A DNA stretch of 64,000 nucleotides from Pseudomonas oryzihabitans NBRC 102199 (GTDB lineage Bacteria > Pseudomonadota > Gammaproteobacteria > Pseudomonadales > Pseudomonadaceae): the NCBI RefSeq assembly GCF_000730625.1, contig NZ_BBIT01000002.1:248001-312000 (forward strand). The letters are read 5' to 3'. The translations under genes were made by a program, and so were the position numbers. Positions 1 to 64,000 of this stretch are shown here, piece after piece. The notes beneath the pieces are model-generated. The model saw nothing but the letters and a program-made list of their open reading frames with translations, was not told the DNA's origin and searched no databases. How positions within the stretch are numbered: position 1 is the stretch's first letter; each line of letters opens with the position of its first letter.

Positions 1-142
1 GGAGCTGGCCGAGCGCAAGACGCGTCTGGCCCATGCCCAGGCCCAGGCCGATGCCCAGCGCCAGTTCCTATCCTATGCGGACGAGCACGCCTGCATCGCC
101 GTGCTGGAGCGGGCGCTGGCCAAGGCCTATCGGTTTTTCTAG
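1..142 (+). CDS. C-terminal fragment of an unidentified protein
   Basis: An open frame enters from the left edge and ends at a TAG at 140-142, giving the last 46 residues of a protein. The visible part is alanine-, glutamine- and arginine-rich and reads as one or two amphipathic helices ending in aromatic residues (YRFF). The composition would suit the C-terminal helix of a small dimeric regulator, but no diagnostic motif is present and I do not recognise the family. Codon use is typical of the window. Its start and most of its length lie outside. Confidence 0.5.
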   Translation, partial: ELAERKTRLAHAQAQADAQRQFLSYADEHACIAVLERALAKAYRFF

Positions 143-186
143 TGTCTGGCTGCCGGCGCCTGGCGTGAGGCGCCCGGAGTCCGGCT

Positions 187-214
187 AAGGGAGGCGCCTA
201 TTCAGGCGCTCCTT
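187..214. terminator. Hairpin between convergent genes
   Basis: GCGCCT (194-199) and AGGCGC (204-209) pair around a four-base loop, and the stem extends outward with GGA/TCC and one bulged G. It lies between the stop of the gene at the left edge and the stop of the convergent DUF2790 gene, the expected place for a shared terminator. There is no clear T-run on either strand, so the call rests on position and symmetry. Confidence 0.35.
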
Positions 215-236
215 CGGCACTGAGTCGACTAGCGCC

Positions 237-491
237 TCAATTCTGGTTGTAGCAGCCGTTGCCGAACACCTGGTAATCCAGCTCATGTTCCCGGCCAGCG
301 TGATCCAGATAGTCGAGGCGGGCCGTGACGATCCCGCATTGGGCGCTCAGGTCGGTCTGGCTGACCACCCGGTCGACGTCGAGGGGAACGAAGAAGCCGG
401 GCTGGTCGTGGATCAGGGCGGGATGGTCGGGAGCGGCCAGGGCGGAGCCGGTGGCGAGCAGACCGAAGAGACCGAGCAGCAGTGCTTTCAT
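237..491 (-). CDS. DUF2790 family small secreted protein
   Basis: This 84-residue protein starts with a clear signal peptide (Lys at position 3, a Leu/Gly-rich core, cleavage likely after ALA near residue 19). The mature part of about 65 residues has the DUF2790 pattern common in Pseudomonas: a PLDVxRVVS segment, a single Cys in SAQCGIVTARL, a LDY(L)DxxGxxHxLDYxxxG stretch and a final Cys. The two cysteines may form a disulfide in the periplasm. The family has no established biochemical function; members are often induced by stress or metals. A GAGGA ribosome-binding site sits upstream of the ATG. It stands alone, convergent with the gene at the left edge. Confidence 0.8.
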   Translation of the reverse strand: MKALLLGLFGLLATGSALAAPDHPALIHDQPGFFVPLDVDRVVSQTDLSAQCGIVTARLDYLDHAGREHELDYQVFGNGCYNQN

Positions 492-656
492 GATGAGTCC
501 TCTTGAGTGGGGTAGCTATTCGCTGACCGGGCCACTCTAGGGGGACAGGAGGGACGTCAGCCTGACCGGCGCATGACAAATCGGTCATGGAGGTTTTCGT
601 CTGGTCGCGCAGAAGGACGAGAGATCCGCGCGGACCTCTTACCAGGCGCCCAACGC

Positions 657-1835
657 TCAGACCGAGCAGTCCAGCGTCTTGCCCGGCACCCGGCGCCGCC
701 CGCAGGACAGCATGACGATCACCAGGACGCAGCCGATGAGGATGGCCCCTGAGGACAGCACGAAAAGGCTGCGCCGGTCGTTACCTTCGATGATCAGGCT
801 CAGCAGGGTCGGCGCCGCGGCGGCCGAGGCGACCTGCACCACGCCGACCAGCTTGGTCAGGCGACCGCTCGGATCGTGGGTTACGACCGACGACATGTAG
901 TAGGACAGCGCCAGGTTCCAGCCGAAGTTCATCAGGAACACCGCGATCATCAGGTCCGAGGCCGTGTGGATGCGCGTGGCCAGCAGGTAGATGGCGCCGA
1001 GCACGGCCAGGGAGCCGGTGAGGATCATCGGCACCCGGCCGAGGTGCCGCCCGGCCAGGCTCGGCAGCGCCGCACCGGGCAGGCCGCCGAGCAGGCCAAG
1101 GCTGATCGCCCAGCCGATATCGACCGGTGCCACCCCGGCGTCGCTGGCGATGCCCTCGACGAAGCCCCACAGCGAATAGATCGACAGCTGCAGGAACAGC
1201 ATGCCGAGCAGCGAGCAGACGCCGATCACCGTCAGGCCGGAGCGTAGCGACGCCTGGGAGACGGATCGTGTTTCCGGGCTGTGCCTGGCCGGCAGGCAGA
1301 GGCTCAGCAGGCAGACCAGGGCGAACCAGGCTGCCAGGTAGTAGATCGCCCCGGCGAAACCCTGCCACTGGGCGATCATCGGCATGATCACCGCGCTGCT
1401 GGCGAACAGGGCGGTCTGCACGAACAGCAGGATGCCGAAGGACCTGTCCTGGCCCGGCATGCTGCCCAGCCAGTAGATGGCGTAGGAGTAGAGCACACCC
1501 GAGCAGAGACCCGAGAGACCGCGCAAGGCCAGCAGCGGATCGAGCGTGGTGACGCTGGCGGTCGCGGTGTTGGCGAACAGCAGGAGCAGGGCGGTGCCCA
1601 GGGCCAGGGTGCGCGGACCGAGGAAGCGGATCATCGGCAGGTACAGCAGCGTCCCGACGATGGAGCCGCACATCTCCACGGACAGGGTCCAGCTCTGCTG
1701 CGCCAGGCTCAGGCCGAGGCGTTCGGTCAGCAGTCCGATAAAGATCGGCTGCACACCGATGACGAGGATCGAGGCGGCGGCGATGGCGATGCACGCGGCG
1801 CGTACCAGGGTTTGATGGGCGATGGTCATGGTCAT
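657..1835 (-). CDS. MFS transporter
   Basis: A 392-residue integral membrane protein with about twelve hydrophobic segments and the size of a typical major facilitator. The early part (residues 15-130) carries helices TM1-TM4 with a loop containing RFLGPRTLALG after TM2, and a central loop near residues 185-200 separates the two halves. It ends in a basic cytoplasmic tail. The substrate cannot be read from the sequence. It is the last gene of a leftward series (serine hydrolase, porin, DUF3237 protein), which suggests inner-membrane transport of the compound those proteins handle. Two in-frame ATGs lie at 1835 and 1829; the first is used here. Confidence 0.8.
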   Translation of the reverse strand: MTMTIAHQTLVRAACIAIAAASILVIGVQPIFIGLLTERLGLSLAQQSWTLSVEMCGSIVGTLLYLPMIRFLGPRTLALGTALLLLFANTATASVTTLDPLLALRGLSGLCSGVLYSYAIYWLGSMPGQDRSFGILLFVQTALFASSAVIMPMIAQWQGFAGAIYYLAAWFALVCLLSLCLPARHSPETRSVSQASLRSGLTVIGVCSLLGMLFLQLSIYSLWGFVEGIASDAGVAPVDIGWAISLGLLGGLPGAALPSLAGRHLGRVPMILTGSLAVLGAIYLLATRIHTASDLMIAVFLMNFGWNLALSYYMSSVVTHDPSGRLTKLVGVVQVASAAAAPTLLSLIIEGNDRRSLFVLSSGAILIGCVLVIVMLSCGRRRVPGKTLDCSV

Positions 1836-1906
1836 TTACCTGCCGGCTCGGCCACGGCGGGGCCTGCCGCTTCAGTAGAAAGCCGTGCTGCGAGAAGGGT
1901 GGGCGG

Positions 1907-2395
1907 TCAGGTGAGGCGATAGCAATGGATGGCGACCCGGTCGGCGGCGGGATAGCCCACCTTGCCGATCATCACGCTACGGGTCAGCCAGTCGAGTCTG
2001 CCGCTGGCCACCTGGAAGCGCGGCGTGCAACTGCAGTGATAGTCCTCCTCGGCGATGGGCCAGAGGCCCTGGGCGACCTGCGCCCGGCCCCGGTCGCTGA
2101 GGGTGATCAGGCCGGTGTTGTGGATGTTGATCCACTCGCCCTGGTCGCTGCGCAGGCTGTAGCGAGCGTCCAGCTCGCCCACGCCATCGCTGCGCAGCAG
2201 ATAGAAATCCGCGCCGCCGGCGATGACTTCGCCGCGCACGTTCAGGCCTTCGAACTGCCCGCCGGTGATGCGGTAGTTGCTGCGCTGGCCATCCGTGCAG
2301 GCGCCCAGGCCATCGGCCGGATCGATGATCACATGCAGGCTCAGCACCCATTCCAGCGTCGGCACGGCGATCCCGTTTTCTGTCTTGGTATTCAT
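1907..2395 (-). CDS. DUF3237 domain protein
   Basis: A 162-residue soluble protein covering one DUF3237 domain. Typical features are the N-terminal LEWVLSLHVII strand, the RSNYRITGGQFEG segment, the Gly-rich GEVIAGGADFYLLRSDG hairpin and the C-terminal YHCSCTPRFQVASG strand. DUF3237 proteins form small beta-barrels of unknown function and often sit in aromatic or hydroxy-acid catabolic clusters. The ATG at 2395 follows AGGAG at a good distance; a GTG directly before it is possible. It lies 41 bp after the porin gene and 71 bp before the MFS gene, probably co-transcribed. Confidence 0.8.
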   Translation of the reverse strand: MNTKTENGIAVPTLEWVLSLHVIIDPADGLGACTDGQRSNYRITGGQFEGLNVRGEVIAGGADFYLLRSDGVGELDARYSLRSDQGEWINIHNTGLITLSDRGRAQVAQGLWPIAEEDYHCSCTPRFQVASGRLDWLTRSVMIGKVGYPAADRVAIHCYRLT

Positions 2396-2436
2396 CACGC
2401 TCTCCTGTGCCCCTCGGGGGCAGTGGTGGCTGGTGG

Positions 2437-3771
2437 TCAGTAGCGATAGGTGAAGTACAGCTCGAGGGCGCTGAAGCGCTCGGTATCGCCGAACGCCTGG
2501 CGGGCGGCCGACCTGGCCTGCACCCAGTTGTACGAGAGCGAGCCGTAGAACTGCCGGTTGGGGGTCCAGTCGAGATACACCGCGGTCTCGTCGGCGAAAC
2601 GCCGATCGCTGACCGCGGCGCCGCGGAAGTTGGCCTGGTCGAGCCAGAACTGGTAGTGGATGACGCCGAGGGTGAGGGTGTCGCCGAGGCGGTTCTTCAG
2701 CGAGAACTGCTGGACGCGCTCGTTGCTGTTGAACAGCAGGTAGTTGCCCACCACGTCGCCGATCAGCCAGGTGCTCCAGTCCGTGAACCCCTTGCTCAGC
2801 GGGTCCCAGGCTTTCTGGCGATTGTCAGTCGGGTTGCTGTCACCGGAGAAGACGGCGTAGCGATAGCCGAGGGTGGGGCTGAAGGGCAGGTCCTGGAATT
2901 GATAGTCGGCCTGGGCGTACCAGGCCCTGGCGTCGTAGCTGAGGGCGCCGTCACCGCCGCGCTGCACCGCGTATTCGCCATTGAGGGCGAGGTTGGGCAG
3001 GCCTGGCAGGTGACCACGCAAGGCCCGCAGGTTGTATACCCGCATGCCGTCGCGGCGGACCGCGGTGCTGCCTCGGCTGGCCAGGGTATCGACCGTCATG
3101 GCCAGGGCGCCGAGGGTCACCTGGCCGTCGAGGTCGTAATCCAGGTTGGCGCCGCTCAGGCGGAAGTCGCCGTAGTGATCGTCGGTGCGCAGGGTAAAGA
3201 CCTGGGCCTGGGCTGGACCTTGGCCCCACGCCAGGATCGCCGAGTCGCGAAAGGCAGTGCGCGGACCGAGCCAGTAGGCGCCATCGCCGAACAGATCGAG
3301 ATTGCCGTCCATGACGATGAAGCCGGTGCCGACCATGAAATTCTGGCGGCCCGCGGTGAATTTCCAGTCGCCCAGCTGCACCCCGGCATAGAGCTCTTCG
3401 GGGGCGAAACGGCCGTCCGAACTGCGGGTGAAGCCACCGGCATCGCCGTCGCCAAAGGTGGTGGCGCCGACCACCGAGCCCCCGGCGAGCAGATGGAGCC
3501 TGTCGCTGAGCGAATAGTCGAGCGTGACGCCGGGTTTGACGTAGAACTCCTGCCAGGCGCTGCGGCTGCCGTTGTTCTGGCCGCTGCGGGCATCCACGTG
3601 CCCGGCACCGAAGTTGACGCCCCGGGTGCTGATGGAACCGGCGCCCACCGTCAGGTTGAGGTCACCTTTGAGATTCTCGTAATCGAACGCATAGCCCGCC
3701 AGGGCCGGCTGGCTGGCCAGCGGCAGGCCGAGCGCCAGCAGTACGCCGGGGAGGCGCTTGGTTGTGCACAT
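2437..3771 (-). CDS. Outer-membrane channel, alginate-export/porin-like
   Basis: This 444-residue precursor has a signal peptide (KR near the start, LLALGLPLASQPALA, cleavage near residue 25) and a mature part of alternating hydrophobic and polar residues, as in a beta-barrel. It ends in an aromatic residue (FTYRY), the usual OMP C-terminal signal. The stretch SPTLGYRYAVFSGD followed by AWDPLSKGFTDWSTW resembles alginate-export-domain porins, which often serve as uptake channels for small organic substrates rather than alginate. An AGGAG site precedes the ATG. Context in a hydrolase/MFS cluster argues for substrate passage across the outer membrane. Confidence 0.75.
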   Translation of the reverse strand: MCTTKRLPGVLLALGLPLASQPALAGYAFDYENLKGDLNLTVGAGSISTRGVNFGAGHVDARSGQNNGSRSAWQEFYVKPGVTLDYSLSDRLHLLAGGSVVGATTFGDGDAGGFTRSSDGRFAPEELYAGVQLGDWKFTAGRQNFMVGTGFIVMDGNLDLFGDGAYWLGPRTAFRDSAILAWGQGPAQAQVFTLRTDDHYGDFRLSGANLDYDLDGQVTLGALAMTVDTLASRGSTAVRRDGMRVYNLRALRGHLPGLPNLALNGEYAVQRGGDGALSYDARAWYAQADYQFQDLPFSPTLGYRYAVFSGDSNPTDNRQKAWDPLSKGFTDWSTWLIGDVVGNYLLFNSNERVQQFSLKNRLGDTLTLGVIHYQFWLDQANFRGAAVSDRRFADETAVYLDWTPNRQFYGSLSYNWVQARSAARQAFGDTERFSALELYFTYRY

Positions 3772-3898
3772 GTGGAGCTCCTGACTATTTTTCTTGTATT
3801 ACAGGGCAGTGAAGGATGGCCAAGGCGACCACCGGATACCTGACAGTGCAGGTGGGAGCGCTGGCGAGGCGGCGCTCTTCGATCTCGTTAGGGGTGGA

Positions 3899-5107
3899 TC
3901 AACCGCGCAACCGGGCGGCAATGGCGCGCAGCAGGCGCACGGTATCGATGTCCAGTTCGGTGACCGCCTCGGGCAGCGACGACTGCTTGACGATCACCAC
4001 CTCCGAGGCGAAGTCGACGAACAGGTACTGGCCGTGGATGCCGCTGGCCATGAGGGCCGGGCTGTGGTCATTGAAGACGTACCACTGGCTGCGGTAGGAG
4101 GCGCCCGGGGTCCAGTCGGAGAAGTCCTGGTGCACGCCATAGACGGCCGGATCCCCGCCGGCGGCAATGGCCTCGATCACCGCCTGGTCGATGACCTGCT
4201 GGCCATCGACTACGCCGCCATTGGCCAGTATCAGGCCGAAGCGGCCCATGTCGCGCAGGGTGGCGTTGAAGCCGGCGCCGGCGACACTGCGGCCCCAGGG
4301 ATCGGCCATGAAGTAGGCGTCGCGCTCGCAACCGAGTTGCTGCCATACCCGCTGCAACTGCTCGGCGCAGCCCAGGCCGCTGGCGCGCTCCATCACCCAG
4401 GCCAGCACCTCGGTGGTGGCGGTCACGTAGTGGAAGAGGCCGCCGTGCTCGCCTCTTTTGCGCAACGACGGCAGGTACTGGTACAGCGACTCGTACTGGG
4501 CGTACTCGGACGGCGCGGGCTTGAAGCCACAGGCATAGCCGTACTGGGAGCTTTCCGAAGTCGGATCGTCGTACAGCTCGGTGTAGTGGACGCCCACGGC
4601 CATGTCGAGCAACTGGCGGACGGTGGCGTCACCGAAGGCGCTGCCGGCCAGTTCCGGCACATAGCGCTGGGTCGGCGCCTGGGCATCGAGCACGCCATCG
4701 TGGATGAGTTGCTCGCCGAGCAACCCGATCAGCGACTTGGTGACCGAGAACATGATGTGGCGGTCGGTGGCGACCTGGCCGTTGAAGTAGCGCTCGTACA
4801 CCACCCGGCCTTGGTGCAGCACCAGAAAGCCGTCGGTCTTGCTGGCCTGCAGATGGTCGAGGGCGCTGACGCTGCGGCCGCAGCTGCTCTCGAATCTCAG
4901 TTCTTCGAGGGCCTCGGGTGCATGGGCCAGCACCCTGTCCGGTCGCGGTCCGGCCGCCACCTCGATGGTAGGGCGCAGGCGCGCCAGATGGCGGAAGCCC
5001 CAGCGATTGAACGGCGGTGACATCCAGTTGGCCCAGGTCACGCGCCGGTCCGGCTCGGCCGGAAAACCCTGCATCAGTACGGGCTCTTGTTCTTGTCTGT
5101 CGTACAT
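3899..5107 (-). CDS. Serine hydrolase, class C beta-lactamase / NylB-like fold
   Basis: A protein of about 402 residues with the serine-hydrolase core FSVTKS (SxxK, Ser near residue 121 from this start), followed by LIGLLGEQLI, typical of beta-lactamase-fold esterases, transpeptidase-like hydrolases and 6-aminohexanoate-oligomer hydrolases. The N-terminal LMQGFPAEPDRRVTWANW segment is common in the NylB-like group. No signal peptide is seen, so it is probably cytoplasmic. I chose the ATG at 5107 because it lies just before that conserved segment and follows GGAAG; starts at 5170 and 5161 are possible. A longer frame to 5236 would run through the palindrome at 5209-5225. The gene is divergent from a TetR gene and 127 bp upstream of the porin gene. 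Confidence 0.8.
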   Translation of the reverse strand: MYDRQEQEPVLMQGFPAEPDRRVTWANWMSPPFNRWGFRHLARLRPTIEVAAGPRPDRVLAHAPEALEELRFESSCGRSVSALDHLQASKTDGFLVLHQGRVVYERYFNGQVATDRHIMFSVTKSLIGLLGEQLIHDGVLDAQAPTQRYVPELAGSAFGDATVRQLLDMAVGVHYTELYDDPTSESSQYGYACGFKPAPSEYAQYESLYQYLPSLRKRGEHGGLFHYVTATTEVLAWVMERASGLGCAEQLQRVWQQLGCERDAYFMADPWGRSVAGAGFNATLRDMGRFGLILANGGVVDGQQVIDQAVIEAIAAGGDPAVYGVHQDFSDWTPGASYRSQWYVFNDHSPALMASGIHGQYLFVDFASEVVIVKQSSLPEAVTELDIDTVRLLRAIAARLRG

Positions 5108-5208
5108 CTCGCTGACTTCCCGACCCCGGGAAACCAGGGAGCGATCGAGGCTCTGGTTCATCAGACTCATCCTGGCAGTGGCCCTGCGTAGAGCAGGTAC
5201 GAGAAAAT

Positions 5209-5225
5209 AATTAACCCCGTTAATT
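5209..5225. promoter_or_regulatory. Perfect 17-bp palindrome, candidate TetR operator
   Basis: AATTAAC-CCC-GTTAATT has 7-bp arms around a three-base centre. It lies in the AT-rich divergent region between the serine hydrolase and TetR genes. Short palindromes of 15-20 bp between a TetR gene and its divergent target are the usual operator arrangement for this family. Assignment to this regulator is inference from position. Confidence 0.6.
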
Positions 5226-5303
5226 TCTTTAGTCAATAAAATATTTTCTTTGCCGAAGCCTGGCCAGCTATCCTCTCTGGCACCCCAGGAATCAGGAGCG
5301 ACG

Positions 5304-5924
5304 GTGAGCGGGCTACGCGAACGTCAGAAGGAATCACGCCGCACCGCCATCTCGGCCGCGGCGGTCATGCTGTTCCAGCGCCAGGGCTTTCGCGAGACCA
5401 CCGTCGAGCAGATCGCCCGCGAGGCCGGCGTCTCGGCGCCCACGGTGTTCAAGTATTTCGGCAGCAAGCACGAGATCATCCTGGAGATGATCAAGGAGTC
5501 CGATCGCCGGGCCCTGGTCGACGTGCGCCGGCACCTCCGCGACTTCGCGGATCCCGTCGATGCGCTCTGCCACCTAGAGCACCTGCTGGTCAGCTACGCG
5601 CTGGATGTCCTGCCCGCCGCCCTTTGGCGCGAGCTGCTGCCGCTGGTGCTGGTGGGGGGCGACAGCGGCCTGCCCCTGGCCTACCGGCAGATGAACAGCG
5701 GCCTGCAGGACGAGATCGCCAAGGTGCTGCGCGAGTTGCAGGCCGCCGGCAAGTTGCGCGCCGACCTGGATGTGCAACTGGCCGCCTTTCTGCTCAACGA
5801 CTACTCCCATCTGCAGCTGCTGCGGCTGACGGCCAGTGACCCGCTGGATCGCGAAGGCCACGCGGCCAACGTGCGCAACACCACGCGCCTGATCTTCGAG
5901 GGCATGCGCGCGCTGCCGGCGTGA
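5304..5924 (+). CDS. TetR/AcrR family transcriptional regulator
   Basis: A 206-residue regulator with an N-terminal TetR helix-turn-helix: RRTAISAAAVMLFQRQGF, then TTVEQIAREAGVSAPTVFKYF, followed by GSKHEIILEMI. The C-terminal 140 residues form the variable ligand-binding and dimerisation domain. I use the GTG at 5304, preceded by AGGAG; an upstream in-frame ATG at 5250 lacks such support. Its divergent neighbour is the serine hydrolase cluster, and the 17-bp palindrome between them is the likely operator, so it probably represses that cluster and itself until a ligand binds. The ligand is unknown. Confidence 0.85.
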   Translation: MSGLRERQKESRRTAISAAAVMLFQRQGFRETTVEQIAREAGVSAPTVFKYFGSKHEIILEMIKESDRRALVDVRRHLRDFADPVDALCHLEHLLVSYALDVLPAALWRELLPLVLVGGDSGLPLAYRQMNSGLQDEIAKVLRELQAAGKLRADLDVQLAAFLLNDYSHLQLLRLTASDPLDREGHAANVRNTTRLIFEGMRALPA

Positions 5925-6263
5925 GGCGCCAGCGGCGTCATCAGTCGTGGCGGTGTCTTTGCGGGTCGGCTGGCGTCTCGTCAGGTTTCGCTCAGGGGTG
6001 CTCTACGGCGCTACGATTGCGAGGGCAGGGGGCAGGCGAAGCGAATCGCGGCGCCAACCCAACAGTGAGCCGACCAAGGCGAGCGCCTCTCACCTATCCC
6101 GGCAGGGAGGTGCCCAGCCCTTTTCAGATGCGCCTATAGTGAGTCCGCGCGCAGCAGGTGAACGTTGAACCGCCTTATCGGCGGCGATCGATACTCCTGC
6201 CGTATCCAACGGGCCGGTGCGGCGCGTGCGGGCTGCTCAGAACAACAAGGTAATGGAGTGCTT
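5925..6263. other. Intergenic region upstream of lrgA
   Basis: About 340 bp without a convincing gene. It ends with a GGAG ribosome-binding site for lrgA. A TATAGT hexamer at 6135-6140 could be a -10 box but has no good -35 partner. A small CCGCC/GGCGG hairpin lies near 6173-6187. Several short open frames cross it, none with a recognisable product. Confidence 0.5.
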
Positions 6264-6614
6264 ATGCCTATAGCGGGCTTCTTGATGCTGGTGGGTTGCT
6301 ATCTGGCGGGCGTCTATCTGACGACTCATATAGGCGGCATTCCGGCCAGCGTCATAGGGATCATCGTCCTCTTCGCCCTGCTGATGCTCTTGCGTCGCGT
6401 GCCGGAAGGCGTGGAGACCATGGCCGGCAACCTGCTCAGGTACCTGCCGCTGATGCTCGTGGTGCCGGCGGTGGGCATCGTCGATTTCAGCGGTCTCGAG
6501 GCGTCGGTGTGGTTGCGCCTGGTACTGGTCATCGCGCTGTCTCTGCTGGTCACGGTGCCGCTGTGCGGCTGGTTGCTGCAGTACCTGATCGGACGGAGCA
6601 AAGACCATGGCTGA
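6264..6614 (+). CDS. LrgA/CidA family holin-like membrane protein
   Basis: A 116-residue membrane protein with four predicted helices. Family features are the N-terminal LVGCYLAGVYLTTHIGGIPASVIGIIVLFALL segment, whose conserved PxSVxG pattern marks LrgA/CidA, then ETMAGNLLRYLPLMLVVPAVGI. Members resemble holins and, with LrgB, affect murein hydrolase activity, and in some bacteria pyruvate or other overflow-metabolite transport. I start at 6264, which follows GGAG; an upstream in-frame ATG adds a non-membrane leader not seen in the family. Its end overlaps the lrgB start by 8 bp, so the pair is one operon. No LytTR-type regulator is adjacent. Confidence 0.85.
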   Translation: MPIAGFLMLVGCYLAGVYLTTHIGGIPASVIGIIVLFALLMLLRRVPEGVETMAGNLLRYLPLMLVVPAVGIVDFSGLEASVWLRLVLVIALSLLVTVPLCGWLLQYLIGRSKDHG

Positions 6615-7293
6615 TCAATCCCTCGCACCCCTGCTGGCCCTGTCCCTGACGCTCGCGGCCTATCAGCTGGCGCTCGTGCTGCAGCAGCGCCTGCGCCTGG
6701 TCATGCTGCAACCGGTGCTGGTCACCACGGCCATCGTCGCCACCGTGCTCTGGATCGATGGCATTCCCTACGAGCAGTATCGAAGCGCCAGCGGGATGCT
6801 CGCTATGCTGCTCGGGCCCACCACCGTGGGCCTGGCCGTTCCACTCTACAAGAATGCCCAGCGGGTGAGGGCACTCTGCACGCCGCTGCTGATAACCCTC
6901 GTGGTCGGTGGCGTGGTGGGCGTCTCCCTGACCCTGGCCCTCGGCTGGCTGTTCGGCTTGTCCGAGACCCTGCTGATGAGTCTGGTGCCCAAATCGGTCA
7001 CCATGCCGATCGCCTTGCCGCTGGCGGATCATTTCGGTGGCATCGCGCCCCTGACCGCGGTGATCGTCATGCTGACCGGCGTGATCAGCACCACGCTGGC
7101 GCTGCCGCTGCTCAAGGTCTGCAAGGTAGAGGATCCGGCGGCCCGCGGCCTGACCCTGGGCATGAACGGCCATGCCATAGGCACCGCCCATGCGTTGCGC
7201 GAAGGTCAGGAGACGGCGGCCTTTTCGGCACTCGGCATGATCCTGCTCGGCATCCTGACGGCACTGGTGCTGCCTTGGGTGCTAGGTGCCTGA
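6607..7293 (+). CDS. LrgB/CidB family membrane protein
   Basis: A 228-residue polytopic protein with the LrgB signatures LLGPTTVGLAVPLYKN, LVPKSVTMPIALPLADHFGGI and GMNGHAIGTAHAL. It is the usual partner of LrgA and is thought to act with it in export of overflow metabolites or in control of autolysis at the cytoplasmic membrane. Length and helix content match the family. The start ATG lies inside the end of lrgA, implying coupled translation. Confidence 0.9.
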   Translation: MADQSLAPLLALSLTLAAYQLALVLQQRLRLVMLQPVLVTTAIVATVLWIDGIPYEQYRSASGMLAMLLGPTTVGLAVPLYKNAQRVRALCTPLLITLVVGGVVGVSLTLALGWLFGLSETLLMSLVPKSVTMPIALPLADHFGGIAPLTAVIVMLTGVISTTLALPLLKVCKVEDPAARGLTLGMNGHAIGTAHALREGQETAAFSALGMILLGILTALVLPWVLGA

Positions 7294-7343
7294 GCGACCT
7301 TGCCCGAGCGGGCGGGAAGGGGCGTGGCAGGCCAGTCCGGGCG

Positions 7344-7844
7344 TCACGGCCTCGGGGGCTCCTGCAGGGCTCGCCGCAGACCGGCATGGCCCAACGAAAA
7401 GGCGATGCCGTCCTCGGCCAGGCCCAGACCCGCGTTGATCCAGGTGTCAGCGGCGTAGCGCTTGCGCAGTCCTATCGCGACCCGGGCGGCGACACAGGCC
7501 GCCGTCGCCCCGATCATGGCAGGCAACAGCCGCGGTTGCCGCCGCGCGCCGGCGAGAGCTGCCGCGCTGAGGCCGCCGGACAGGGCACGGACCAACATAG
7601 AGGGCGCTATGGTACGGTCCGGGGCGAAGGGCAGTTTGTCGCCCAACAGCTCGCCGGCCGCCAGGGGCAGCAGGTACTGCCGTACGGGCTGCGACGCGAG
7701 CGTGCGAGCGGGTTCGCAAGCTTCGTCGAGGTCCGCACGTTCCGCCAGTGCCCGGCTGACCAGGGTCGGCGCCAGCATGCTGCGCATGCCCGTCACCACG
7801 CCAATGGCCAAGGCGCCCCACAAGACATTGCGGGCTGTCGTCAT
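7344..7844 (-). CDS. DUF4126-like membrane protein
   Basis: A 166-residue protein with hydrophobic segments near residues 8-30, 85-100 and 108-125. The pattern GVVTGMRSMLAP, then GDKLPFAPDRTIAPSMLVRALSGGL, matches the DUF4126 family of small membrane proteins with no known function. The ATG at 7844 is preceded by GGGAG; an in-frame ATG nine codons upstream is less well placed. It is convergent with lrgB, with no obvious partner. Confidence 0.65.
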   Translation of the reverse strand: MTTARNVLWGALAIGVVTGMRSMLAPTLVSRALAERADLDEACEPARTLASQPVRQYLLPLAAGELLGDKLPFAPDRTIAPSMLVRALSGGLSAAALAGARRQPRLLPAMIGATAACVAARVAIGLRKRYAADTWINAGLGLAEDGIAFSLGHAGLRRALQEPPRP

Positions 7845-8031
7845 CGTCGAGTCTCCCAATGGTCGTTCCAATAGGGACCGGATCCACGGGTGGCTGTTCA
7901 GCTGGATGGCACCACGGGTCGCACGCCTGCTCGTATCCAGGGATGCCCGCCTTCCGGTCTCGCGGCGCGGACGCTCTCGCTACCGGTCCTGTCGTCAGGA
8001 AGCGGCGACGCTCCTGCCGGATGGGGTGTGA

Positions 8032-8589
8032 TCAGGCACTTAGCAGTGCCCGGACGTGGGGCCGCCAGGGTTTGTGGACCAGCCGGCCCTTGAGCAGGTC
8101 GGCATCGGTATCCAGCAGCCGCGAGGTCCGGAAATGGTCCCAGTCGTGCTGGAAGGCCGAGCGCGAACGCAACAGCTGGAGCTGCGCCAGCACCACCCGT
8201 TCTTCCTCGGCCGAGCTGCAGGGGTCGATCCAGTCGATGCGACGGCGCTCGCGATCCACCTTGCCGGCCATGACCAGGTGGCCGTGGCGATCGGAGACGG
8301 AGATCCGCTTGGGGTGAAAGTCGAGCGCCGCCACGGGGGTCGGATAACGATCCTGGCGGACCGCCGCCAAGGCGATCCGGAGGACGTCATCGAGCACGCC
8401 GCACTGGCCGAGCTGGACATGCCCGGCGACATGGAAGGTGCCATGCCCGGCGTCTTCGAAGCGCTTCATCGTCCCGTGCAGCAGGATGGTGAATTGCCGC
8501 TCGAACAGATCCTGGCGAAGCGAAGTGCCCGGTACATAGGGGTTGCTGACGAAGGGCTGGCCTTCGAAGTGTCGAATGATCAGATCCAT
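8032..8589 (-). CDS. Hypothetical protein
   Basis: A 185-residue soluble protein I do not recognise. It begins MDLIIRHFEGQPFVSNPY and is rich in His, Arg and Asp with no signal peptide or membrane segment. The middle (AALDFHPKRISVSDRHGHLVMAGKVD) looks like antiparallel strands; the C-terminal third is helical. The ATG at 8589 is preceded by GGAGG with five-base spacing, which supports translation and rules out the longer upstream frame. It stands alone between two other leftward genes. Confidence 0.6.
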   Translation of the reverse strand: MDLIIRHFEGQPFVSNPYVPGTSLRQDLFERQFTILLHGTMKRFEDAGHGTFHVAGHVQLGQCGVLDDVLRIALAAVRQDRYPTPVAALDFHPKRISVSDRHGHLVMAGKVDRERRRIDWIDPCSSAEEERVVLAQLQLLRSRSAFQHDWDHFRTSRLLDTDADLLKGRLVHKPWRPHVRALLSA

Positions 8590-8871
8590 GATGCCTCCAG
8601 CGTCCTGGAATCCATCATGCCCCCGAAAGGATGATGGATTCCTTAAGGGTAGACGACGCAGGCGGGAAGCCAAGTCGGGCCGGTGATCCGCACCCCGCCC
8701 GGCGGAGGGAGTAGGGACCTTGCCATCTGATCATCGCCGCACCCCATGGCTTGCCTGGAGCAGGGACGGAGGGTGCGCGCCCGAGCCGTCCACCTGAATT
8801 CGGCGGGCGGCTCGTGAGGAGGCAGGTGCGCGCCCGAGGCCTAGGCGACGTTCAGTGACTGCTCGGGGCTA

Positions 8872-9300
8872 TCAGAAGCGAAAGGCCTGGCGACCGATCA
8901 GCAGCCAGTGGCCGTTCTGTTTTTGCCAGATCTGGAAGTTTTCGATTTCGGTGGGCACGACCTTCCCGCTGTTCACGGCCTGGGCGGAAAAGTGGTTGCG
9001 CACCAGGGCGACGTCACCGGACAGCGTGATCTTCTGATTGAGCATCTTCAGCTCGTTGAAGGCGCTTTTGCCCGTTTCGATGTCGGCGATGAAGGCCTTC
9101 TTGTCCTGAATGTTGCCGCTCGAATGGCCGTAGGTCAGGTTGTCCGCGGTCAGGGCATCGAGTTGCGCGATATCCTTGTGCCACATGGCTTGGGTCAGCT
9201 TGTCGACCGCAGTGGCGACATCGCCTTCATCGCCGGTAGCCGCGGCGACATAGCCGCTGAACAGACACAGGAAACCTACCGCCAATTTCAGCTTTTTCAT
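8872..9300 (-). CDS. Secreted nuclear-transport-factor-2-like protein (SnoaL/DUF4440 type)
   Basis: A 142-residue precursor with a signal peptide (KKLK, VGFLCLFSGYVAAA, cleavage near residue 21) and one NTF2-like domain: helix DVATAVDKLTQAMWHKDIAQLDALTADNLTYGHS, a central strand region, and a final NGHWLLIGRQAFRF strand. NTF2-like proteins form cone-shaped folds that bind small molecules or act as simple lyases and isomerases; no catalytic residue can be assigned. The ATG at 9300 follows AAGGA. A longer frame reaching 9597 has no support and lacks the secretion signal at its start. Confidence 0.8.
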   Translation of the reverse strand: MKKLKLAVGFLCLFSGYVAAATGDEGDVATAVDKLTQAMWHKDIAQLDALTADNLTYGHSSGNIQDKKAFIADIETGKSAFNELKMLNQKITLSGDVALVRNHFSAQAVNSGKVVPTEIENFQIWQKQNGHWLLIGRQAFRF

Positions 9301-9642
9301 GCGCGTATCCTTTTGTTGTAGTTGTCGAAAAGGGGGCGTAGCAGACGTCACAGGACGACCCTTCTTGTCGGTCATCGTATGACTATTGGATTGTGCCTGG
9401 CGGAAAGGCGTAAGGCCAGCCCTGGCCACATTCCGCGGAAGGCGGAATGCCTGGCCTGTTGGCTGCGACTGGCTGGCACCTGCAGGTGCCCGCAGAACCC
9501 AACCCGAGGCCGGCAAGCGCCGGGATGCTGGGCCCGCGCGTCTGGTCCCCGCCTGAGCGCAGGGACCAAGGTGCTTTGGGCCCTCAGGAGTGGTCATTGC
9601 CGCGACCGCAGCGAGCCAACAGCGATTGACGGCGGTGCAGGG
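9301..9642. other. Intergenic region with hairpins
   Basis: About 340 bp between the amidohydrolase stop and the NTF2-like gene start. It contains an 8-bp hairpin (CATTCCGC at 9429-9436, GCGGAATG at 9442-9449) and a 16-bp perfect palindrome GGCACCTGCAGGTGCC at 9475-9490. One of these may end amidohydrolase transcription, but no T-run follows. No gene is supported. Confidence 0.45.
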
Positions 9643-11481
9643 CTAGAAGGCGAAGCACGAGCAGCCGAAGGCCCCCCAGAAGCCCTGGTGGTCACTGACC
9701 GGCACCGAGCTGCGGCGTGCGCGATCGTGCTGGTGCTGGTGAACGGCGCAGGAGCCGATGCACTGGTGGAGGCTGGCCGCCAGCGGGGCCGCGGGACGCC
9801 AATGGCCAGGTACGATGGCCACCGGTGACCAGTCCGGCATGACTGGTACGGCTGGCGGTGCCAGGTCAGCGAATTCGCTGGCGGCATGCACCACCTTGCC
9901 CCCGACCACCGTCAGCACCGATTCGAGCCATTTGATCTGCTCTTCCTCGACGCTGAAGAAATCGGCCGAGAGCGCCACCAGATCGGCCAGCTGGCCGACC
10001 TTGAGCTGTCCCTTCTTGCCTTGCTCGCTGGAGAACCAGGCGCTGCCGTGGGTGAAGAGCTGCAGGGCGGTGGCCCGGGGCAGGCCTTCCGGATAGAGGG
10101 TCATGCCGCCGACGGTCTTGCCGCTCACCAGCCAGTAGAGCGCGGTCCAGGGGTTGTAGCTGGCCACCCGGGTGGCATCGGTACCCGCCCCGACCGGTAC
10201 GCCTTCGGCGAGCATGCGCTTGATCGGCGGGGTGGCCTCGGCCGCCTGGGCACCGTAGCGGTCGACGAAGTATTCGCCCTGGAAGGCCATGCGATGCTGG
10301 ATGGCGATGCCGCCGCCCAGGGCCCGGACACGCTCGATGTTGCGCGGGCTGATGGTTTCGGCGTGATCGAACAGCCACGGCAGGCCATTGAAGGGGATGT
10401 CGCGATCGACCTTTTCGAAGACATCGAGCATCCGCGAGATGGACTCGTCATAGGTGGCATGCAGCCGGAACGGCCAGCGCTGCTCGACCAGATGGCGCAC
10501 CACCGGCTCCAGTTCGTCTTCCATGCTCGGGGCCAGATCCGGCCGGGGTTCGAGAAAGTCCTCGAAGTCGGCGGCGGAAAACACCAGCATCTCGCCGGCG
10601 CCGTTGTGTCGGAGAAAGTCGGTGCCCTGGTGCAGGGTGACGCTGCTCGTCCAGTGCTTGAAGTCGTTCAGCTCTTCCTTGGGCTTCTGCGTGAAGAGGT
10701 TGTAGGCGATGCGCACGGTGAGCTGGTCGTTGTCGGCCAGCTGCTGGATCACCTGGTAGTCCTCCGGGTAGTTCTGGAAGCCGCCGCCGGCATCGATGGC
10801 GCTGGTGACGCCCAGGCGATTGAGTTCGCGCATGAATTGCCGGGTGGAGTTGACCTGGTATTCCAGCGGCAGCGTGGGCCCTTTGGCCAGGGTCGCGTAG
10901 AGGATGAGGGCGTTGGGCCGGGCGATCAGCATGCCGGTGGGATCGCCCTTGGCATCGCGCTGGATCTCGCCGCCGGGTGGGTTGGGGGTGTGACGGTCAT
11001 AGCCCACCGCCCGGAGCGCCGCTCGATTCAAAAACGCGCGATCGTAGAGGTGCAGCACGAAGACCGGCGTGTCCGGCGCGGCCCGATTCAGTTCCTCGAC
11101 GGTAGGCATGCGCTTTTCGGCGAACTGGAATTCCGTCCAGCCACCCACCACCCGCACCCACTGCGGCGTGGGCGTGCGCTCGGCCTGCTCCTTGAGCATA
11201 CGCAGGGCATCCGCCAGCGACGGAACACCCTCCCAGCGCAGCTCCAGGTTGTAGTTGAGGCCGCCGCGGATCAGGTGCAGGTGCGAGTCATTGAGGCCGG
11301 GGATCACACAACGCTGCCGCAGATCGATCAGCCGCGTCGCCGTGCCACGAAAGGCCATGGCCTCGGCATCGGTGCCCACCGCGATGAAGCGGCCATCCCT
11401 GATCGCCACGGCGGTGGCCTGGGGTTGCTGGGGATCGACGGTGTGCAGGCGACCATTGAACAGAATCAGATCGGCGCTCAT
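9643..11481 (-). CDS. YtcJ-like metal-dependent amidohydrolase
   Basis: A 612-residue amidohydrolase (amidohydrolase-3 type). The N-terminal barrel begins MSADLILFNGRLHTVD; the metal-binding HxH motif is in PGLNDSHLHL near residue 68. Later metal or catalytic positions appear in RLHATYDESI, LFDHAETIS and the final GAGTDATR near residue 440. YtcJ-like enzymes hydrolyse amide or imide bonds in small molecules; the substrate is unknown. After about residue 550 comes an unusual tail containing CIGSCAVHQHQHDRARR and ending in GCSCFAF. It is the last gene of a leftward unit with the ABM protein and isochorismatase-like hydrolase genes. Confidence 0.85.
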   Translation of the reverse strand: MSADLILFNGRLHTVDPQQPQATAVAIRDGRFIAVGTDAEAMAFRGTATRLIDLRQRCVIPGLNDSHLHLIRGGLNYNLELRWEGVPSLADALRMLKEQAERTPTPQWVRVVGGWTEFQFAEKRMPTVEELNRAAPDTPVFVLHLYDRAFLNRAALRAVGYDRHTPNPPGGEIQRDAKGDPTGMLIARPNALILYATLAKGPTLPLEYQVNSTRQFMRELNRLGVTSAIDAGGGFQNYPEDYQVIQQLADNDQLTVRIAYNLFTQKPKEELNDFKHWTSSVTLHQGTDFLRHNGAGEMLVFSAADFEDFLEPRPDLAPSMEDELEPVVRHLVEQRWPFRLHATYDESISRMLDVFEKVDRDIPFNGLPWLFDHAETISPRNIERVRALGGGIAIQHRMAFQGEYFVDRYGAQAAEATPPIKRMLAEGVPVGAGTDATRVASYNPWTALYWLVSGKTVGGMTLYPEGLPRATALQLFTHGSAWFSSEQGKKGQLKVGQLADLVALSADFFSVEEEQIKWLESVLTVVGGKVVHAASEFADLAPPAVPVMPDWSPVAIVPGHWRPAAPLAASLHQCIGSCAVHQHQHDRARRSSVPVSDHQGFWGAFGCSCFAF

Positions 11482-11554
11482 GGGTAGGGTCCTTGTGAAC
11501 GAAAGGAAGGGTTGTAGAGGGCGAAAGGGTGAGGGCAGGGGCCGGGGCCACGCC

Positions 11555-12118
11555 CTAGGCGGGGTCGGCGGTCAGCCAGGGATCCAGCATCCGCGTGGCC
11601 AGCGGCATGAACAGGTACACCACCAGCACCACGATGCTCAGGGTGATCAGCAGGTTGCTCATCAGGTAGCCGGCCAACCAGGGCGCCACGCCGAATACCG
11701 GTTGCCAGAGCGCGGGTACCAGCAGGCTCAGGGGCAGAATGACCAGGAAGCTGATGACCACCTGCTTCCACCGCGGCGGTGCCTGCTCGGCCGGCCGGGG
11801 CGCGAACCAGAAGTCCTTGCCGAGCCGGACCTCGGTGTTGTCGCCGTCCTGCAGCCAACCCTGTGCCTGGCTGACCAGCCACTGGCGGGCGGAGGACGCG
11901 AGCCAGTCCTGCAGGTGCTGCATCTCGTCGAAGCGCAGCACCGAGGTGAACTGCAGGGCATCGCCATGGCGTTCCCGGCCGACGTCCACCCCGAGGTGCC
12001 CGGGGAATTGACTGGCGGCCTCGATGGTCTGGTGCAGCCAGGTTTCGTAGCGCCGTTCGTGCTGCGGATGGACCTGGTGGCGGACGACCAGGGTCGCGGT
12101 AGTAAGAGCGGGGTTCAT
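11555..12118 (-). CDS. Antibiotic-biosynthesis-monooxygenase-like domain with membrane anchor
   Basis: A 187-residue protein with two parts. Residues 1-95 form an ABM-type ferredoxin-like fold (TTATLVVRHQVHPQHERRYETWL, then FPGHLGVDV and LQFTSVLRFDEMQHLQDWL). Residues 118-175 hold two transmembrane helices, so the domain is attached to the inner membrane. ABM domains act as small monooxygenases, dehydratases or heme-degrading enzymes; the membrane-anchored version is common in Pseudomonas but uncharacterised as far as I know. It lies between the hydrolase and amidohydrolase genes on the same strand with gaps of about 70 bp. Confidence 0.8.
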   Translation of the reverse strand: MNPALTTATLVVRHQVHPQHERRYETWLHQTIEAASQFPGHLGVDVGRERHGDALQFTSVLRFDEMQHLQDWLASSARQWLVSQAQGWLQDGDNTEVRLGKDFWFAPRPAEQAPPRWKQVVISFLVILPLSLLVPALWQPVFGVAPWLAGYLMSNLLITLSIVVLVVYLFMPLATRMLDPWLTADPA

Positions 12119-12184
12119 GAGCAGGACTCCTGCCTGGACTGGGGAAGCGCCAGCCCCGCCTGATACGGTGGGGCTGGCAGGGGC

Positions 12185-12871
12185 TCAGACGGCGGCGGCG
12201 ACCGGGGCCAGGGTGGGGCCGTGGGCGATACGCTCGGGGGCCTTGTGCACCATGGTGTAGGCGTAGTCGACGCCCATGCCGTAGGCGCCGGAATGCTCCT
12301 TCACCAGGGCCATGACGGCGTCGTAGGTGTCGCGGTTCTTCCAGTCGCGCTGCCATTCCAGCAGGACCTGCTGCCAGGTCACCGGAATCACGCCGGCCTG
12401 GATCATGCGCTGCATGGCGTAGTCGTGAGCGGCCTGGGTGGTGCCACCCGAGGCGTCGGCGACCATGTAGATCTCGTAGCCGGCGTCGTGCATGGCGGAG
12501 AGGGCGAAGGTGGTGTTGCAGACTTCCGTCCAGAGGCCGGAAACGATGATCTTGTTGCGGCCATTGCGCTTGAGCGCATCGCGCACCTTCTGGTCGTCCC
12601 AGGAATTCATCGAAGTGCGCTCCAGCAGCGGCGCCTCGGGGAACACGGCGAGCAACTCGGGATAGGTGTGGCCGGAGAAGCTTTCGGTTTCGACCGTGGT
12701 GATGATGGTCGGCACGTTGAAGATCTTGGCGGCCTTGGCCAGGCCGACGGTGTTGTTCTTCAGCGTCTGGCGATCGATGCTCTGGACGCCAAAGGCCATC
12801 TGCGGCTGCTGGTCGATAAAGATCAGTTGGCTGTTCAGGGGGGTCAGGACTTCGGTTTTGGAGTTGTTCAT
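12185..12871 (-). CDS. Isochorismatase-family hydrolase, YcaC-like
   Basis: A 228-residue cysteine hydrolase. Visible active-site elements are the early Asp in LIFIDQQPQMAFG (Asp20) and the nucleophile Cys118 in GLWTEVCNTTFAL, followed by the DAGYEIYMVADASGG strand. The spacing between Asp20 and Cys118 matches E. coli YcaC (an octameric member of unknown substrate). It starts at the ATG at 12871; an upstream extension of about 71 residues runs through the control region and is not family-like. First gene of the unit with the ABM protein and amidohydrolase, and divergent from ridA. Confidence 0.85.
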   Translation of the reverse strand: MNNSKTEVLTPLNSQLIFIDQQPQMAFGVQSIDRQTLKNNTVGLAKAAKIFNVPTIITTVETESFSGHTYPELLAVFPEAPLLERTSMNSWDDQKVRDALKRNGRNKIIVSGLWTEVCNTTFALSAMHDAGYEIYMVADASGGTTQAAHDYAMQRMIQAGVIPVTWQQVLLEWQRDWKNRDTYDAVMALVKEHSGAYGMGVDYAYTMVHKAPERIAHGPTLAPVAAAV

Positions 12872-13023
12872 GGCTTCACCTATCGATTGAGTGTGGTTTG
12901 GGATGTGCTCCGGGCGGCGATCTGGGCGGCTCGCCTTCAAGGGGGCGATGGCCTCGTTCGCAGCGGTTGTGACCGGAACTGCTATCCAAGGTAAGGGATC
13001 AATCGAGGCTGTGCTTGTGCACT

Positions 13024-13053
13024 TTTGCGCCTTTGAAAGCGCAAATTTGCGCC
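13024..13053. promoter_or_regulatory. Palindromic operator between hydrolase operon and ridA
   Basis: GCGCAAATTTGCGC at 13039-13052 is a perfect 14-bp palindrome. A further copy of its half, TTTGCGC at 13024-13030, lies eight bases upstream in the orientation that forms a second inverted pair with 13039-13045. Three phased half-sites in a divergent promoter region point to a dimeric or tetrameric regulator. The nearby LysR protein is the obvious candidate, by inference. Confidence 0.6.
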
Positions 13054-13140
13054 ATTGGATTCGCCAGGGGGCTGCTAGGGTGTGGCCTTCCAATCACCCG
13101 GATTCCACAGCGCGAATCCACTTTCCGCGAGGAACAGGCA

Positions 13141-13602
13141 ATGGCAGCAGCACAGTTGAGGGACAAGGACACGGCGTACTGGGGCGTGCCCTGGGAGCAG
13201 GCCTACGGCTATCCGCAGGCCCGTCGGGTGGGTGACGAAATCTTCGTCTCGGGGCAGTTCAATCACAACGCGGACGGCAATCTGGTAGCGCCGGCACCGC
13301 TGGACAGCGAGGGCCGCCCCAGCGACTTTTCCACCATGGGCGAGCAGATGCGCACCGCCTACGACAACATCGCCACACTGCTCGCGCTCTATGGCGCCAC
13401 CCTGCAGGACGTCGTCGAGGAAACCCTCTATGTGCTGGACATGGACGCCGCCTTCGCCGTCGTCGGCAAGGTGCGCAAGGCGGCCTACGGCTGCGAGGCA
13501 CCGCGCTGCGCCAGCAACATCATCGGGGTTTCGCGGCTGGCCCAGCGCCCGCAGCTGATCGAGATCGCCTGCCGGGCGGTGATTGGCAGTCGCGCGCGCT
13601 AG
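13141..13602 (+). CDS. RidA family protein (YjgF/YER057c/UK114)
   Basis: A 153-residue RidA-type protein. It has the N-terminal WEQAYGYPQARRVGDEIFVSGQ strand-turn, a long MGEQMRTAYDNIATLLALYGATLQDVVEETLYVLD helix-strand unit and the final RPQLIEIACRAVI. RidA proteins deaminate reactive enamine/imine intermediates or act as detoxifying hydrolases. The conserved Arg in this family's C-terminal part appears as Arg in EAPRCASNIIGVSRLA, though the Arg105 position of archetypal RidA is not clearly kept. It starts at the ATG after GAGGAACAGGCA. Its stop overlaps the convergent LysR stop by 3-4 bases. Confidence 0.8.
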   Translation: MAAAQLRDKDTAYWGVPWEQAYGYPQARRVGDEIFVSGQFNHNADGNLVAPAPLDSEGRPSDFSTMGEQMRTAYDNIATLLALYGATLQDVVEETLYVLDMDAAFAVVGKVRKAAYGCEAPRCASNIIGVSRLAQRPQLIEIACRAVIGSRAR

Positions 13603-14600
13603 GCAGAGGCTTCGCGCTCTTCGGGCGCAGTGGCAAACGGGCGCTGACCTTCCACCAGCGCCTTCTGCTCGGCCACCGCCGCCGCACAGAACGCCATGAA
13701 GGCCTTAACACGCCAGGACTTGCGGATGTCCTGATGGGTCAGCAGCCAGAGTTCGTCGTTGAGCTCCGGCACCACCGGCCCAACGCGCACCAGGCCGGGC
13801 GTGGTATCGCCCAGCATGCAGGGCAGAAAGCCGAAACCCAGCCCCGCCACGATGGCCGCACTGGCGGCGGCCACCGAGTCGGTACGGTAGGAGACATCCT
13901 CAGGCGCCACCCGGCATTCCAGATAGGCAGCTGCCTTGAGGTTGGCCAGGGCGGAGGTGTAGGACACCCAGGCCTGACCGGCCGCATAGGGATCCTCCTG
14001 CCGCGCACCGCCACGACTGCCATAGGCGGCCCAGGCGATGGTGGCCAGCTTGCGCCCGACCAGGCTGTCGGCGGGCTTCCTGGTGGCCCGGATCGCGATG
14101 TCTGACTCGTCGCGGGCCAGACTCAAGGTCTGATTCCCCACCAGCACCTCGATGGTCATGCCATCGTTCGCCGCCTTGAAATCGGCGATGATGGGGGTCA
14201 GGAAGTACAGCAGCAGCGAGTCGCTGGTGGTGATGCGCAGCTTGCCCAATGGCCCCTGGGCGGCGCGGGATACCCGTCGGGCGACGCTGACGATATCCAG
14301 TTCGACCCGCTCGCCCAGGGCGCGGAGCTCTTCGCCTTCGACGGTCAGCTGGTAGCCGGAACGCCGATGGTCGAACAGGGCGACACCCAGGGTTTTCTCC
14401 ACCTGCGCGACCCGTCGGGAGACGGTGGAGACGTTGATGCCTAGTTTCTTGGCAGTCGCCGCGCGATTGCCGGACTCGCTGAGGGCCTTGATGATGCGCA
14501 GGTCGTCCCAGGACAGCTGGCTGACCGCCGCCCCCACATCCCAGCGCGCTGCAGCCTGATCAGGTTGGCTTGGAGAAGCCGGTTTTGCTGAGGCGTCCAC
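13599..14600 (-). CDS. LysR family transcriptional regulator
   Basis: A 333-residue LysR-type regulator. After a 25-residue leader, the winged helix-turn-helix reads LRIIKALSESGNRAATAKKLGINVSTVSRRVAQVEKTLGVALFDHRRSGYQLT; the rest is the two-lobed effector-binding domain starting near residue 115 (GKLRITTSDSLLLYFL). The start is a GTG at 14600 with only a weak GGAA site, so a downstream start is possible. It is convergent with ridA, and probably acts on the palindromic region at 13024-13053 that divides ridA from the hydrolase operon. Confidence 0.85.
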   Translation of the reverse strand: MDASAKPASPSQPDQAAARWDVGAAVSQLSWDDLRIIKALSESGNRAATAKKLGINVSTVSRRVAQVEKTLGVALFDHRRSGYQLTVEGEELRALGERVELDIVSVARRVSRAAQGPLGKLRITTSDSLLLYFLTPIIADFKAANDGMTIEVLVGNQTLSLARDESDIAIRATRKPADSLVGRKLATIAWAAYGSRGGARQEDPYAAGQAWVSYTSALANLKAAAYLECRVAPEDVSYRTDSVAAASAAIVAGLGFGFLPCMLGDTTPGLVRVGPVVPELNDELWLLTHQDIRKSWRVKAFMAFCAAAVAEQKALVEGQRPFATAPEEREASA

Positions 14601-14872
14601 ACCTGAGGTTCCGTCGGTTGTTGTCGGGCATCATACGAAAAAGGCCATGGCAGAACCACGGTCGGGCAAGGGCGCTGGCGGTACCTGCAGCCATGCGGGC
14701 CTTCCACGGGCGTATTTGGCGGGCGGTCACTGGCGATTCCCCCGGCCAAGTGCCGCTCAGTCATCAATATGGACAGTTCATGCGATAACTGATGTATTCA
14801 TCAGGCCGTCACGAATGATGATGGCAATAAGCCAGTCGGCAATCGACAGCAGTGCTTTCAGGTAAGACCACC

Positions 14873-15094
14873 ATGGGCATCGACGACACCGAATTTCCGC
14901 CTCGCTTCACCCTGACCAGTCCGCTGGACCTGAACCGGGTCATGGATCAGGCCCGCCTCGATCAGGGCTTCATGCGCCGGGTCATCACGGTGCTGGAAGA
15001 GTGTGGGGTGGACGATCGTACCGACGACGAAAATGCCCTGCTCGAATGGGCACGCAGCTTCCAGCGTCGCCAGCCGGACGAGGCTGAAGGCTAG
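14873..15094 (+). CDS. Small hypothetical protein
   Basis: A 73-residue acidic soluble protein starting MGIDDTEFPPRFTLTSPLDLNRVMDQARLDQGF and ending in a charged tail. It is predicted helical with no membrane segment or cysteine pair. An AGGTAAG sequence lies upstream of the ATG; an alternative GTG is seven codons earlier. I do not recognise the family. Codon bias fits a real gene. Confidence 0.5.
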   Translation: MGIDDTEFPPRFTLTSPLDLNRVMDQARLDQGFMRRVITVLEECGVDDRTDDENALLEWARSFQRRQPDEAEG

Positions 15095-15223
15095 AAGGCC
15101 GGAGATGCCCGCGCCGGGCGTTGGCCCACCTGGTTCAGGCATTGCGCCTGGTCCGAGCCTTTCCGCGGCCGACCGATCCTTGGAGGGGCAGCCACGGCCT
15201 CCCGATCCGGCGTAGACGTGGCG

Positions 15224-15469
15224 TCAGCCCTGATCCGGGCTTCCCGTGGGAACCGTTTCCGCCACCAATCCCAGAGGCACAGGCGCCAGCAGCGCCGTCT
15301 CGGCCACCATGTCGGCCACCCGTTCGTTGAGATCCTGTACGGCCTGGAGCACAGCCTGGACGTTCGGATCGTCGCAATCGACCTTGCCCAGCCGCCTGGC
15401 ATTTTCCTGTAACTGACGATGGAGGCCGAGCAGCGCCTCCCGGGCTTGGCTCTGGGGATCAGGATGCAT
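15224..15469 (-). CDS. Small hypothetical helical protein
   Basis: An 81-residue protein beginning MHPDPQSQAREALLGLHRQLQENARRLG. It is mostly amphipathic helix with a pattern of leucines and alanines that could form a coiled coil, ending in a proline- and glycine-rich tail. There is no good Shine-Dalgarno sequence and no known domain. A longer frame overlaps it on the same strand but looks like noise. Reported because its codon third positions fit the window and it fills an otherwise empty gap. Confidence 0.4.
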   Translation of the reverse strand: MHPDPQSQAREALLGLHRQLQENARRLGKVDCDDPNVQAVLQAVQDLNERVADMVAETALLAPVPLGLVAETVPTGSPDQG

Positions 15470-15605
15470 GGCGAGGTCTCAGGCTCTTGTCTGGTTGATG
15501 GCGCCTGGCCACTATGTCCACATTGCTTTGGTATCGCAATAAACATTAAGACGATGCCGCTACCTTTCGACGAGTGGCGGCAGGGGCAGGGGCGCGGATA
15601 GGCAC

Positions 15606-15645
15606 GGTGTGGCTGAAACGTTCTGGCCAGATTTCCAGCCACACC
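15606..15645. repeat. Inverted repeat downstream of the peptide-uptake operon
   Basis: GGTGTGGCTG at 15606-15615 is matched by CAGCCACACC at 15636-15645, with a nested palindrome CTGGCCAG at 15623-15630. It lies 95 bp beyond the stop of the gamma-glutamyltransferase gene, the last gene of the operon, and may act as a factor-dependent terminator or mRNA-end hairpin. No T-run follows. Confidence 0.4.
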
Positions 15646-15739
15646 CTGGCACGCCCAAGGCCGACCAATCTCGGCGCCTCAAGCTAAGGTCGAACAGCCT
15701 GAGCCGCCGCGCCTGGCCTAGGGGCCGCCGCTTTCAGCT

Positions 15740-17344
15740 TCAGTAGCCGGCCACCAGGCCATCCTTGCGCGGATCGGAGCCGCCCACGTAGCCACCGGCA
15801 ACGCGCTGGATGATCTGGGCGCCGCCGAAGGCGAACACGCCGGAGGGCTCTTCCACCGTCACCTCGTGGCCCAGGGCCCGCAGTGCTTCCAGGGTGGCCG
15901 GGTCCAGGCTGCTTTCCACCGCGACCCGGCGGCCGCCTTCAAGGCGCCAGCGTGGTGCGTCGGCGGCGGCCTGGGGATTCTGCCGGTACTTGAGGATGCG
16001 CAGCATCAGTTGCAGGTGCCCCTGGGCCTGCATGGGGCCGCCCATCAGGCCGAAGGCCATCAGCGGGGTGCCGTCGGCGTTCATGGCGAAGCCGGGGATG
16101 ATGGTGTGGAAGGGTCGCTTGCCCGGCGCCACGCTGTTGACGTGATCCGGCGCCAGGGTGAAGCCGGCGCCGCGATTCTGCAGGCTGACGCCGGTACCCG
16201 GCACCACCACGCCCGAGCCGAAGCCCATGTAGTTGGACTGGATGAAGGAAATCATCATGCCGCTCTCATCAGCCGCCGACAGGCAGACGGTGCCGCCGGG
16301 GCGTGGGGCGCCATAGCCGGGATCGCCGGCACGCGACCCGACCAGTCCGGCGCGTTCGCGCAGGTAGGCCGGGTCCAGCAGGTGTTCGGCCTGGACGCGC
16401 ATGTGCGCGGAATCGGTGACGTGCTGGTAGAGATCGGCCAGTCCCAGCTTCATGGCCTCGATCGAGCGGTGCAGGGTGGCGGGGCTGTCCACGGGATCCG
16501 CGCCGATGCCGGCGGCTTCGAGGATGCCCAGGCCGGCGAGGGTGGCGATGCCCTGGCCGTTGGGCGGCAACTCGTGCACCACGGCGCCGGCGAAGGGTAC
16601 CGAGAGGGTGTCGATCCAGTCGGCCCGGTGGGCGCGCAGATCCTCTTCGTCCAGCACCGCTCCGTGTTCGCGGGCATGGCGGGCCATGGCCTGGGCCAGT
16701 TCGCCCTGGTAGAAGGCAGCACCGTTGCTTTCAGCGATGGCCTCCAGGGTTCGCGCGTGGTCGGGCAGGCGTACCAGGGTGCCGGCCCGGGGTACGCCGT
16801 TGGCCAGGAAGCAGGCGGCGAAACCGGGTTGGTCCTTGAGCTGCTCGGCGCCGCGGCGCCAGAGTTCGGCGATCACCGGGGTGAGCAGGAAGCCGTCGCG
16901 GGCATAGTGGATCGCCGGGGCGGCGAGGGTGGTCAGCGGCAGCTTGCCGTAGCGCTGGGCCAGGGCGACCCAGGCCGAGACGGCGCCTGGCACCGTGACC
17001 GCGCCCCAGCCGCGGGCCGGCATGGCGCTCTGGCCGGCGAAGTATTCCGGCGTCCAACCGCGCGGTGCGCGGCCGGAGGCATTGAGGCCCCGCACCTTCT
17101 CGCCGTCCCAGACGATGGCGAAGGCGTCGCTGCCGATGCCGCAGCCGGTGGGTTCCACCACGGTGAGCACCATGGCGGCGGCCACCGCGGCGTCCACCGC
17201 GTTGCCGCCGCGGCGCAGCATCTCCACGCCGGCCTGGGCGGCCAGCGGCTGCGAGCAGGCCACCAGGTTGCGGCCCATGACCGGCGAGCGAGCCGAGGAA
17301 TAGGGGTTGTGATAGTCCAGATCGGGCATGGCGAAGGGTCTCAT
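15740..17344 (-). CDS. Gamma-glutamyltransferase family Ntn-hydrolase
   Basis: A 534-residue protein of the gamma-glutamyltransferase (GGT) family. Family features are GGNAVDAAVAAAMVLTVVEPTGCGIGSD near residues 47-73, the PGAVSAW segment near 119, and the autoprocessing site where Thr352 in PGGTVCLSAADE would become the N-terminal nucleophile. The C-terminal half has GSGVVVPGTGVSLQNRGAGF and GLMGGPMQAQGHLQ. No signal peptide is seen, so it is probably cytoplasmic, unlike periplasmic Ggt of E. coli. Its ATG overlaps the end of the dppC-like gene (ATGA), placing it in the importer operon. It probably cleaves imported gamma-glutamyl or related peptides. Confidence 0.88.
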   Translation of the reverse strand: MRPFAMPDLDYHNPYSSARSPVMGRNLVACSQPLAAQAGVEMLRRGGNAVDAAVAAAMVLTVVEPTGCGIGSDAFAIVWDGEKVRGLNASGRAPRGWTPEYFAGQSAMPARGWGAVTVPGAVSAWVALAQRYGKLPLTTLAAPAIHYARDGFLLTPVIAELWRRGAEQLKDQPGFAACFLANGVPRAGTLVRLPDHARTLEAIAESNGAAFYQGELAQAMARHAREHGAVLDEEDLRAHRADWIDTLSVPFAGAVVHELPPNGQGIATLAGLGILEAAGIGADPVDSPATLHRSIEAMKLGLADLYQHVTDSAHMRVQAEHLLDPAYLRERAGLVGSRAGDPGYGAPRPGGTVCLSAADESGMMISFIQSNYMGFGSGVVVPGTGVSLQNRGAGFTLAPDHVNSVAPGKRPFHTIIPGFAMNADGTPLMAFGLMGGPMQAQGHLQLMLRILKYRQNPQAAADAPRWRLEGGRRVAVESSLDPATLEALRALGHEVTVEEPSGVFAFGGAQIIQRVAGGYVGGSDPRKDGLVAGY

Positions 17345-18213
17345 TGGTGACGAGGATCAAGGGCGTCGCGCAGGCCGTCGCCCAGCAGGTTGAAGCCGAG
17401 GACGGTGAGGTAGATGCAGACGCCCGGGGCGATGGACATCCAGGGCGCCTGCTCCATGAAGTTCTTGGCGGTGTTCAGCATGGAGCCCCAGGAGGGCATC
17501 GGCGGTTGCTGGCCGAGGCCGAGAAACGACAGGCTGGCCTCGGCGAGGATGGCGGCGGCGATGGTCAGGGTGGCCTGGACCACCAGCGGCGAGAGGATGT
17601 TGGGCAGGACGTAGCGCCAGAGAATCCAGCGATCCGGCAGGCCGATGGCGCGCGCCCCCTCCAGATAGTCCTCGTGGCGGATGGCGAGCACCTGGCCACG
17701 GGTCAGGCGGGCGAACACCGGCATGGCGGACAGGCCGATGGCGATCATGGCGTTGCCCAGACTCGGGCCGAGAAAGGCCCCCAGGGCGATGGCGAGGACC
17801 AGGAAGGGACAGGACAGCAGGGCTTCGACCAGGCGTGAGACCACGGCGTCCAGCCAGCCGCCGAAGTAGCCGGCGACCAGGCCCAGGGGCACCCCCACCA
17901 GCAGGGCGATGGCCACCGAGACCACGCCCGCCAGCAGGGAACTGCGCGCGCCCCACAGCAGGCGCGAGAGCAGGTCGCGCCCGAGTTCGTCGGTGCCCAG
18001 CCAGTTCAGCGCCGAAGGCGCCTTGCGTACCGCCAGGAAGCTGGTCTTGAGCGGATCGAAGGGGGCCAGCCAGGGTGCCAGCAGGGCGGCCAGGGCGAAG
18101 GTCAGGATCAAGGCGGCGCCGAGCAGCGCGCCGCGATTGGCGCTGAACTTGCGCCAGAAGGGCGAGCGCGCGGGTCTCAGGGTGGCCGGGCGGGGCAGGG
18201 TCAGGGCGTTCAT
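17341..18213 (-). CDS. Dipeptide-type ABC transporter permease, DppC-like
   Basis: A 290-residue inner-membrane permease of the DppC/OppC group. It has the N-terminal FWRKFSANRGALLGAALI segment, the LGTDELGRDLLSRLLWGARSSL motif, five to six membrane helices and the EAA loop EGARAIGLPDRWILWRYVLPNILSPLVV that contacts the ATPases. It starts at the ATG at 18213, overlapping the DppB-like stop (ATGA). It pairs with the DppB-like permease in an importer whose binding protein and ATPases are encoded just upstream. Confidence 0.92.
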   Translation of the reverse strand: MNALTLPRPATLRPARSPFWRKFSANRGALLGAALILTFALAALLAPWLAPFDPLKTSFLAVRKAPSALNWLGTDELGRDLLSRLLWGARSSLLAGVVSVAIALLVGVPLGLVAGYFGGWLDAVVSRLVEALLSCPFLVLAIALGAFLGPSLGNAMIAIGLSAMPVFARLTRGQVLAIRHEDYLEGARAIGLPDRWILWRYVLPNILSPLVVQATLTIAAAILAEASLSFLGLGQQPPMPSWGSMLNTAKNFMEQAPWMSIAPGVCIYLTVLGFNLLGDGLRDALDPRHQ

Positions 18214-19157
18214 GCGGCGTGCCTCAGGCGCGGGTTGATCAGGCGGTAGAGCAGGTCGGCCACCAGGTTGAGCAGCACGAAGCCCACCGCCACGCAGAGC
18301 ACCACCCCCTGGACCACCGCGTAGTCGCGGTTGAACACGGCGTCGACGATCATCTTGCCGAAGCCGGGGATGCTGAAGACCTGCTCGGTAAGCACCGCAC
18401 CGCCGAGCAGTTCGCCGAACAGCAGGGTGGTGAGGGTGACGATGGGCATCAAGGCATTGCGCAGGGCATGGCGCAGGATCACCACGCGCTCGCGCAGTCC
18501 CCTGGCTCGGGCGGTGCGTACGTAGTCGGCGCGCAGCACCTCCAGCATGGCCGCTCGGGTATGGCGCATCAGGGTGCCGGAGAGGCCGGCGCCCAACACG
18601 AAGGCCGGCAGGATCAGGGTGCGCAGGTTGCGCAGCGGGTCCTCGTGGAAGGGCACGAAACCGGAGGCCGGCAGCCACTGCAACTTCACCGCGAAGAGCA
18701 GGATCAGGAGGATGCCGAGCCAGAAGTGCGGGATGGAGATGCCGGACAGGGCCACCAGATTGGCGCCGTAGTCGACCGCCGTGCCCCGGCGTACCGCGGC
18801 GAGGATGCCGGTGGGGATGCCGATGAGCAGTGCGATGACGATGGCCAGCAGCGACAGCTCCAGGGTCACCGGCAGCTTTTCGGCGATCAGCGCCGTCACC
18901 GGCTGGTCGGTGCGCAGCGAGATGCCCAGGTCACCCCGCAGCACCCCGCCCATCCAGTGCAGGTACTGCACCGGTACGGGATCGTTCAGCCGGTATTTCT
19001 CGCGCAGGAATTCCAGCACCTGGGGATCACGCTCCTCGCTGGCCATGGCCAGCACCGGATCGCCCGGCAGCAGTTGCTGCAGGGTGAAGACGAACAGCGA
19101 CACCAGCAGCAGGGTGGGCAGGGCACTCAGCAGGCCACGCAGGAAGAGGCGCAGCAT
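18210..19157 (-). CDS. Dipeptide-type ABC transporter permease, DppB-like
   Basis: A 315-residue permease with the DppB-type N-terminal helix (LFLRGLLSALPTLLLVSLFVFTLQQLLPGDP), the periplasmic loop with LNDPVPVQYLHWMGGVLRGDLGISLRTDQPV, six helices and the EAA motif RTARARGLRERVVILRHALRNALMPIVTL. It starts 2 bp after the binding-protein stop. It forms the membrane channel with the DppC-like protein; the substrate is likely peptides of two to several residues or glutathione-like compounds. Confidence 0.92.
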   Translation of the reverse strand: MLRLFLRGLLSALPTLLLVSLFVFTLQQLLPGDPVLAMASEERDPQVLEFLREKYRLNDPVPVQYLHWMGGVLRGDLGISLRTDQPVTALIAEKLPVTLELSLLAIVIALLIGIPTGILAAVRRGTAVDYGANLVALSGISIPHFWLGILLILLFAVKLQWLPASGFVPFHEDPLRNLRTLILPAFVLGAGLSGTLMRHTRAAMLEVLRADYVRTARARGLRERVVILRHALRNALMPIVTLTTLLFGELLGGAVLTEQVFSIPGFGKMIVDAVFNRDYAVVQGVVLCVAVGFVLLNLVADLLYRLINPRLRHAA

Positions 19158-19159
19158 GG

Positions 19160-20662
19160 CTATTGCCCGCGGGTGACGCCGGCCAGGCGAATCAGGCCGT
19201 CGGGATTGGGGACGAAGCCCTTGAGATCGGCGCGGGTGGCGATGATGCGCGGATCGAAATAGAGATAGAACACCGGCAGCTCCTCGCGCAGCAGGGTCAG
19301 GGCCTGGGCATAGAGCGCCTGACGCTGGGCCTGGTCATTGATGGTGCGGGCCTGGTCGAGCAGTTGATCCAGCGCGGCGTTGCAGTAGCGGCCGTCGTTC
19401 TGGTTGCCCTTGCAGGTGACGAATTGATGCACGTTGCCATCCGGATCGGGGCGGCCGGACCAGGCGCTCAGGCCGAGCTGGAAGTTGCCGGCGTGCTGTT
19501 CGGCCAGCAGGGTGGCGTATTCGGTGGCGACCAGGTTGACCTCGAAGCCGGCCTCGGCGGCCATGGCCTGGATCAGCTGGCCTACCTGCTGGGCGATGGG
19601 ATTGTTGGCGATCTTCAGCTCCACCTTGACCGGCAGGCTGACCCCAGCGGCCTTGAGCAGCGCCTGGCTGCGCGCCACGTCGCGGGCCGGCACGGCGAAG
19701 GCCTTGTCGTAGTAGGGACTGCTCTGGGGGAAGGGCTGCACGCTCGGCGCATAGAGGCCTTCGAACACCACCTGGTTGAGCGCCTCGCGATCCAGCGCCA
19801 GGTCGAAGGCCTGGCGCACCCGCTTGTCCCCGGCGAAGGGATTCTTCGCCCGGTCGCCATTGGCCATATTCACCATCAGCTGCATGTAACCCAGGCCCGG
19901 GGTGTTGTAGAGGGTGAAGCCGGCCTGGCCCTGCAGGCCCTTGACGTCGGTGGGCGCGACCCGCTCGACGATGTCCAGGTCGCCGGAGCGCAGGTTGGCC
20001 AGGCGCACCGAGGTGTCCGGGATGGGCAGGAAGATCAGCCGGTCGAAGTGGTAGGCGCTGGCGTTCCAGTACTGCGGGAAGCGCTCCAGCACGATGCGGT
20101 CCTGCTGCACCCGCTGCACGAAGCGATAGGGACCGGAGCAGACCGGCTTGCTGCCCACGTCGCCCGCCGAGGCCTTGGGCGCCAGCATCATGCCGGCGCG
20201 GTCGGAGAGCTGGGCGAGCAGGGTGGCGTCGGGTTGCTTGAGGCGGATGCGCACGGTCTGGGGATCGACCACCTCGACGGTATCCACCGAAGCCAGCTCG
20301 CTCTTGCGCAGCGAGTCGGGCAGGGTGCGGGCGCGGTCCAGGTTGAATTTCACCGCGGCGGCGTCGAAGGTCTCGCCGTCATGGAAGGTCACGCCTTGGC
20401 GCAATTGCAACGTCAGGCTGCGGTTGTCGTCGCTCCACTGCCAGGCGGTAGCCAGTTGGGGCACCAGCTCCAGCTGTGGCGAGACGTCTACCAGCTTGTC
20501 GCACAGGGCGGTGTAGACCAGCCGCCCCGAATAGGTCCGCGAGCGGTGCGGATCGAGCACGTCGGGATCGTCCTGGATACCGATGCGCAGGGTGGTCTCG
20601 GCCAGGGCGGAGCCGCCGGCCAGGAGCAGAAGGGTGGCGGTGAGCCAGGCGGAGGCTTTCAT
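19160..20662 (-). CDS. Periplasmic peptide-binding protein, family 5
   Basis: A 500-residue precursor with a signal peptide ([21 protein letters not shown]) and the family-5 solute-binding fold: TTLRIGIQDDPDVLDPHRSRTYSGRLVYTALCDKLVD, then LATAWQWSDDNRSLTLQLRQGVTFHDG, the family signature region. The lack of a lipobox suggests a soluble periplasmic protein. It delivers the ligand to the DppBC-like permease. Its ATG overlaps the stop of the preceding ATPase gene. Longer same-frame readings into that ATPase gene are artefacts of GC-rich sequence. Confidence 0.9.
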   Translation of the reverse strand: MKASAWLTATLLLLAGGSALAETTLRIGIQDDPDVLDPHRSRTYSGRLVYTALCDKLVDVSPQLELVPQLATAWQWSDDNRSLTLQLRQGVTFHDGETFDAAAVKFNLDRARTLPDSLRKSELASVDTVEVVDPQTVRIRLKQPDATLLAQLSDRAGMMLAPKASAGDVGSKPVCSGPYRFVQRVQQDRIVLERFPQYWNASAYHFDRLIFLPIPDTSVRLANLRSGDLDIVERVAPTDVKGLQGQAGFTLYNTPGLGYMQLMVNMANGDRAKNPFAGDKRVRQAFDLALDREALNQVVFEGLYAPSVQPFPQSSPYYDKAFAVPARDVARSQALLKAAGVSLPVKVELKIANNPIAQQVGQLIQAMAAEAGFEVNLVATEYATLLAEQHAGNFQLGLSAWSGRPDPDGNVHQFVTCKGNQNDGRYCNAALDQLLDQARTINDQAQRQALYAQALTLLREELPVFYLYFDPRIIATRADLKGFVPNPDGLIRLAGVTRGQ

Positions 20663-21578
20663 GGGGTGGACTCCAGAAGGGATTGGTGACGGTTGAACAG
20701 GGCCAGGCGGCGCGTGAAGGCGGCGCTGGTGGCGATCAGCGGCGGCGGTGAGGCGCCCGCGCCGGCGATCTCGCGCCAGAAATGGCAGGCCACTCGGCCT
20801 TCGCCGGCGGCGGATTCCAGCAGCGGCTTGGCCTCGCGGCACAACGGCCGGGCGTGGGGGCAGCGGGTGTGGAAGCGACAACCGCTGGGCGGCGCCGTGG
20901 GGCTGGGCAGGTCGCCGCCGAGCAGGGTGCGTGGCCGCCGCGCCCGCGGATGGTTGACCGGCACCGCGGCCAGCAGCGCCTGGGTGTAGGGATGCAGGGG
21001 CGTCTCGAACAGCGCCTCCACCGGCGCCAGTTCGACGATCTCGCCCAGGTACATCACCGCCACCCGGTCGCTCATGTGGCGGATCACGCCGAGGCCGTGG
21101 GCGACGATGATCAGGGTCAGGCCGAAGCGCGCCTTGAGGTCTTCCAGGAGGTTCACCACCTGGGCCTGCACCGAGACGTCCAGCGCCGACACCGGCTCGT
21201 CGCCGAGCAGCAATACGGGCTCGCCAACGATGTCGGCCACGCTCATGCGCGGATTCAGCGAGGCGAAAGGGTCCTGGAAGATGATCTGCAATTCCTGACG
21301 CACCTGACGTAGCGCCGCCGGACTGAGGTTGCCCAGGTTGCGGCCTTCGTAGATGACGTCGCCGGCGGTGGGCGCGAGCAGGTTGAGCAACAGGCGGCCG
21401 AGGGTCGACTTGCCCGAGCCGGACTCGCCCACCAGCGCCAGGGTCTCGCCGCGGCGCACCGTGAAGGAGACATCGCTCACCGCCTGTACCGGTGGCTTTG
21501 GGCGTTGCAGGAAACCGGCCTGGCCACCGAAGTGCTTGGTCAGGCCGATGGCTTCGAGGATGGGACGTTCCACAGCAT

Positions 21579-21582
<4 letters not shown>
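20659..21582 (-). CDS. DppF-like ABC ATPase lacking the signature-motif segment
   Basis: A 307-residue oligopeptide-type ATPase. Walker A is GESGSGKST (residues 52-60), the Q-loop is [23 protein letters not shown], Walker B is [13 protein letters not shown] (residues 123-135), the H-loop is VAHGL, and the C-terminal region has [12 protein letters not shown] with the Cys-containing [15 protein letters not shown]. Between GEP (to residue 122) and VLLLGDEP about 55 residues present in E. coli DppF are missing, including the LSGGQ-type signature and most of the helical subdomain. The frame is intact across the junction. The second ATPase of the operon is complete. It is probably inactive or altered, unless the gap is an assembly error. 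Confidence 0.85.
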
Positions 21583-22561
<979 letters not shown>

Positions 22562-22565
<4 letters not shown>

Positions 22566-23284
22566 AGGGCCTGCTCCAGGGTCTGTTGCAGCACGCTGTC
22601 CAGTGCCAGCTGCAGGGCGCGCAGATGGGCGCGCATCACCGCCGCGGCGCGGACCGGATCGCGGGCATCGAGGGCTTCCACCAGGGCCTGGTGGTCATCG
22701 TGGTAGGCCAGCAGGCGCTGGGCATTGCGCGCCCGGTGGCGCAGGTCGCGCCAGATCGGGTCCAGGCGGATGGCGTCGAGCATCTCGAACAGGTCCAGCA
22801 ACAGGCGGTTGCCGGCGGCCTCGGCGATGCTGCGGTGGAAGGCGCTGTCCCACAGCTCGATGGCATCGGCGTCCTCACTGCTGCCCAGGCGTTCGAAGGC
22901 GGTGCGCTCGGCCATGCGGCGGATCAGGGCGCGCTGTTCGCCACTGGCGCGCTGGGCGGCCAGGGCGGCGAGATTCGGCTCCAGGTGCAGCCGTGCCTCC
23001 ATCACCTCGCTGAAATTGGTGCGCGCCGACAGCTGGGTCAGGGTGAGGGCTGCGCTCGGCGGCGTGGGCCCGACGTAGGTGCCCTTGCCCTGGCGGCGCC
23101 ACACCTGGCCCTCGGCTTCGAGCACCGCCAGGGCGCGGCGGATGGAACGCCGGCTGACGCCGAATTCACTGGCCAGCTCGCGCTCCGGCGGCAGGGGTTT
23201 GTCTGGTAGGTTGCTCTGCTGGGCCACCAGGTTGCGCAAGGCATCCAGGGCCAGGCGGGCACTGTCGTCGGTGTGGATCTGCAT
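22562..23284 (-). CDS. GntR/FadR family regulator of the peptide-uptake operon
   Basis: A 240-residue FadR-type regulator. The GntR winged helix spans residues 8-75 (LALDALRNLVAQQSNLPDKPLPPERELASEFGVSRRSIRRALAVLEAEGQVWRRQGKGTYVG); the all-helical FCD domain follows with metal-ligand candidates in WDSAFHRSIAEAAGN, YHDDHQALVEAL and MRAHLRAL. I use the ATG at 23284 after AAAGG. It is the first gene of the operon, so it likely controls its own and the transporter's expression. The effector is likely a small carboxylate or amino-acid derivative, by family. Confidence 0.88.
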
Positions 23285-23919
23285 CGAACCTTTGCCTCTT
23301 AGGTCTGGGCCGTCTCCCGCTGCGAAACGCGCTAACAACGCGATCGCAGGGGAGATGCGAATACCTGAGGCGGGTGCAAGGCCGATGCCATTTGAAATTG
23401 GTTCGCTGGACCTTTCAGCGCGAGGCTCTGGGGCGATGCCTGGATTCCGGTCGCGGTCCGGACCCGCAGCATTGGTTCGCGTCTGGGCGAACCTTTGTCC
23501 GGCTACTCACGAGACGCTGCGCCAGGATGGAGCCCGGTTGCACCGGAGCGGCGCGTTGGGAATGTCACTCAGCGCCTGCCCCGATACTCCGCCTCCCACG
23601 CTGAGCGGATCGATGCAAGGGATAGCCAGATCTTCCTCGTGCTGCCGGACCCTACGTAAATGTTCGGTCCCGCTGCCGAGCGCTGAATGGACAAAGCCGC
23701 GGAAGAGTCTTCGTGGCGGTCAGTGTCCAGGCCTCGCCCAGGAGAGCGTCGATAAGGACCATTAAAGGGCTACATGTCTCGCCACTGCACATGGCTGTGC
23801 CGAATGCCTGGATGGTCTACTCGGCATTCGGCTGCATGCGCTTCTACGTCTGGTCCAACACCACCCGCGGGGACGTCGCCGCTTGCCATCCCAGCTAACA
23901 GCCGACTGGCATCAGGGCG
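23285..23919. other. Intergenic region with a long inverted repeat
   Basis: About 635 bp between the GntR start and the CitMHS permease stop. It should hold the promoter of the seven-gene operon near its low end, but I see no convincing -35/-10 pair. GCCGAATGCC at 23799-23808 and GGCATTCGGC at 23823-23832 form a perfect 10-bp stem with a 14-base loop, about 90 bp past the permease stop, and may end that transcript. Open frames here have no recognisable product. Confidence 0.5.
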
Positions 23920-25281
23920 TCAGCCGATGGGCAGTTCACCGGTCACGATGGCGGTGACGATGAACAGGCCAAACATCGGTAGCGACCACTTGAAGAATTC
24001 CTTCTGGTACTCGCCGAAGGTCATTTCCGTTCGATTCATCAGCAGGAACAGCCAGGCGACGGTGGGACTCGCATAACGCAGGGCCTGCCCCATGAATGAG
24101 GCCACGCCGATCTCGGTGGGGGTGATGCCGAACTGATAGGCGATGGGCGCCACCACCGGCAGGATGCCGAAGTAGTAGGCGTCCACCGGCAGCGCATAGC
24201 AGGCGATGGCGCCGAGGAAGGCGAAGGCCAGCGCCGTATGGCTGCCCATGGACTCGGGAATCAGCCCGGCGATGCTGGTAGCCACTGCGGCGGCCATGCC
24301 GCTGCCGTTGAAGATGCCGAGGAAGCAGCCCGCCGCCAGAATGATGGACGCGACGGCGATGGCGTCACCGCCATTGGCCGTGATGCGCTCGCGCTGTTCG
24401 GTGGCGCTGTAGTTCACGGCCAGGGCGATGGCGGTTCCCAGCATGAAAACGATGGCGCCACTGGCCCAGCCGGCCAGCAGCGTGACCAGCATGATCACGG
24501 TCAGCGCCAAGTTGAACAGGAAGAGGCGGGGGCGCTTGAATTCCCGGTCGTTTTCCTGGATGACAGTGACCATGTCCTCGATCTGCTGCGGCGTGACGAT
24601 GGCGCGTTCGCCGGGGATGTAGCCGAGCCGCGCGCGCTCTTTGCGCCCCATCAGATAGGCCATGCAGAACACATAGACGAAGGAAACCCCCAGGATCGGC
24701 AGGATCGCCACGAAGAGGGTATTCACCTCCACGTTCAGCACCGCGGCGGCGCGTGCCAGCGGGCCGCCCCAGGGCAGGCAGTTGCCCAGGCCACAGGGCA
24801 GGATGATGAGCATGGCCAGGTTCGACAGCTTCAGCCCCATCTGCTTGTACAGCGGCAGGAAGGCGCTGGTGATGATCAGGATGGTGGTAGTGCCATCGCC
24901 GTCCAGGGTCACCACCGAGGAGGTGAAGGCCGTCACCAGGATGATCTTCAGGGGATCACCGTTGGCCTTGCGGATGAGATAGGCACACAGCGGATCGAAC
25001 AGCCCCACGTTCATCATCAGGCTGAAGTAGAGGATGGCGAAGAGGATCATCACCGTGGGGTTGACTGTGCCCAGCGCCACCTTGCCGCTCTGGCTGTTGG
25101 AGTAGAACAGGCCTTCGCGAATCCAGGTGACCAGGGATTCGAAGGGGACGCCGCTGGCTATGCAGGCCAGGGCGCCGGCGGCCAGGGAGACCACGATCAA
25201 GCCGGTGAAGGGTGACAGCTTCTGCCGGATGACCAGGAACAGAAAGGCGATGATCAGCGCATAGCCGAGGAAGGTCAGCAT
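23920..25281 (-). CDS. CitMHS family citrate-type transporter
   Basis: A 453-residue polytopic membrane protein with about twelve helices. The LDGDGTTTILIITSAFLPLYK motif and GLGNCLPWGGPLARAAAVL match CitMHS transporters, which import metal-complexed citrate or related carboxylates with protons. I start at the ATG at 25281, preceded by GGGAG. It is the third gene after the DUF1932 dehydrogenase and RraA-like genes, so its substrate is probably a hydroxy- or oxo-acid processed by them. Confidence 0.85.
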   Translation of the reverse strand: MLTFLGYALIIAFLFLVIRQKLSPFTGLIVVSLAAGALACIASGVPFESLVTWIREGLFYSNSQSGKVALGTVNPTVMILFAILYFSLMMNVGLFDPLCAYLIRKANGDPLKIILVTAFTSSVVTLDGDGTTTILIITSAFLPLYKQMGLKLSNLAMLIILPCGLGNCLPWGGPLARAAAVLNVEVNTLFVAILPILGVSFVYVFCMAYLMGRKERARLGYIPGERAIVTPQQIEDMVTVIQENDREFKRPRLFLFNLALTVIMLVTLLAGWASGAIVFMLGTAIALAVNYSATEQRERITANGGDAIAVASIILAAGCFLGIFNGSGMAAAVATSIAGLIPESMGSHTALAFAFLGAIACYALPVDAYYFGILPVVAPIAYQFGITPTEIGVASFMGQALRYASPTVAWLFLLMNRTEMTFGEYQKEFFKWSLPMFGLFIVTAIVTGELPIG

Positions 25282-25367
25282 TCGGAGCAACTCCCAGTCT
25301 TATTGTTATCGGGACGCGAAACGAGTGGAGCGGGAGGAGTCCTGGTGGTGGACTCCTCGGGCGACGG

Positions 25368-26072
25368 TCAGCGCTTTTCCAATAGCGCGGTCACCCAGTC
25401 CGGCGCCAGCGGCGGCAGGGGCTCACCCTGGGCACGACAGCGGGCATAGTCGGCGATGATCGTGCGGCGCTGCGCCTCGTAGGCGTCCTTCTTCTCCGCG
25501 GCTTCGAGCACCTCCAGCAGGCGGGCGCGAGGCACCACGGTGATGCCGTCGTAGTCGCCGAAGACCAGATCACCCGGGGCGACCTCGACCCCCGCGCACT
25601 GGACCGGCACGTTGATCCGACCGGGGCCGTGCTTGGCCGGGCTGCGCTGCATGAAGCCCTTGGCGTAGATCGGGATGTCCAGCTCCGCCAGCGGGCGCCG
25701 GTCACGCACGCAGCCATCGACCACCAGACCCGCGAGACCCACCGCCTGGGCGGCCCCGGCCATTAGGTCGCCCAGATAGGCACGCTCCCGGTTCGCCTTG
25801 CCGGCCACCACCAGTACGTAGCCCGGTTGCCCCTGGTAGATGGCGACGTGGATGGGGAAGTTGTCGCCATCCTCGGTATCCACGGTGCAGGCAGTGCCCA
25901 GTAGGAGCTTGTCCGGGTCCAGCGGCAGCAGATCAGCGTCCATGCAGCCGCTGCGGGGGATGCCCAGGCTCTGCATGCCATCGCACAGCTGCGCCGGGCT
26001 GAGCGCGCGAAAGCGCTCGAGCAGCACGGCGGGAATGAGTTCGGGTAGCGGCAGGTACTGATCGGTGTTCAT
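25368..26072 (-). CDS. RraA-like aldolase / decarboxylase (module A)
   Basis: A 234-residue RraA-fold protein. Its conserved core is LSPAQLCDGMQSLGIPRSG, then GKANRERAYLGDLMAGAAQAVGLAGLVVDGCVRDRRPL with the substrate- and metal-binding Arg-Asp pair, and GDLVFGDYDGITVVPRARL. Members include 4-hydroxy-4-methyl-2-oxoglutarate aldolases and related oxaloacetate decarboxylases as well as the RNase E inhibitor RraA; catabolic context here favours an aldolase. Its start overlaps the end of the DUF1932 dehydrogenase gene by 4 bp. A second RraA-like gene is at 49523. Confidence 0.85.
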   Translation of the reverse strand: MNTDQYLPLPELIPAVLLERFRALSPAQLCDGMQSLGIPRSGCMDADLLPLDPDKLLLGTACTVDTEDGDNFPIHVAIYQGQPGYVLVVAGKANRERAYLGDLMAGAAQAVGLAGLVVDGCVRDRRPLAELDIPIYAKGFMQRSPAKHGPGRINVPVQCAGVEVAPGDLVFGDYDGITVVPRARLLEVLEAAEKKDAYEAQRRTIIADYARCRAQGEPLPPLAPDWVTALLEKR

Positions 26073-26965
26073 CGCGACGACTCCTGTTGGGCGCGGGTGA
26101 AATGGACGATGGCGGTGCGGTAGTCCAGCTCGCTACCCCCGGAGCCGAGTTCGGTGTGCCAGTCCTGCTGCGCCAGTTTCAGAAGTTGATCGCGGGTCGC
26201 GATGGACATGCTGGCATCAACGCCCACCGCCTGCAGGGTCGCGACGACGTCGTCCAGTTCGGCGGCGCGGCGTTTGGCATGGATGAGCGTGCGGGCGGTG
26301 AAGGTGTCGGCCAGTTGCGTCACCGTCTTGCCATCGAGGGACTCGCTGAGGGAGGCGACCAGGGTGTCGAGCACCCCGAAGCGCTCGGCCGCCTGAAAGG
26401 ATTCGAGGAATAGTTGCGGCAGCCCCTTCATCACCACGCTCTTGAGCATCTTGATGGCCGAGGCGGCGCCGGGCTCGGCCTCCAGGACGGTGAGGCGCAT
26501 GCCATAAGGGGTAAGGGCGGCGGCGAAGGCCGGCGCCGCGCTGCCGGCCAGCAGCATCGGGACGCGGTGATTGTTGCCCGGCACGGTGCCCATCACGGCG
26601 CAATCGCAAAAGCCAACACCGGCGGCCCGTGGCAGACGCTCTATGCGCTGCTTGACCCCGGGCGCCGCGGAATTCAGGTCCAGGTAGTCCTGGCCTGCGG
26701 TCAGCAGTGGCAGGATGCGCTCAGCCAGGGCCAGGGCGCTGCTTGCGCTGGTGAGGCAGAGTACGAAGCGTGCTGCCTTGCAGGCCTGCTCGGGGCTGTC
26801 GAACAGCTCCACCCCGGCCTGGGCAGCGCGCTGCCGGATCAGCGGGCCCACCTTGGCATCGTCGCGATAGGCGTCGTAGGCGCCCAGTTGCAGTCCTTCC
26901 GCAGCGCCCAGCCCGAGGGCCAGGTGATAGGCGGCCTCGCCGAAGCCTATGAAGACCATTTTCAT
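26069..26965 (-). CDS. NAD(P)-dependent dehydrogenase, 6PGDH-like with DUF1932 domain (module A)
   Basis: A 298-residue dehydrogenase. The N-terminal Rossmann domain begins KMVFIGFGEAAYHLALGLG with a Gly-rich loop; DYLDLNSAAPGVKQ and FCDCAVMGTVPGNN occupy the substrate-loop positions of beta-hydroxyacid dehydrogenases. The C-terminal helical domain, AASAIKMLKSVVMKGLPQLFLESFQAAERFGV, carries the conserved Lys and matches DUF1932. It probably oxidises a hydroxy acid whose product the RraA-like enzyme cleaves. First gene of an operon with a sigma-54 promoter 40 bp upstream. Confidence 0.85.
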   Translation of the reverse strand: MKMVFIGFGEAAYHLALGLGAAEGLQLGAYDAYRDDAKVGPLIRQRAAQAGVELFDSPEQACKAARFVLCLTSASSALALAERILPLLTAGQDYLDLNSAAPGVKQRIERLPRAAGVGFCDCAVMGTVPGNNHRVPMLLAGSAAPAFAAALTPYGMRLTVLEAEPGAASAIKMLKSVVMKGLPQLFLESFQAAERFGVLDTLVASLSESLDGKTVTQLADTFTARTLIHAKRRAAELDDVVATLQAVGVDASMSIATRDQLLKLAQQDWHTELGSGGSELDYRTAIVHFTRAQQESSR

Positions 26966-27004
26966 CGCCAGCTACCTTCTTGGTGTTGTTTGCACAGTAG
27001 CGGC

Positions 27005-27019
27005 GCAAGGCTTGTGCCA
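27005..27019 (-). promoter_or_regulatory. Sigma-54 promoter of the module A operon
   Basis: The complementary strand reads TGGCACAAGCCTTGC: a -24 TGGCAC element and a -12 TTGC element with five bases between, an exact match to the consensus core. It points toward the dehydrogenase gene, whose ATG is at 26965, so transcription would start near 26993. The divergent gene encodes a sigma-54 activator. TTGCAA-containing palindromes ATTGCAAT (27056-27063) and TTTGCAAA (27128-27135) upstream could be activator sites. Confidence 0.85.
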
Positions 27020-27177
27020 GATCGCTCAGTCGTGTCAGGCCGAACTGAAAAAATTATTGCAATCAAATGGATAGGAAGACGTCACGGTTTTCCGCCGAAC
27101 GCTGCGAAGCTAAAGTCATGGCGCGAGTTTGCAAAAGCTTTCAAGCTGGTGAAAGGCCTGAAACAAGAAGAACGTCA

Positions 27178-29142
27178 ATGAATGCCGAGCCAAACCCTTC
27201 CGTGTCCGCCGGTCTGTCCGGTCGAATCGCCATCATCGCACCCTCGCGCACCCTTACCCTGACCATGCAAGCGTTGCTCGCCCGGCGCGGGTTAGCGCTG
27301 CCCGTGGTGGAAGCGGTACAGGGCGACGCCCTGCGTACCGCCCAGCACCTGCTGGACCAGGGCGCCGTGGTCCTGATCAGCCGTGGCAAAACGGCCCACC
27401 GCCTGCGGGAGCACTTTCGCGTGCCGGTGGTGGAGCTCAGGCACACCTTCTTCGATTGCATCAATGCCTATCGGCAGGCGTTGCGCATCTCACCTCGGGT
27501 CGCCTTTCTTGCCACCTCGGACGGCTACGCGCGGATTCTCGTCAGATCCCACCCCTTCATGCCCGATGCGCACATCTGCGTGATAGATCCGCTCGCCAGC
27601 AGTCACGAGATCGAAGCCCGCCTGGACGAACTGCAGGCCCAGGGCATCGAGGTCACCATCGGCGGGCTGTCCTTCGCCGATGCCGTCACCGCCCGCGGTC
27701 TGCATTTCGTGATGTCCGATACCGATGGCGACGCTGCCGCCGAGGCCCTCGACGAAGCCCTGCATCTGCTCCGGATTGAGGATGAACGCCGCGGACAGCG
27801 CCAGGAACTGCAGCGTCGCTACGAGCTGATCCAGGCGATCCTCGATTGCGTGTCCGAAGGCATTTTCAGCGTCGACGGCGCGGGCCGGGTGACCCGTCTG
27901 AACCAGGTCGCGCAGTCCTACATGGGGGATCTCGCCTGTGGCGATCTCATCCTCGACCTGCCCATCGGGCGCTATTTCGAGCCGGCGTTGCAGCAGGGAA
28001 AGGCGGTTCGCGGAGCCTTGCTGGACATCGGCCGCCACTCCCTGACGCTGAGCATCGCTCCCGTCGAGCTGGATGACCAGGTCATCGGCGCGGTCGCCAC
28101 CCTGCAGAAGCAGACGGACATCAGGACCTTGGAGCGCAAGATGCGGCGAGCGATCGCCAGCCAGCACCTGGCGCGGCGCACCTTCGCCGATATCGTCGGC
28201 AGCAGTCCCGCCCTGCAGCGGGCGAAGCGGCTGGCCCAGGCCTACGCCAGCGCTGACAGCACCCTGATCATCGAAGGCGAGACCGGTACCGGCAAGGAAC
28301 TTTTCGCCCAGAGCATCCACAATGCCTCGGCGCGCTGCCATGGCCCCTTCGTGGCCATCAATTGCGCTGCCTTCGCCCCCGGGGTGCTGGAAAGCGAGCT
28401 GTTCGGCTACGTCCGGGGCGCCTTCACCGGGGCGTCCAGCGAGGGCCGTATCGGCGTCTTCGAGCTGGCCCATACCGGTACGCTGTTCCTCGACGAGATC
28501 AGCGAAACCTCCGCGGATATCCAGCTCAAACTGCTGCGTACCCTGCAGGAGCGGCAAGTCGTCCGCATCGGCGACGACAAGGTCACGCCGGTGGACATCC
28601 GCATCATCACGGCCAGCAACAAACCCCTGCTTGAGCAGGTCGCCAGGGGGTTGTTCCGGGAAGATTTCTACTACCGGCTCTGCGTCCTGCGCCTGACGCT
28701 GCCACCGTTGCGCGAGCGCCGTGACGACCTGCCCGAATTGCTGGACCGGCTCCTGGCCGAGCCCTCCGCAGTGACCCGGGCGCTCACCCAGACCTTGCTG
28801 ACTCGACTCGCCGACTACCCGTGGCCAGGCAACGTGCGCCAGCTCGCCAATCTGGTCGAGCGCCTGGGCGTCATGCTCTCCTGCGACCTACCCGCCGACG
28901 AGTTGCTCGACGAGCTGCTCGGCGACCTGCCCCATCCCGAGGTGTCCCCGCCGGCAGCACGGGCGGCCGCGTTACCCGACGAGCGCGCGATCCTGCATGC
29001 GGCCCTCAGCGCCGTGGGGGGTAATCGCAAGCAGGCCGCGGCCCGGCTCGGCATCAGCACGGCGACCCTCTGGCGGCGGATGCGGCGCTATCTGGATGAG
29101 GATCCCGCCTGCTTCAATGGCAGTCGCTATGGCGAACGCTGA
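27178..29142 (+). CDS. PrpR-type sigma-54-dependent activator
   Basis: A 654-residue activator. A PrpR_N sensor domain (about residues 15-195, GRIAIIAPSRTLTLTM to LHFVMSDTDGDAA) is followed by a PAS-like domain (about 215-315), the AAA+ domain with Walker A GETGTGKE near 367, the sigma-54 contact loop GAFTGA near 414 and LFLDEI, and a Fis-type helix-turn-helix ending NRKQAAARLGISTATLWRRMRRYL. I use the ATG at 27178 after AAGAAGAAC. PrpR proteins sense small organic acids. The divergent operon with its sigma-54 promoter is the evident target. Confidence 0.93.
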   Translation: MNAEPNPSVSAGLSGRIAIIAPSRTLTLTMQALLARRGLALPVVEAVQGDALRTAQHLLDQGAVVLISRGKTAHRLREHFRVPVVELRHTFFDCINAYRQALRISPRVAFLATSDGYARILVRSHPFMPDAHICVIDPLASSHEIEARLDELQAQGIEVTIGGLSFADAVTARGLHFVMSDTDGDAAAEALDEALHLLRIEDERRGQRQELQRRYELIQAILDCVSEGIFSVDGAGRVTRLNQVAQSYMGDLACGDLILDLPIGRYFEPALQQGKAVRGALLDIGRHSLTLSIAPVELDDQVIGAVATLQKQTDIRTLERKMRRAIASQHLARRTFADIVGSSPALQRAKRLAQAYASADSTLIIEGETGTGKELFAQSIHNASARCHGPFVAINCAAFAPGVLESELFGYVRGAFTGASSEGRIGVFELAHTGTLFLDEISETSADIQLKLLRTLQERQVVRIGDDKVTPVDIRIITASNKPLLEQVARGLFREDFYYRLCVLRLTLPPLRERRDDLPELLDRLLAEPSAVTRALTQTLLTRLADYPWPGNVRQLANLVERLGVMLSCDLPADELLDELLGDLPHPEVSPPAARAAALPDERAILHAALSAVGGNRKQAAARLGISTATLWRRMRRYLDEDPACFNGSRYGER

Positions 29143-29183
29143 GGGGATACCGACGCTGTGCGCGCTAGGTATCCGAGCCTGCA

Positions 29184-29207
29184 GAGGATGGTCGCATCAC
29201 CATCCTC
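29184..29207. terminator. Hairpin between convergent genes
   Basis: GAGGATGGT (29184-29192) and ACCATCCTC (29199-29207) form a perfect 9-bp stem with a six-base loop. A second, weaker stem CCGTTC/GAACGG lies at 29219-29237. They sit between the convergent activator and MFS genes and are candidate terminators, though no T-run follows. Confidence 0.45.
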
Positions 29208-29369
29208 GGCAGCTGACACCGTTCACGTAGCGAACGGGGATGGCGATGGCTGCCGCCATCAAGAGATGCGGGTATTGCGTATCCTGACGTCCTTCTGGCA
29301 CATGTCTCCCATATTCTTGCCACTTCGATTCAGCGTTCACAGGGGCAAGCTATACCTGCGAATGGCACT

Positions 29370-30593
29370 TCATTCCTTTTTGGCATTGAGATGGCTTTCC
29401 ACTGCACGGAACGTCAGCAACAGCAGACCGGCGATGCCGAGCGTGAGGGGGGCGCCTAGGGCGCTGGCGAGCAAGCCGGCGAGCAGGCCACCCACCGCCT
29501 CGAAGCCGAAGCGCATGGCGATGTACAGGGCGATCACGCGGCCACGCAGCGCTGCCGGGGCATCGCCCTGCAACAGCATGTTGGTGCTGACGTTATTGGC
29601 GGTGATCCCGAAGCCCAGCAGGGCCAGCAACAGTAGCGCGAAGGTAAGCGGCATCTGGAACGCCAGCAGGCACAGGGCCAGGGCGCAGCACAACTCGGCG
29701 ATGAAGATCACGCGCCTCAGGCGGTGCAAGGCGCCGGCGAGGGCGAGCATGATCGTGGCGACGAAGGCACCCGCACCGGCGGCTCCCCATAGCCAACCCA
29801 GCATCCGGGCGTCGCCGAGGTAGAGCGTCTTGGCCAGTACCGGCAGCAAGACGCTGTAGTTGGAGGCCAGCAGGTTGACGGCGACCACCCCCAGCATCAG
29901 GCGCCGGACCGAGAAGGTATTCCAGACGTAGCCCAGGCCTTCACGAAACATCTGACTGGTCGAACCGCTGGCTTTGGCGGTCGCGCTGCCCTGAACCTTC
30001 GTCAGGCCCAGCAGCAAGGTGGCAAAGGCGATCGCCGTGATCAGGAAGCACAGCGCTTCGCTACTGGCGGCGATCAGGGCGCCGGCCAACGGCGGGCCGA
30101 TGAAGCGCGCGGCGTTGATCAGCATGGCATTGAGGGCGAGGGCGTTGGGCAAATCGCTGGCGTCGGCCACGAAGCTACCGATGAGTGCCTGTCTGAGCGG
30201 TGTTTCCAGGGCATTCAGCAAGCCCAGGAATAGAGCCATGGCGATCAGGACCGGTGCGTCGATCCAGCCTTGCCAGCTCAAGAGCGCGAGCAACAGCGAT
30301 TGGATGGCCAGCAGCGACTGCGCCGCGATCAGGCAACGGCGTTTGTCGTGGCGGTCGATCCAGGCGCCGGCGATCGGACCTACCAGCAGTTGCGGAGCGA
30401 GCGTCAGAAAGGTGATGACGCCCAGCAGGGTGGCGGAAGCGGTGACGTGATAGGCCATCCACGACAGCGCAACCTGTTGCACCCATTTGCCCAGGGTCGA
30501 CACGCCCTGGCAGGCAAAATAGATCTGGAAGTCACGATGGGCGAGCGCCCGTACAGCGGTGGGCCAACGGGAGGGCTGAGCAGGTTTCGCCAA
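29370..30593 (-). CDS. MFS transporter, EntS/DHA3-like
   Basis: A 407-residue protein with about twelve membrane helices. The N-terminal FQIYFACQGVSTLGKWVQQVALSWMAYHVTASATLLGVITFLTLAPQLLVGPIAGAWIDRHDKRR pattern, including the DRxxKRR loop after TM2, is typical of the MFS_3 group that includes the enterobactin exporter EntS and macrolide exporters. Export of a small molecule is likely; the substrate is unknown. It is a single gene with no regulator beside it. Confidence 0.8.
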   Translation of the reverse strand: MAKPAQPSRWPTAVRALAHRDFQIYFACQGVSTLGKWVQQVALSWMAYHVTASATLLGVITFLTLAPQLLVGPIAGAWIDRHDKRRCLIAAQSLLAIQSLLLALLSWQGWIDAPVLIAMALFLGLLNALETPLRQALIGSFVADASDLPNALALNAMLINAARFIGPPLAGALIAASSEALCFLITAIAFATLLLGLTKVQGSATAKASGSTSQMFREGLGYVWNTFSVRRLMLGVVAVNLLASNYSVLLPVLAKTLYLGDARMLGWLWGAAGAGAFVATIMLALAGALHRLRRVIFIAELCCALALCLLAFQMPLTFALLLLALLGFGITANNVSTNMLLQGDAPAALRGRVIALYIAMRFGFEAVGGLLAGLLASALGAPLTLGIAGLLLLTFRAVESHLNAKKE

Positions 30594-30975
30594 GAAGGCT
30601 GTCTCCAGATTGACTCGGCAGGCAGCGGCCGGTCCGGCAGGTCAAGTGCGGCACCGCGACAACCAGCACGGCGATGCTTGGGACAAGAGCGGCTACCCCT
30701 GGCGCTCATGCCATACAGGGCGGGCAGTGCGCAGAACCCGTCATCAGGCCGGCCGTTTCAAGTTGCGGGGTAACAACCAGCTATGAGCTGGCTTTTTAGA
30801 ATGTCATTTCGTTTTGTTGTTTGCAATGGCCAGCCCGCCAGCCCGAGCAGCCGGGCTGGCAGAAGTTGGCGGGACGAAGGTCTCCTCGTCCGGCCCTAGC
30901 GGCCGGCACGGCGCCGTTGTCGAGCATGGGGTGAACAACCAAGCCGGCCGGAAGTAGGACCGACGGCCTTCAGTC
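30594..30975. other. Intergenic region with two hairpins
   Basis: About 380 bp between the MFS start and the EthD-like stop. CCAGCT-ATG-AGCTGG at 30777-30791 is followed on the plus strand by CTTTTT, the form of an intrinsic terminator. GCCAGCCCG (30837-30845) and CGGGCTGGC (30852-30860) make a second 9-bp stem. The promoter of the MFS gene should lie nearest 30594. No gene is supported. Confidence 0.5.
30777..30797 (+). terminator. Intrinsic-type terminator
   Basis: A perfect 6-bp stem with a three-base loop is followed by CTTTTT on the plus strand. No plus-strand gene ends here, so it may stop antisense transcription. The stem may also serve the EthD-like gene on the minus strand, where its T content is poor. 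Confidence 0.5.
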
Positions 30976-31884
30976 CTAGCGTGGGGTCGATGCCGAGGAG
31001 GGCGCATCGTTTTCCGGTAACGCGCCGTGACGAAGCAGATGCACGACTTCGTCCTGCGTCTGGTTGACCGCCCCGAGGCGTTCGATCAGTTCGGCCGCGC
31101 GACTGCCGCGCAGGCCGGCGGTGGTGAGCTGGCCGGCATGGACGTAGGTGTAAACCCCGGACACGGCGAATGCCTTAAGGCAGGCGATGTGCCGCGCCTG
31201 TTCGGGCAGGCTGCTGCGAAAGGCTTCGCTGGCGAAGAAACGTCGGCGTTCCAGTGGCGAGGCGAAGACGATCTCCACCATCGACAGCGCCGCGCGGATG
31301 GCATCGGCCCGGTGCGCCACGTCGGGCGACGGAGGATGCTGACCGTCGTTGACGAAGGGCACGCACGGGTGGACGCGCACTTTCAGGACGGCCGCCTGGG
31401 TGGCCAGCCAGGGGCCCAGGTGGCTCAGCAGATAAGTGTTCAGGTCCTCGAGGATGTCGCGGGGATGCAGATGGAGCTGCAGGCGATCCAGCTGGTCGGG
31501 ACCGTTGTGCTGCTCGTCCGCCAGCGTGTTCTTGAAGGCATGCGAGCCATAGGGCAGATCATAGGCAAGCGTCTCGGCGAACATGTTCTGCTCGTCGCTG
31601 AACAGCACGGGGCCGGCGGCCTGGAAGGTACGCTGATGCGCCTCGTCAGCGAAGCCGATCTCGACCATTCCATCCAGTTCGTAGTCGGGAATCTCGCGGA
31701 TGCCCTCGGCCAGCGGCCACAGATGGGCGTCCTGCTCTCGGTCGAAGTGGTATTGCACGTAGTGACCGAGCCCCGGCAGACGGGCGCACAGGGGACCGTG
31801 GACATCACGCCAGTATTGCGCGAACAGGTCATTGGGCACGCGTTCGCGACGCTTGACCGTGGTGTAGCTGTTGAGAGTGATCAT
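30976..31884 (-). CDS. EthD-domain protein
   Basis: A 302-residue soluble protein. The N-terminal 110 residues (ITLNSYTTVKRRERVPNDLFAQYWRDVHGPLCARLPGLGHYVQYHF) are a dimeric alpha/beta-barrel domain of the EthD type, with the conserved W-x-D-x-H-G-P pattern; the C-terminal part repeats features of that fold (VRVHPCVPFVNDG and later). EthD-like proteins are found in degradation pathways for ethers, aromatics and other secondary compounds and in polyketide cyclases. The ATG at 31884 follows AGGA. It lies downstream of the SDR gene on the same strand, 168 bp away. Confidence 0.75.
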   Translation of the reverse strand: MITLNSYTTVKRRERVPNDLFAQYWRDVHGPLCARLPGLGHYVQYHFDREQDAHLWPLAEGIREIPDYELDGMVEIGFADEAHQRTFQAAGPVLFSDEQNMFAETLAYDLPYGSHAFKNTLADEQHNGPDQLDRLQLHLHPRDILEDLNTYLLSHLGPWLATQAAVLKVRVHPCVPFVNDGQHPPSPDVAHRADAIRAALSMVEIVFASPLERRRFFASEAFRSSLPEQARHIACLKAFAVSGVYTYVHAGQLTTAGLRGSRAAELIERLGAVNQTQDEVVHLLRHGALPENDAPSSASTPR

Positions 31885-32052
31885 GGGGGCGCATTCCTGA
31901 AGGCGAGACTTGGAAAGTGGACCCCTGATGTTGGCGATAAGCTCCGGACGTTCGCGAGCGAGATCCCGGGCCATGGTGCGTACCTACCCGCCCGGACCCG
32001 GACGCGCTCGATCCGTGGAGCGCGTCCTGAACATCCAGGCGCGAGACGCTTG

Positions 32053-32778
32053 TCAGACCTGCGCCATGCCACCGTCGACCGGCAACTCGGCGCCGGTGAT
32101 GAAGCTGCTCTGGTCGCTGGCGAGAAAGAGCGCGGCCGAAGCCACTTCCTCGACGCGTGCCATCCGGCCGAGCGGGATCAGCCTGTTCAGCTGCTCCCGT
32201 ACCTCCGCCGAGGTCGCCGCCATCATGGCGGTGTCCGTGGGGCCCGGCGCGACGACGTTGACGCGGATGTTGCGGGGCGCCAGTTCATTGGCCCAGGTCC
32301 GCGCGAAGGAGCGTACCGCCGCCTTGCTCGCCCCATAGACGCCATAGCCTGGGGTGCCGATCGCGGCGGCGATGGAGCCGATCAATACGATGGTGCCGCC
32401 AGCGGGCATGATCGCCGTCGCCGCCTGGGTGGCGAAGAGCAGGGCGCGTACGTTGAGCGCGAAGGTTCGGTCGAAGTGCTCTGCGGTAAGGGTCTCGAGC
32501 GGTGCGAACTCCGAGAGGCCGGCGTTCACCACCAGCACATCCACCCGCCCGGCTTCGCGCCGCACGCTGTCGAAGAAGGCGGCAAGGGCCGTCACATCGG
32601 ACGCATCGAGGCTGCGCTCGAGCAACCTGCCCGCGCCGCGTTCGACGTCGCGGGCCTGGGTGCGTCGACTGCTGGCGTACACCGTTGCGCCCTCGGTCGC
32701 GAAGCGTTCCGCGATGGCCCCACCGATCCCGCCATGACCACCGATCACGACGGCGACTTTTGCTGAAAGTATGCTCAT
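32053..32778 (-). CDS. Short-chain dehydrogenase/reductase
   Basis: A 241-residue classical SDR. The cofactor-binding GGHGGIGGAIAERF pattern is at residues 13-26, LVVNAGLSEFAP marks the NAG motif, and the catalytic set is Ser in LIGSIAAAIGTPGYGVYGASK with Tyr and Lys of YGASK. Arg residues after the second strand (SSRRTQAR) favour NADP(H). The final HITGAELPVDGG-type segment (SFITGAELPVDGGMAQ) is standard. It is divergent from an HxlR regulator gene, 103 bp away, which likely controls it. Confidence 0.9.
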   Translation of the reverse strand: MSILSAKVAVVIGGHGGIGGAIAERFATEGATVYASSRRTQARDVERGAGRLLERSLDASDVTALAAFFDSVRREAGRVDVLVVNAGLSEFAPLETLTAEHFDRTFALNVRALLFATQAATAIMPAGGTIVLIGSIAAAIGTPGYGVYGASKAAVRSFARTWANELAPRNIRVNVVAPGPTDTAMMAATSAEVREQLNRLIPLGRMARVEEVASAALFLASDQSSFITGAELPVDGGMAQV

Positions 32779-32881
32779 GGATCCTTACCCGGTTGCTGTG
32801 GCTGTCCAGGAGCACGGTATCATTCGTATATCTGATCGCAAGAACGCACCTGAGGGTGCCTAGATATCCAGGCGGATACCC

Positions 32882-33274
32882 ATGTCCAGCAACGAGCTCG
32901 AACTCCCGCTCGACGTCAGCGCGACGCGTCCCATCCTCGAACACATCGGCAACAAGTGGGCCGTGCTGATCCTGAGCGTCCTGTGCACGCAGCCGGCGCG
33001 CTTCAACGATCTCAAGCGCCGCCTCCACGGCATCACCCACAAATCCCTTTCCGAGGCCTTGAAGCGGCTCGAGCGCAACGGCCTGATCAGTCGCAAGGTA
33101 CTGCCGACGCAGCCGATCGGCGTCGAATACACCATCACCCCGCTTGGCAGCTCGCTGCGCGAACCCTTCGCCGCGCTTTATCAATGGTCTCTGGCGAATG
33201 GTGCCGCCATGGAAGAGGCGCAACGGGTCTACGACGAGTCGCGAAAGGGGGAAGGGCAGGAGGAGGACCTCTAG
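32882..33274 (+). CDS. HxlR family transcriptional regulator
   Basis: A 130-residue single-domain regulator with the HxlR winged helix: HIGNKWAVLILSVLCTQPARFNDLKRRLHGITHKSLSEALKRLERNGLISRKVLPTQPIGVEYTITPLGSSL. HxlR proteins bind as dimers and often respond to aldehydes, quinones or redox stress. No conserved N-terminal redox cysteine is present here; the only early Cys is in LCTQP. It is divergent from the SDR gene and probably controls it. Confidence 0.9.
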   Translation: MSSNELELPLDVSATRPILEHIGNKWAVLILSVLCTQPARFNDLKRRLHGITHKSLSEALKRLERNGLISRKVLPTQPIGVEYTITPLGSSLREPFAALYQWSLANGAAMEEAQRVYDESRKGEGQEEDL

Positions 33275-33455
33275 CGCCCGTCATCTGGGTTCGCCGCTCT
33301 TGCCAGCGTAGCGGACGGGCGTGGTGCTTCAGGGACTGCCAGTGAATCCCCGGCAAGAGGCTTGGTGAGTCATGAGCGCGGGCGGGACGGCCTCTCTTCG
33401 CCTGGGAGGCGCCTCGCCGCCCTCTGGAACGGCCACCACGCGGCGTGCGTCAGCG

Positions 33456-34184
33456 CTAGCGACTCAACTCATAGGCGCACATGTTCACCGTGGCCGCCAG
33501 ATTCAGGGACTCGATGGCGCCCGAGCCGCCGATGGTGAAGGGCTGAGCGTTCAGCGCCGCCAGCTGCTCGCGCGGAACGCCGCGGGCTTCGTTGCCGAAC
33601 AGGTAGCAGTCGAAGGCTGCGAAATCAGCGGACTGCACCGGCGTGCCCTGCATGTCCAGGCAGGCGAGGCGGGGGAAGCGCTGCTGCAGGCCGGCGAGTT
33701 CGACGTCGAGTTCCAGCGGGGTGTGGAAGATGGCGCCCATGCTGGCGCGGACCACCTTGGGGTTATAAGGATCGACGCTGCCCGGGCTGAGCAGGCAGCG
33801 GAAGCGCCCGAACCAGGCCAGGGTACGCAGAATGGTGCCCAGGTTGCCGGGATCCTGGATCTCGTGCAGATAGACGGCGCGCTCGCCCTCGACCGCTGCT
33901 GCCACGGGCTCCCGGGGCATGGGCACCACCGCGAGGATGCCCTGCGGGGTCTTGGTGTCGGCGAGCTGCGCCATCTGGCGGTCGCTGATCAGGTGCGTCC
34001 GGAACGGACTCTGCCAGTGTTCGTAGGCGCCCGTCACATAGAGTTCGGCGCGCTGCAGCGGGGGATGCTGCAGCGCGGCCTTTTGCAGTTCCAGCGCCAG
34101 GTGCTCGCCCTCCACCAGGAAGTGGCCGAATTCGGCGCGGTACTTCTTCTGGTGGAGCTTCTTGATGTCGTCGAGCTTCATCAA
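33456..34184 (-). CDS. SpoU/TrmH-family RNA 2'-O-methyltransferase
   Basis: A 242-residue SPOUT methyltransferase. The N-terminal substrate-binding part has HQKKYRAEFGHFLVEGEHLALELQ; motif 1 is EIQDPGNLGTILRTLAWFG, motif 2 is LFGNEARGVPREQL, and motif 3 is GAIESLNLAATVNMCAYEL, which forms the AdoMet knot. It should methylate a ribose in rRNA or tRNA; the site cannot be told. Its start overlaps the end of the FAD oxidoreductase gene by 4 bp. Confidence 0.9.
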   Translation of the reverse strand: MMKLDDIKKLHQKKYRAEFGHFLVEGEHLALELQKAALQHPPLQRAELYVTGAYEHWQSPFRTHLISDRQMAQLADTKTPQGILAVVPMPREPVAAAVEGERAVYLHEIQDPGNLGTILRTLAWFGRFRCLLSPGSVDPYNPKVVRASMGAIFHTPLELDVELAGLQQRFPRLACLDMQGTPVQSADFAAFDCYLFGNEARGVPREQLAALNAQPFTIGGSGAIESLNLAATVNMCAYELSR

Positions 34185-35830
34185 CCCGCAGCCCGAACCA
34201 GCGGCGCGTCCTGCGCGTCGCCTTCCGCGAGCATCGCCTTGGCCAGGGCCTCGGCGACCTTGATGCCGTCCACGCCTGCGGAGAGGATGCCGCCGGCGTA
34301 GCCGGCGCCTTCCCCGGCCGGATACAGGCCGCGCAGATTCAAACTCTGCAGGCTGTCGTTGTCGCGGGTGATGCGCACTGGCGAAGAGGTGCGGGTCTCG
34401 ATGCCGGTCAGGATGGCGTCATGGCGGTCGAAGCCGCGGATCTGCTTGCCGAAGGCGGGCAGGGCTTCACGGATGGCCTCGATGGCATAGGCGGGCAGCG
34501 ACGGCGCCAGATCGCCCAGGCGCACGCCGGGCTTGTAGGAGGGCTCGACTTCACCGAATTCGGTGGAGGGCACGCCGCGAATGAAGTCGCCGACCAGTTG
34601 GCCGGGCGCGGAATAGTCGCTGCCGCCCAGTTCGTAGGCGCGCGATTCCAGGCGCTCCTGCAACTCGACGCCGGCCAGCGGATCGCCGGGGAAATCCTGC
34701 TCGGGATTGATGCCCACCACGATGCCGGAGTTGGCATTGCGCTCGTTGCGCGAGTACTGGCTCATGCCGTTGGTGACCACGCGGCCCGGCTCTGAGGTGG
34801 CGGCCACCACGGTGCCGCCCGGGCACATGCAGAAGCTGTAGACGGCGCGGCCGTTCTTGGCGTGATGGACCAGCTTGTAGTCGGCGGCGCCGAGTTCCGG
34901 GTGGCCGGCGTACTTGCCCAGGCGGGCCTGGTCGATCATGCCCTGGGGGTGTTCGATGCGGAAGCCGACGGCGAACGGCTTGGCTTCGATGTACACGCCC
35001 TGGCGGTGCAGCATGCGGAAGGTGTCGCGCGAGCTGTGGCCCAGGGCGAGCACCACATGGCGGCTGTGCAGGGTTTCGCCGCTGGCGAGCACCACGCCTT
35101 CGAGCTGGCCGTCGTTGATCACCAGGTCGGTCACCTTGCTCTCGAAGCGGACTTCACCACCGAGGGCGATGATCTCTTCGCGCATGGCGGCGACCACGCC
35201 GGTCAGGCGGAAGGTGCCGATGTGCGGCTTGCTGACGTATAGGATCTCTTCCGGCGCGCCGGCGCGGACGAATTCGTGCATCACCTTGCGGGCGTAGAAC
35301 TTCGGATCCTTGATCTGGCTGTAGAGCTTGCCGTCGGAAAACAGCCCCGCACCGCCTTCACCGAATTGCACGTTGGATTCGGGGCTCAGCAGCTTCTTGC
35401 GCCACAGCGCCCAGGTGTCCTTGGTGCGGCTGCGCACGTCCTTGCCGCGCTCGAGCACGATGGGCTTGAAGCCCATCTGGGCCAGCAGCAGGGCGGCGAA
35501 CAGGCCGCAGGGACCGAACCCCACCACCAGCGGGCGCTCGGTCAGGTTGGCCGGCGCCTGGCCGACCGGGTAGTAGCCGGTGTCCGGCGCCGGACGCACG
35601 TGCAGGTCATTGGCGAAGCGCGCCAGCACCGCCGCCTCGTCGCGCACTTCCAGGTCGATGATGTAGATGAACAGGATGACGCTGTTCTTCTTGCGCGCAT
35701 CGTAGCTGCGCTTGAACACGGTGAAATCGAGGAGGTCGGCGTCGCTCAGCTTCAGGCGTTCCAGGATGGCCTGGCGCAGCTCGGCGGGGGTGTGGTCAAG
35801 CGGCAGAGACAGTTCGTTGATGCGAATCAT
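34181..35830 (-). CDS. NAD(P)/FAD-dependent oxidoreductase (uncharacterised FAD-dependent dehydrogenase)
   Basis: A 549-residue flavoprotein. A basic N-terminal domain of about 90 residues (MIRINELSLPLDHTPAEL to IIDLEV) precedes the FAD-binding GFGPCGLFAALLLAQMGFKPIVLERG. Further motifs are VQFGEGGAGLFSDGKLY and the final GLYPAGEGAGYAGGILSAGVDGIKVAEAL. It belongs to the conserved group annotated as uncharacterised FAD-dependent dehydrogenases; the reaction is not known. A CMCPGG pair of cysteines is present near residue 335. It is co-transcribed with the RNA methyltransferase gene, which is suggestive but not evidence of RNA modification. Confidence 0.85.
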   Translation of the reverse strand: MIRINELSLPLDHTPAELRQAILERLKLSDADLLDFTVFKRSYDARKKNSVILFIYIIDLEVRDEAAVLARFANDLHVRPAPDTGYYPVGQAPANLTERPLVVGFGPCGLFAALLLAQMGFKPIVLERGKDVRSRTKDTWALWRKKLLSPESNVQFGEGGAGLFSDGKLYSQIKDPKFYARKVMHEFVRAGAPEEILYVSKPHIGTFRLTGVVAAMREEIIALGGEVRFESKVTDLVINDGQLEGVVLASGETLHSRHVVLALGHSSRDTFRMLHRQGVYIEAKPFAVGFRIEHPQGMIDQARLGKYAGHPELGAADYKLVHHAKNGRAVYSFCMCPGGTVVAATSEPGRVVTNGMSQYSRNERNANSGIVVGINPEQDFPGDPLAGVELQERLESRAYELGGSDYSAPGQLVGDFIRGVPSTEFGEVEPSYKPGVRLGDLAPSLPAYAIEAIREALPAFGKQIRGFDRHDAILTGIETRTSSPVRITRDNDSLQSLNLRGLYPAGEGAGYAGGILSAGVDGIKVAEALAKAMLAEGDAQDAPLVRAAG

Positions 35831-35996
35831 GACAATAATCCTGGCCGGTGACTCCGGCAAAGGAAGGGACGAGGGGGGTAGGGCGGCGATTGTACCCGGC
35901 GGCTCCAGCGCTGTCAGGCCGGGACGATGGGCGCTCCACTAGGCGGCCTGGCGGTCGCTCGGGCGATCCCCGATTCGTCCCCGGGCGTTATCGGCT

Positions 35997-36002
35997 TATA
36001 AT
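35997..36002 (+). promoter_or_regulatory. Possible -10 element for rlmE
   Basis: A consensus TATAAT lies 72 bp upstream of the rlmE ATG in a GC-rich context. The hexamer 17 bases upstream (TTCGTC) is a poor -35 match, so the promoter call is tentative. Confidence 0.45.
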
Positions 36003-36074
36003 CGCCGCCACTTTGCGGCCGGCCCGACCTGGCGCGCGTCCGCTCCTCACCCGCTTTCCCGTGGTAGCTCCAAC

Positions 36075-36695
36075 ATGAAAAGATCCAAAAGCAGCCGTCG
36101 CTGGCTGGATGAACACGTCAACGATCCCTACGTCAAACGCGCTCAGAAAGACGGCCTGCGCTCGCGCTCCAGCTACAAGCTGATCGAGCTCAACGAGAAG
36201 GACAAGCTGATCCGTCCCGGCATGCTGGTCATGGACCTGGGCTCGGCGCCCGGTGGCTGGTCGCAGGTGGCCGGCGGCATCGTTGGCGACAAGGGCCGCG
36301 TGGTGGCCACCGACATCCTGCCGATGGGAGCCCTCGACAACGTCGACTTCGTCCAGGGCGACTTCACCGACGATGCCGTCTTCCAGAAGATCCTCGGCGT
36401 GCTCGATGGCCGCCAGCCCGATCTGATCGTCTCCGACATCGCGCCCAACATCAGCGGGGTCGCGGCCGCCGACCAGGCCGCCGCCATGTACCTGGTGGAA
36501 CTGACCCTCGACATGGTGCGCCAGGTGCTCAAGCCCGGTGGCAACTACGTGGTCAAGGTGTTCCAGGGCGAAGGCTCCGATGTCTTCCTGAAAGACGTAC
36601 GCACCTCCTTCGAGAAGGTGTTGATCCGCAAGCCCGAAGCCTCGCGTCCCCGCTCGCGCGAGGTCTATCTGGTGGGCAAGGGTTTCAAGGGCTAG
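36075..36695 (+). CDS. rlmE: RlmE, 23S rRNA (uridine-2'-O) methyltransferase
   Basis: A 206-residue FtsJ-family methyltransferase of the right length. AdoMet motif I is [12 protein letters not shown] (residues 53-64). The catalytic K-D-K-E tetrad can be placed at Lys in RSSYKLIEL, Asp in [10 protein letters not shown], Lys in VVKVFQGEG and Glu in RSREVYLV. RlmE methylates U2552 of 23S rRNA late in 50S assembly. Here it lacks the usual yhbY and ftsH neighbours of gammaproteobacteria, so it may be relocated or a second copy. A hairpin CAAGGGC/GCCCTTG spans its stop codon. Confidence 0.85.
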
Positions 36696-37047
36696 TTCTG
36701 GCCCTTGCCGCCGGCGCGGGCCTGCCAGATGGCCCGCCGAGATGATCGTCCGCCGTGCTGTTTCGTCATTAATACCTGCCGCTACCCGCCGAGTGTGCGC
36801 GCTGGCTCCTGGAGCTGCTACAGCGCATTGACGCGTCTTTCGAAGAGCCGCTTCCTTCCACAGGAGACGCTGAAAATCCCGTAATCAGGGCCAAGGCGAA
36901 CTGGCATTGCTCTTCAGCGCTATCCCGCAACTGTGAAGGAATGTTTCCGGCAGGAGTTAATTCCTGGGTGGCTGCTAGGGTTTCCTGTTCATCTGCGCTC
37001 AAGCAGTTGTTGCGGTGATCTCATGCCGAAAACTGGGGGCGGAAGAG
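36696..37047. other. Intergenic region upstream of a small gene
   Basis: About 350 bp. It contains TGAAAATCC (36871-36879) and CCCGCAACTGTGA (36924-36936), which recall two conserved strings of cobalamin riboswitches, but other required elements were not found. The end holds GGAAGAG, the ribosome-binding site of the next gene. A minus-strand open frame at 36769-37002 has no recognisable product. Confidence 0.4.
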
Positions 37048-37419
37048 ATGAATACCTATGTGTTCGAGACGGCCAGAAGATTGCTGACGGACATCTATGG
37101 CGCCTTGTACGAGATGGAAAGCGGGCATGGTTTCAGATGCGTGAAGGCCGAGCGAGGTCAGATCTTCCTTTATCGGCCCGTGGCGGGTCTGGCCGAGGGC
37201 AATCTGGGCGAGATCGCCTTCGAGATCGAATCCCATGCCAGGCGCGCAGGCCGAGGGGTCGTCGAAACCCGACACTTCTTCAGGCAGCTGAAAGTCGCCA
37301 GCGGCCACCCCACCGAGCGTGACAGTCGCTATGACTGGCCGCGGATCGGCTTCACCGATAAGGAAGAGGTCACGGCTATCGTGCTCGAGCTCAAAGCCTT
37401 TCTCGGCGTGGGCCGCTGA
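37048..37419 (+). CDS. Hypothetical protein
   Basis: A 123-residue soluble protein starting MNTYVFETARRLLTDIYGALYEMESGHGFRCVKAERGQIFLYRP. It looks alpha/beta with a charged C-terminal half and ends IVLELKAFLGVGR. There is no signal peptide, membrane helix or known motif. The ATG is preceded by GGAAGAG, which favours it over the frame's earlier start at 37015. It is followed by a 36-bp perfect inverted repeat. Confidence 0.55.
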   Translation: MNTYVFETARRLLTDIYGALYEMESGHGFRCVKAERGQIFLYRPVAGLAEGNLGEIAFEIESHARRAGRGVVETRHFFRQLKVASGHPTERDSRYDWPRIGFTDKEEVTAIVLELKAFLGVGR

Positions 37420-37478
37420 GGCTTTCCAGCAGACAGCCTGGCCAGGGATCCTGACCAGCGTCCATCCGCTGTCTTGCA

Positions 37479-37514
37479 GGCAGAGGTGCTCACCCTGGGG
37501 TGAGCACCTCTGCC
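37479..37514. terminator. 36-bp perfect inverted repeat between convergent genes
   Basis: A 16-bp arm (37479-37494, GGCAGAGGTGCTCACC) and its exact complement (37499-37514) flank the loop CTGG. It lies between the convergent hypothetical and chemoreceptor genes. The stem is far longer than a normal intrinsic terminator and has no T-run; it could act as a bidirectional terminator or RNA-stabilising hairpin. Confidence 0.6.
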
Positions 37515-37541
37515 GAAGGGGACCGTATTGCCGGACCGGTC

Positions 37542-39200
37542 TCAGGCCGGCTCTTCGAAACGGGCATAGCCGACGGGGATGCCGCCTTGGCTGGCCTGCC
37601 GCGAGTTGTCGACGAGAGCGGCCGCCCGCTTGGCCAGCCCCGGTCCCGAGCGCTTGGTAGCGGGGCGCGACAGGTCTTGGCCAGTCAGGGTGCTGTTCAA
37701 GGTGAAGAACTCCATCAGTTGCTGGAGCAATTCGGCCTGGCTGCTCATCTCTTCGGCGGTGGCGGCCAGTTCCTCGGAGGCCGAGGCGTTCTGCTGGGTG
37801 ACCTGGCTCAGCTGCAGCATGGCGCTGTTTATCTGCTCGACGCCAGAGGTCTGTTCTTCCGAAGCGGCAGTGATCTCCTGCACCAGGTCGGAGGTCTTGC
37901 TGATGGAGGGCACCATCTCGTCCAGCAGCGAGCCGGCGCGCTCGGCCAGGGCCACGCTGCCCTGGGCGACGTTGCTGATCTCCTGGGCGGCGACCTGGCT
38001 GCGCTCAGCCAGCTTGCGCACCTCGGACGCCACCACGGCGAAGCCCTTGCCATGCTCGCCGGCACGGGCCGCCTCGATGGCGGCGTTGAGGGCCAGCAGG
38101 TTGGTCTGGTAGGCGATGTCGTCGATGATGCTGATCTTGGCCGCGATGGTCTTCATCGCCACCAGGGTGTCCCTGACGGCCTGGCCGCCTTCGTTGGCCT
38201 CGCGATTGGCCTTGCCGGCCATGCCATCGGTGACCTTGGCGTTCTCGGTGTTCTGGGCGATGGAGGCCGACATCTGCTCGACGCTGGCACTGGTCTCCTC
38301 GACGGAGGCGGCCTGCTCGGTGCTGGCCTGGCTGATGCTCTGGGCAGTAGCAGAGATCTCTTCCGACGCGCTAGCCAGCCCATCGGAGGCACTGCGGACA
38401 TCGCTGATGATCTGCGACAGGCGCTGGTTCATGCCGTCCATGGCGCGCAGCAGGGCGGCGGTCTCGTCACGGCCCTCGGCGTCGATGCGCTGGGTGAGGT
38501 CGCCGGCGGCCAGGCGATCGGCGATCTCGACGGCGGCGCGCAGGGGCCGGGTGATGCTGCGGCTCATGAGGAAGCCCAGCAGGATGCCAAAGGCCACGCC
38601 CCCCGCGATGATGCCGATCAGCATGACCCGGCTGCGGGCATAGATCTGGTCGGTGAGGTCGTTGGCGTCGCTGGCGTTCTGCTCCTTGCGCTTGGACAGT
38701 TCGGTCATCAGCACGCCCACCTGGTCGCCATAACGGCGGACACTGACCAGCTGGTTGTCCAGCTCCGGATCGGCGTCCCGCAGCGTTCTCTTGCCCGCGA
38801 TCGCCATGGCCTGGTCCAGTTGAGAGGTGTAGCTGCCGAGCAACTCGTCGATCTGCCGGAAATTGGCGGCCGACGCCTCGCTGCTGAACAGGGGGCGGGC
38901 CTTGGCGAGATTGTCCCGCACGTTGGCCAGGCCCAGCTTGACCTCCGCCTTGGCCCGATTGCGATCCTCTTCGGAGGTTGCCAGCAGGTAGTTGCTGCGC
39001 GCGCGGCCGATAAAGACCAGGTTCAGATTGGCCTCCTTGATATAGGACAGCCCGAGCAACTCGTTCTGATAGAGCTGAGTTGCCAGATCGTTGATCTGGC
39101 TGCTGTTGCTCAGACCTGCCAACCCCACGACCAGGCTGATGGACGCCACGGCGATAAAGGACACGATGAGGCGGGTGCCAATCCGGAAATTCTTGAACAT
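37542..39200 (-). CDS. Methyl-accepting chemotaxis protein
   Basis: A 552-residue chemoreceptor. TM1 is at residues 10-30; the periplasmic domain (about 31-190) is a four-helix bundle of the 4HB_MCP type ([30 protein letters not shown]); TM2 is near 193-215; HAMP follows ([28 protein letters not shown]); then the signalling domain with the tip [40 protein letters not shown]. Length and tip match the 36-heptad group. A short tail after the domain lacks a CheR-docking pentapeptide. It signals to CheA/CheW at the pole; the ligand is unknown. AGGAG precedes the start. Confidence 0.92.
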
Positions 39201-39973
39201 CTGAAAGCTCCTGCTTAGGAAGGCTAGTGTTCGCGACTAGCCAGGACTGACGACGGAATAGTGACGTCAATAGGCAGGCTTTCGGATCGGGCTTAACTAA
39301 ATTTATAGTGGCCTAACGCCACTTCGATAAATAAAAACAGTTGTTGTAGTTAGCGTTAATATTCTTCCGATAATTGTTTTCACGCTAATGGTGGCGTGTG
39401 GCGAAGTTCCAGGGCGTTGTGTTCGGGCAATGCGCCGACAGTCGCTCGCGACCCCGCAGGGGGAAGCGAAGCGGACAGTAGGCGGCGCGTTGAAAGGCAG
39501 TTTCGACAGTCCAAATCGCGCATTTGGTGGATCGCGCCTCAGCGGCGTTCTGCGTAGCCACGAGTCTTGGATCCTGCAACGGTACGGATGAAGCGCGGAA
39601 GGTGGGCGGGATCATGGTTCAACTGCGCGCGGGTTCAGCGAGTAAAGTTGTGAGTAAGTGCAGCGAGTTAAACCCTGGGGCAGTTCTCTCAATCAGATTG
39701 GTCTATCTGCCAAAGTTTTAGTTGGAAGTTTTATTTTGATGGATATGGCTACAACGTTTCCATTGTTCTTTTTATATCTAGGCGCTAGCCGGAAAAGTTG
39801 GTGTTTGAGCCTTCGGCAGTTAGTGGGAGGGCACAGCAAGAGTGGTAAGGTCATGTTCGCCCGCGTCCATCCCTTGGGCGCTGCATAGCCCAACTGATCT
39901 CGCCAGTCTGACGGACGATCGCGTCGACCTGCGCGGTCTGCCTGCCAACACGTCTCACTGCCAGAGCACGGCC
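39201..39973. other. AT-richer intergenic region
   Basis: About 770 bp without a supported gene, with clear base-composition change: 39290-39390 and 39650-39800 are markedly AT-richer than the rest of the window. The first part should hold the chemoreceptor promoter and contains the dyad AGTGGC-CTAAC-GCCACT (39307-39323); CCAAAT/ATTTGG at 39511-39527 is another short dyad. Short open frames on both strands lack ribosome-binding sites and known products. Decayed foreign DNA is possible. Confidence 0.5.
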
Positions 39974-40720
39974 TCAGCGCAGGGTTTCGTCCACCAGGCT
40001 CTTGAAAAGCGACGTCCGAGGCCGGCTCGCCGGTGGGATGTCGGCCTGTTCGAACCAGCTCGCATCGGCCTCGGGATGCGGTCCGCTCAGGGCCACCACG
40101 CCACGGCCGAAGGGATAGCGGGCCGCGGCTATGTCCCCGTTGGCATAGGTCGCCAGCACCCGAACGCCAGGCGCATGACTGGGCGGTAGATAGGGCCCAT
40201 CCTGGTAGAAAACGTGGTCGTCATGGCCTGCCCAGCGTACGGCGACCGCGGCGTCGTCGATGGTGGTCACGGGAAAGCCGGGGCGTCCCACCTCCGAGTC
40301 CAGATCGTCGGGTATGAGTCTGAGATTTCCGGCATCGGCTAGGTAGGCGCCCATGCACAGCCCCAGATAGCGTCCGCCCTGGGCAACGTAGTCACGCAGC
40401 GCGGCGCTGCGCGCATCGCCAAGGCTGGCCAGGGCGGCGGGAATGTCCTGGCCGCCGCCCGGCTGTACATAGAGGCTGTAGCGGCGCAGGTTGGCGGGCG
40501 TGATATCGATGCGTTCCGCCGGGCCGACGAAGTCAACGCGATAGCGCGGGTCCAGCCGTTCGATGGCCGTCCGGACCGTTTCGGAGCAGTCGTCGCATCC
40601 CGCAGGGCCGCGGTAGACGGCCACGGCCACGGTGGGCTGGGCAGCCTGGGCCAGTGGCAAGGGACCGGCCAGACAGAGGAGCGCCAGCGCGGCGCGTCTT
40701 ACTCCAGTTGAAAGCGTCAT
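39974..40720 (-). CDS. Secreted BPL_N (class I amidotransferase-like) domain protein
   Basis: A 248-residue precursor with a signal peptide (GVRRAALALLCLAGPLPLAQA) and a domain resembling the N-terminal region of eukaryotic biotin-protein ligase. Features are VAVYRGPAGCDDC, LYVQPGGGQDIPAAL, and GGRYLGLCMGAYLAD, where Cys sits at the nucleophile-elbow position of class I glutamine amidotransferases. Secretion makes biotinylation unlikely; the real role is unknown. The ATG at 40720 is chosen because the signal peptide begins there. It is a single gene. Confidence 0.75.
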   Translation of the reverse strand: MTLSTGVRRAALALLCLAGPLPLAQAAQPTVAVAVYRGPAGCDDCSETVRTAIERLDPRYRVDFVGPAERIDITPANLRRYSLYVQPGGGQDIPAALASLGDARSAALRDYVAQGGRYLGLCMGAYLADAGNLRLIPDDLDSEVGRPGFPVTTIDDAAVAVRWAGHDDHVFYQDGPYLPPSHAPGVRVLATYANGDIAAARYPFGRGVVALSGPHPEADASWFEQADIPPASRPRTSLFKSLVDETLR

Positions 40721-40853
40721 CCGCGGGACTCTTTTGCAGGGGGCTCTAGGATTGGCAAGCGGCATCAGGCTTTGGCCCCATCCATTCAAGGACCGAAACA
40801 CGCCGTTACGGGTCAGCTTATCAGGCGAAGGGCGTGCCAGGGCGGTAGGGGCG

Positions 40854-41606
40854 TCAGGCGTGGATCACGGAAAGCGCCGAACGCAGCGCCCCGAGCGTCT
40901 CGTCGTCAGGCGCCGTGTCCGTTACCAGGGTGCTGACATCGGCCAGCGGGATGATGCCGTAGGGAGAGGCCGCGCCGAGTTTTTCCCGCGTCGCCAGCAC
41001 AAAGGTCTCCGCCGCCTGGCGGCTGATGATGCGCTTGATCGCGGCTTCCTCGGCATTGCCGGTGGTGGCGCCCGTCTCGGGATGCAGCCCGGTCACGCCC
41101 ATGAAGTAGCTGTCGACCCGCACCCGGGCGATGGCCTCCGCACAGGCCGCGCCCAGGGTCACGATGGAATGCTTGAACAGGCGGCCACCCATGAGCTCGA
41201 CCTCAATCAGCGGATGTTCGACCAGCTCCACCGCGATGTTCGGGCTATGGGTTACCACGGTGATCTCAAGCTCCTTGGGCAGGTGGCGGACGAGCTGGAC
41301 ATTGGTCGTGCCGCCATCGATAAAGACGATCTGTCCCGGTTGGATCAGGCGGATGCCCGCCTGGCCGAGCGCCACCTTGCTGGCCGTGGACGTCTCTTCA
41401 CGCCTGGCGTAGTCCGAGACGGCAGCCGACGCCGGCAAGGCGCCGCCATGCACGCGTTGCAGCACACCTTCCGCCGCCAGTTCCCGCAGATCGCGTCGAA
41501 TGGTGTCTTCCGACACCCCCAGCTGCTGGCTGAAGGCCTTGGCCACCAGTCGGCCTTCCTGGCGCAGCACCTGCTGGATAAGCACCTTGCGTTCACGGGT
41601 CAGCAT
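40854..41606 (-). CDS. DeoR/GlpR family regulator
   Basis: A 250-residue DeoR-type repressor. The N-terminal helix-turn-helix is MLTRERKVLIQQVLRQEGRLVAKAFSQQLGVSEDTIRRDLRELAAEGVLQRVHGGA; the C-terminal sugar-phosphate isomerase-like sensor has FIDGGTTNVQLVRHLP, VELMGGRLFKHSIVTLG and FMGVTGLHPETGATTGNAEEAAIKRIIS. Effectors are usually phosphorylated sugars. The ATG at 41606 follows AGGAG. It is divergent from nudK, and phased direct repeats in the gap are its likely sites. Confidence 0.88.
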   Translation of the reverse strand: MLTRERKVLIQQVLRQEGRLVAKAFSQQLGVSEDTIRRDLRELAAEGVLQRVHGGALPASAAVSDYARREETSTASKVALGQAGIRLIQPGQIVFIDGGTTNVQLVRHLPKELEITVVTHSPNIAVELVEHPLIEVELMGGRLFKHSIVTLGAACAEAIARVRVDSYFMGVTGLHPETGATTGNAEEAAIKRIISRQAAETFVLATREKLGAASPYGIIPLADVSTLVTDTAPDDETLGALRSALSVIHA

Positions 41607-41616
41607 CGGAGACTCC

Positions 41617-41656
41617 TGCACGAAAATTCTTGACGTTGCACGAAACTACACGAATT
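41617..41656. promoter_or_regulatory. 10-bp-phased direct repeats, candidate DeoR operator
   Basis: TGCACGAAAA begins at 41617, TGCACGAAAC at 41637 and TACACGAATT at 41647, so copies recur at 20 and 10 bp, one helical turn. They fill the gap between the divergent DeoR-type and nudK genes. Direct or inverted repeats of this size are usual for this family. Confidence 0.6.
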
Positions 41657-41710
41657 CTAGCGCGAAGGCCCAGAGCGGTAAACACCGTTCGCCAACCCAG
41701 AGGATCGCCC

Positions 41711-42307
41711 ATGAGCATCGCCCCGCGTATTCGTGTCGAAGAGGTCGAGGTGTTGTCTGACGACTGGTTCGTCCTGAAGAAGACCACCTTCGCCTTCCTG
41801 CGCAGTGATGGCACCTGGCAGCGGCAATCGCGAGAGACCTACGATCGCGGCAATGGCGCGACCATCCTGCTCTACGATCCCCGGCGGCGCACCGTGGTGC
41901 TGACGCGCCAGCTGCGTTATCCGGCCTTCGTGAACGGGCACGACGACCTGCTGATCGAGGCGCCCGCCGGCCTGCTGGACGCGGCCGAGCCCGAGGTGCG
42001 CATCCGTGCCGAGGTCGAGGAGGAGACGGGCTTTCAGGTGCGGGAAGTGCGGCAGGTGTTCGATGCCTTCATGAGCCCCGGCTCGGTGACCGAGCGGCTG
42101 CATTTCTTCGTCGGCGAATACGCGCCAGGCGATCGCAAGTCGGCCGGGGGTGGCAATGTCGCGGAAGGCGAGGACATCGCCGTGCTCGAGGTGGACCTGG
42201 ACGAGGCGCTGGCGATGATCGATGCCGGGACCATTCGTGACGGCAAGACCATCATGCTGCTGCAGTACGCGGCCCTGAAGCTCAGGCCACACCTGGCGGT
42301 CAGCTGA
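41711..42307 (+). CDS. nudK: NudK-like GDP-mannose pyrophosphatase (NUDIX)
   Basis: A 198-residue NUDIX hydrolase close to E. coli NudK. Shared segments are RETYDRGNGATILLYDPRRRTVVLTRQLRYPAFVNG, APAGLLDAAEPEVRIRAEVEEETGF (Nudix box core EVEEETG) and RDGKTIMLLQYA, with the MSPGSVTERLHFFVGEY segment characteristic of this group. NudK cleaves GDP-mannose and similar sugar nucleotides to GMP and sugar phosphate. The ATG at 41711 follows AGGATCGCCC. Control by the divergent DeoR-type sugar-phosphate sensor would make sense. Confidence 0.85.
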   Translation: MSIAPRIRVEEVEVLSDDWFVLKKTTFAFLRSDGTWQRQSRETYDRGNGATILLYDPRRRTVVLTRQLRYPAFVNGHDDLLIEAPAGLLDAAEPEVRIRAEVEEETGFQVREVRQVFDAFMSPGSVTERLHFFVGEYAPGDRKSAGGGNVAEGEDIAVLEVDLDEALAMIDAGTIRDGKTIMLLQYAALKLRPHLAVS

Positions 42308-42387
42308 TCGCCAAGGCTGACGACCAGGGCTCTGGCAGGCCCTCTCGGATCCGGGAGACCCGGCTCCGGGCGCTGACCGCCTGGCAA

Positions 42388-42948
42388 CTAGGAGGACGCG
42401 CCGGGCCTCAGGAATGGCAGTACATGGGCGACGTAGTCGGCCTTGCCCAGCTCGACGCCCTGAGCGCGGAGGATGGCGTAGGCGGTCATCACGTGAAAGT
42501 AGAACTGCGGCAGCGCCCAGTCGCGGACGTACTGTTCGGCGGTGAAGTCGAACACCAGGCCCTGGGGCAGTTCGTGAGCGACCGGCGCGCCCTCCTTGAT
42601 GGGCGACCCTTCGCCGGCGATGGCCTGTACCCGGTCCAGGGTTTCGCGGATGCGGGCCTGCGCCTGGGCGAGGGTGCCCGGTTGTTCGGCGGCGTTGCGG
42701 CCTTCGTTGAGCAGGTCCGTCAGTTCGGGCGGAAAGGCCTGGTCGTGCAGTCGCAACATCCCTTCCTGGGCCTGGACGCAGGCGAAGCGGATCTGGGTGG
42801 CGAGCGGGAACATGTCGGGCGCCAGGCGGGCGACCAGCAGGGCCTCGGCGGCACCGTCCGGCCGTTGGGTCTCGGCCTTGCCGAGCCAGGCCGACAGGGC
42901 GCCGAGCAGATTCGTATAGGTGGGAACGAGGATATCGGTGAAGGTCAT
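42388..42948 (-). CDS. DUF1993 family protein
   Basis: A 186-residue soluble helical protein of the DUF1993 family: FTDILVPTYTNLLGALSAWLGKAE, LAPDMFPLATQIRFACVQAQEGMLRL and the C-terminal LPQFYFHVMTAYAILRAQGVELGKADYVAHVL. The fold resembles DinB-like four-helix bundles; the function is unknown. The ATG is preceded by AAAGGA. It follows the PPOX-type flavoprotein gene on the same strand after 41 bp and may be co-transcribed. Confidence 0.82.
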   Translation of the reverse strand: MTFTDILVPTYTNLLGALSAWLGKAETQRPDGAAEALLVARLAPDMFPLATQIRFACVQAQEGMLRLHDQAFPPELTDLLNEGRNAAEQPGTLAQAQARIRETLDRVQAIAGEGSPIKEGAPVAHELPQGLVFDFTAEQYVRDWALPQFYFHVMTAYAILRAQGVELGKADYVAHVLPFLRPGASS

Positions 42949-42989
42949 GGCGAGTCCTTTATGGGGGCTGGAGGCAGGGCCGGGCAGCC

Positions 42990-43622
42990 CTAGTAGAGCG
43001 TGCTGGCGATCCGCTGCGGCAAGGCCTGGTCGTAGGCGTCGCCGTCCACCTGCGTCGGGCAGAGCTGCTTGAGGATGGTGCCGGGAGAGGGCAGCGCGCT
43101 GCGCGCAAGGTGCCTGGAGGGATCCCACAGGCCGGCCCGGATCACCGCGCGGCTGCACTGAAAGTAGACGCTGGTGACCGTGACTTCCAGTACGGTCCGC
43201 GGGCGCTGACCCTTGACCTCGAAGCGGGCCAGCAAGGCCGGATCGACCGCTATCCGGGCGGTGCCGTTGATGCGCAGGGTTTCGCCGATACCGGGGATCA
43301 GGAACAGCAGCGCCACCCGGGGATCCTGGAGGACATTGCGCAGCGTATCCAGGCGATTGTTGCCCCGGCGATCCGGCAGGTAGAGCGTCCTGGCATCCTC
43401 GACATGCACGAAGCCCGGCGCATCGCCGCGCGGCGAGGCATCCAGTCCCTGAGGCCCCGAGGAGGCCAGGACCACGAAGGACGCGGCTTCGATGAAGGGC
43501 TGGTAAACGGGGTGGATGTGATCGATCTCCTTGAGGATCGAGGGTGCCGCGACCTCGCCGTAGAGGCTTTCCAGCGCCTCCAGCGAGCTGAGGTAGTCCT
43601 GCGCGGGGTTGTCCTGCTCCAT
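42990..43622 (-). CDS. Pyridoxamine 5'-phosphate oxidase-like FMN protein (MSMEG_1061 type)
   Basis: A 210-residue protein with a split-barrel flavin fold: HIHPVYQPFIEAASFVVLASSGPQGLDASPRGDAPGFVHVEDARTLYLPDRRGNNRLDTLRNVLQDPRVALLFLIPGIGETLRINGTARI. The SPRGD and DRRGNNRLD motifs are characteristic of the MSMEG_1061 group of PPOX proteins, which bind FMN or F420-like cofactors; the substrate is unknown. I use the ATG at 43622, before the conserved part; a longer frame adds a poorly conserved leader. Confidence 0.82.
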   Translation of the reverse strand: MEQDNPAQDYLSSLEALESLYGEVAAPSILKEIDHIHPVYQPFIEAASFVVLASSGPQGLDASPRGDAPGFVHVEDARTLYLPDRRGNNRLDTLRNVLQDPRVALLFLIPGIGETLRINGTARIAVDPALLARFEVKGQRPRTVLEVTVTSVYFQCSRAVIRAGLWDPSRHLARSALPSPGTILKQLCPTQVDGDAYDQALPQRIASTLY

Positions 43623-43925
43623 GTGCGACTCCTGGTTCGAGGTGCTTTGCGCGCCTTCTCGCGCGGGTCTTCCGGCGGCTGGCGTTCGCGGCAGCCAAAG
43701 GGTTGGCTGAACTGTAGCCGATAGGCGAGGTGGGGGCTCGGTCTGTGAGCAGGTTCCCCCGAGCGTCGCCGGGCTAGCGACCTTCGCCATGGCGGACCAA
43801 AGAAAGCGCAAGCGGTCGGGTGCTTATAGCCGTTTGCCGCTGTCCCAGAAGACCTGATCGGTGGCTGTGCGCGACCCGACCGTCACCCGTGAATCCCCAT
43901 TGGTTAACCAAGAGAAGACATCCTG
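43623..43925. other. Divergent promoter region
   Basis: About 300 bp between the PPOX-type gene and the divergent GST gene. It should contain both promoters, but I found no clear sigma-70 boxes or operators. No gene is supported. Confidence 0.4.
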
Positions 43926-44630
43926 ATGAGCCTTCCGCTACGCCTGTACGAACTGACCGGTGCCGACGACAGCTGCCGCTTCAGCCCCTATTGCTGGCGC
44001 ATACGCCTGGCGCTGGCGCACAAGGGGCTGCCGGTCGAGACCATTGCCTGGCGCTTTCACGAGAAGGAGGCCATCGCCGCTTCGGGGCAGGGCAAGGTGC
44101 CGGTGCTGGTGGATGGCGAGCAGTGGGTGAGCGACAGCTGGGCCATCGCCGAGTACCTGGATCGCCAATACCCCGAGCGGCCCTCGCTGCTGGGCGATGC
44201 TTCGCTCAAGGCCACGACGCGCTTCATCAACCAATGGGTCGCGGACAGTGTGCATCCGGCGCTGGCGCGGGTGATCCTGCCCGACGTCCATGCGGTGCTG
44301 GATGAAGCCGACCAAGACTATTTCAAGCGGACCCGCGAAGCGGCGTTTGGCGTCTCGCTGGAGGCCCTGGCTGGGCAGCGCGAGACTTCGTTGCAGGCCT
44401 TCCGCGAAGTCCTGAAGCCCCTGCGCAGCACCCTGGCCCTGCAGGATTACCTGGCGGGTGAAGCCCCGGCCTATGCCGATCACATCGTCTTCGGCGCCTT
44501 TCAGTGGGCGCGGATCGTCAGCACCCAACCCTTGCTGGCCCAGGACGACCCCATTACGGCCTGGTGTGGGCGGATGCTCGACGCCTACAACGGACTGGCG
44601 CGGCAGACACCCGCGGCAGCCGAGCGCTAG
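43926..44630 (+). CDS. Glutathione S-transferase family protein
   Basis: A 234-residue GST. The thioredoxin-like N-terminal domain is LRLYELTGADDSCRFSPYCWRIRLALAHKGLPVETIAW, with GKVPVLVDGEQWVSDSWAIAEYLD forming the glutathione-binding PVL/DS element; the C-terminal helical domain runs from residue 90. The residue facing glutathione could be Ser or Cys in SCRFSPYCWR. It probably acts in detoxification or dehalogenation; no pathway partner is next to it. Confidence 0.85.
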   Translation: MSLPLRLYELTGADDSCRFSPYCWRIRLALAHKGLPVETIAWRFHEKEAIAASGQGKVPVLVDGEQWVSDSWAIAEYLDRQYPERPSLLGDASLKATTRFINQWVADSVHPALARVILPDVHAVLDEADQDYFKRTREAAFGVSLEALAGQRETSLQAFREVLKPLRSTLALQDYLAGEAPAYADHIVFGAFQWARIVSTQPLLAQDDPITAWCGRMLDAYNGLARQTPAAAER

Positions 44631-44647
44631 CGAATCGGGCCGGCGGA

Positions 44648-44671
44648 TCGCTGCTGGCTAGCCAGCAGCGA
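44648..44671. terminator. 24-bp perfect palindrome between convergent genes
   Basis: TCGCTGCTGGC-TA-GCCAGCAGCGA is a complete palindrome placed 18 bp beyond the GST stop and 18 bp from the convergent rlhA stop. Position suggests a shared bidirectional terminator; T-runs are absent. Confidence 0.5.
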
Positions 44672-44688
44672 CGTCATGCCCTCAGGGC

Positions 44689-46704
44689 TCAGTGACTGTA
44701 CCCGGTCGGCTTGTTGCGGATGGTCTTGAGCAGGTCTTCCGGGCTGATGCTGGCGAGCGCCTTGGCCGCGGCCTGGCTGCCCGGCAGCGGCAGGTCGAGG
44801 ATGTGGCCCTTCATCTTGCCCACCACGTGCATCTCGCAGGGCTTGCAGTCGAATTTCAGGGTCAGCACCTCGTCGCCGTGGACCAGTTGCATCGGCGCGA
44901 CCTTGGTGCGCACGCCGGTGACGCCCTTGGCCTGCTTGGGACAGAGGTTGAAGGAGAAGCGCAGGCAGTGCTTGGTGATCATCACCGGCACCTCGCCAGG
45001 CTCTTCATGGGCCTCGTAGGCCGCGTCGATCAGTTGTACGCCATGGCGATGATAGAAGTCGCGGGCCTTCTGGTTGTAGACGTTGTAGAGAAACGACAGG
45101 TGCGACTCGGGATACACCGGCGGGGGACAGCTCTCGGCCTTGCGGCTGCCGCGCGGGTGGGCGGCGACGCGGGCGGCGGTCAGCCGCTCGATAGCTTCGC
45201 GGCGCAGCGCCTTCAGTTGCGAATTGGGCACGAAGAAGGCCTGGGGTGCATCCAGGCTCACGTCCAGGGCGTGGTATTCGGTGGTGCCCAACTGGGTCAG
45301 CAGATCGCGCAGGCCATCCAGCGCCTGCTCCGGCTTGTTGGCCACACCGAAGGGACCGTCTAGGGCAACCGAGACACTGACGCCTTCTTCGCTGGTGACG
45401 GTCAGCTCTAGCCGCTGCTCGCGCAGCTCGGCCAGCCAGTGCACGCCGATGCGGCGCTCGGCGCTGGTCTTGAGCAGGGCCTGCTGCCAGTTGTGGTCCA
45501 GGTTGCGCGACAGCGGATGATTCGGGCGCAGGCGGAACAGCCCCTCGGGCATCTCGTTGGGTTCGACGCGATAGCGATAGCGCTTCTGGCCGTCCTCCTC
45601 GAATTCGCCCTTGAGCTCGGCGACGTTGGCGCGAAAGCCCACCACCTCGCGCTTGACCAGCACATTGAGGCCGTCGCCGTTGGACAGCGGCTCCTCGGTG
45701 ACGGCAATGAAGTCGCGCTTGCCGACCTTTTCCACCTGACCCACTGGCAGACCGGTAAAGGTCGGCGAGTCGAAGGCGCCGATGTCCACCTTGCGGTCGG
45801 TGACGAAATAGTCGGTGCTGCCGCGGTGGAAGGTCTTGTCCGGATCGGGCACGAAGAAGTGCGCCGTGCGACCGCTGGAGGCGCGCGCCAGGTCGGTGCG
45901 GTCTTCTAGGATCTCGTCGAGCAGCTGGCGGTAGTAGGCGGTGATGTTCTTCACATAGCCCATGTCCTTGTAGCGGCCCTCGATCTTGAAGGAGCGCACG
46001 CCGGCCTCGACCAGGGCGCGCAGGTTGGCGCTCTGGTTGTTGTCCTTCATCGACAGCAGGTGCTTCTCGAAGGCCACCACCCGACCCTGGTCATCCTTCA
46101 GGGTGTAGGGCAGGCGGCAGGCCTGGGAGCAGTCGCCGCGGTTGGCGCTGCGACCGGTCTGGGCGTGGGAGATGTTGCACTGGCCGGAGAAGGCCACGCA
46201 CAGGGCGCCATGGATGAAGAATTCGATGGCCGCGTCGGTCTCGGCGGCGATGGCCGAAATCTCCTGCAGATTCAGCTCGCGCGCCAGCACCAGCTGGGAG
46301 AAGCCGGCCTGGTCGAGAAACTTGGCCCGCGCCAGGGTGCGGATGTCGGTCTGGGTGCTGGCATGCAGCTCGATCGGCGGGATGTCCAGTTCCAGCACGC
46401 CCAGGTCCTGCACGATCAGCGCATCCACGCCCGCGTCGTACAGCTGGTGGATCAGCGTGCGCGCCGGCTCCAGCTCGTCGTCGTGCAGGATGGTGTTGAT
46501 CGTGGTGAACACCCGCGCATGGTAGCGGCGGGCGAATTTCACCAGCTCGGCGATCTCGCTGACCTCGTTGCAGGCATTGTGCCGCGCACCAAAGCTCGGC
46601 CCGCCGATGTAGATGGCATCGGCCCCATGCAGGATGGCCTCCCGGGCGATACCGACATCGCGGGCAGGGCTGAGCAATTCCAGATGGTGCTTGGGCAGGG
46701 ACAT
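44689..46704 (-). CDS. rlhA: RlhA, 23S rRNA C2501 hydroxylation protein (U32 peptidase family)
   Basis: A 671-residue U32-family protein with the size and domain order of E. coli RlhA (YdcP). The N-terminal TIM-barrel starts HLELLSPARDVGIAREAILHGADAIYIGGPSFGARHNA; the cysteine cluster FIHGALCVAFSGQCNISHAQTGRSANRGDCSQACRLPY is the likely iron-sulfur site, with NNQSANLRALVEAGVRSFKIEGR following. The C-terminal half includes DUF3656. RlhA makes 5-hydroxycytidine at C2501 of 23S rRNA using prephenate-derived chemistry in E. coli. A single gene, convergent with the GST gene. Confidence 0.85.
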   Translation of the reverse strand: MSLPKHHLELLSPARDVGIAREAILHGADAIYIGGPSFGARHNACNEVSEIAELVKFARRYHARVFTTINTILHDDELEPARTLIHQLYDAGVDALIVQDLGVLELDIPPIELHASTQTDIRTLARAKFLDQAGFSQLVLARELNLQEISAIAAETDAAIEFFIHGALCVAFSGQCNISHAQTGRSANRGDCSQACRLPYTLKDDQGRVVAFEKHLLSMKDNNQSANLRALVEAGVRSFKIEGRYKDMGYVKNITAYYRQLLDEILEDRTDLARASSGRTAHFFVPDPDKTFHRGSTDYFVTDRKVDIGAFDSPTFTGLPVGQVEKVGKRDFIAVTEEPLSNGDGLNVLVKREVVGFRANVAELKGEFEEDGQKRYRYRVEPNEMPEGLFRLRPNHPLSRNLDHNWQQALLKTSAERRIGVHWLAELREQRLELTVTSEEGVSVSVALDGPFGVANKPEQALDGLRDLLTQLGTTEYHALDVSLDAPQAFFVPNSQLKALRREAIERLTAARVAAHPRGSRKAESCPPPVYPESHLSFLYNVYNQKARDFYHRHGVQLIDAAYEAHEEPGEVPVMITKHCLRFSFNLCPKQAKGVTGVRTKVAPMQLVHGDEVLTLKFDCKPCEMHVVGKMKGHILDLPLPGSQAAAKALASISPEDLLKTIRNKPTGYSH

Positions 46705-47064
46705 GGCGTTTCTTCTCGATCAGGCGTGGCACGGCAAGGCGCGCATTGTAGCGGGCGAGGGGGAGGAGGGCACGCCTGGGGTGCTGGGTGGTTGGGCCAG
46801 TCCATCAACCGGGGGGGAGGATTCACAGACCCGCCGGCTGACCGACAGTCATCCGTGTTTCCGACCCTTATTCCTGCCCGGGGAGTGCAGTGATCGCGAC
46901 CCGCAAGCCGGCTGCCAAGGGCTTAAGCATCGCTATCCCGCCGACTGGGGGCGCTGCTCATTCCTAAGGGGAATGAATGCCTGTGCCTCTTTATCGCTTT
47001 TTTCCATTAATGGGCCGTCGTAAAACCTCCGTCACCTTTAATAACCATAAAAATCGGAGGACTC
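46705..47064. other. Control region of the MFS gene
   Basis: About 360 bp between rlhA and the MFS gene. Near its end are the dyad TCATTCC-TAAGG-GGAATGA (46958-46976) and the 44-bp element shared with the region at 49429. A GGAGG ribosome-binding site precedes the MFS ATG. The first 200 bp show nothing notable. Confidence 0.5.
46959..47002 (+). promoter_or_regulatory. Shared promoter element, copy 1 (MFS gene)
   Basis: This 44-bp block aligns without gaps to 49429-49472 with 33 identical bases, including CATTCCT at the start, ATGAATG in the middle and ATCGCTTTTT at the end. Both copies keep a CATTC-N11-GAATG dyad, a form expected for a LysR-type regulator. It ends 62 bp before the MFS start. 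Confidence 0.65.
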
Positions 47065-48444
47065 ATGACCGAATCCCTGGCTTCAAAGCCGGCACCGGCA
47101 CCGGCAGTGGCGGAACGGGCAGCGCTACAGACGCGGTCCAGGACCCGCTATCGCTGGGTGGTACTGGCGGTCATCGTGGTCGTGTACATGCTCGCTGCAG
47201 CCGATCGGGCCAATATCGGGATCGCCTTGCCCTATATCCAGAAGGAGTTCGGCGCGACCAATGCCGAGGTGGGTCTGCTGGTCAGTGCCTTCTTCCTGTT
47301 CTACTCGCTCGGTCAGATACCGGCGGGCTTTCTGCTGAGTAAGGTCAGCGTGCGCGTGGTCGCCCCCGCGGCGATTGGCCTGACGTCGCTCGTGACGCTG
47401 CTGATCGGCACCTCCCACAGCATCGGTATGCTCAAGATCTATCGCTCGGCGCTGGGCGTCGCAGAAGCCGCCTTGCCCCTGTCGATGTTGAGCACCATCA
47501 ACCGCTGGTTTCCGCCGCGGGAAAAGGGCACGGCTACCGGCGCCTTCCTGTCCGCCGCCAAGATGGGCGCGGTGATAGCACCGCCATTGGGGGCAGCGCT
47601 GATTCTGCTCGATGGCTGGCGCACCATGTTCATCGCCTTCGCCCTGCCAGGCGTGCTGCTCGCCTTGCTGTGGTGGTGGCTCGTCCCCAATGATCCGAGA
47701 GCCTGCAAGCAGGTGAGTGACGCCGAAGCCGAACACATCGAAGACCAGACGACCGCGCACAGCGAGTCGGTCCGTAAGCACCGGGATTTCGACAGGCTCG
47801 ACCGCGCGCTGCGCTATGAGCGCACCCCCCTCCTCGATACGTCACGCTCCGTGTTCAGGTCCTGGAACATCTGGGGCTGTGGATTGGGCTACCTGCTGAT
47901 GACCGGAGTAGTGAACGTGCTCCTGGCCTGGCTCCCCAAGTACCTGGGCGAGGTAAAGCACTTCGAACTGATGCAGGTCGGCTTCGTGGCGTCCTTGCCC
48001 TTTGTTGGCGGGGTGCTCGGCAATATCGTCGGCGGCTGGCTGTCGGATCGAATCCTGGACCGCCGTCGCAAACCGACCATGATGATCAGCGCGGTAGCGA
48101 CCTGCGTGATGATGGTCGCTCTGGTTTACGCACCCAATGGGCTGCTCGCGGTCAGTCTGTTGCTGTTCGGTACCGGCTTTCTGCTCAACATCGGCTACTC
48201 GTCGTTCTCGGTCTATTCGATGGGACTGACGACCAGAACGACCTATCCGGTGGCTGCATCCGTGGTCAACAGCGCGGGCCAGGCGGGGGGCGCCATGGCG
48301 CCGCTGATCACCGGCTTCCTGCTGGATAGCTACAGCTGGACGGCGGTGTTCATCTTCCTCGGCGTCTGCTCCCTGGCCGCCCTGGCCTTCGTGTTGACCA
48401 TTTCCGAACCGGCTACCGCGCCGGTCGAGGCCTCTGCTGGCTAG
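47065..48444 (+). CDS. MFS transporter, anion:cation symporter family
   Basis: A 459-residue permease with twelve helices after a 35-residue polar leader. The TM1 region VVLAVIVVVYMLAAADRANIGIALPYIQKEFGATNAEVGLL and the DRANIG pattern are typical of the ACS family that imports hexuronates, glucarate, tartrate, phthalate and other organic anions. The central loop (about residues 215-265) is long and charged. It opens the module that also includes the LysR gene and the RraA/DUF1932 pair, and its promoter shares an element with theirs. Confidence 0.88.
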   Translation: MTESLASKPAPAPAVAERAALQTRSRTRYRWVVLAVIVVVYMLAAADRANIGIALPYIQKEFGATNAEVGLLVSAFFLFYSLGQIPAGFLLSKVSVRVVAPAAIGLTSLVTLLIGTSHSIGMLKIYRSALGVAEAALPLSMLSTINRWFPPREKGTATGAFLSAAKMGAVIAPPLGAALILLDGWRTMFIAFALPGVLLALLWWWLVPNDPRACKQVSDAEAEHIEDQTTAHSESVRKHRDFDRLDRALRYERTPLLDTSRSVFRSWNIWGCGLGYLLMTGVVNVLLAWLPKYLGEVKHFELMQVGFVASLPFVGGVLGNIVGGWLSDRILDRRRKPTMMISAVATCVMMVALVYAPNGLLAVSLLLFGTGFLLNIGYSSFSVYSMGLTTRTTYPVAASVVNSAGQAGGAMAPLITGFLLDSYSWTAVFIFLGVCSLAALAFVLTISEPATAPVEASAG

Positions 48445-48525
48445 GGGGCGGAACCTTGGTCCAGGATCACGGCCGTCTGCTGCGCTGTCGCTCTGGTAGC
48501 CGCAGGACGGTCTGGCGATAGCGGG

Positions 48526-49431
48526 CTAACGCTGCAACTGTTTCGTGAAGTCGCAGAGTTGCGTCGCCAGCGTGGCGATCTCGGCGACGAAGGTCGAGGG
48601 CCGATCATTGCGGTACATCGCCATGTAGGGAACCGGTGGCAGCTCGGGATCGGTCTCGACGATGACGAGTTTGCCTTCGTCCACCAGCGGGCGGAAACAT
48701 TCGCGTGGCAGGTAGGTGACGCCCAGGCCCGCCGAGGCCAGACCGAGCATGGCGGTGAGGCTGTCGGAGGAGAGGATCCTGGGCAGCTCTATTCCGCGTG
48801 CATGCAGCCAGCGATTTACGAACAGGCCAGATCCTGACTTCTTGCCCTGCATCAGCATGGGATACTTGGCCAGCTCGGCCAGGCCCACCACGCCTGAACT
48901 CCGGACCAGTCCCGGCGCGGCCATCCAGGCATTCTCCACGGTGGCGAGGGGTACGCTGGTGACCTCGGGCGCCGTGAAGGTGTCCGGTATCACGATGAGG
49001 TCGACCAGATCGTCCATCAGCCGCTCGTGCAGATTGCGACTCATGTCGACTTCCGGCTCCACGGTAAGCCCGGGGAAGTCGGCAACCAGGCGCGTGACCA
49101 GGCGCGGTAGCCAGGTCCAGGCAGTAAGTTCGGTAACGCCCAGTCGCAGACGGCGGGTGGTGACGTGCTTGCCGTCCTTGAGCGAGGTGATGCGCTCGTT
49201 CAGATCGAGCATCTCGCGCGCAATGACCAGCAGCTCCTCGCCCTCGGCGGTGAAGCGGGCACCCCGCTGCGAGCGATCGAACAGCTGCAGGCCGGTGGAG
49301 GACTCCAGCTCCTGCACCCGTTTCGAGATGGCTGACTGGGTGGTGTTGAGATGCTCGGCGGCCCTTTCGAAGGTACCCAGACGTTCGATCCAGTGCAGCG
49401 CCAGCAACTGGCGTAGTGTGACCAAGGGCAT
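48526..49431 (-). CDS. LysR family regulator (module B)
   Basis: A 301-residue LysR protein. The helix-turn-helix is LRQLLALHWIERLGTFERAAEHLNTTQSAISKRVQELESSTGLQLFDRSQRGARFTAEG; the effector domain starts near residue 90 (RRLRLGVTELTAWTWLPRLV). It lies between the MFS gene and the RraA-like gene and is divergent from the latter by 91 bp. The shared promoter element begins at its own start codon, so it likely regulates itself and both flanking transcripts. Confidence 0.9.
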   Translation of the reverse strand: MPLVTLRQLLALHWIERLGTFERAAEHLNTTQSAISKRVQELESSTGLQLFDRSQRGARFTAEGEELLVIAREMLDLNERITSLKDGKHVTTRRLRLGVTELTAWTWLPRLVTRLVADFPGLTVEPEVDMSRNLHERLMDDLVDLIVIPDTFTAPEVTSVPLATVENAWMAAPGLVRSSGVVGLAELAKYPMLMQGKKSGSGLFVNRWLHARGIELPRILSSDSLTAMLGLASAGLGVTYLPRECFRPLVDEGKLVIVETDPELPPVPYMAMYRNDRPSTFVAEIATLATQLCDFTKQLQR

Positions 49432-49472
49432 TCCTCCAGGGCATGAATGGCCATACCTTAATATCGCTTTTT
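49429..49472 (+). promoter_or_regulatory. Shared promoter element, copy 2 (RraA-like gene)
   Basis: The counterpart of 46959-47002, with 33 of 44 bases identical and the same CATTC-N11-GAATG dyad (49429-49449) and ATCGCTTTTT end. It overlaps the LysR start codon and ends 50 bp before the RraA-like start, suiting control of both divergent genes. Confidence 0.65.
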
Positions 49473-49522
49473 CTATTTGGCCACTGGCCTATCCTCGACG
49501 TTATCCAACAAGAGGAGCCCTT

Positions 49523-50143
49523 ATGAACGTCAACGCTTCCAGTCCGACCTCGCTGGTCGAAGCCTTCGCCCGTACCTCCACCTCGATCATCAGCGACTGT
49601 CTCGACCGGCTTCCAGGCGCTCCGCTGCGGCCCTTCCATCGGATCGAAGGCACCATGGCCGGCCTTGCGCTCACCGTCAAAGTACCCGCCGGCGACAACC
49701 GGGCGATCCACCAGGCGCTGGAGCTCCTCGTCCCCGGCCAGGTGCTGGTGGTCGATGGCGGTGGCGACCTGAGTCGCGCCCTGATGGGCGACATCATGGC
49801 GGCTATCGCGGAAAAACGCGGTGCCGCGGGCGTCGTCGTCGATGGGGCGATTCGCGACCTGGCGACGATCAGCAAGGGCAGCTTCCCCATCTTCGCTCGC
49901 GGGGGCTATCACCGTGGCCCCTACAAGAACGGTCCGGGGGAGATCAACGTGCCGGTGAGCATTGGCGACATGATCGTTTCACCAGGAGACCTCGTCGTGG
50001 GTGACCATGACGGCATCGTCGCCTTTCCCCTGGCCCAGGCGGCGGAGCTGCTCGACCGTTGCCTGGCGACCGAGCGCAAGGAAGCGGAAATGCTCGCGCA
50101 GATTGCCGCGGGAACCTACCGGGGCGCCTACGCGGCCCACTGA
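49523..50143 (+). CDS. RraA-like aldolase / decarboxylase (module B)
   Basis: A 206-residue RraA-fold protein. Its core has SIISDCLDRLPGAPLRPFHR, GQVLVVDGGGDLSRALMGDIMAAIAEKRGAAGVVVDGAIRDLATI (with the Arg-Asp pair) and GDMIVSPGDLVVGDHDGIVAFPLAQA. As in the module A copy, aldol cleavage or decarboxylation of a hydroxy- or oxo-dicarboxylate is the likely reaction. The ATG at 49523 follows GAGGAG; longer frames into the LysR gene are spurious. The DUF1932 dehydrogenase gene begins 15 bp downstream. Confidence 0.85.
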   Translation: MNVNASSPTSLVEAFARTSTSIISDCLDRLPGAPLRPFHRIEGTMAGLALTVKVPAGDNRAIHQALELLVPGQVLVVDGGGDLSRALMGDIMAAIAEKRGAAGVVVDGAIRDLATISKGSFPIFARGGYHRGPYKNGPGEINVPVSIGDMIVSPGDLVVGDHDGIVAFPLAQAAELLDRCLATERKEAEMLAQIAAGTYRGAYAAH

Positions 50144-50158
50144 TTACGGAACAAGCAA

Positions 50159-51028
50159 ATGAAACTAGCGATTATCGGCGCAGGCGAAGTGGGCCTTACC
50201 TACGCGCACCCCTGGGCGGCAGCAGGCCACGAAATCCTCTTGTGTGACCTCAAGCCTTCACCCAGGGCCCAGGCCTTCGCGAAAGAGCATGACGTGGCTC
50301 TCGTCACCTCGATGGAGGATGGGGTAGCCGATTGCGATGTCGTCGTCTCCTGCGTATTCGGCACTGTCTCGCTGCCAGTCGCCGAGCAGGCGCTCGCCCT
50401 TATGCGGACGGGTGCGCTGTTCATCGACATGACCACCGCGGATCCGGAGCAGATCAGGCGAGCCGCGGCCATCGCGGCCGAGCGCTCCATTCCCTATGTG
50501 GACGTGGCCATCCTGGGGGCCATCGCCTTGACGCACGCGAAAACCAATCTGCTGGCCGCCGGTATCGGCCTGGAGCGCGCGGTCGTCCTCTTTGCCGAAG
50601 CCGGCGCCCCGCTCAAGCCCGTCGAGAGCGGCGCCGCGGGCGATGCAGCCGCCCTGAAGATCTTACGCAGCGTGTTCACCAAGGGACTGGAAGCCTTGAC
50701 CATCGAGTGCTTCATGGCGGCCGAGAAGCAGGGTGTCACGGAAAAGCTTCATGACGCCCTGAGCGATATCGACCAGGCCTCATTAAGAGACTTTCTCGGC
50801 GCCCTCATTAGGACGCATGTCGTGCATGCCCCGCGCCGTCTCAAGGAAGTGGAAGAGGCCGAACGCCAACTGCGGGCCGCCGAGCTACCGGTGGCGGTGC
50901 TGCCTGGGGTGAGGGAGGTATTCGCTCGGACATCCGCGCAGCTGGCACACGCGCCTATCGACACGGCATCGCCGAGTCTTGGCCAGGCCTTCGATTGGCT
51001 GTTCAAGGCCAATGGCGTGGTGAGGTAG
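50159..51028 (+). CDS. NAD(P)-dependent dehydrogenase, 6PGDH-like with DUF1932 domain (module B)
   Basis: A 289-residue dehydrogenase related to the module A enzyme. The Rossmann motif is KLAIIGAGEVGLTYAHPWAAAGHEILLCDLKP, where the acidic end of the second strand (Asp) favours NAD. FIDMTTADPEQIRR and YVDVAILGAIALTHAKTN follow, and DAAALKILRSVFTKGLEALTIECFMAAEKQGV is the DUF1932 helix with the conserved Lys. It should act with the RraA-like protein, encoded 15 bp upstream, on a compound imported by the MFS permease. Confidence 0.85.
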   Translation: MKLAIIGAGEVGLTYAHPWAAAGHEILLCDLKPSPRAQAFAKEHDVALVTSMEDGVADCDVVVSCVFGTVSLPVAEQALALMRTGALFIDMTTADPEQIRRAAAIAAERSIPYVDVAILGAIALTHAKTNLLAAGIGLERAVVLFAEAGAPLKPVESGAAGDAAALKILRSVFTKGLEALTIECFMAAEKQGVTEKLHDALSDIDQASLRDFLGALIRTHVVHAPRRLKEVEEAERQLRAAELPVAVLPGVREVFARTSAQLAHAPIDTASPSLGQAFDWLFKANGVVR

Positions 51029-51095
51029 CGGGGCAGCGCCGAGCGAAACTCTTTGCTCGGCGCTCTTGCCGATCTGAGCGAGCCTTCCTTCTGGA

Positions 51096-52001
51096 TCAAC
51101 GAACCCCCAACTCGTCCAGCAGCCATTTCTTGAACACTTCCGCTGCTTCTTTGCGGTTCCGGCTCTTGGGGTAGGCGAGAAAGTGGCCGACGTACTGGAT
51201 GTCGTGAGTCAGGCTGCGCAAGGGGGCTACCAGGCGCCCCTCCTGCAGTTCCCGTTCGGCCAGCAGCGTGGATTCCAGCACCACGCCCATGCCATTGACC
51301 GCGGCGGCAATCGCCATGGCACTACGGTCGAAGCGTAGAGAATAGTGGTGAACGGGCAGCAGGTGGTTGGCCTCGAACCAGCCCTTCCATTGCAGCATCT
51401 GCACATCGCATTGGATCAGGGTGTGCTGGTGCAGGTCCTGCGGCGCCTTGATGGCTTCGGCCAGCGCAGGGCAGCACAGAGGTGTGAGGTGTTCGACGGC
51501 CAGCGGCACGTGTTCGCAAAAATCCTGCCGCGGTTCGCCGTAGACGATGTCGAGGTCAAAATCGTCATTCTCGAATCGTGCATAGTCGGTACTCGCCGAG
51601 AAGCGCAGATCGATGTGAGGATACTTCTTCACAAAGTCCGGCAGCCTCGGCAATAGCCACTGGGTCGCGAAGCTGGGCGCGGTGTGCAGCCGCAGCGGCG
51701 GCGGCTCATCGGCTTGAATGAGCGAAAGTCCGCGGTACATCTCGCCCAGCCCGCGCTGAACGTGTTCGAGCAACAGCCGACCCTTGGGGGTGAGGCGGAC
51801 TTCGCGCGTACTGCGTTCGAACAGCGTGAAGTCGATGCTTTCCTCGAGTTTGCGAATGGAGTGACTGACCGCGCTGGAGGTGATGCCCAGCTCCTGGGAG
51901 GCCGTGGCAAAGGACTCGGTTCTACCGGCAGCCTCGAATACTCTGAGGGTCGTCAACGGCACACGTCTAAGCAGGTTCATGCGTGAGTTGAATTCATCCA
52001 T
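51096..52001 (-). CDS. LysR family regulator (module C)
   Basis: A 301-residue GcvA-like LysR protein. The DNA-binding part is LRRVPLTTLRVFEAAGRTESFATASQELGITSSAVSHSIRKLEESIDFTLFERSTREVRLTPKGRLLLEHVQ; the effector domain starts near residue 90 (PPPLRLHTAPSFATQWLLPRLPDF). I use the ATG at 52001; an in-frame ATG eight codons on is possible. It is divergent from the split transketolase operon, and dyads in the 126-bp gap are likely sites. Confidence 0.9.
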   Translation of the reverse strand: MDEFNSRMNLLRRVPLTTLRVFEAAGRTESFATASQELGITSSAVSHSIRKLEESIDFTLFERSTREVRLTPKGRLLLEHVQRGLGEMYRGLSLIQADEPPPLRLHTAPSFATQWLLPRLPDFVKKYPHIDLRFSASTDYARFENDDFDLDIVYGEPRQDFCEHVPLAVEHLTPLCCPALAEAIKAPQDLHQHTLIQCDVQMLQWKGWFEANHLLPVHHYSLRFDRSAMAIAAAVNGMGVVLESTLLAERELQEGRLVAPLRSLTHDIQYVGHFLAYPKSRNRKEAAEVFKKWLLDELGVR

Positions 52002-52058
52002 TGCTGTTAAAAACTCCTTTGTCGGTCTTGTTTTCTCGATGGTAGCTTGATTTTCAGG

Positions 52059-52104
52059 CCGCTCACCGTGTTTAGGATGAATTCTAAGCACCTGTCGTGA
52101 GCGG
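52059..52104. promoter_or_regulatory. Inverted repeats upstream of the split transketolase operon
   Basis: CCGCTCAC (52059-52066) and GTGAGCGG (52097-52104) are exact complements 30 bp apart. Between them TTAG-GATGAATT-CTAA (52072-52087) is a shorter dyad. They lie in the divergent gap between the LysR gene and the operon, as expected for a LysR-controlled promoter. Confidence 0.5.
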
Positions 52105-52127
52105 ATCTGCACATCGAGGAATTCATA

Positions 52128-53000
52128 ATGACAATAAGATCTGAGGCCACCGCTCCGGCAGTGGAACCGCTCGAACGTCTGGCCTATCACGCCTGGCGCA
52201 TCCGCCGTTTTGCCCTGCGTATGGGTGAGGTCCAGGGCCAAGGTTATGTGGGCCAGGCCCTTGGTTGGGCCGACGTCCTGGCCGTCGCCTATTGCCACGC
52301 AATGAATCTCGACCCCAGCGATCCTGAATGGGAGGGTCGGGATCGGTTTCTGCTCTCCCATGGCCATTACGCGATAGCGCTCTATGCCGCTTTGCTGGAG
52401 GCGCAGGTGATTCCCGAGAGTGAGCTGGAGAGCTACGGCGCGGATGACAGTCGGCTGCCGATGTCGGGAATGGCTACCTACACACCAGGCATGGAGATCT
52501 CGGGTGGATCGCTTGGCCAAGGGCTGGCGATTGGCGTCGGGATGGCGCTGGGACTGCGGCTGAAGAACAACCCGGCGTGGGTCTTCAACTCAATGTCCGA
52601 TGGCGAACTCGACGAAGGGGCGACCTGGGAGGCCGCGATGTCGGCGGCGCACCATGGGTTGAGCAACCTCATTGCCCTGGTGGACTTGAACAGACAGCAG
52701 GCCGATGGTGATTCCAATGACATCCTGGGATTCGAGCCGCTGGTGGACAAATGGCAGGCTTTCGGCTGGCACGTTCAGCGCGTGGACGGCAATGATCTGG
52801 CCGCCGTGCTCGCGGCGTTCGATAGCGCCATGGCGCTGGCCGAGCCCAAACCTCGGGTCATCCTGTTCGACACCCTGATGGGCAAGGGCGTGGACTTTCT
52901 CGAAGCCCGGGAAAAGAACCACTTCATCCGCGTCGAGCCCCATGAGTGGCAGCAGGCGCTCGAGGTGCTCGATGGCCACTACCACCAGGGAGCGCAGTGA
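52128..53000 (+). CDS. Transketolase-like protein, N-terminal (TPP-binding) subunit
   Basis: A 290-residue protein equal to the N-terminal half of transketolase. It has VQGQGYVGQALGWADVLAVAYCHAMN, DRFLLSHGHYAIALYAALLE, GSLGQGLAIGVGMALGLRLKN and the ThDP/metal region FNSMSDGELDEGATWEAAMSAAHHGLSNLIALVDLNRQQ, where GDG is replaced by SDG. The pairing half is encoded next. Split transketolases occur in specialised catabolic routes, such as those for apiose-type or branched sugars, besides the pentose pathway. The next gene starts 2 bp after this one. Confidence 0.88.
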   Translation: MTIRSEATAPAVEPLERLAYHAWRIRRFALRMGEVQGQGYVGQALGWADVLAVAYCHAMNLDPSDPEWEGRDRFLLSHGHYAIALYAALLEAQVIPESELESYGADDSRLPMSGMATYTPGMEISGGSLGQGLAIGVGMALGLRLKNNPAWVFNSMSDGELDEGATWEAAMSAAHHGLSNLIALVDLNRQQADGDSNDILGFEPLVDKWQAFGWHVQRVDGNDLAAVLAAFDSAMALAEPKPRVILFDTLMGKGVDFLEAREKNHFIRVEPHEWQQALEVLDGHYHQGAQ

Positions 53001-53001
53001 C

Positions 53002-54003
53002 ATGGGTGTCGATACTCTCAAAAAGCCACGCCTCACCACCTCGGCGATGATCGCCTCTATCGCCAGCGAGGGACAACGTACTGAAGCGGCGCCCTTCGGA
53101 CAGGCGCTCATCGCGGCAGCTGCGCGGGATGAGCGCATCGTCGGCCTGACGGCGGATCTTTCCAAGTACACCGACCTGCACATTTTCGCCCGGGAGTTTC
53201 CCAAGCGTTACCTGCAGATGGGCATGGCGGAGCAGCTCCTGATGGCAGCGGCCGGCGGTCTGGCGAAGGAAGGCCTGGTGCCGTTCGCCACGACCTACGC
53301 GGTGTTCGCCACCCGCCGGGCGTATGACTTCATCCATCAGGTCATCGCCGAGGAACATCTGAACGTCAAGATTTGCGCGGCTCTGCCAGGGCTCACCACC
53401 GGTTATGGCCCGAGCCACCAGGCCACCGACGACCTTGCGTTGATGCGCGCGATACCTGGTCTGACCGTGGTCGATCCCTGCGATGCGCTGGATACCACCC
53501 AGGCGGTCGCAGCCATCGCCGCTCACCCGGGGCCGGTCTACATGCGCCTGCTGCGGGGCAAGGTGCCGATGGTCCTGGACCAATACGACTACCAGTTCGA
53601 GCTGGGCAAGGCCAAGTTGCTGCGTGACGGACGCGATGTGCTGATCGTGTCCAGCGGCATCATGACCATGCGGGCGCTGGAAGTCGCTGAAGCCATGGCG
53701 GATGGCAGTGCCGACGTAGCGGTGTTGCATGTACCCACCATCAAGCCGCTGGACGAGGCCACCCTCATCGAGCAATGCCGCCGTAGTGGTCGGCTGGTCA
53801 TAGTGGCCGAGAATCACAGCACCGTAGGTGGCTTGAGCGAGGCGGTCGCGCTGACGTTGTTGCGCGCCCGCGTGTACCCGGAGTTCCGGCAGATCGCCTT
53901 GCCGGATCAATTCCTCGACGCCGGCGCCTTGCCCACATTGCACGATCGCTACGGCATTTCCACGACCGCCATGGTCGCCCGCATTCAAAGCTGGTTGGGT
54001 TAG
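53002..54003 (+). CDS. Transketolase-like protein, C-terminal subunit
   Basis: A 333-residue protein with the pyrimidine-binding and C-terminal domains. The catalytic Glu is in FPKRYLQMGMAEQLLMAAAGGLAKEG; the YRF-type aromatic segment is ATTYAVFATRRAYDFIHQ; GYGPSHQATDDLALMRAIPGLTVVDPCD follows; and IVSSGIMTMRALEVAEAM opens the last domain. The ATG at 53002 is preceded by GGGAG. It forms a heteromeric ThDP enzyme with the preceding subunit. The donor and acceptor substrates are unknown. Confidence 0.88.
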   Translation: MGVDTLKKPRLTTSAMIASIASEGQRTEAAPFGQALIAAAARDERIVGLTADLSKYTDLHIFAREFPKRYLQMGMAEQLLMAAAGGLAKEGLVPFATTYAVFATRRAYDFIHQVIAEEHLNVKICAALPGLTTGYGPSHQATDDLALMRAIPGLTVVDPCDALDTTQAVAAIAAHPGPVYMRLLRGKVPMVLDQYDYQFELGKAKLLRDGRDVLIVSSGIMTMRALEVAEAMADGSADVAVLHVPTIKPLDEATLIEQCRRSGRLVIVAENHSTVGGLSEAVALTLLRARVYPEFRQIALPDQFLDAGALPTLHDRYGISTTAMVARIQSWLG

Positions 54004-54011
54004 GAGGCAGC

Positions 54012-54857
54012 ATGAACGTAGCTTTCGTAGGACTGGGCGCCATCGGCTTGCCCATGGCGGTACAGATTCAGCACGCCGGGCACCGTGTGATCGGCATCGA
54101 GCTGTCGGAGGCGTCCCGGGAACGGGCCGCAGCGGAAGGGCTGGAAGCGGTCGCCGAGTGGCAGGCGCTGATCGATGCCGACGTGGTGGTGGTGATGGTG
54201 GCGACGCCGGCGCAGTTGGCGTCCCTGGTCAGCCAGTGCAGTGGGCTGTGTGCCGGCCAGCACTGGATTGTCATGAGCACCGTGGGACCGGCGTCCGTTC
54301 GCGAGCAGGCGAGCCGCCTTCTGGCGCAAGGTGTGCAGGTCGTGGATGCACCGGTCACCGGCGGGGTGGCCCGCGCCCTTACTGGGAGCCTGCTGATCTT
54401 CGCCGCGGGTGCGGCCGAGGCCGTAGCCCGTTGCGAGCCGGTCTTGCAAGCGATGGGGGAGGTCAAGAATGCCGGCGTCCAGGTCGGCGATGGCCAGGCC
54501 ATCAAGGTGGTCAACCAGCATCTGTGCTCGGTGCACCTGGTGGCGGCTGCCGAGGCGCTCAGTTTGGCACGCGCCCTTGGGCTGCAGCCGGAGCAGGTGC
54601 TGGAGTTGGTCGAAAAGGGCGCAGGCGGCTCCTGGATGCTCAGCGATCGGGGCCCGCGCATGCTGGAAGGCACGGACACTCGTGTGACCAGCATGGTGGA
54701 CATCTTCGTGAAAGACAGTGGCCTGGTCGCCGAGGCCGCTCAGGCCTGCCAGGCCGCGGTACCGCTGCTCGACACCGCCCATGCTCGTTTCCAGGCAGCA
54801 GCCGCAGCGGGACTTGGTCAGCGAGATGACAGTCGCGTCATCGAGACCTGGCGCTAG
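54012..54857 (+). CDS. LtnD-like 3-hydroxyacid dehydrogenase
   Basis: A 281-residue beta-hydroxyacid dehydrogenase. The NAD-binding motif is MNVAFVGLGAIGLPMAVQIQHAGHRVIGIEL; the substrate loop is VVDAPVTGGVARALTGSLLIFAAG; and the catalytic Lys is in GQAIKVVNQHLCSVHLVAAAEALSLARALG, followed by GGSWMLSDRGPRML. The latter two segments resemble L-threonate dehydrogenase LtnD more than tartronate semialdehyde reductase. Starting 8 bp after the transketolase subunit gene, it may oxidise a tetronate-like acid to the keto acid used by that enzyme. Confidence 0.82.
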   Translation: MNVAFVGLGAIGLPMAVQIQHAGHRVIGIELSEASRERAAAEGLEAVAEWQALIDADVVVVMVATPAQLASLVSQCSGLCAGQHWIVMSTVGPASVREQASRLLAQGVQVVDAPVTGGVARALTGSLLIFAAGAAEAVARCEPVLQAMGEVKNAGVQVGDGQAIKVVNQHLCSVHLVAAAEALSLARALGLQPEQVLELVEKGAGGSWMLSDRGPRMLEGTDTRVTSMVDIFVKDSGLVAEAAQACQAAVPLLDTAHARFQAAAAAGLGQRDDSRVIETWR

Positions 54858-54941
54858 CGCCGACAATTCATAGTTTCTCGGCTTCACCACCAGAGGCAGA
54901 CACCTGCCTCATTACAACAACAATAGGTAGCGGAGTTATCC

Positions 54942-56270
54942 ATGCACCCTTCAGATAGCAAGGCCGTGCCGGCCCGGGACAGTGCCGGAAAAGTGTCTTT
55001 CGCCTCCATGATCGGCTCGGCGGTGGAGAGCTATGACTTCTTCATCTACGGGACGGCCGCCGCCGGTTGGTTCGGTAGCGTGTTCTTCCATACGACTGAA
55101 CCCATCGTCGGTATCCTCGCCGCCTTCGCCACCATGGCGGTGGGCTTCTTCATGCGCCCCTTGGGTGGTTATCTGGCCGGCCATTACGGAGACCGCATCG
55201 GACGCAAAGCCATTCTGCTCTGGTCGCTCATCGCCATGGGCGGCGCCACGGTTTTGATCGGCGCCTTGCCGACCTACGAGCAGGCGGGCGTGGTCGCGCC
55301 ACTGTTGCTGATCCTGCTCAGGATGATCCAGGGAATCGGCTTCGGTGCCGAGTGGGGTGGCGCCGTCCTGATGGCCTGCGAGCACTCGCCACCGCATCGC
55401 CGCGGCTTCTTTGGCGCTGTGCCGCAGATTGGTATCCCGCTGGGCCTGTTGATGGCGAACGGTGCTTTCCTGGCCTCCGGGGCGCTATTCGAAGGTGACT
55501 GGGTCTGGCGAGCGCCATTCCTGGCATCGGTGGTGATGGTCGGGGTGGGCATGTATATCCGTATGGGTGTCAGCGAATCCCCGGAATTCGAAAAGATGAA
55601 GGCGGAGAACAAGCTGGTCAAACAGCCGGCGCTCGAGGTGATTCGCAACGACTGGAGAAAGATTCTGCAAATCATCGGTCTGCGCCTTGCCGAAACCGGC
55701 GGCTATTACCTGGCGACCAGCTTCATGCTCTCCTACGTCCTGCTGGCAGGCGTTGCGACCAAGGAAAACGTGCTTTGGGGCACCATGATAGGGTCGGCAC
55801 TGGGCCTGCTCAGCCATTTGTTGTTCGGTGCTTTGAGCGATCGGATCGGGCGCAAGCCGGTGTTTCTCCTGGGATCCCTGTTCACCATCGCGTTCGGGAT
55901 ACCGCTGTTCCTGCTGATCAACAGTGGGATCTTCGTCATGGTCATCGTTGCAGTGGCGCTGTCCCTGCTGCTTAGCCATGATCCGATCTTTGCCGTCGAA
56001 GCCAGCTGGTTCACCGAGCAGTTCCCGCCCAATGTGCGTTCTTCGGGTATTTCCCTAGGCTACAACGGCGCCTCCATGATCGCCGGGCTGCTGCCATTCC
56101 TCGCGACTGGGCTATTCGCGGTGGTGGGCTGGATGGGGCCTGCGCTGCTGTTCAGTTCGCTCGGCGTCATTTCCACGCTCTGTGCGCTGCGGATGCCGGA
56201 AACGGCGCCTGCGGTCGCGAATACCAAACGGCAGGCGGTGCTGGCACCGCGGCCCGTCACCCTGGGCTGA
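54942..56270 (+). CDS. MFS transporter, metabolite:H+ symporter (MHS) family
   Basis: A 442-residue permease of the MHS family. Typical motifs are ASMIGSAVESYDFFIYGTAAAGWFGSVFF in TM1, RPLGGYLAGHYGDRIGRKAILLWSL after TM2, and GFGAEWGGAVLMACEHSPPHRRGFFGAVPQIG. Members import shikimate, alpha-ketoglutarate, proline/betaine, citrate and similar solutes with protons. As the last gene of the operon with the LtnD-like dehydrogenase and transketolase genes, it is the likely uptake system for their substrate. Confidence 0.9.
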   Translation: MHPSDSKAVPARDSAGKVSFASMIGSAVESYDFFIYGTAAAGWFGSVFFHTTEPIVGILAAFATMAVGFFMRPLGGYLAGHYGDRIGRKAILLWSLIAMGGATVLIGALPTYEQAGVVAPLLLILLRMIQGIGFGAEWGGAVLMACEHSPPHRRGFFGAVPQIGIPLGLLMANGAFLASGALFEGDWVWRAPFLASVVMVGVGMYIRMGVSESPEFEKMKAENKLVKQPALEVIRNDWRKILQIIGLRLAETGGYYLATSFMLSYVLLAGVATKENVLWGTMIGSALGLLSHLLFGALSDRIGRKPVFLLGSLFTIAFGIPLFLLINSGIFVMVIVAVALSLLLSHDPIFAVEASWFTEQFPPNVRSSGISLGYNGASMIAGLLPFLATGLFAVVGWMGPALLFSSLGVISTLCALRMPETAPAVANTKRQAVLAPRPVTLG

Positions 56271-56352
56271 CGCTCCGCTTGCGCGCGCAACGGCGTAGCG
56301 AGTGACGCGGGGCTTCAACACTTGATGCGGCTAGCGCTTCTGCGGTGCACAG

Positions 56353-56387
56353 CGGCCTGACTCCACCGCAATGGCGGAGTCAGGCCG
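56353..56387. terminator. Long hairpin between convergent genes
   Basis: CGGCCTGACTCC (56353-56364) and GGAGTCAGGCCG (56376-56387) form a perfect 12-bp stem; CCGC/GCGG inside offers an alternative pairing. It lies 83 bp after the MHS permease stop and 35 bp before the convergent LysR stop. A bidirectional terminator is likely although T-runs are absent. Confidence 0.55.
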
Positions 56388-56421
56388 CGTCTCCTGACGC
56401 AGATTCAAGCGCCTCTGCCCA

Positions 56422-57312
56422 TCAGACGGCTTCCGGCACCGCTGGCTGCCCCAGCAACTCCTCCAGAATGCTCAGTCGAAATTGTCGCTGCAGGGTCACC
56501 GCATAGAAGCGCTCGGCGATTTCGGGCACCTCGGCGTAGAGCTGCAGCGCGCCGCTGCGCAGTTCGTCCTGGACCACCACGGCGGGCAGCAGGGCCATGT
56601 CGCCGGAGTCGCGGGCGAGCAGGCGCAGCAACGCCATGTCGTCGACCTCCGCGCAGATGCGGGGCGTCAGCCCCTGGCCGCTGCAATAGACGTCGAACTG
56701 GCTGCGCACGTCGCTGCTGCGACCGGGCACGATCAGGCGGGCCTGTTGCAGGTCGCGGTGGAGATCGAAGGGGCGACTGTCCTGGCGCGGCGGGCCGATC
56801 AGGCACACCGGCTGGCGATGCAGCAGGCGGCATTGCCAGGTGCGCTGGCTGTCGGCGCTCACCGCCTGGTTGGTCAGCACCACGTCCAGCTTGTGCAGCG
56901 CCAGGCGCTCCAGCAGTTCGTCCACGCTGCCGGACTCGAGGGTCAGCACCAGGTCTTCACGACCGAGGAAGGGGCGCAGCAGGTTTTCCTGGAAGTTGCG
57001 CGAGAGGGTCGCCACGGAGCCGATGCGCAGCGTCTGGTTGGCTTCCTGGGTGTTCTGCAGGGTGTCCTGCAACTCGCTGCCCAGGGCGAAGATGGTCTCG
57101 GCGTAGTCCAGCACCAGCTGCCCGGCTTCGGTCAGCCGCAGGCTGCGTCCGGAGCGGATGAACAGGGGGTGGCCGAGCTGATCCTCCAGCACGCGGATCT
57201 GGGTGGAGAGGGCGGACTGGGAGACATGCAGCGCCTCGGCGGCGCGGGTGAGGTTGCCTTCCTTGGCCACGGCCCAGAAGTAGTGCAGGTGGTGAAAATT
57301 GAGGCGGCGCAT
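56422..57312 (-). CDS. LysR family regulator, NhaR-like
   Basis: A 296-residue LysR protein. The DNA-binding part MRRLNFHHLHYFWAVAKEGNLTRAAEALHVSQSALSTQIRVLEDQLGHPLFIRSGRSLRLTEAGQLVLDYAE closely resembles the NhaR group. It is divergent from dabB by 103 bp. In many genomes a LysR-type gene sits beside dab operons, so control of carbon uptake in response to CO2 or pH is a reasonable inference. Confidence 0.88.
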   Translation of the reverse strand: MRRLNFHHLHYFWAVAKEGNLTRAAEALHVSQSALSTQIRVLEDQLGHPLFIRSGRSLRLTEAGQLVLDYAETIFALGSELQDTLQNTQEANQTLRIGSVATLSRNFQENLLRPFLGREDLVLTLESGSVDELLERLALHKLDVVLTNQAVSADSQRTWQCRLLHRQPVCLIGPPRQDSRPFDLHRDLQQARLIVPGRSSDVRSQFDVYCSGQGLTPRICAEVDDMALLRLLARDSGDMALLPAVVVQDELRSGALQLYAEVPEIAERFYAVTLQRQFRLSILEELLGQPAVPEAV

Positions 57313-57415
57313 GCTTCGTTCTTCAAAAGTGAACGTTAGGTTCTGATCAATCTATTTTAAATAACTCGTACACATCCTGAAACTATCGGTATCTGGTGTT
57401 CATGGAGTGTGCACG

Positions 57416-58942
57416 ATGTCTAGCCTGCCGTTTTCCCTGCCTCCCTTGTTGCCCTGGGTCTATGCCCTGGCGCTGTTGCCCGCAGCCGTCCTCGCTTCAC
57501 CCAGCCGACTCTGGCTACCCGCACGGGTCGTGGGTTATCTGGGCGTCTTCCTGGTGCTGGCGGCCTGGCTGCAGGCGCTCCACGACACCCGGCACCCCGA
57601 CCGCCTGGGCCTGGCGATGGCCGGACTGATCAGCCTGCTGGCGCTGGTGATCATCGAGTATTCCCGGCGCTATCTGGAGGGGGAGGCCGGGCAGCGGCGC
57701 TATGTGCTCGCGCTGCTGGGCACCCTGGCGGCGGTGGCCACGGTGGTCACCAGCGGCAACCTCGTGCTGGTGGCAGGTGCCTGGATCCTGTCCAGTCTGT
57801 GCCTGCATCTATTGCTGACCTTCTACCGCGAACGCCCCCAGGCGGTCGTCGCAGCCCACAAGAAATTCCTCGCCAGCCGCCTGGCTGATATCAGTCTGCT
57901 GCTGGCGACCCTGCTGCTGGTGCAGGCCGGCGGGAGCAGCCAGATTTCGCTGATCCTCACCGCCGTGACCGCCCAGGTGCAGGCGGGGGGACCGCTCGGC
58001 TGGGAATGGCAGGGCGCGGCGCTGCTGCTGGCGCTGACGGTGATCCTCAAGTCGGCGCAGTTGCCGGTGCATGGCTGGCTGATCCAGGTGATGGAGGCGC
58101 CCACGCCGGTCTCGGCCCTGCTGCATGCCGGGGTGGTCAACCTGGGCGGCTTCGTGCTGCTGCGCTTCGCCCCGCTGTTTTCCGCCGCAGTGCCGGCGCA
58201 GAGCTTGCTGGTGCTGATTGGCGGCCTGACCGCGGTCCTGGCCGCGCTGGTGATGATGACCCGGATCAGCATCAAGGTCCGCCTGGCCTGGTCGACCTGC
58301 GCGCAGATGGGCCTGATGCTGCTGGAATGCGGGCTAGGACTGTACGAACTGGCGCTGGTGCACCTGCTGGCCCACTCGCTCTACAAGGCCCATGCCTTCC
58401 TCGCCGCCGGCGAGACGGTAGCCCACGCCCGCCAGCATGCCCTGCAGCCGCCGGCACCCACGCTCGAACTGGGCGGCCTGCTGCGGGCGCTACTCACGGC
58501 CGCGCTGGCGCTGCTCCTGTTGCAAGGACTCTGGCGCTGGCTGCTGCCCAGCCATGAGCTGCCCCTGGTGGCTCTGACGCTATTGGCAATCGGCCTGGCG
58601 CCCTGGTGCCTGCGCCGCGACCAACCCGCCCATGGCCTGCTCATGTTCGGCCTGCTACTGGGCGCTTACCTGCTGTGGCACCAAGCGGCCGGTTGGCTGC
58701 TCGACCAGCACCTCGCCACGGCGCCGCTGCCGTTGACCGTGGTGGCGATGGTCATGCTGGTCGGACTTTACCTGGTGCAGGGCCTGCTGCTGGCCCGACC
58801 GCACGGCGCCCTGGCGCAACGGCTCTACCCCCTGGCTTTTGCCGGCTTCTACCTGGACGAGCACTTCACCCGCCTGACCTTTCGCCTTTGGCCGGCGCGT
58901 GCGCCCCAGCCGCTGAACGCAACCCTTGGAGACCGCGCATGA
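57416..58942 (+). CDS. dabB: DabB, membrane subunit of inorganic-carbon pump
   Basis: A 508-residue protein of the NuoL/MrpA-like proton-channel family with about 13-14 helices. Key elements are AHKKFLASRLADISLLLATLLL, TVILKSAQLPVHGWLIQVMEAPTPVSALLHAGVVNLGGFVLLRFAPLF with its channel Lys and Pro, and LAHSLYKAHAFLAAGETV with a conserved His and Lys. With DabA it forms a complex thought to use the proton or cation gradient to drive CO2 hydration in the cytoplasm and trap bicarbonate. The ATG at 57416 follows GGAG. Its stop overlaps the dabA start (ATGA). Confidence 0.9.
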   Translation: MSSLPFSLPPLLPWVYALALLPAAVLASPSRLWLPARVVGYLGVFLVLAAWLQALHDTRHPDRLGLAMAGLISLLALVIIEYSRRYLEGEAGQRRYVLALLGTLAAVATVVTSGNLVLVAGAWILSSLCLHLLLTFYRERPQAVVAAHKKFLASRLADISLLLATLLLVQAGGSSQISLILTAVTAQVQAGGPLGWEWQGAALLLALTVILKSAQLPVHGWLIQVMEAPTPVSALLHAGVVNLGGFVLLRFAPLFSAAVPAQSLLVLIGGLTAVLAALVMMTRISIKVRLAWSTCAQMGLMLLECGLGLYELALVHLLAHSLYKAHAFLAAGETVAHARQHALQPPAPTLELGGLLRALLTAALALLLLQGLWRWLLPSHELPLVALTLLAIGLAPWCLRRDQPAHGLLMFGLLLGAYLLWHQAAGWLLDQHLATAPLPLTVVAMVMLVGLYLVQGLLLARPHGALAQRLYPLAFAGFYLDEHFTRLTFRLWPARAPQPLNATLGDRA

Positions 58943-61386
58943 CCGTCCTCGAAACACTTCCCAGCCTTGAGCACCAGGCCCTGCATGAGGCCGCCCGGCA
59001 GGCCTGTGCGCGCATCGCACCGACCTGGCCGCTGGATCGCATGATCGCTGTGAACCCGCTTTGGGAGCGGCGCGACCAGGCCTGGCAGGCCGTGGCCGCG
59101 CAACTCTGGCAACGTGCCGGCAGCCGCCTGACCCTGGAAGCGGCCGACTATCGCCAGGCCTGGCAGGAGGGGCATATCGCCGAGCGTCATCTACAGCAGG
59201 CGCTGGCCGAGCAGGGGTCGTCCTGCAAGCCGACCTGGCTGCTGGAGGCGCTGGACGCTCCCGCCGAGGTCGGGCAAGGGTTGCCGTTGCTGGAAGATCT
59301 GGCCGAGCCAGGGATCCCGCTCCCGGGCTGGCCCGCACTGATCACCCACCAGATCGGCCAGAGTTGCGCGGCCTGGTTCGATCACGAACAGGCGGATTGG
59401 CGTCCGTCAGACGGTGGCGGGCTCTATCAGACCTGGCGCGCCAGCCTGCTGGCTGACCGGGGCTTGAGCGTACTCAGCGGTTGTCGCGAGCTGCACCAGC
59501 GGATCGCCGAATTGCCGGCACTACCCGAGGCGGCCCTGGAGGCGGCGGTCGACCACCTGGGGCTGCCGGCATCAGACTGGGCCGCCTGGTTCGACTGCCT
59601 GCTGCTGCGCAACCTGGGCTGGGCCTCCTGGTGCGCCTATCGGCACTGGCAGGCCCGGCTGCAGGGAGAGGACGACCGCACGCTGCTGGAGTTGCTGGCC
59701 ATCCGCGCGGCCTGGGAGTGGCTGGTGGATGATCGGCGGCGCGATGCCGATAGCCGCTGGCAGTGCTGGCGGGCGGCTTGGGAGGAGGGCTTGCAGCGGA
59801 TGCCTTCGGCCAATTGGCAGGCCCTGCAGCTGTGGCAGCGCGCCGACGAGCTGGCCTGGCAGGAGCACCTGCAGCAGGCGCTGTGCCACAGCGTACCGGC
59901 GGCCTTGCCCCCGGTGCCACTGGCCAAGCTGTTCTTCTGTATCGACGTCCGCTCCGAGCCCCTCAGGCGCGCCCTGGAGCAGACTTGCCCGGCCCTGGAA
60001 ACCGGCGGTTTCGCCGGCTTCTTCGGGCTGCCCATCGCCTTTACCCCGCTGGGTACCGGTGCCACGCGCCCGCAATTGCCGGGCCTGCTCGCGCCGCAAC
60101 TGCAGGTCAGCGAGGGCAGTGGCGATGCCGTACGGGATCGGCAATTGGCACAGGTGCGTCAAGGTCGTCTGGCGCGGCTGGGTCGCTGGCGGCTGTTCGA
60201 GCGGCTGCCGGCCTCGACCTTCACCCTGGTGGAAAGCGTCGGGCTGGGCTATGCCGGGGCGCTGTTGGGACGGACCTATGGCCTGGCCAGTGGCGCGCCT
60301 TCGCCCGAACTCAGCGCCTGGCGCCGCCATGAGCGGCAACAGCTGCAACCACAGCTACCGGAGATGTCACAGCTGCAGCGGGTCGACCTTGCCGAGCGTA
60401 TCCTCAAAGCCATGGGCCTGAACGGACCGGTACCACCCCTGCTGGTGCTGCTCGGCCATGGCAGTCAGAGCGCCAACAACCCTCAGGCGGCGGGTCTGGA
60501 TTGCGGCGCCTGCTGTGGTCAGAGCGGCGAGATCAATGCGCGGCTGCTGGCCGGCCTGCTCAACGATGCCCAGGTGCGCGCCGGGCTGCGGGTGCGCGGA
60601 CTCGACCTGCCGCCGCACTGCCAGGTACTGGCCGGGCTGCACAACACCACGACGGATGAGGTGCAGGTCTTCGGGTGTGAGTCGCTTCCGGCAGAGCTCC
60701 AGCCCAGCTGGCAGCGCCTGCGGCTGGCACTGGACAGCGCCAGCGCCGAGGTGCGGCGGCAGCGGGCGGGCAAACTGGGCCTGGCGCCGCTGCCGGCGCA
60801 GCCGGAAAGATTGCTCGGCCAGCTGCGCCGGCGGGCCCGTGACTGGGCGCAGACCCGGCCGGAATGGGGCCTCGCCGGCAATGCCGCCTTCATCGCCGCA
60901 CCGCGGGCGCGCACCCGCGCGGTGGACCTGGAGGGCCGCGCCTTCCTGCACGACTACGACTGGCGGCAGGACCAGGAGGGCAAAGTGCTGGAGCTGATCA
61001 TGACGGCGCCCATGGTGGTGGCGCACTGGATCAACCTGCAGTACTTCACCTCGACCACCGACAACCTGCGCTTCGGCAGCGGCAACAAGTTGCTGCACAA
61101 CGTGGTGGGCGGCCATATCGGTGTGTTCGAAGGCAACGGCGGCGACCTGCGCATCGGTCTGGCGCGCCAGTCGCTGCACGACGGCCAGCAGTGGATGCAC
61201 CGTCCGCTACGCCTGCACGTGGTGATCGAGGCGCCGCGCGCCATGATCGACCAGGTGATCGCCAACCACGCCGTCGTGCGCGATCTAGTGCGCAACGGCT
61301 GGCTGCACCTGCTGCGTCTGTATGGCCTGCCGGCCTGCCTCGAGCTGCGCACGGCCGGGGGGTGGCAGCCGTTGCCCAGGGGCTGA
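58939..61386 (+). CDS. dabA: DabA, zinc-binding carbonic-anhydrase-like subunit (DUF2309)
   Basis: An 815-residue DUF2309/UPF0753 protein. The zinc ligands known from Halothiobacillus DabA (Cys351, Asp353, His524, Cys539) match here as Cys334 and Asp336 in FFCIDVRSE, His507 in GHGSQSANN, and Cys522 in GLDCGACCG, with identical spacing (2, 171 and 15 residues). It is the catalytic half of the DAB pump, converting CO2 to bicarbonate inside the cell, coupled to DabB. The N-terminal WPLDRMIAVNPLWERRDQAW and C-terminal VGGHIGVFEGNGGDLRIGLARQSLHDG segments are conserved. Translation is coupled to dabB. Confidence 0.93.
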   Translation: MTVLETLPSLEHQALHEAARQACARIAPTWPLDRMIAVNPLWERRDQAWQAVAAQLWQRAGSRLTLEAADYRQAWQEGHIAERHLQQALAEQGSSCKPTWLLEALDAPAEVGQGLPLLEDLAEPGIPLPGWPALITHQIGQSCAAWFDHEQADWRPSDGGGLYQTWRASLLADRGLSVLSGCRELHQRIAELPALPEAALEAAVDHLGLPASDWAAWFDCLLLRNLGWASWCAYRHWQARLQGEDDRTLLELLAIRAAWEWLVDDRRRDADSRWQCWRAAWEEGLQRMPSANWQALQLWQRADELAWQEHLQQALCHSVPAALPPVPLAKLFFCIDVRSEPLRRALEQTCPALETGGFAGFFGLPIAFTPLGTGATRPQLPGLLAPQLQVSEGSGDAVRDRQLAQVRQGRLARLGRWRLFERLPASTFTLVESVGLGYAGALLGRTYGLASGAPSPELSAWRRHERQQLQPQLPEMSQLQRVDLAERILKAMGLNGPVPPLLVLLGHGSQSANNPQAAGLDCGACCGQSGEINARLLAGLLNDAQVRAGLRVRGLDLPPHCQVLAGLHNTTTDEVQVFGCESLPAELQPSWQRLRLALDSASAEVRRQRAGKLGLAPLPAQPERLLGQLRRRARDWAQTRPEWGLAGNAAFIAAPRARTRAVDLEGRAFLHDYDWRQDQEGKVLELIMTAPMVVAHWINLQYFTSTTDNLRFGSGNKLLHNVVGGHIGVFEGNGGDLRIGLARQSLHDGQQWMHRPLRLHVVIEAPRAMIDQVIANHAVVRDLVRNGWLHLLRLYGLPACLELRTAGGWQPLPRG

Positions 61387-61472
61387 CGCGTGCCGGCGCC
61401 CGGCCGCCTGCTGCTGCAGACGGCCTGGTATGGCACGGCTGGCATCCCTGACCTGGAGATCGAGGCCGGGTG

Positions 61473-61889
61473 CTAAGGGGTCAGCAGTTGCTGCCTCAGC
61501 AGTGGAAGGATCACATCGCGGGCCAGGGGCGCCAGCGGCAGATCGCCGGGTTCGTCCACTGCGACCCATACCGCCTCTTCGATCTCGGCGGCAGGCACCG
61601 CCTGGTCCCCCGCGCGCAGGGCGACCTGATACAGCGCGCAATCGACCCTGAACCCGGGTTCGTTGGCGGCGGGCGCCTGGTGATTGCCGAGAAAGGTCGC
61701 AGCCTCCGCGGTGATGACCAGGCCGAGTTCTTCCCGCAGTTCGCGGATTAGGGCTTCCAAGGGTTGCTCCCCCGGATCCACCTTGCCGCCCGGTTGCATG
61801 AAGGCGGTGGTACCGCCCTTGCGTACCAGCAGCACCTGCTGACGTTCGTTCAGGAGGATGGCAGCGGCGATGTGGAGGGTAGGGGTCAA
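61473..61889 (-). CDS. NUDIX hydrolase, MutT-like
   Basis: A 138-residue NUDIX protein. The Nudix box GGKVDPGEQPLEALIRELREELGL is an exact match to GX5EX7REUXEEXGU. The preceding HIAAAILLNERQQVLLVRKGGTTAFMQP and following strands complete the fold. It hydrolyses a nucleoside diphosphate derivative; the substrate cannot be told. It is convergent with dabA, with only 86 bp between. Confidence 0.9.
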   Translation of the reverse strand: MTPTLHIAAAILLNERQQVLLVRKGGTTAFMQPGGKVDPGEQPLEALIRELREELGLVITAEAATFLGNHQAPAANEPGFRVDCALYQVALRAGDQAVPAAEIEEAVWVAVDEPGDLPLAPLARDVILPLLRQQLLTP

Positions 61890-62009
61890 GGCATACGTCC
61901 CGGTAAGCGTGGGCGGATCACCCTGCAGTGAACCGATCGAAAAGGCAATCGTCGGCGCTCCTGGCTACGCCTGGTCATGAGGGCGCGTGACGGCCGTCGA
62001 AGATCTATT

Positions 62010-62225
62010 TCAGCGATCGCTGTGCAGCGCATAGCCATTGAACCCGACCGCGAACAGCAGGGCGCCCCAGAGGAAGAGGTCCGTCTGCAGGAATTCGCGC
62101 CTTATCGAAGCGAACTTGATGCCACGTTGCAGGGAAAGGGAGGGATCGATCAGCCACCCCAGAAGGACGACAGCCAGGCCCAATATCATGGCGATAGCGC
62201 CGATGCTCTTCAGGACGTGCTTCAC
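62010..62225 (-). CDS. Small hypothetical membrane protein
   Basis: A protein of 71 residues (GTG start at 62225, MKHVLKS) or 81 residues (ATG at 62255). Two hydrophobic helices (IGAIAMILGLAVVLLGWLI and LFLWGALLFAVGFNGYAL) flank a polar loop. The GTG follows GGGGG at suitable distance and begins with a basic residue, so I prefer it. I do not recognise the family. Confidence 0.5.
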   Translation of the reverse strand: MKHVLKSIGAIAMILGLAVVLLGWLIDPSLSLQRGIKFASIRREFLQTDLFLWGALLFAVGFNGYALHSDR

Positions 62226-62420
62226 CTCGGTAACCCCCTGCGCGAAAAACGGCATTCAGCGAATCATCGCCGGGGGTCAAGGGTATCGAGCGATAAAGGG
62301 CCGCGTGTAAAACTTCCTGAACGCTTGTAAACAAGTGTTAAAGGGCGGCCTCAGGCACCAGGGCAGAGTCACCTGGCAGCGACCGGCGTCACCCGAGGTG
62401 ACACCGGCGCATCTGGCGGC

Positions 62421-62652
62421 TCAGCCCGATCGTGCTGCCAGATGCGCAGGTACCCAGGGACCGCGGAGCGGGATGTGGGGAAAGGCGTCGTCGAGGATGC
62501 GCAGCTCGGCGTCCTTGGGCGTGTTGTCGCCTTCCCCCTGAATGCTGACGATATCCTGGGGACAGGCCGAGAAGGCGACGAAGCAATCCATTTCCGCGCG
62601 CAGGGTGATGAAGTCGCCTGGGCGGGTCACCGTGGGCAGGGTGGCCAGGTGG
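62421..62652 (-). pseudogene. Remnant of a DUF1989 (urea carboxylase-associated) gene
   Basis: About 75 codons resembling only the C-terminal end of DUF1989 proteins: LPTVTRPGDFITLRAEMDCFVAFSACPQDIVSIQGEG is the family's conserved C-terminal block. Full members have about 200-280 residues. The homology begins right after the GntR stop codon and in the same frame, with no room for the N-terminal two thirds. A 5' deletion is the likely cause; a GTG at 62630 could still start a 69-residue product. The intact family is linked to urea/allophanate and amino-acid metabolism. Confidence 0.65.
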
Positions 62653-62654
62653 CC

Positions 62655-63362
62655 TCACTCCTCGCTGGACGCGAACCCCTCTAGCCAGCGCGCTTCCGAG
62701 CAGAGCAGGTGGTGGCGCATGGCGGTCTGGGCGCCGATCAGGTCGCGGGCTTCCACGGCGCGCAGGATGGCCTCGTGTTCGGCCACGGCGACGCCCCAGG
62801 TCTTCTGGCTTTCGGTCTGCTCGGCGACGTGGGTGGAGATGGGGCTGTGGCGCTCGTCGAACAGTGAGGTGATGATGCGCACCAGCGTGGAGTTGCCGCT
62901 CATCCGGGCCAGGCGGCAGTGGAACTTGCGATCGTCCTCCATGGGCGACAGCCCCTGGGCGATCTTGTCGCTCATGTTCTGGATGCACTTTGCCAGGTAG
63001 CGGTAGTCGGCCTTGCCGCCCAGGGAGCAGGCCAGGACGATGGCCGCGCCTTCGATGATCGCCCGGGCGTGCATCAGCTCCGAAGGACTCTCGCCGAGGG
63101 TGGAGGTCCGCGCGCCGTTGTTGAGCAGGGCGGCGTTCACATAGATGCCGGAACCCTGGCGAACCTCGATGCTGCCTTCGATTTCCAGGGCAATCAGGGC
63201 TTCGCGCAGCGACGGCCGGGAGACGCCCAGCAACTGCGCCAGGTCGCGCTCCGGCGGTAGGCGGGTGCCGGCTTCGATGGCGCCCTCGCGGATGTGCTGG
63301 CGCAGGCGGTCCGCGATCTTCTGGTAGAGCTTTCTTTCGGTGGTGGCAGTGGGCAGCGTCAT
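62655..63362 (-). CDS. GntR/FadR family regulator
   Basis: A 235-residue FadR-type regulator. The N-terminal winged helix is KLYQKIADRLRQHIREGAIEAGTRLPPERDLAQLLGVSRPSLREALIALEIEGSIEVRQGSGIYV; the C-terminal FCD domain includes FHCRLARMSGNSTLVRIITSL and HEAILRAVEARDLIGAQTAMRHHL with metal-ligand His residues. I use the ATG at 63362; an ATG at 63377 is possible. Beside the sugar mutarotase and zinc dehydrogenase genes, it probably controls uronate, fuconate or rhamnonate-type sugar-acid use. Confidence 0.87.
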   Translation of the reverse strand: MTLPTATTERKLYQKIADRLRQHIREGAIEAGTRLPPERDLAQLLGVSRPSLREALIALEIEGSIEVRQGSGIYVNAALLNNGARTSTLGESPSELMHARAIIEGAAIVLACSLGGKADYRYLAKCIQNMSDKIAQGLSPMEDDRKFHCRLARMSGNSTLVRIITSLFDERHSPISTHVAEQTESQKTWGVAVAEHEAILRAVEARDLIGAQTAMRHHLLCSEARWLEGFASSEE

Positions 63363-63426
63363 CGATGAAACCTGCATCTTCAAGGGCTTCAGTATCTCAT
63401 GGGCTACCCGGATCGGCGCCAGCGAC

Positions 63427-63765
63427 CTAGGGCAGGGCCGCCAGCTCGAACAGCGGGGTCGCCAGCTGCCACTTTTCCGATCCCGCCTCCGGCGAGGACA
63501 GCTGATAGCGCGCCATCAGGGTCTCCCATTCCTGGACCTTCGGATTGCGCTGTTCCAGCTCCTGCATGCGGGCGAAGGAGAAGTCCGGCCCCGCCTCGAG
63601 CAGCATGGTCAGGCGGCAGCCGAGGCGCCAAATGGTCATGTTGGCGACGCCGGCTTCGCGCAGATGGGCGATGACCTCGGGCCAGACCGCCGCGTGCTGG
63701 CGTTCGTATTCGGCGATGAGTTCGGGTTCGTCCCGTAGGTCCAGCAACAGGCAGTAGCGTGTCAT
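63427..63765 (-). CDS. L-rhamnose mutarotase family protein
   Basis: A 112-residue RhaM-type protein with a ferredoxin-like fold: YCLLLDLRDEPELIAEYERQHAAVWPEVIAHLREAGVANMTIWRLGCRLTMLLEAG, then RNPKVQEWETLMARYQ. The His in RQHAAVWPE and the paired aromatic residues are typical active-site positions. Members interconvert anomers of L-rhamnose or L-fucose. It lies between the zinc alcohol dehydrogenase gene and the GntR gene on the same strand, fitting a deoxysugar or sugar-acid catabolic cluster. Which sugar is used cannot be decided here. Confidence 0.85.
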   Translation of the reverse strand: MTRYCLLLDLRDEPELIAEYERQHAAVWPEVIAHLREAGVANMTIWRLGCRLTMLLEAGPDFSFARMQELEQRNPKVQEWETLMARYQLSSPEAGSEKWQLATPLFELAALP

Positions 63766-63794
63766 GGTCTCGCTCCTCGGCCAGGTCAGGCCCG

Positions 63795-64000
63795 TTAGAT
63801 TTCGACGATGGCTTTGACGACACCGCGGGCCGGGTCCAGCAGCTCGGCGAAGCGGGTGGGCAACTCGGCCAGTTGCAGGCGATGGGTATTGAGCGCCTGG
63901 TCCGGGATCAGGCCTTCGCGCAGGCAGCGCTCGACGTGCTGGAAGTCCTCGGCGGTGGCGTTGCGACTGCCCAGCAGGGTGGTCTCGCGCTTGTGGAATT
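63795..64000 (-). CDS. C-terminal fragment of zinc-binding alcohol dehydrogenase
   Basis: The last 67 residues of a protein running off the right edge, ending at the TAA at 63795-63797. The segment FHKRETTLLGSRNATAEDF is the end-of-domain motif of medium-chain dehydrogenases related to L-threonine, L-galactonate and sorbitol dehydrogenases. The remaining tail, DPARGVVKAIVEI, is typical. It is the first of the three co-directional genes seen of this sugar locus (dehydrogenase, mutarotase, GntR). Confidence 0.8.
   Translation of the reverse strand, partial: FHKRETTLLGSRNATAEDFQHVERCLREGLIPDQALNTHRLQLAELPTRFAELLDPARGVVKAIVEI

Follow-up and report, generated by a model that had tools for sequence, protein, structure and literature searches.

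The RraA and DUF1932 proteins considered here have their closest described counterparts in the beta-hydroxyacid dehydrogenases, in the HMG/CHA aldolase, and in the operons for protocatechuate 4,5-cleavage and gallate breakdown. The 6PGDH/HIBADH superfamily of dehydrogenases acts mostly on beta-hydroxy acids, and DUF1932 is a domain of unknown function. The protocatechuate 4,5-cleavage and gallate operons contain RraA and, in many Proteobacteria, DUF1932 as well. In the HMG/CHA aldolase, residues Arg-123, Asp-124, and Glu-199 serve enolate stabilization and metal binding (PMC5065237).

The window, by which we mean the whole 64,000-nucleotide stretch of DNA that was analyzed, contains two modules in which an RraA-like protein stands beside a DUF1932 dehydrogenase. 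Specifically, Pfam and NCBIfam profiles identify a CitMHS symporter, an RraA-type aldolase, a DUF1932 dehydrogenase, and a divergent PrpR_N/sigma-54 activator in module A (23920-29142), and an MFS permease, a LysR protein, an RraA protein, and a DUF1932 dehydrogenase in module B (47065-51028):

23920..25290, minus strand: CitMHS-family citrate-type H+ symporter, module A (PF03600, 99.5 bits; TIGR00784, 322.7 bits, cut-off 259.7)
25368..26072, minus strand: RraA1, putative RraA/HMG-CHA-type class II pyruvate aldolase, module A (PF03737, 148.6 bits, cut-off 24.5)
26069..26965, minus strand: DH1, DUF1932 6PGDH-like NAD-binding dehydrogenase, module A (PF09130, 52 bits, cut-off 25; PF03446, NAD_binding_2)
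27005..27019, minus strand: sigma-54 (-24/-12) promoter-like site, TGGCAC-N5-TTGC, 5' of DH1, module A
27067..29142, plus strand: divergent PrpR_N/PAS/sigma-54 activator, module A (PF06506, PF00158, PF02954)
47065..48444, plus strand: MFS permease, module B (PF07690, MFS_1, 251.9 bits)
48526..49431, minus strand: LysR-type regulator, module B (PF00126, PF03466)
49523..50143, plus strand: RraA2, putative RraA/HMG-CHA-type aldolase, module B (PF03737, 152.1 bits)
50159..51028, plus strand: DH2, DUF1932 dehydrogenase, module B (PF09130, 33.4 bits, cut-off 25; PF03446, NAD_binding_2, 54.7 bits)

The dehydrogenase comes first in module A, where the RraA1 and DH1 genes overlap by 4 bases, and the aldolase comes first in module B, where the RraA2 start, an ATG at 49523, was read from the translation (the profile scan used the longer ORF 48716-50143). 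These profile scores bear out the sequence-only reading of the locus, which had described two modules with different transporters and regulators, and its observation that gene order differs is confirmed. A recent tandem duplication, which it had also discounted, is ruled out by the differences in order, transporter, and regulator and by identities of 25% between DH1 and DH2 and 41% between RraA1 and RraA2; to judge by their sequences, the modules are old paralogues. The divergent activator of module A scores below the PrpR equivalog cut-off (TIGR02329, 350.4 versus 499.2 bits). The top NCBIfam match of the module B permease is the D-galactonate transporter subfamily, at 202.2 bits and below the cut-off of 395; we take this permease to be of the anion/cation symporter type. 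The sequence TGGCAC-N5-TTGC, which we took as the -24/-12 pattern of a sigma-54 promoter, is present exactly in 12 of the 12 Pseudomonas loci examined (window included), 54-57 bases before the dehydrogenase start; the Spirochaetaceae locus has no exact match to it.

The whole genome (34 contigs) contains two DUF1932 matches, both in modules A and B, and four RraA matches. Given how few RraA matches the genus has (42 in 13 genomes of about 5 Mb each), the direct adjacency of both DUF1932 genes to RraA is far beyond chance. No ring-cleavage dioxygenase (LigAB/GalA) accompanies either module among the window genes scanned, and PF02900 matches a single protein of the genome, 258 aa long and encoded on a different contig. 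Membership of the modules in a gallate or protocatechuate-4,5 cluster is thereby ruled out, such a dioxygenase not having been found in the genome. The genome also has two PrpF matches, both away from the modules.

The pairing recurs in distantly related bacteria. In a phylum-wide sample, at least 41 of 61 DUF1932 genes have RraA within 10 kb; they represent at least 40 of 52 genomes and at least 31 of 40 genera. The gene count, a lower bound, was first obtained with hand-picked RraA rows and was unchanged in a recount with 141 RraA rows. Without the window's own genome, the count is at least 39 of 59. In the same genomes, 1 of 150 listed genes for the sister domain PF14833 is within 10 kb of RraA among the matches listed. 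The remaining 20 of the 61 DUF1932 genes have no RraA within 10 kb among the matches listed, and RraA is absent from the stored stretch, in some cases a short one, in 33 of 80 loci of a named scan (the best 80 of 502 by similarity to DH1, and thus a non-random sample). The pairing is not due to chance. The idea of a functional two-step unit, which the sequence-only reading drew from the repeated pairing, is strongly supported by these neighborhoods, which it had proposed to examine, and by small cassettes in several phyla; its interpretation as a whole is supported in part. The statement that no described pathway has exactly this pair is consistent with searches of open-access papers, among whose listed results none describes a function for DUF1932 or for the pair and those that mention DUF1932 deal with other subjects.

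Twelve Pseudomonas loci, the window's among them, have the module A arrangement (regulator, DUF1932, RraA, CitMHS), as do a Spirochaetaceae metagenome-assembled genome and Lachnoclostridium; CitMHS is kept next to the pair in the 12 Pseudomonas loci and in loci L052 and L054. In a Desulfovibrio cassette, TctA/TctC fill the transporter slot instead of CitMHS, and a two-subunit fumarase/tartrate-dehydratase-like hydro-lyase is also present (assigned at family level, below NCBIfam cut-offs); both CitMHS and Tct are families named for citrate or tricarboxylate transport. The pair occurs again on Priestia and Rhizobium plasmids, next to a citrate symporter or an SLC13-type permease, and in Nitratireductor it is adjoined by a 2-hydroxyacid dehydrogenase family gene and an alpha-hydroxy acid oxidase. 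The module B cassette is present in 4 of 13 genomes of the genus and on a P. syringae plasmid; one further genome (G065) has a module-B type dehydrogenase that matches only from residue 81 onward, with no RraA nearby.

In a single case (locus L039), a phosphonopyruvate hydrolase (408.5 bits, cut-off 374.4) is followed, 72 bases on, by the start of a DUF1932 ORF. This enzyme was dropped as a general partner of DUF1932: it exceeds the cut-off in 1 of 350 class genomes, which is the L039 case, and two annotated plasmid copies have an aminotransferase as partner instead of DUF1932. Phosphonopyruvate hydrolase cleaves a 3-substituted pyruvate, as RraA would in the pathway proposed below.

The pair is not confined to small modules of unassigned role. 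Among loci with both DUF1932 and RraA, 54 of 84 also carry LigB or other genes of the oxalomesaconate pathway, which marks them as protocatechuate-4,5 or gallate operons (drawn from 127 loci of several sources, with some duplicates of one genome, e.g. L024 and L042), and the RraA partner in lig/oxalomesaconate loci is a CHA aldolase wherever it was scored or annotated. The possibility that DUF1932 replaces the PrpF isomerase in lig operons was considered and rejected: some Burkholderiales operons lack PrpF, but others hold both.

The DUF1932 dehydrogenases share a residue signature. In DH1 it comprises K172, K175, S176, K180, H229, R232, R233, and E236, and DH2 carries the same residues except for R175. 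In 86 DUF1932 rows with RraA or lig/oma neighbors, K172, K/R175, K180, H229, R232, R233, and E236 are present in every row (86 of 86) and S176 in all but one (85 of 86), a conserved set that, as read from the alignment, is strongly cationic. Four signature positions differ in a branch of six rows whose stored stretches contain no RraA (in a quick tree whose long branches leave parts unsure). Residues G7, G9, and K172 are kept in 11 of 11 alignment rows and align with the Rossmann GxGxxA/G motif and lysine of the window's own HIBADH-type protein; the lysine is presumably the catalytic lysine of the beta-hydroxyacid dehydrogenase superfamily.

The catalytic residues of the HMG/CHA aldolase are conserved in RraA1 and RraA2, from which aldolase activity is predicted for both. 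In particular, R40, N71, H75, R123, D124, K147, and E199 (3NOJ numbering) are present in both proteins, and Arg-123, Asp-124, and Glu-199 are present in both and in all 19 aligned rows. These residues suggest that RraA1 is an RraA/HMG-CHA-type class II pyruvate aldolase and that RraA2 is an RraA/HMG-CHA-type aldolase. RraA1 and RraA2 score below the cut-offs of the CHA aldolase/oxaloacetate decarboxylase equivalog PRK09262 (147.6 and 123.5 bits, cut-off 179) and of ligK_PcmE (139.9 and 114.8 bits, cut-off 304.5), both of which the gallate-cluster RraA of locus L030 passes; they are therefore classed as aldolase-like, not as CHA aldolases, and may use another substrate. RraA2 passes the subfamily NF004850 (262.8 bits, cut-off 231), whose family name is hypothetical protein.

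The recurrent pairing points to an undescribed hydroxy-acid catabolic route. Our preferred reading, to which we give an even chance, is that each module is a self-contained catabolic cassette in which an imported hydroxy acid would be oxidized by DUF1932 and then cleaved by RraA to pyruvate and a second acid. Specifically, the permease (CitMHS in module A, MFS in module B) would import a di- or tricarboxylic hydroxy acid, HOOC-CHOH-CH2-X; DUF1932, with NAD+, would oxidize the alpha-hydroxyl to yield a 2-oxo acid; and RraA, as a metal-dependent retro-aldolase, would cut the bond next to the pyruvate unit, releasing pyruvate and the rest of the molecule (oxaloacetate or a second pyruvate, or CO2 if X is a carboxylate). 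In module A, the PrpR_N/sigma-54 protein may sense the acid or its product and fire the -24/-12 promoter at 27005-27019. The conserved residues, from which these functions are predicted, agree with an oxidation that is followed by aldol cleavage or by decarboxylation. The leading substrate candidates would be CHA and HMG in their reduced, 2-hydroxy forms, namely 4-hydroxyhomocitrate-like and 2,4-dihydroxy-4-methylglutarate-like acids, with module A probably preferring a tricarboxylate.

Alternatively, the pair may work as a malic enzyme split in two, in which DUF1932 would form a beta-keto acid by oxidizing a malate- or isocitrate-like beta-hydroxy acid (a substituted malate, tartrate, or an isocitrate isomer), and RraA would decarboxylate the product with release of CO2. 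We consider this unlikely; it is favored because the superfamily usually oxidizes beta-hydroxy acids, and it agrees with the naming of RraA relatives as CHA aldolase/oxaloacetate decarboxylase, with the tricarboxylate-type carriers CitMHS and Tct, and with the family-level hydro-lyase match in Desulfovibrio. However, the RraA partner in the lig/gal operons is a CHA aldolase, and cells already decarboxylate the common malate-like acids through one-step enzymes. It is less likely still that the imported compound is a 4-hydroxy-2-oxo acid which RraA cleaves before DUF1932 comes into play, the latter then reducing or oxidizing one of the fragments, for example an aldehyde acid or oxaloacetate. RraA is the leading gene of the pair in module B and in Priestia, and some superfamily members act on semialdehydes (by NCBIfam names, in weak matches), but DUF1932 stands before RraA in cassette A, and to our knowledge the products of known RraA aldolases, pyruvate and oxaloacetate, need no dedicated reductase.

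We regard as very improbable a role for DUF1932 as an NAD-dependent racemase or epimerase that turns a hydroxy or oxo acid isomer into one accepted by RraA: nothing in the modules hints at an isomer problem, and the precedent, PbfF of phosphonate clusters, which carries a dehydrogenase annotation and proved to be an NAD-dependent racemase, belongs to a different family, pfam02826 (PMC12366243). That the RraA-like proteins are RNase E regulators standing beside the dehydrogenase incidentally has almost no probability and is rejected, since RraA1 and RraA2, although in the same family as E. coli RraA, fall below the RNase E regulator equivalog cut-offs (PRK09372, 86.9 and 93.4 bits, cut-off 136; TIGR02998, 39.8 and 44.2 bits, cut-off 241.25) and keep the aldolase residues, and the family is near DUF1932 in the 41 or more of 61 cases.

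Returning to oxidation followed by cleavage, we tentatively suggest, as a possibility with the odds against it, that DUF1932 is the founding member of an uncharacterized class of NAD-dependent dehydrogenases for 2-hydroxy acids, which would turn 3-substituted lactates into 3-substituted pyruvates and be coupled to a lyase that strips the substituent. If so, RraA would be the usual lyase partner, with phosphonopyruvate hydrolase taking its place once; the two cassettes would have been assembled independently, as mobile routes for hydroxylated di- or tricarboxylates, acids that would then be bacterial carbon sources so far unrecognized; and the lignin-derived gallate and protocatechuate-4,5 pathways would have in DUF1932 a feeder step that has been overlooked. 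Because DUF1932 is so strongly associated with one enzyme family, its function is testable by one coupled assay.

Unlike the protocatechuate 4,5-cleavage and gallate operons, the window modules stand without an adjoining LigAB or gallate dioxygenase. RraA1 and RraA2 agree with the HMG/CHA aldolase (PDB 3NOJ) in fold family and in the residues for catalysis and metal binding; they differ from it in setting, with no neighboring dioxygenase, isomerase, or hydratase, and at positions 144-145 (S144-P145 in RraA1, G144-P145 in RraA2, G144-T145 in 3NOJ), and their identity with the RraA rows of lig/gal operons is about 30-38%. The dehydrogenases match the DUF1932 structures 3QSG, 4EZB, and 1I36 over most of their length; these were deposited under uncharacterized or generic names, and their molecule names give no substrate. 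With the beta-hydroxyacid dehydrogenases (HIBADH, tartronate semialdehyde reductase, L-threonate dehydrogenase), DH1 and DH2 share the Rossmann domain and the aligned lysine, whereas their C-terminal domain is DUF1932 in place of NAD_binding_11, the PVTGG motif is not kept, and the lysine lies in K-x-x-(K/R)-S in place of K-x-x-N.

Re-reading of gene content and coordinates confirms the two modules annotated in the sequence-only reading:

26965–26069, minus strand: DH1, the DUF1932 dehydrogenase of module A
26072–25368, minus strand: RraA1, module A, overlapping DH1 by 4 bases
25290–23920, minus strand: CitMHS symporter, module A
27067–29142, divergent from DH1: PrpR_N/sigma-54 activator, module A
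47065–48444: MFS permease, module B
48526–49431, minus strand: LysR regulator, module B
49523–50143: RraA2, module B
50159–51028: DH2, the DUF1932 dehydrogenase of module B, 15 bases from RraA2

The whole genome contains two DUF1932 matches, both in the window, and four RraA matches. Module B is adjoined by a further small acid or sugar-acid cassette (51096–56270) comprising a LysR gene, a transketolase split into two genes (52128–53000 and 52942–54003), a HIBADH-type dehydrogenase (nearest to L-threonate dehydrogenase, 226.9 of 350 bits), and an MFS permease.

DUF1932 is uncommon, occurring in 4 of 59 family-sample, 6 of 321 class-sample, and 52 of 398 phylum-sample genomes (window's genome counted in each). 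The earlier proposal that the repeated pairing reflects a functional unit called for a neighbourhood analysis, which upholds the pairing: among the matches listed in the phylum sample, RraA lies within 10 kb of at least 41 of 61 DUF1932 genes (at least 40 of 52 genomes and 31 of 40 genera; at least 39 of 59 genes without the window's own genome) and within 5 kb of at least 39 of 61. In the same 52 genomes, RraA lies within 10 kb of 1 of 150 listed genes of the sister dehydrogenase domain PF14833 (Fisher p 2.5e-27 for the matches listed, the genomes not being independent).

Judged by orthology, modules A and B are discrete cassettes. In the genus sample (13 genomes, 10 with DUF1932), module A is present in the window's genome, G022, and G066, and module B in the window's genome, G022, G064, and G047. 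More distant or non-adjacent matches aside, the only genes orthologous between the window's module region and an 18-kb stretch of G066 are CitMHS, RraA, DUF1932, and the activator, and the only ones orthologous in the G047 stretch are MFS, LysR, RraA, and DUF1932, limiting each cassette to four genes. G065 retains a module-B type dehydrogenase matching only from residue 81 onward (L029:9295–10284), and the gene map of this locus has no module RraA, LysR, or MFS near it. A third type of DUF1932 gene adjoins an SDF symporter in a gallate-like cluster of G022 (L030), whose RraA scores above CHA-aldolase cut-offs; the gene map of G066 (L032) reveals the same arrangement, and a relative in G005 has no RraA within 10 kb among the matches listed.

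A scan of genome contigs confirmed 502 relatives. Among the best 80, ranked by likeness to DH1, RraA is present in the stored stretch of 47 loci and within 300 bases in 23. In particular, RraA is directly behind DUF1932 in 13 of 13 loci 54–95% identical to DH1 (L042–L054): ten from Pseudomonas and one from Spirochaetaceae have a PrpR-type activator (two ORFs in L050) and CitMHS beside the pair; a Lachnoclostridium cassette has a LysR-like gene and CitMHS; and a Desulfovibrio cassette (L053:8827–15789) has, all in one direction, a LysR-like gene, DUF1932, RraA, a two-subunit hydro-lyase of the fumarase/tartrate-dehydratase family (below NCBIfam cut-offs), TctA, and TctC. Priestia plasmids carry RraA, DUF1932, and a divergent citrate symporter with an RpiR regulator; a Rhizobium plasmid carries LysR, two permease ORFs, DUF1932, and RraA; and a predicted conjugative P. 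syringae plasmid carries module B in unchanged order, with a 77% identical dehydrogenase. Directly behind the Priestia DUF1932 genes lies a protein of ~360–370 residues (L175:5959–7071, L176:5936–7018), the L176 copy having no Pfam match at 1e-8. A Nitratireductor plasmid (L180:2608–9675) has, side by side, a Tct transporter, DUF1932, a D-2-hydroxyacid dehydrogenase family gene, RraA, and an alpha-hydroxy acid oxidase.

Within the stored stretches of 127 DUF1932 loci, some of them short, 30 have RraA alone, 37 RraA and LigB, 17 RraA and other oxalomesaconate-pathway genes, and 2 such genes but no RraA; the remaining 41 lack them all. Among the neighbouring families are LigB, LigA, two amidohydrolases, PrpF, PIG-L (counterpart annotated galB in Pantoea), GFO/IDH, TctC, DctM, and BCAA-type ABC parts. 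In a DUF1932 tree, built by a quick method with 35 of 122 inner branches weak and several long branches that may be joined wrongly, the window's two modules fall into separate branches, each alongside further stand-alone cassettes and outside the large lig/gal branch.

In module A, the motif TGGCAC-N5-TTGC is located at 27005–27019, 54 bases before the dehydrogenase start, and lies 55–57 bases before it in L025 and L042–L051 (12 of 12 Pseudomonas loci examined, window included); the Spirochaetaceae locus has no exact match. The motif occurs six times across both strands of the window, so ~0.01 chance matches are expected per 170 bases of one strand. In the propionate system, the signal for PrpR is the tricarboxylate 2-methylcitrate.

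We tentatively read DUF1932, where its partner is known, as making or consuming a 3-substituted pyruvate, the neighbour removing the substituent to leave pyruvate. That neighbour is RraA or, in one case, a phosphonopyruvate hydrolase (above the equivalog cut-off), 72 bases ahead of the DUF1932 ORF, a pair (L039:10032–11828) that may mark oxidation of a 3-phosphonolactate; in two annotated plasmids the hydrolase comes after an aminotransferase. Transporters of tricarboxylate type, in cassette A and in its replacements, suggest that the substrate is citrate-like. The hydroxyl needed by the aldolase would be supplied by hydratases in lig/gal operons and by the hydro-lyase in Desulfovibrio. The strongest rival is that DUF1932 oxidises a malate- or isocitrate-like acid, which is then decarboxylated. 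Searches of open-access full text yielded neither a function for DUF1932 nor a pathway with the pair; a description may exist elsewhere.

DH1 and DH2 retain the Rossmann motif and a lysine that lines up with the lysine of the HIBADH-type protein encoded at 54012–54857. Of 127 DUF1932 rows, 118 carry all eight residues of a signature (K172, K/R175, S176, K180, H229, R232, R233, E236), a cationic set that would suit a multi-carboxylate substrate. The nine exceptions are a six-row basal branch (L033, L034, L035, L155, L038, L169; Y/F175, A176, K229, W/F233), with no RraA in the stored stretches; L039, beside the hydrolase, with A replacing H229; L059; and L173, with S176T as the only change and RraA 3.5 kb away. 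DUF1932 adjoins an ABC transporter gene in L033–L035.

RraA1 and RraA2 align with the HMG/CHA aldolase of P. putida F1 and retain its Asn71, His75, Arg123, Asp124, Lys147, and Glu199, residues that mutation or structure work (PMC5065237) implicates in catalysis, in binding of the metal, or in activation by phosphate; H75A had little effect in that study. Compared with that enzyme, Arg195 is replaced by Lys in RraA1, and loop residues 144–145 are different.
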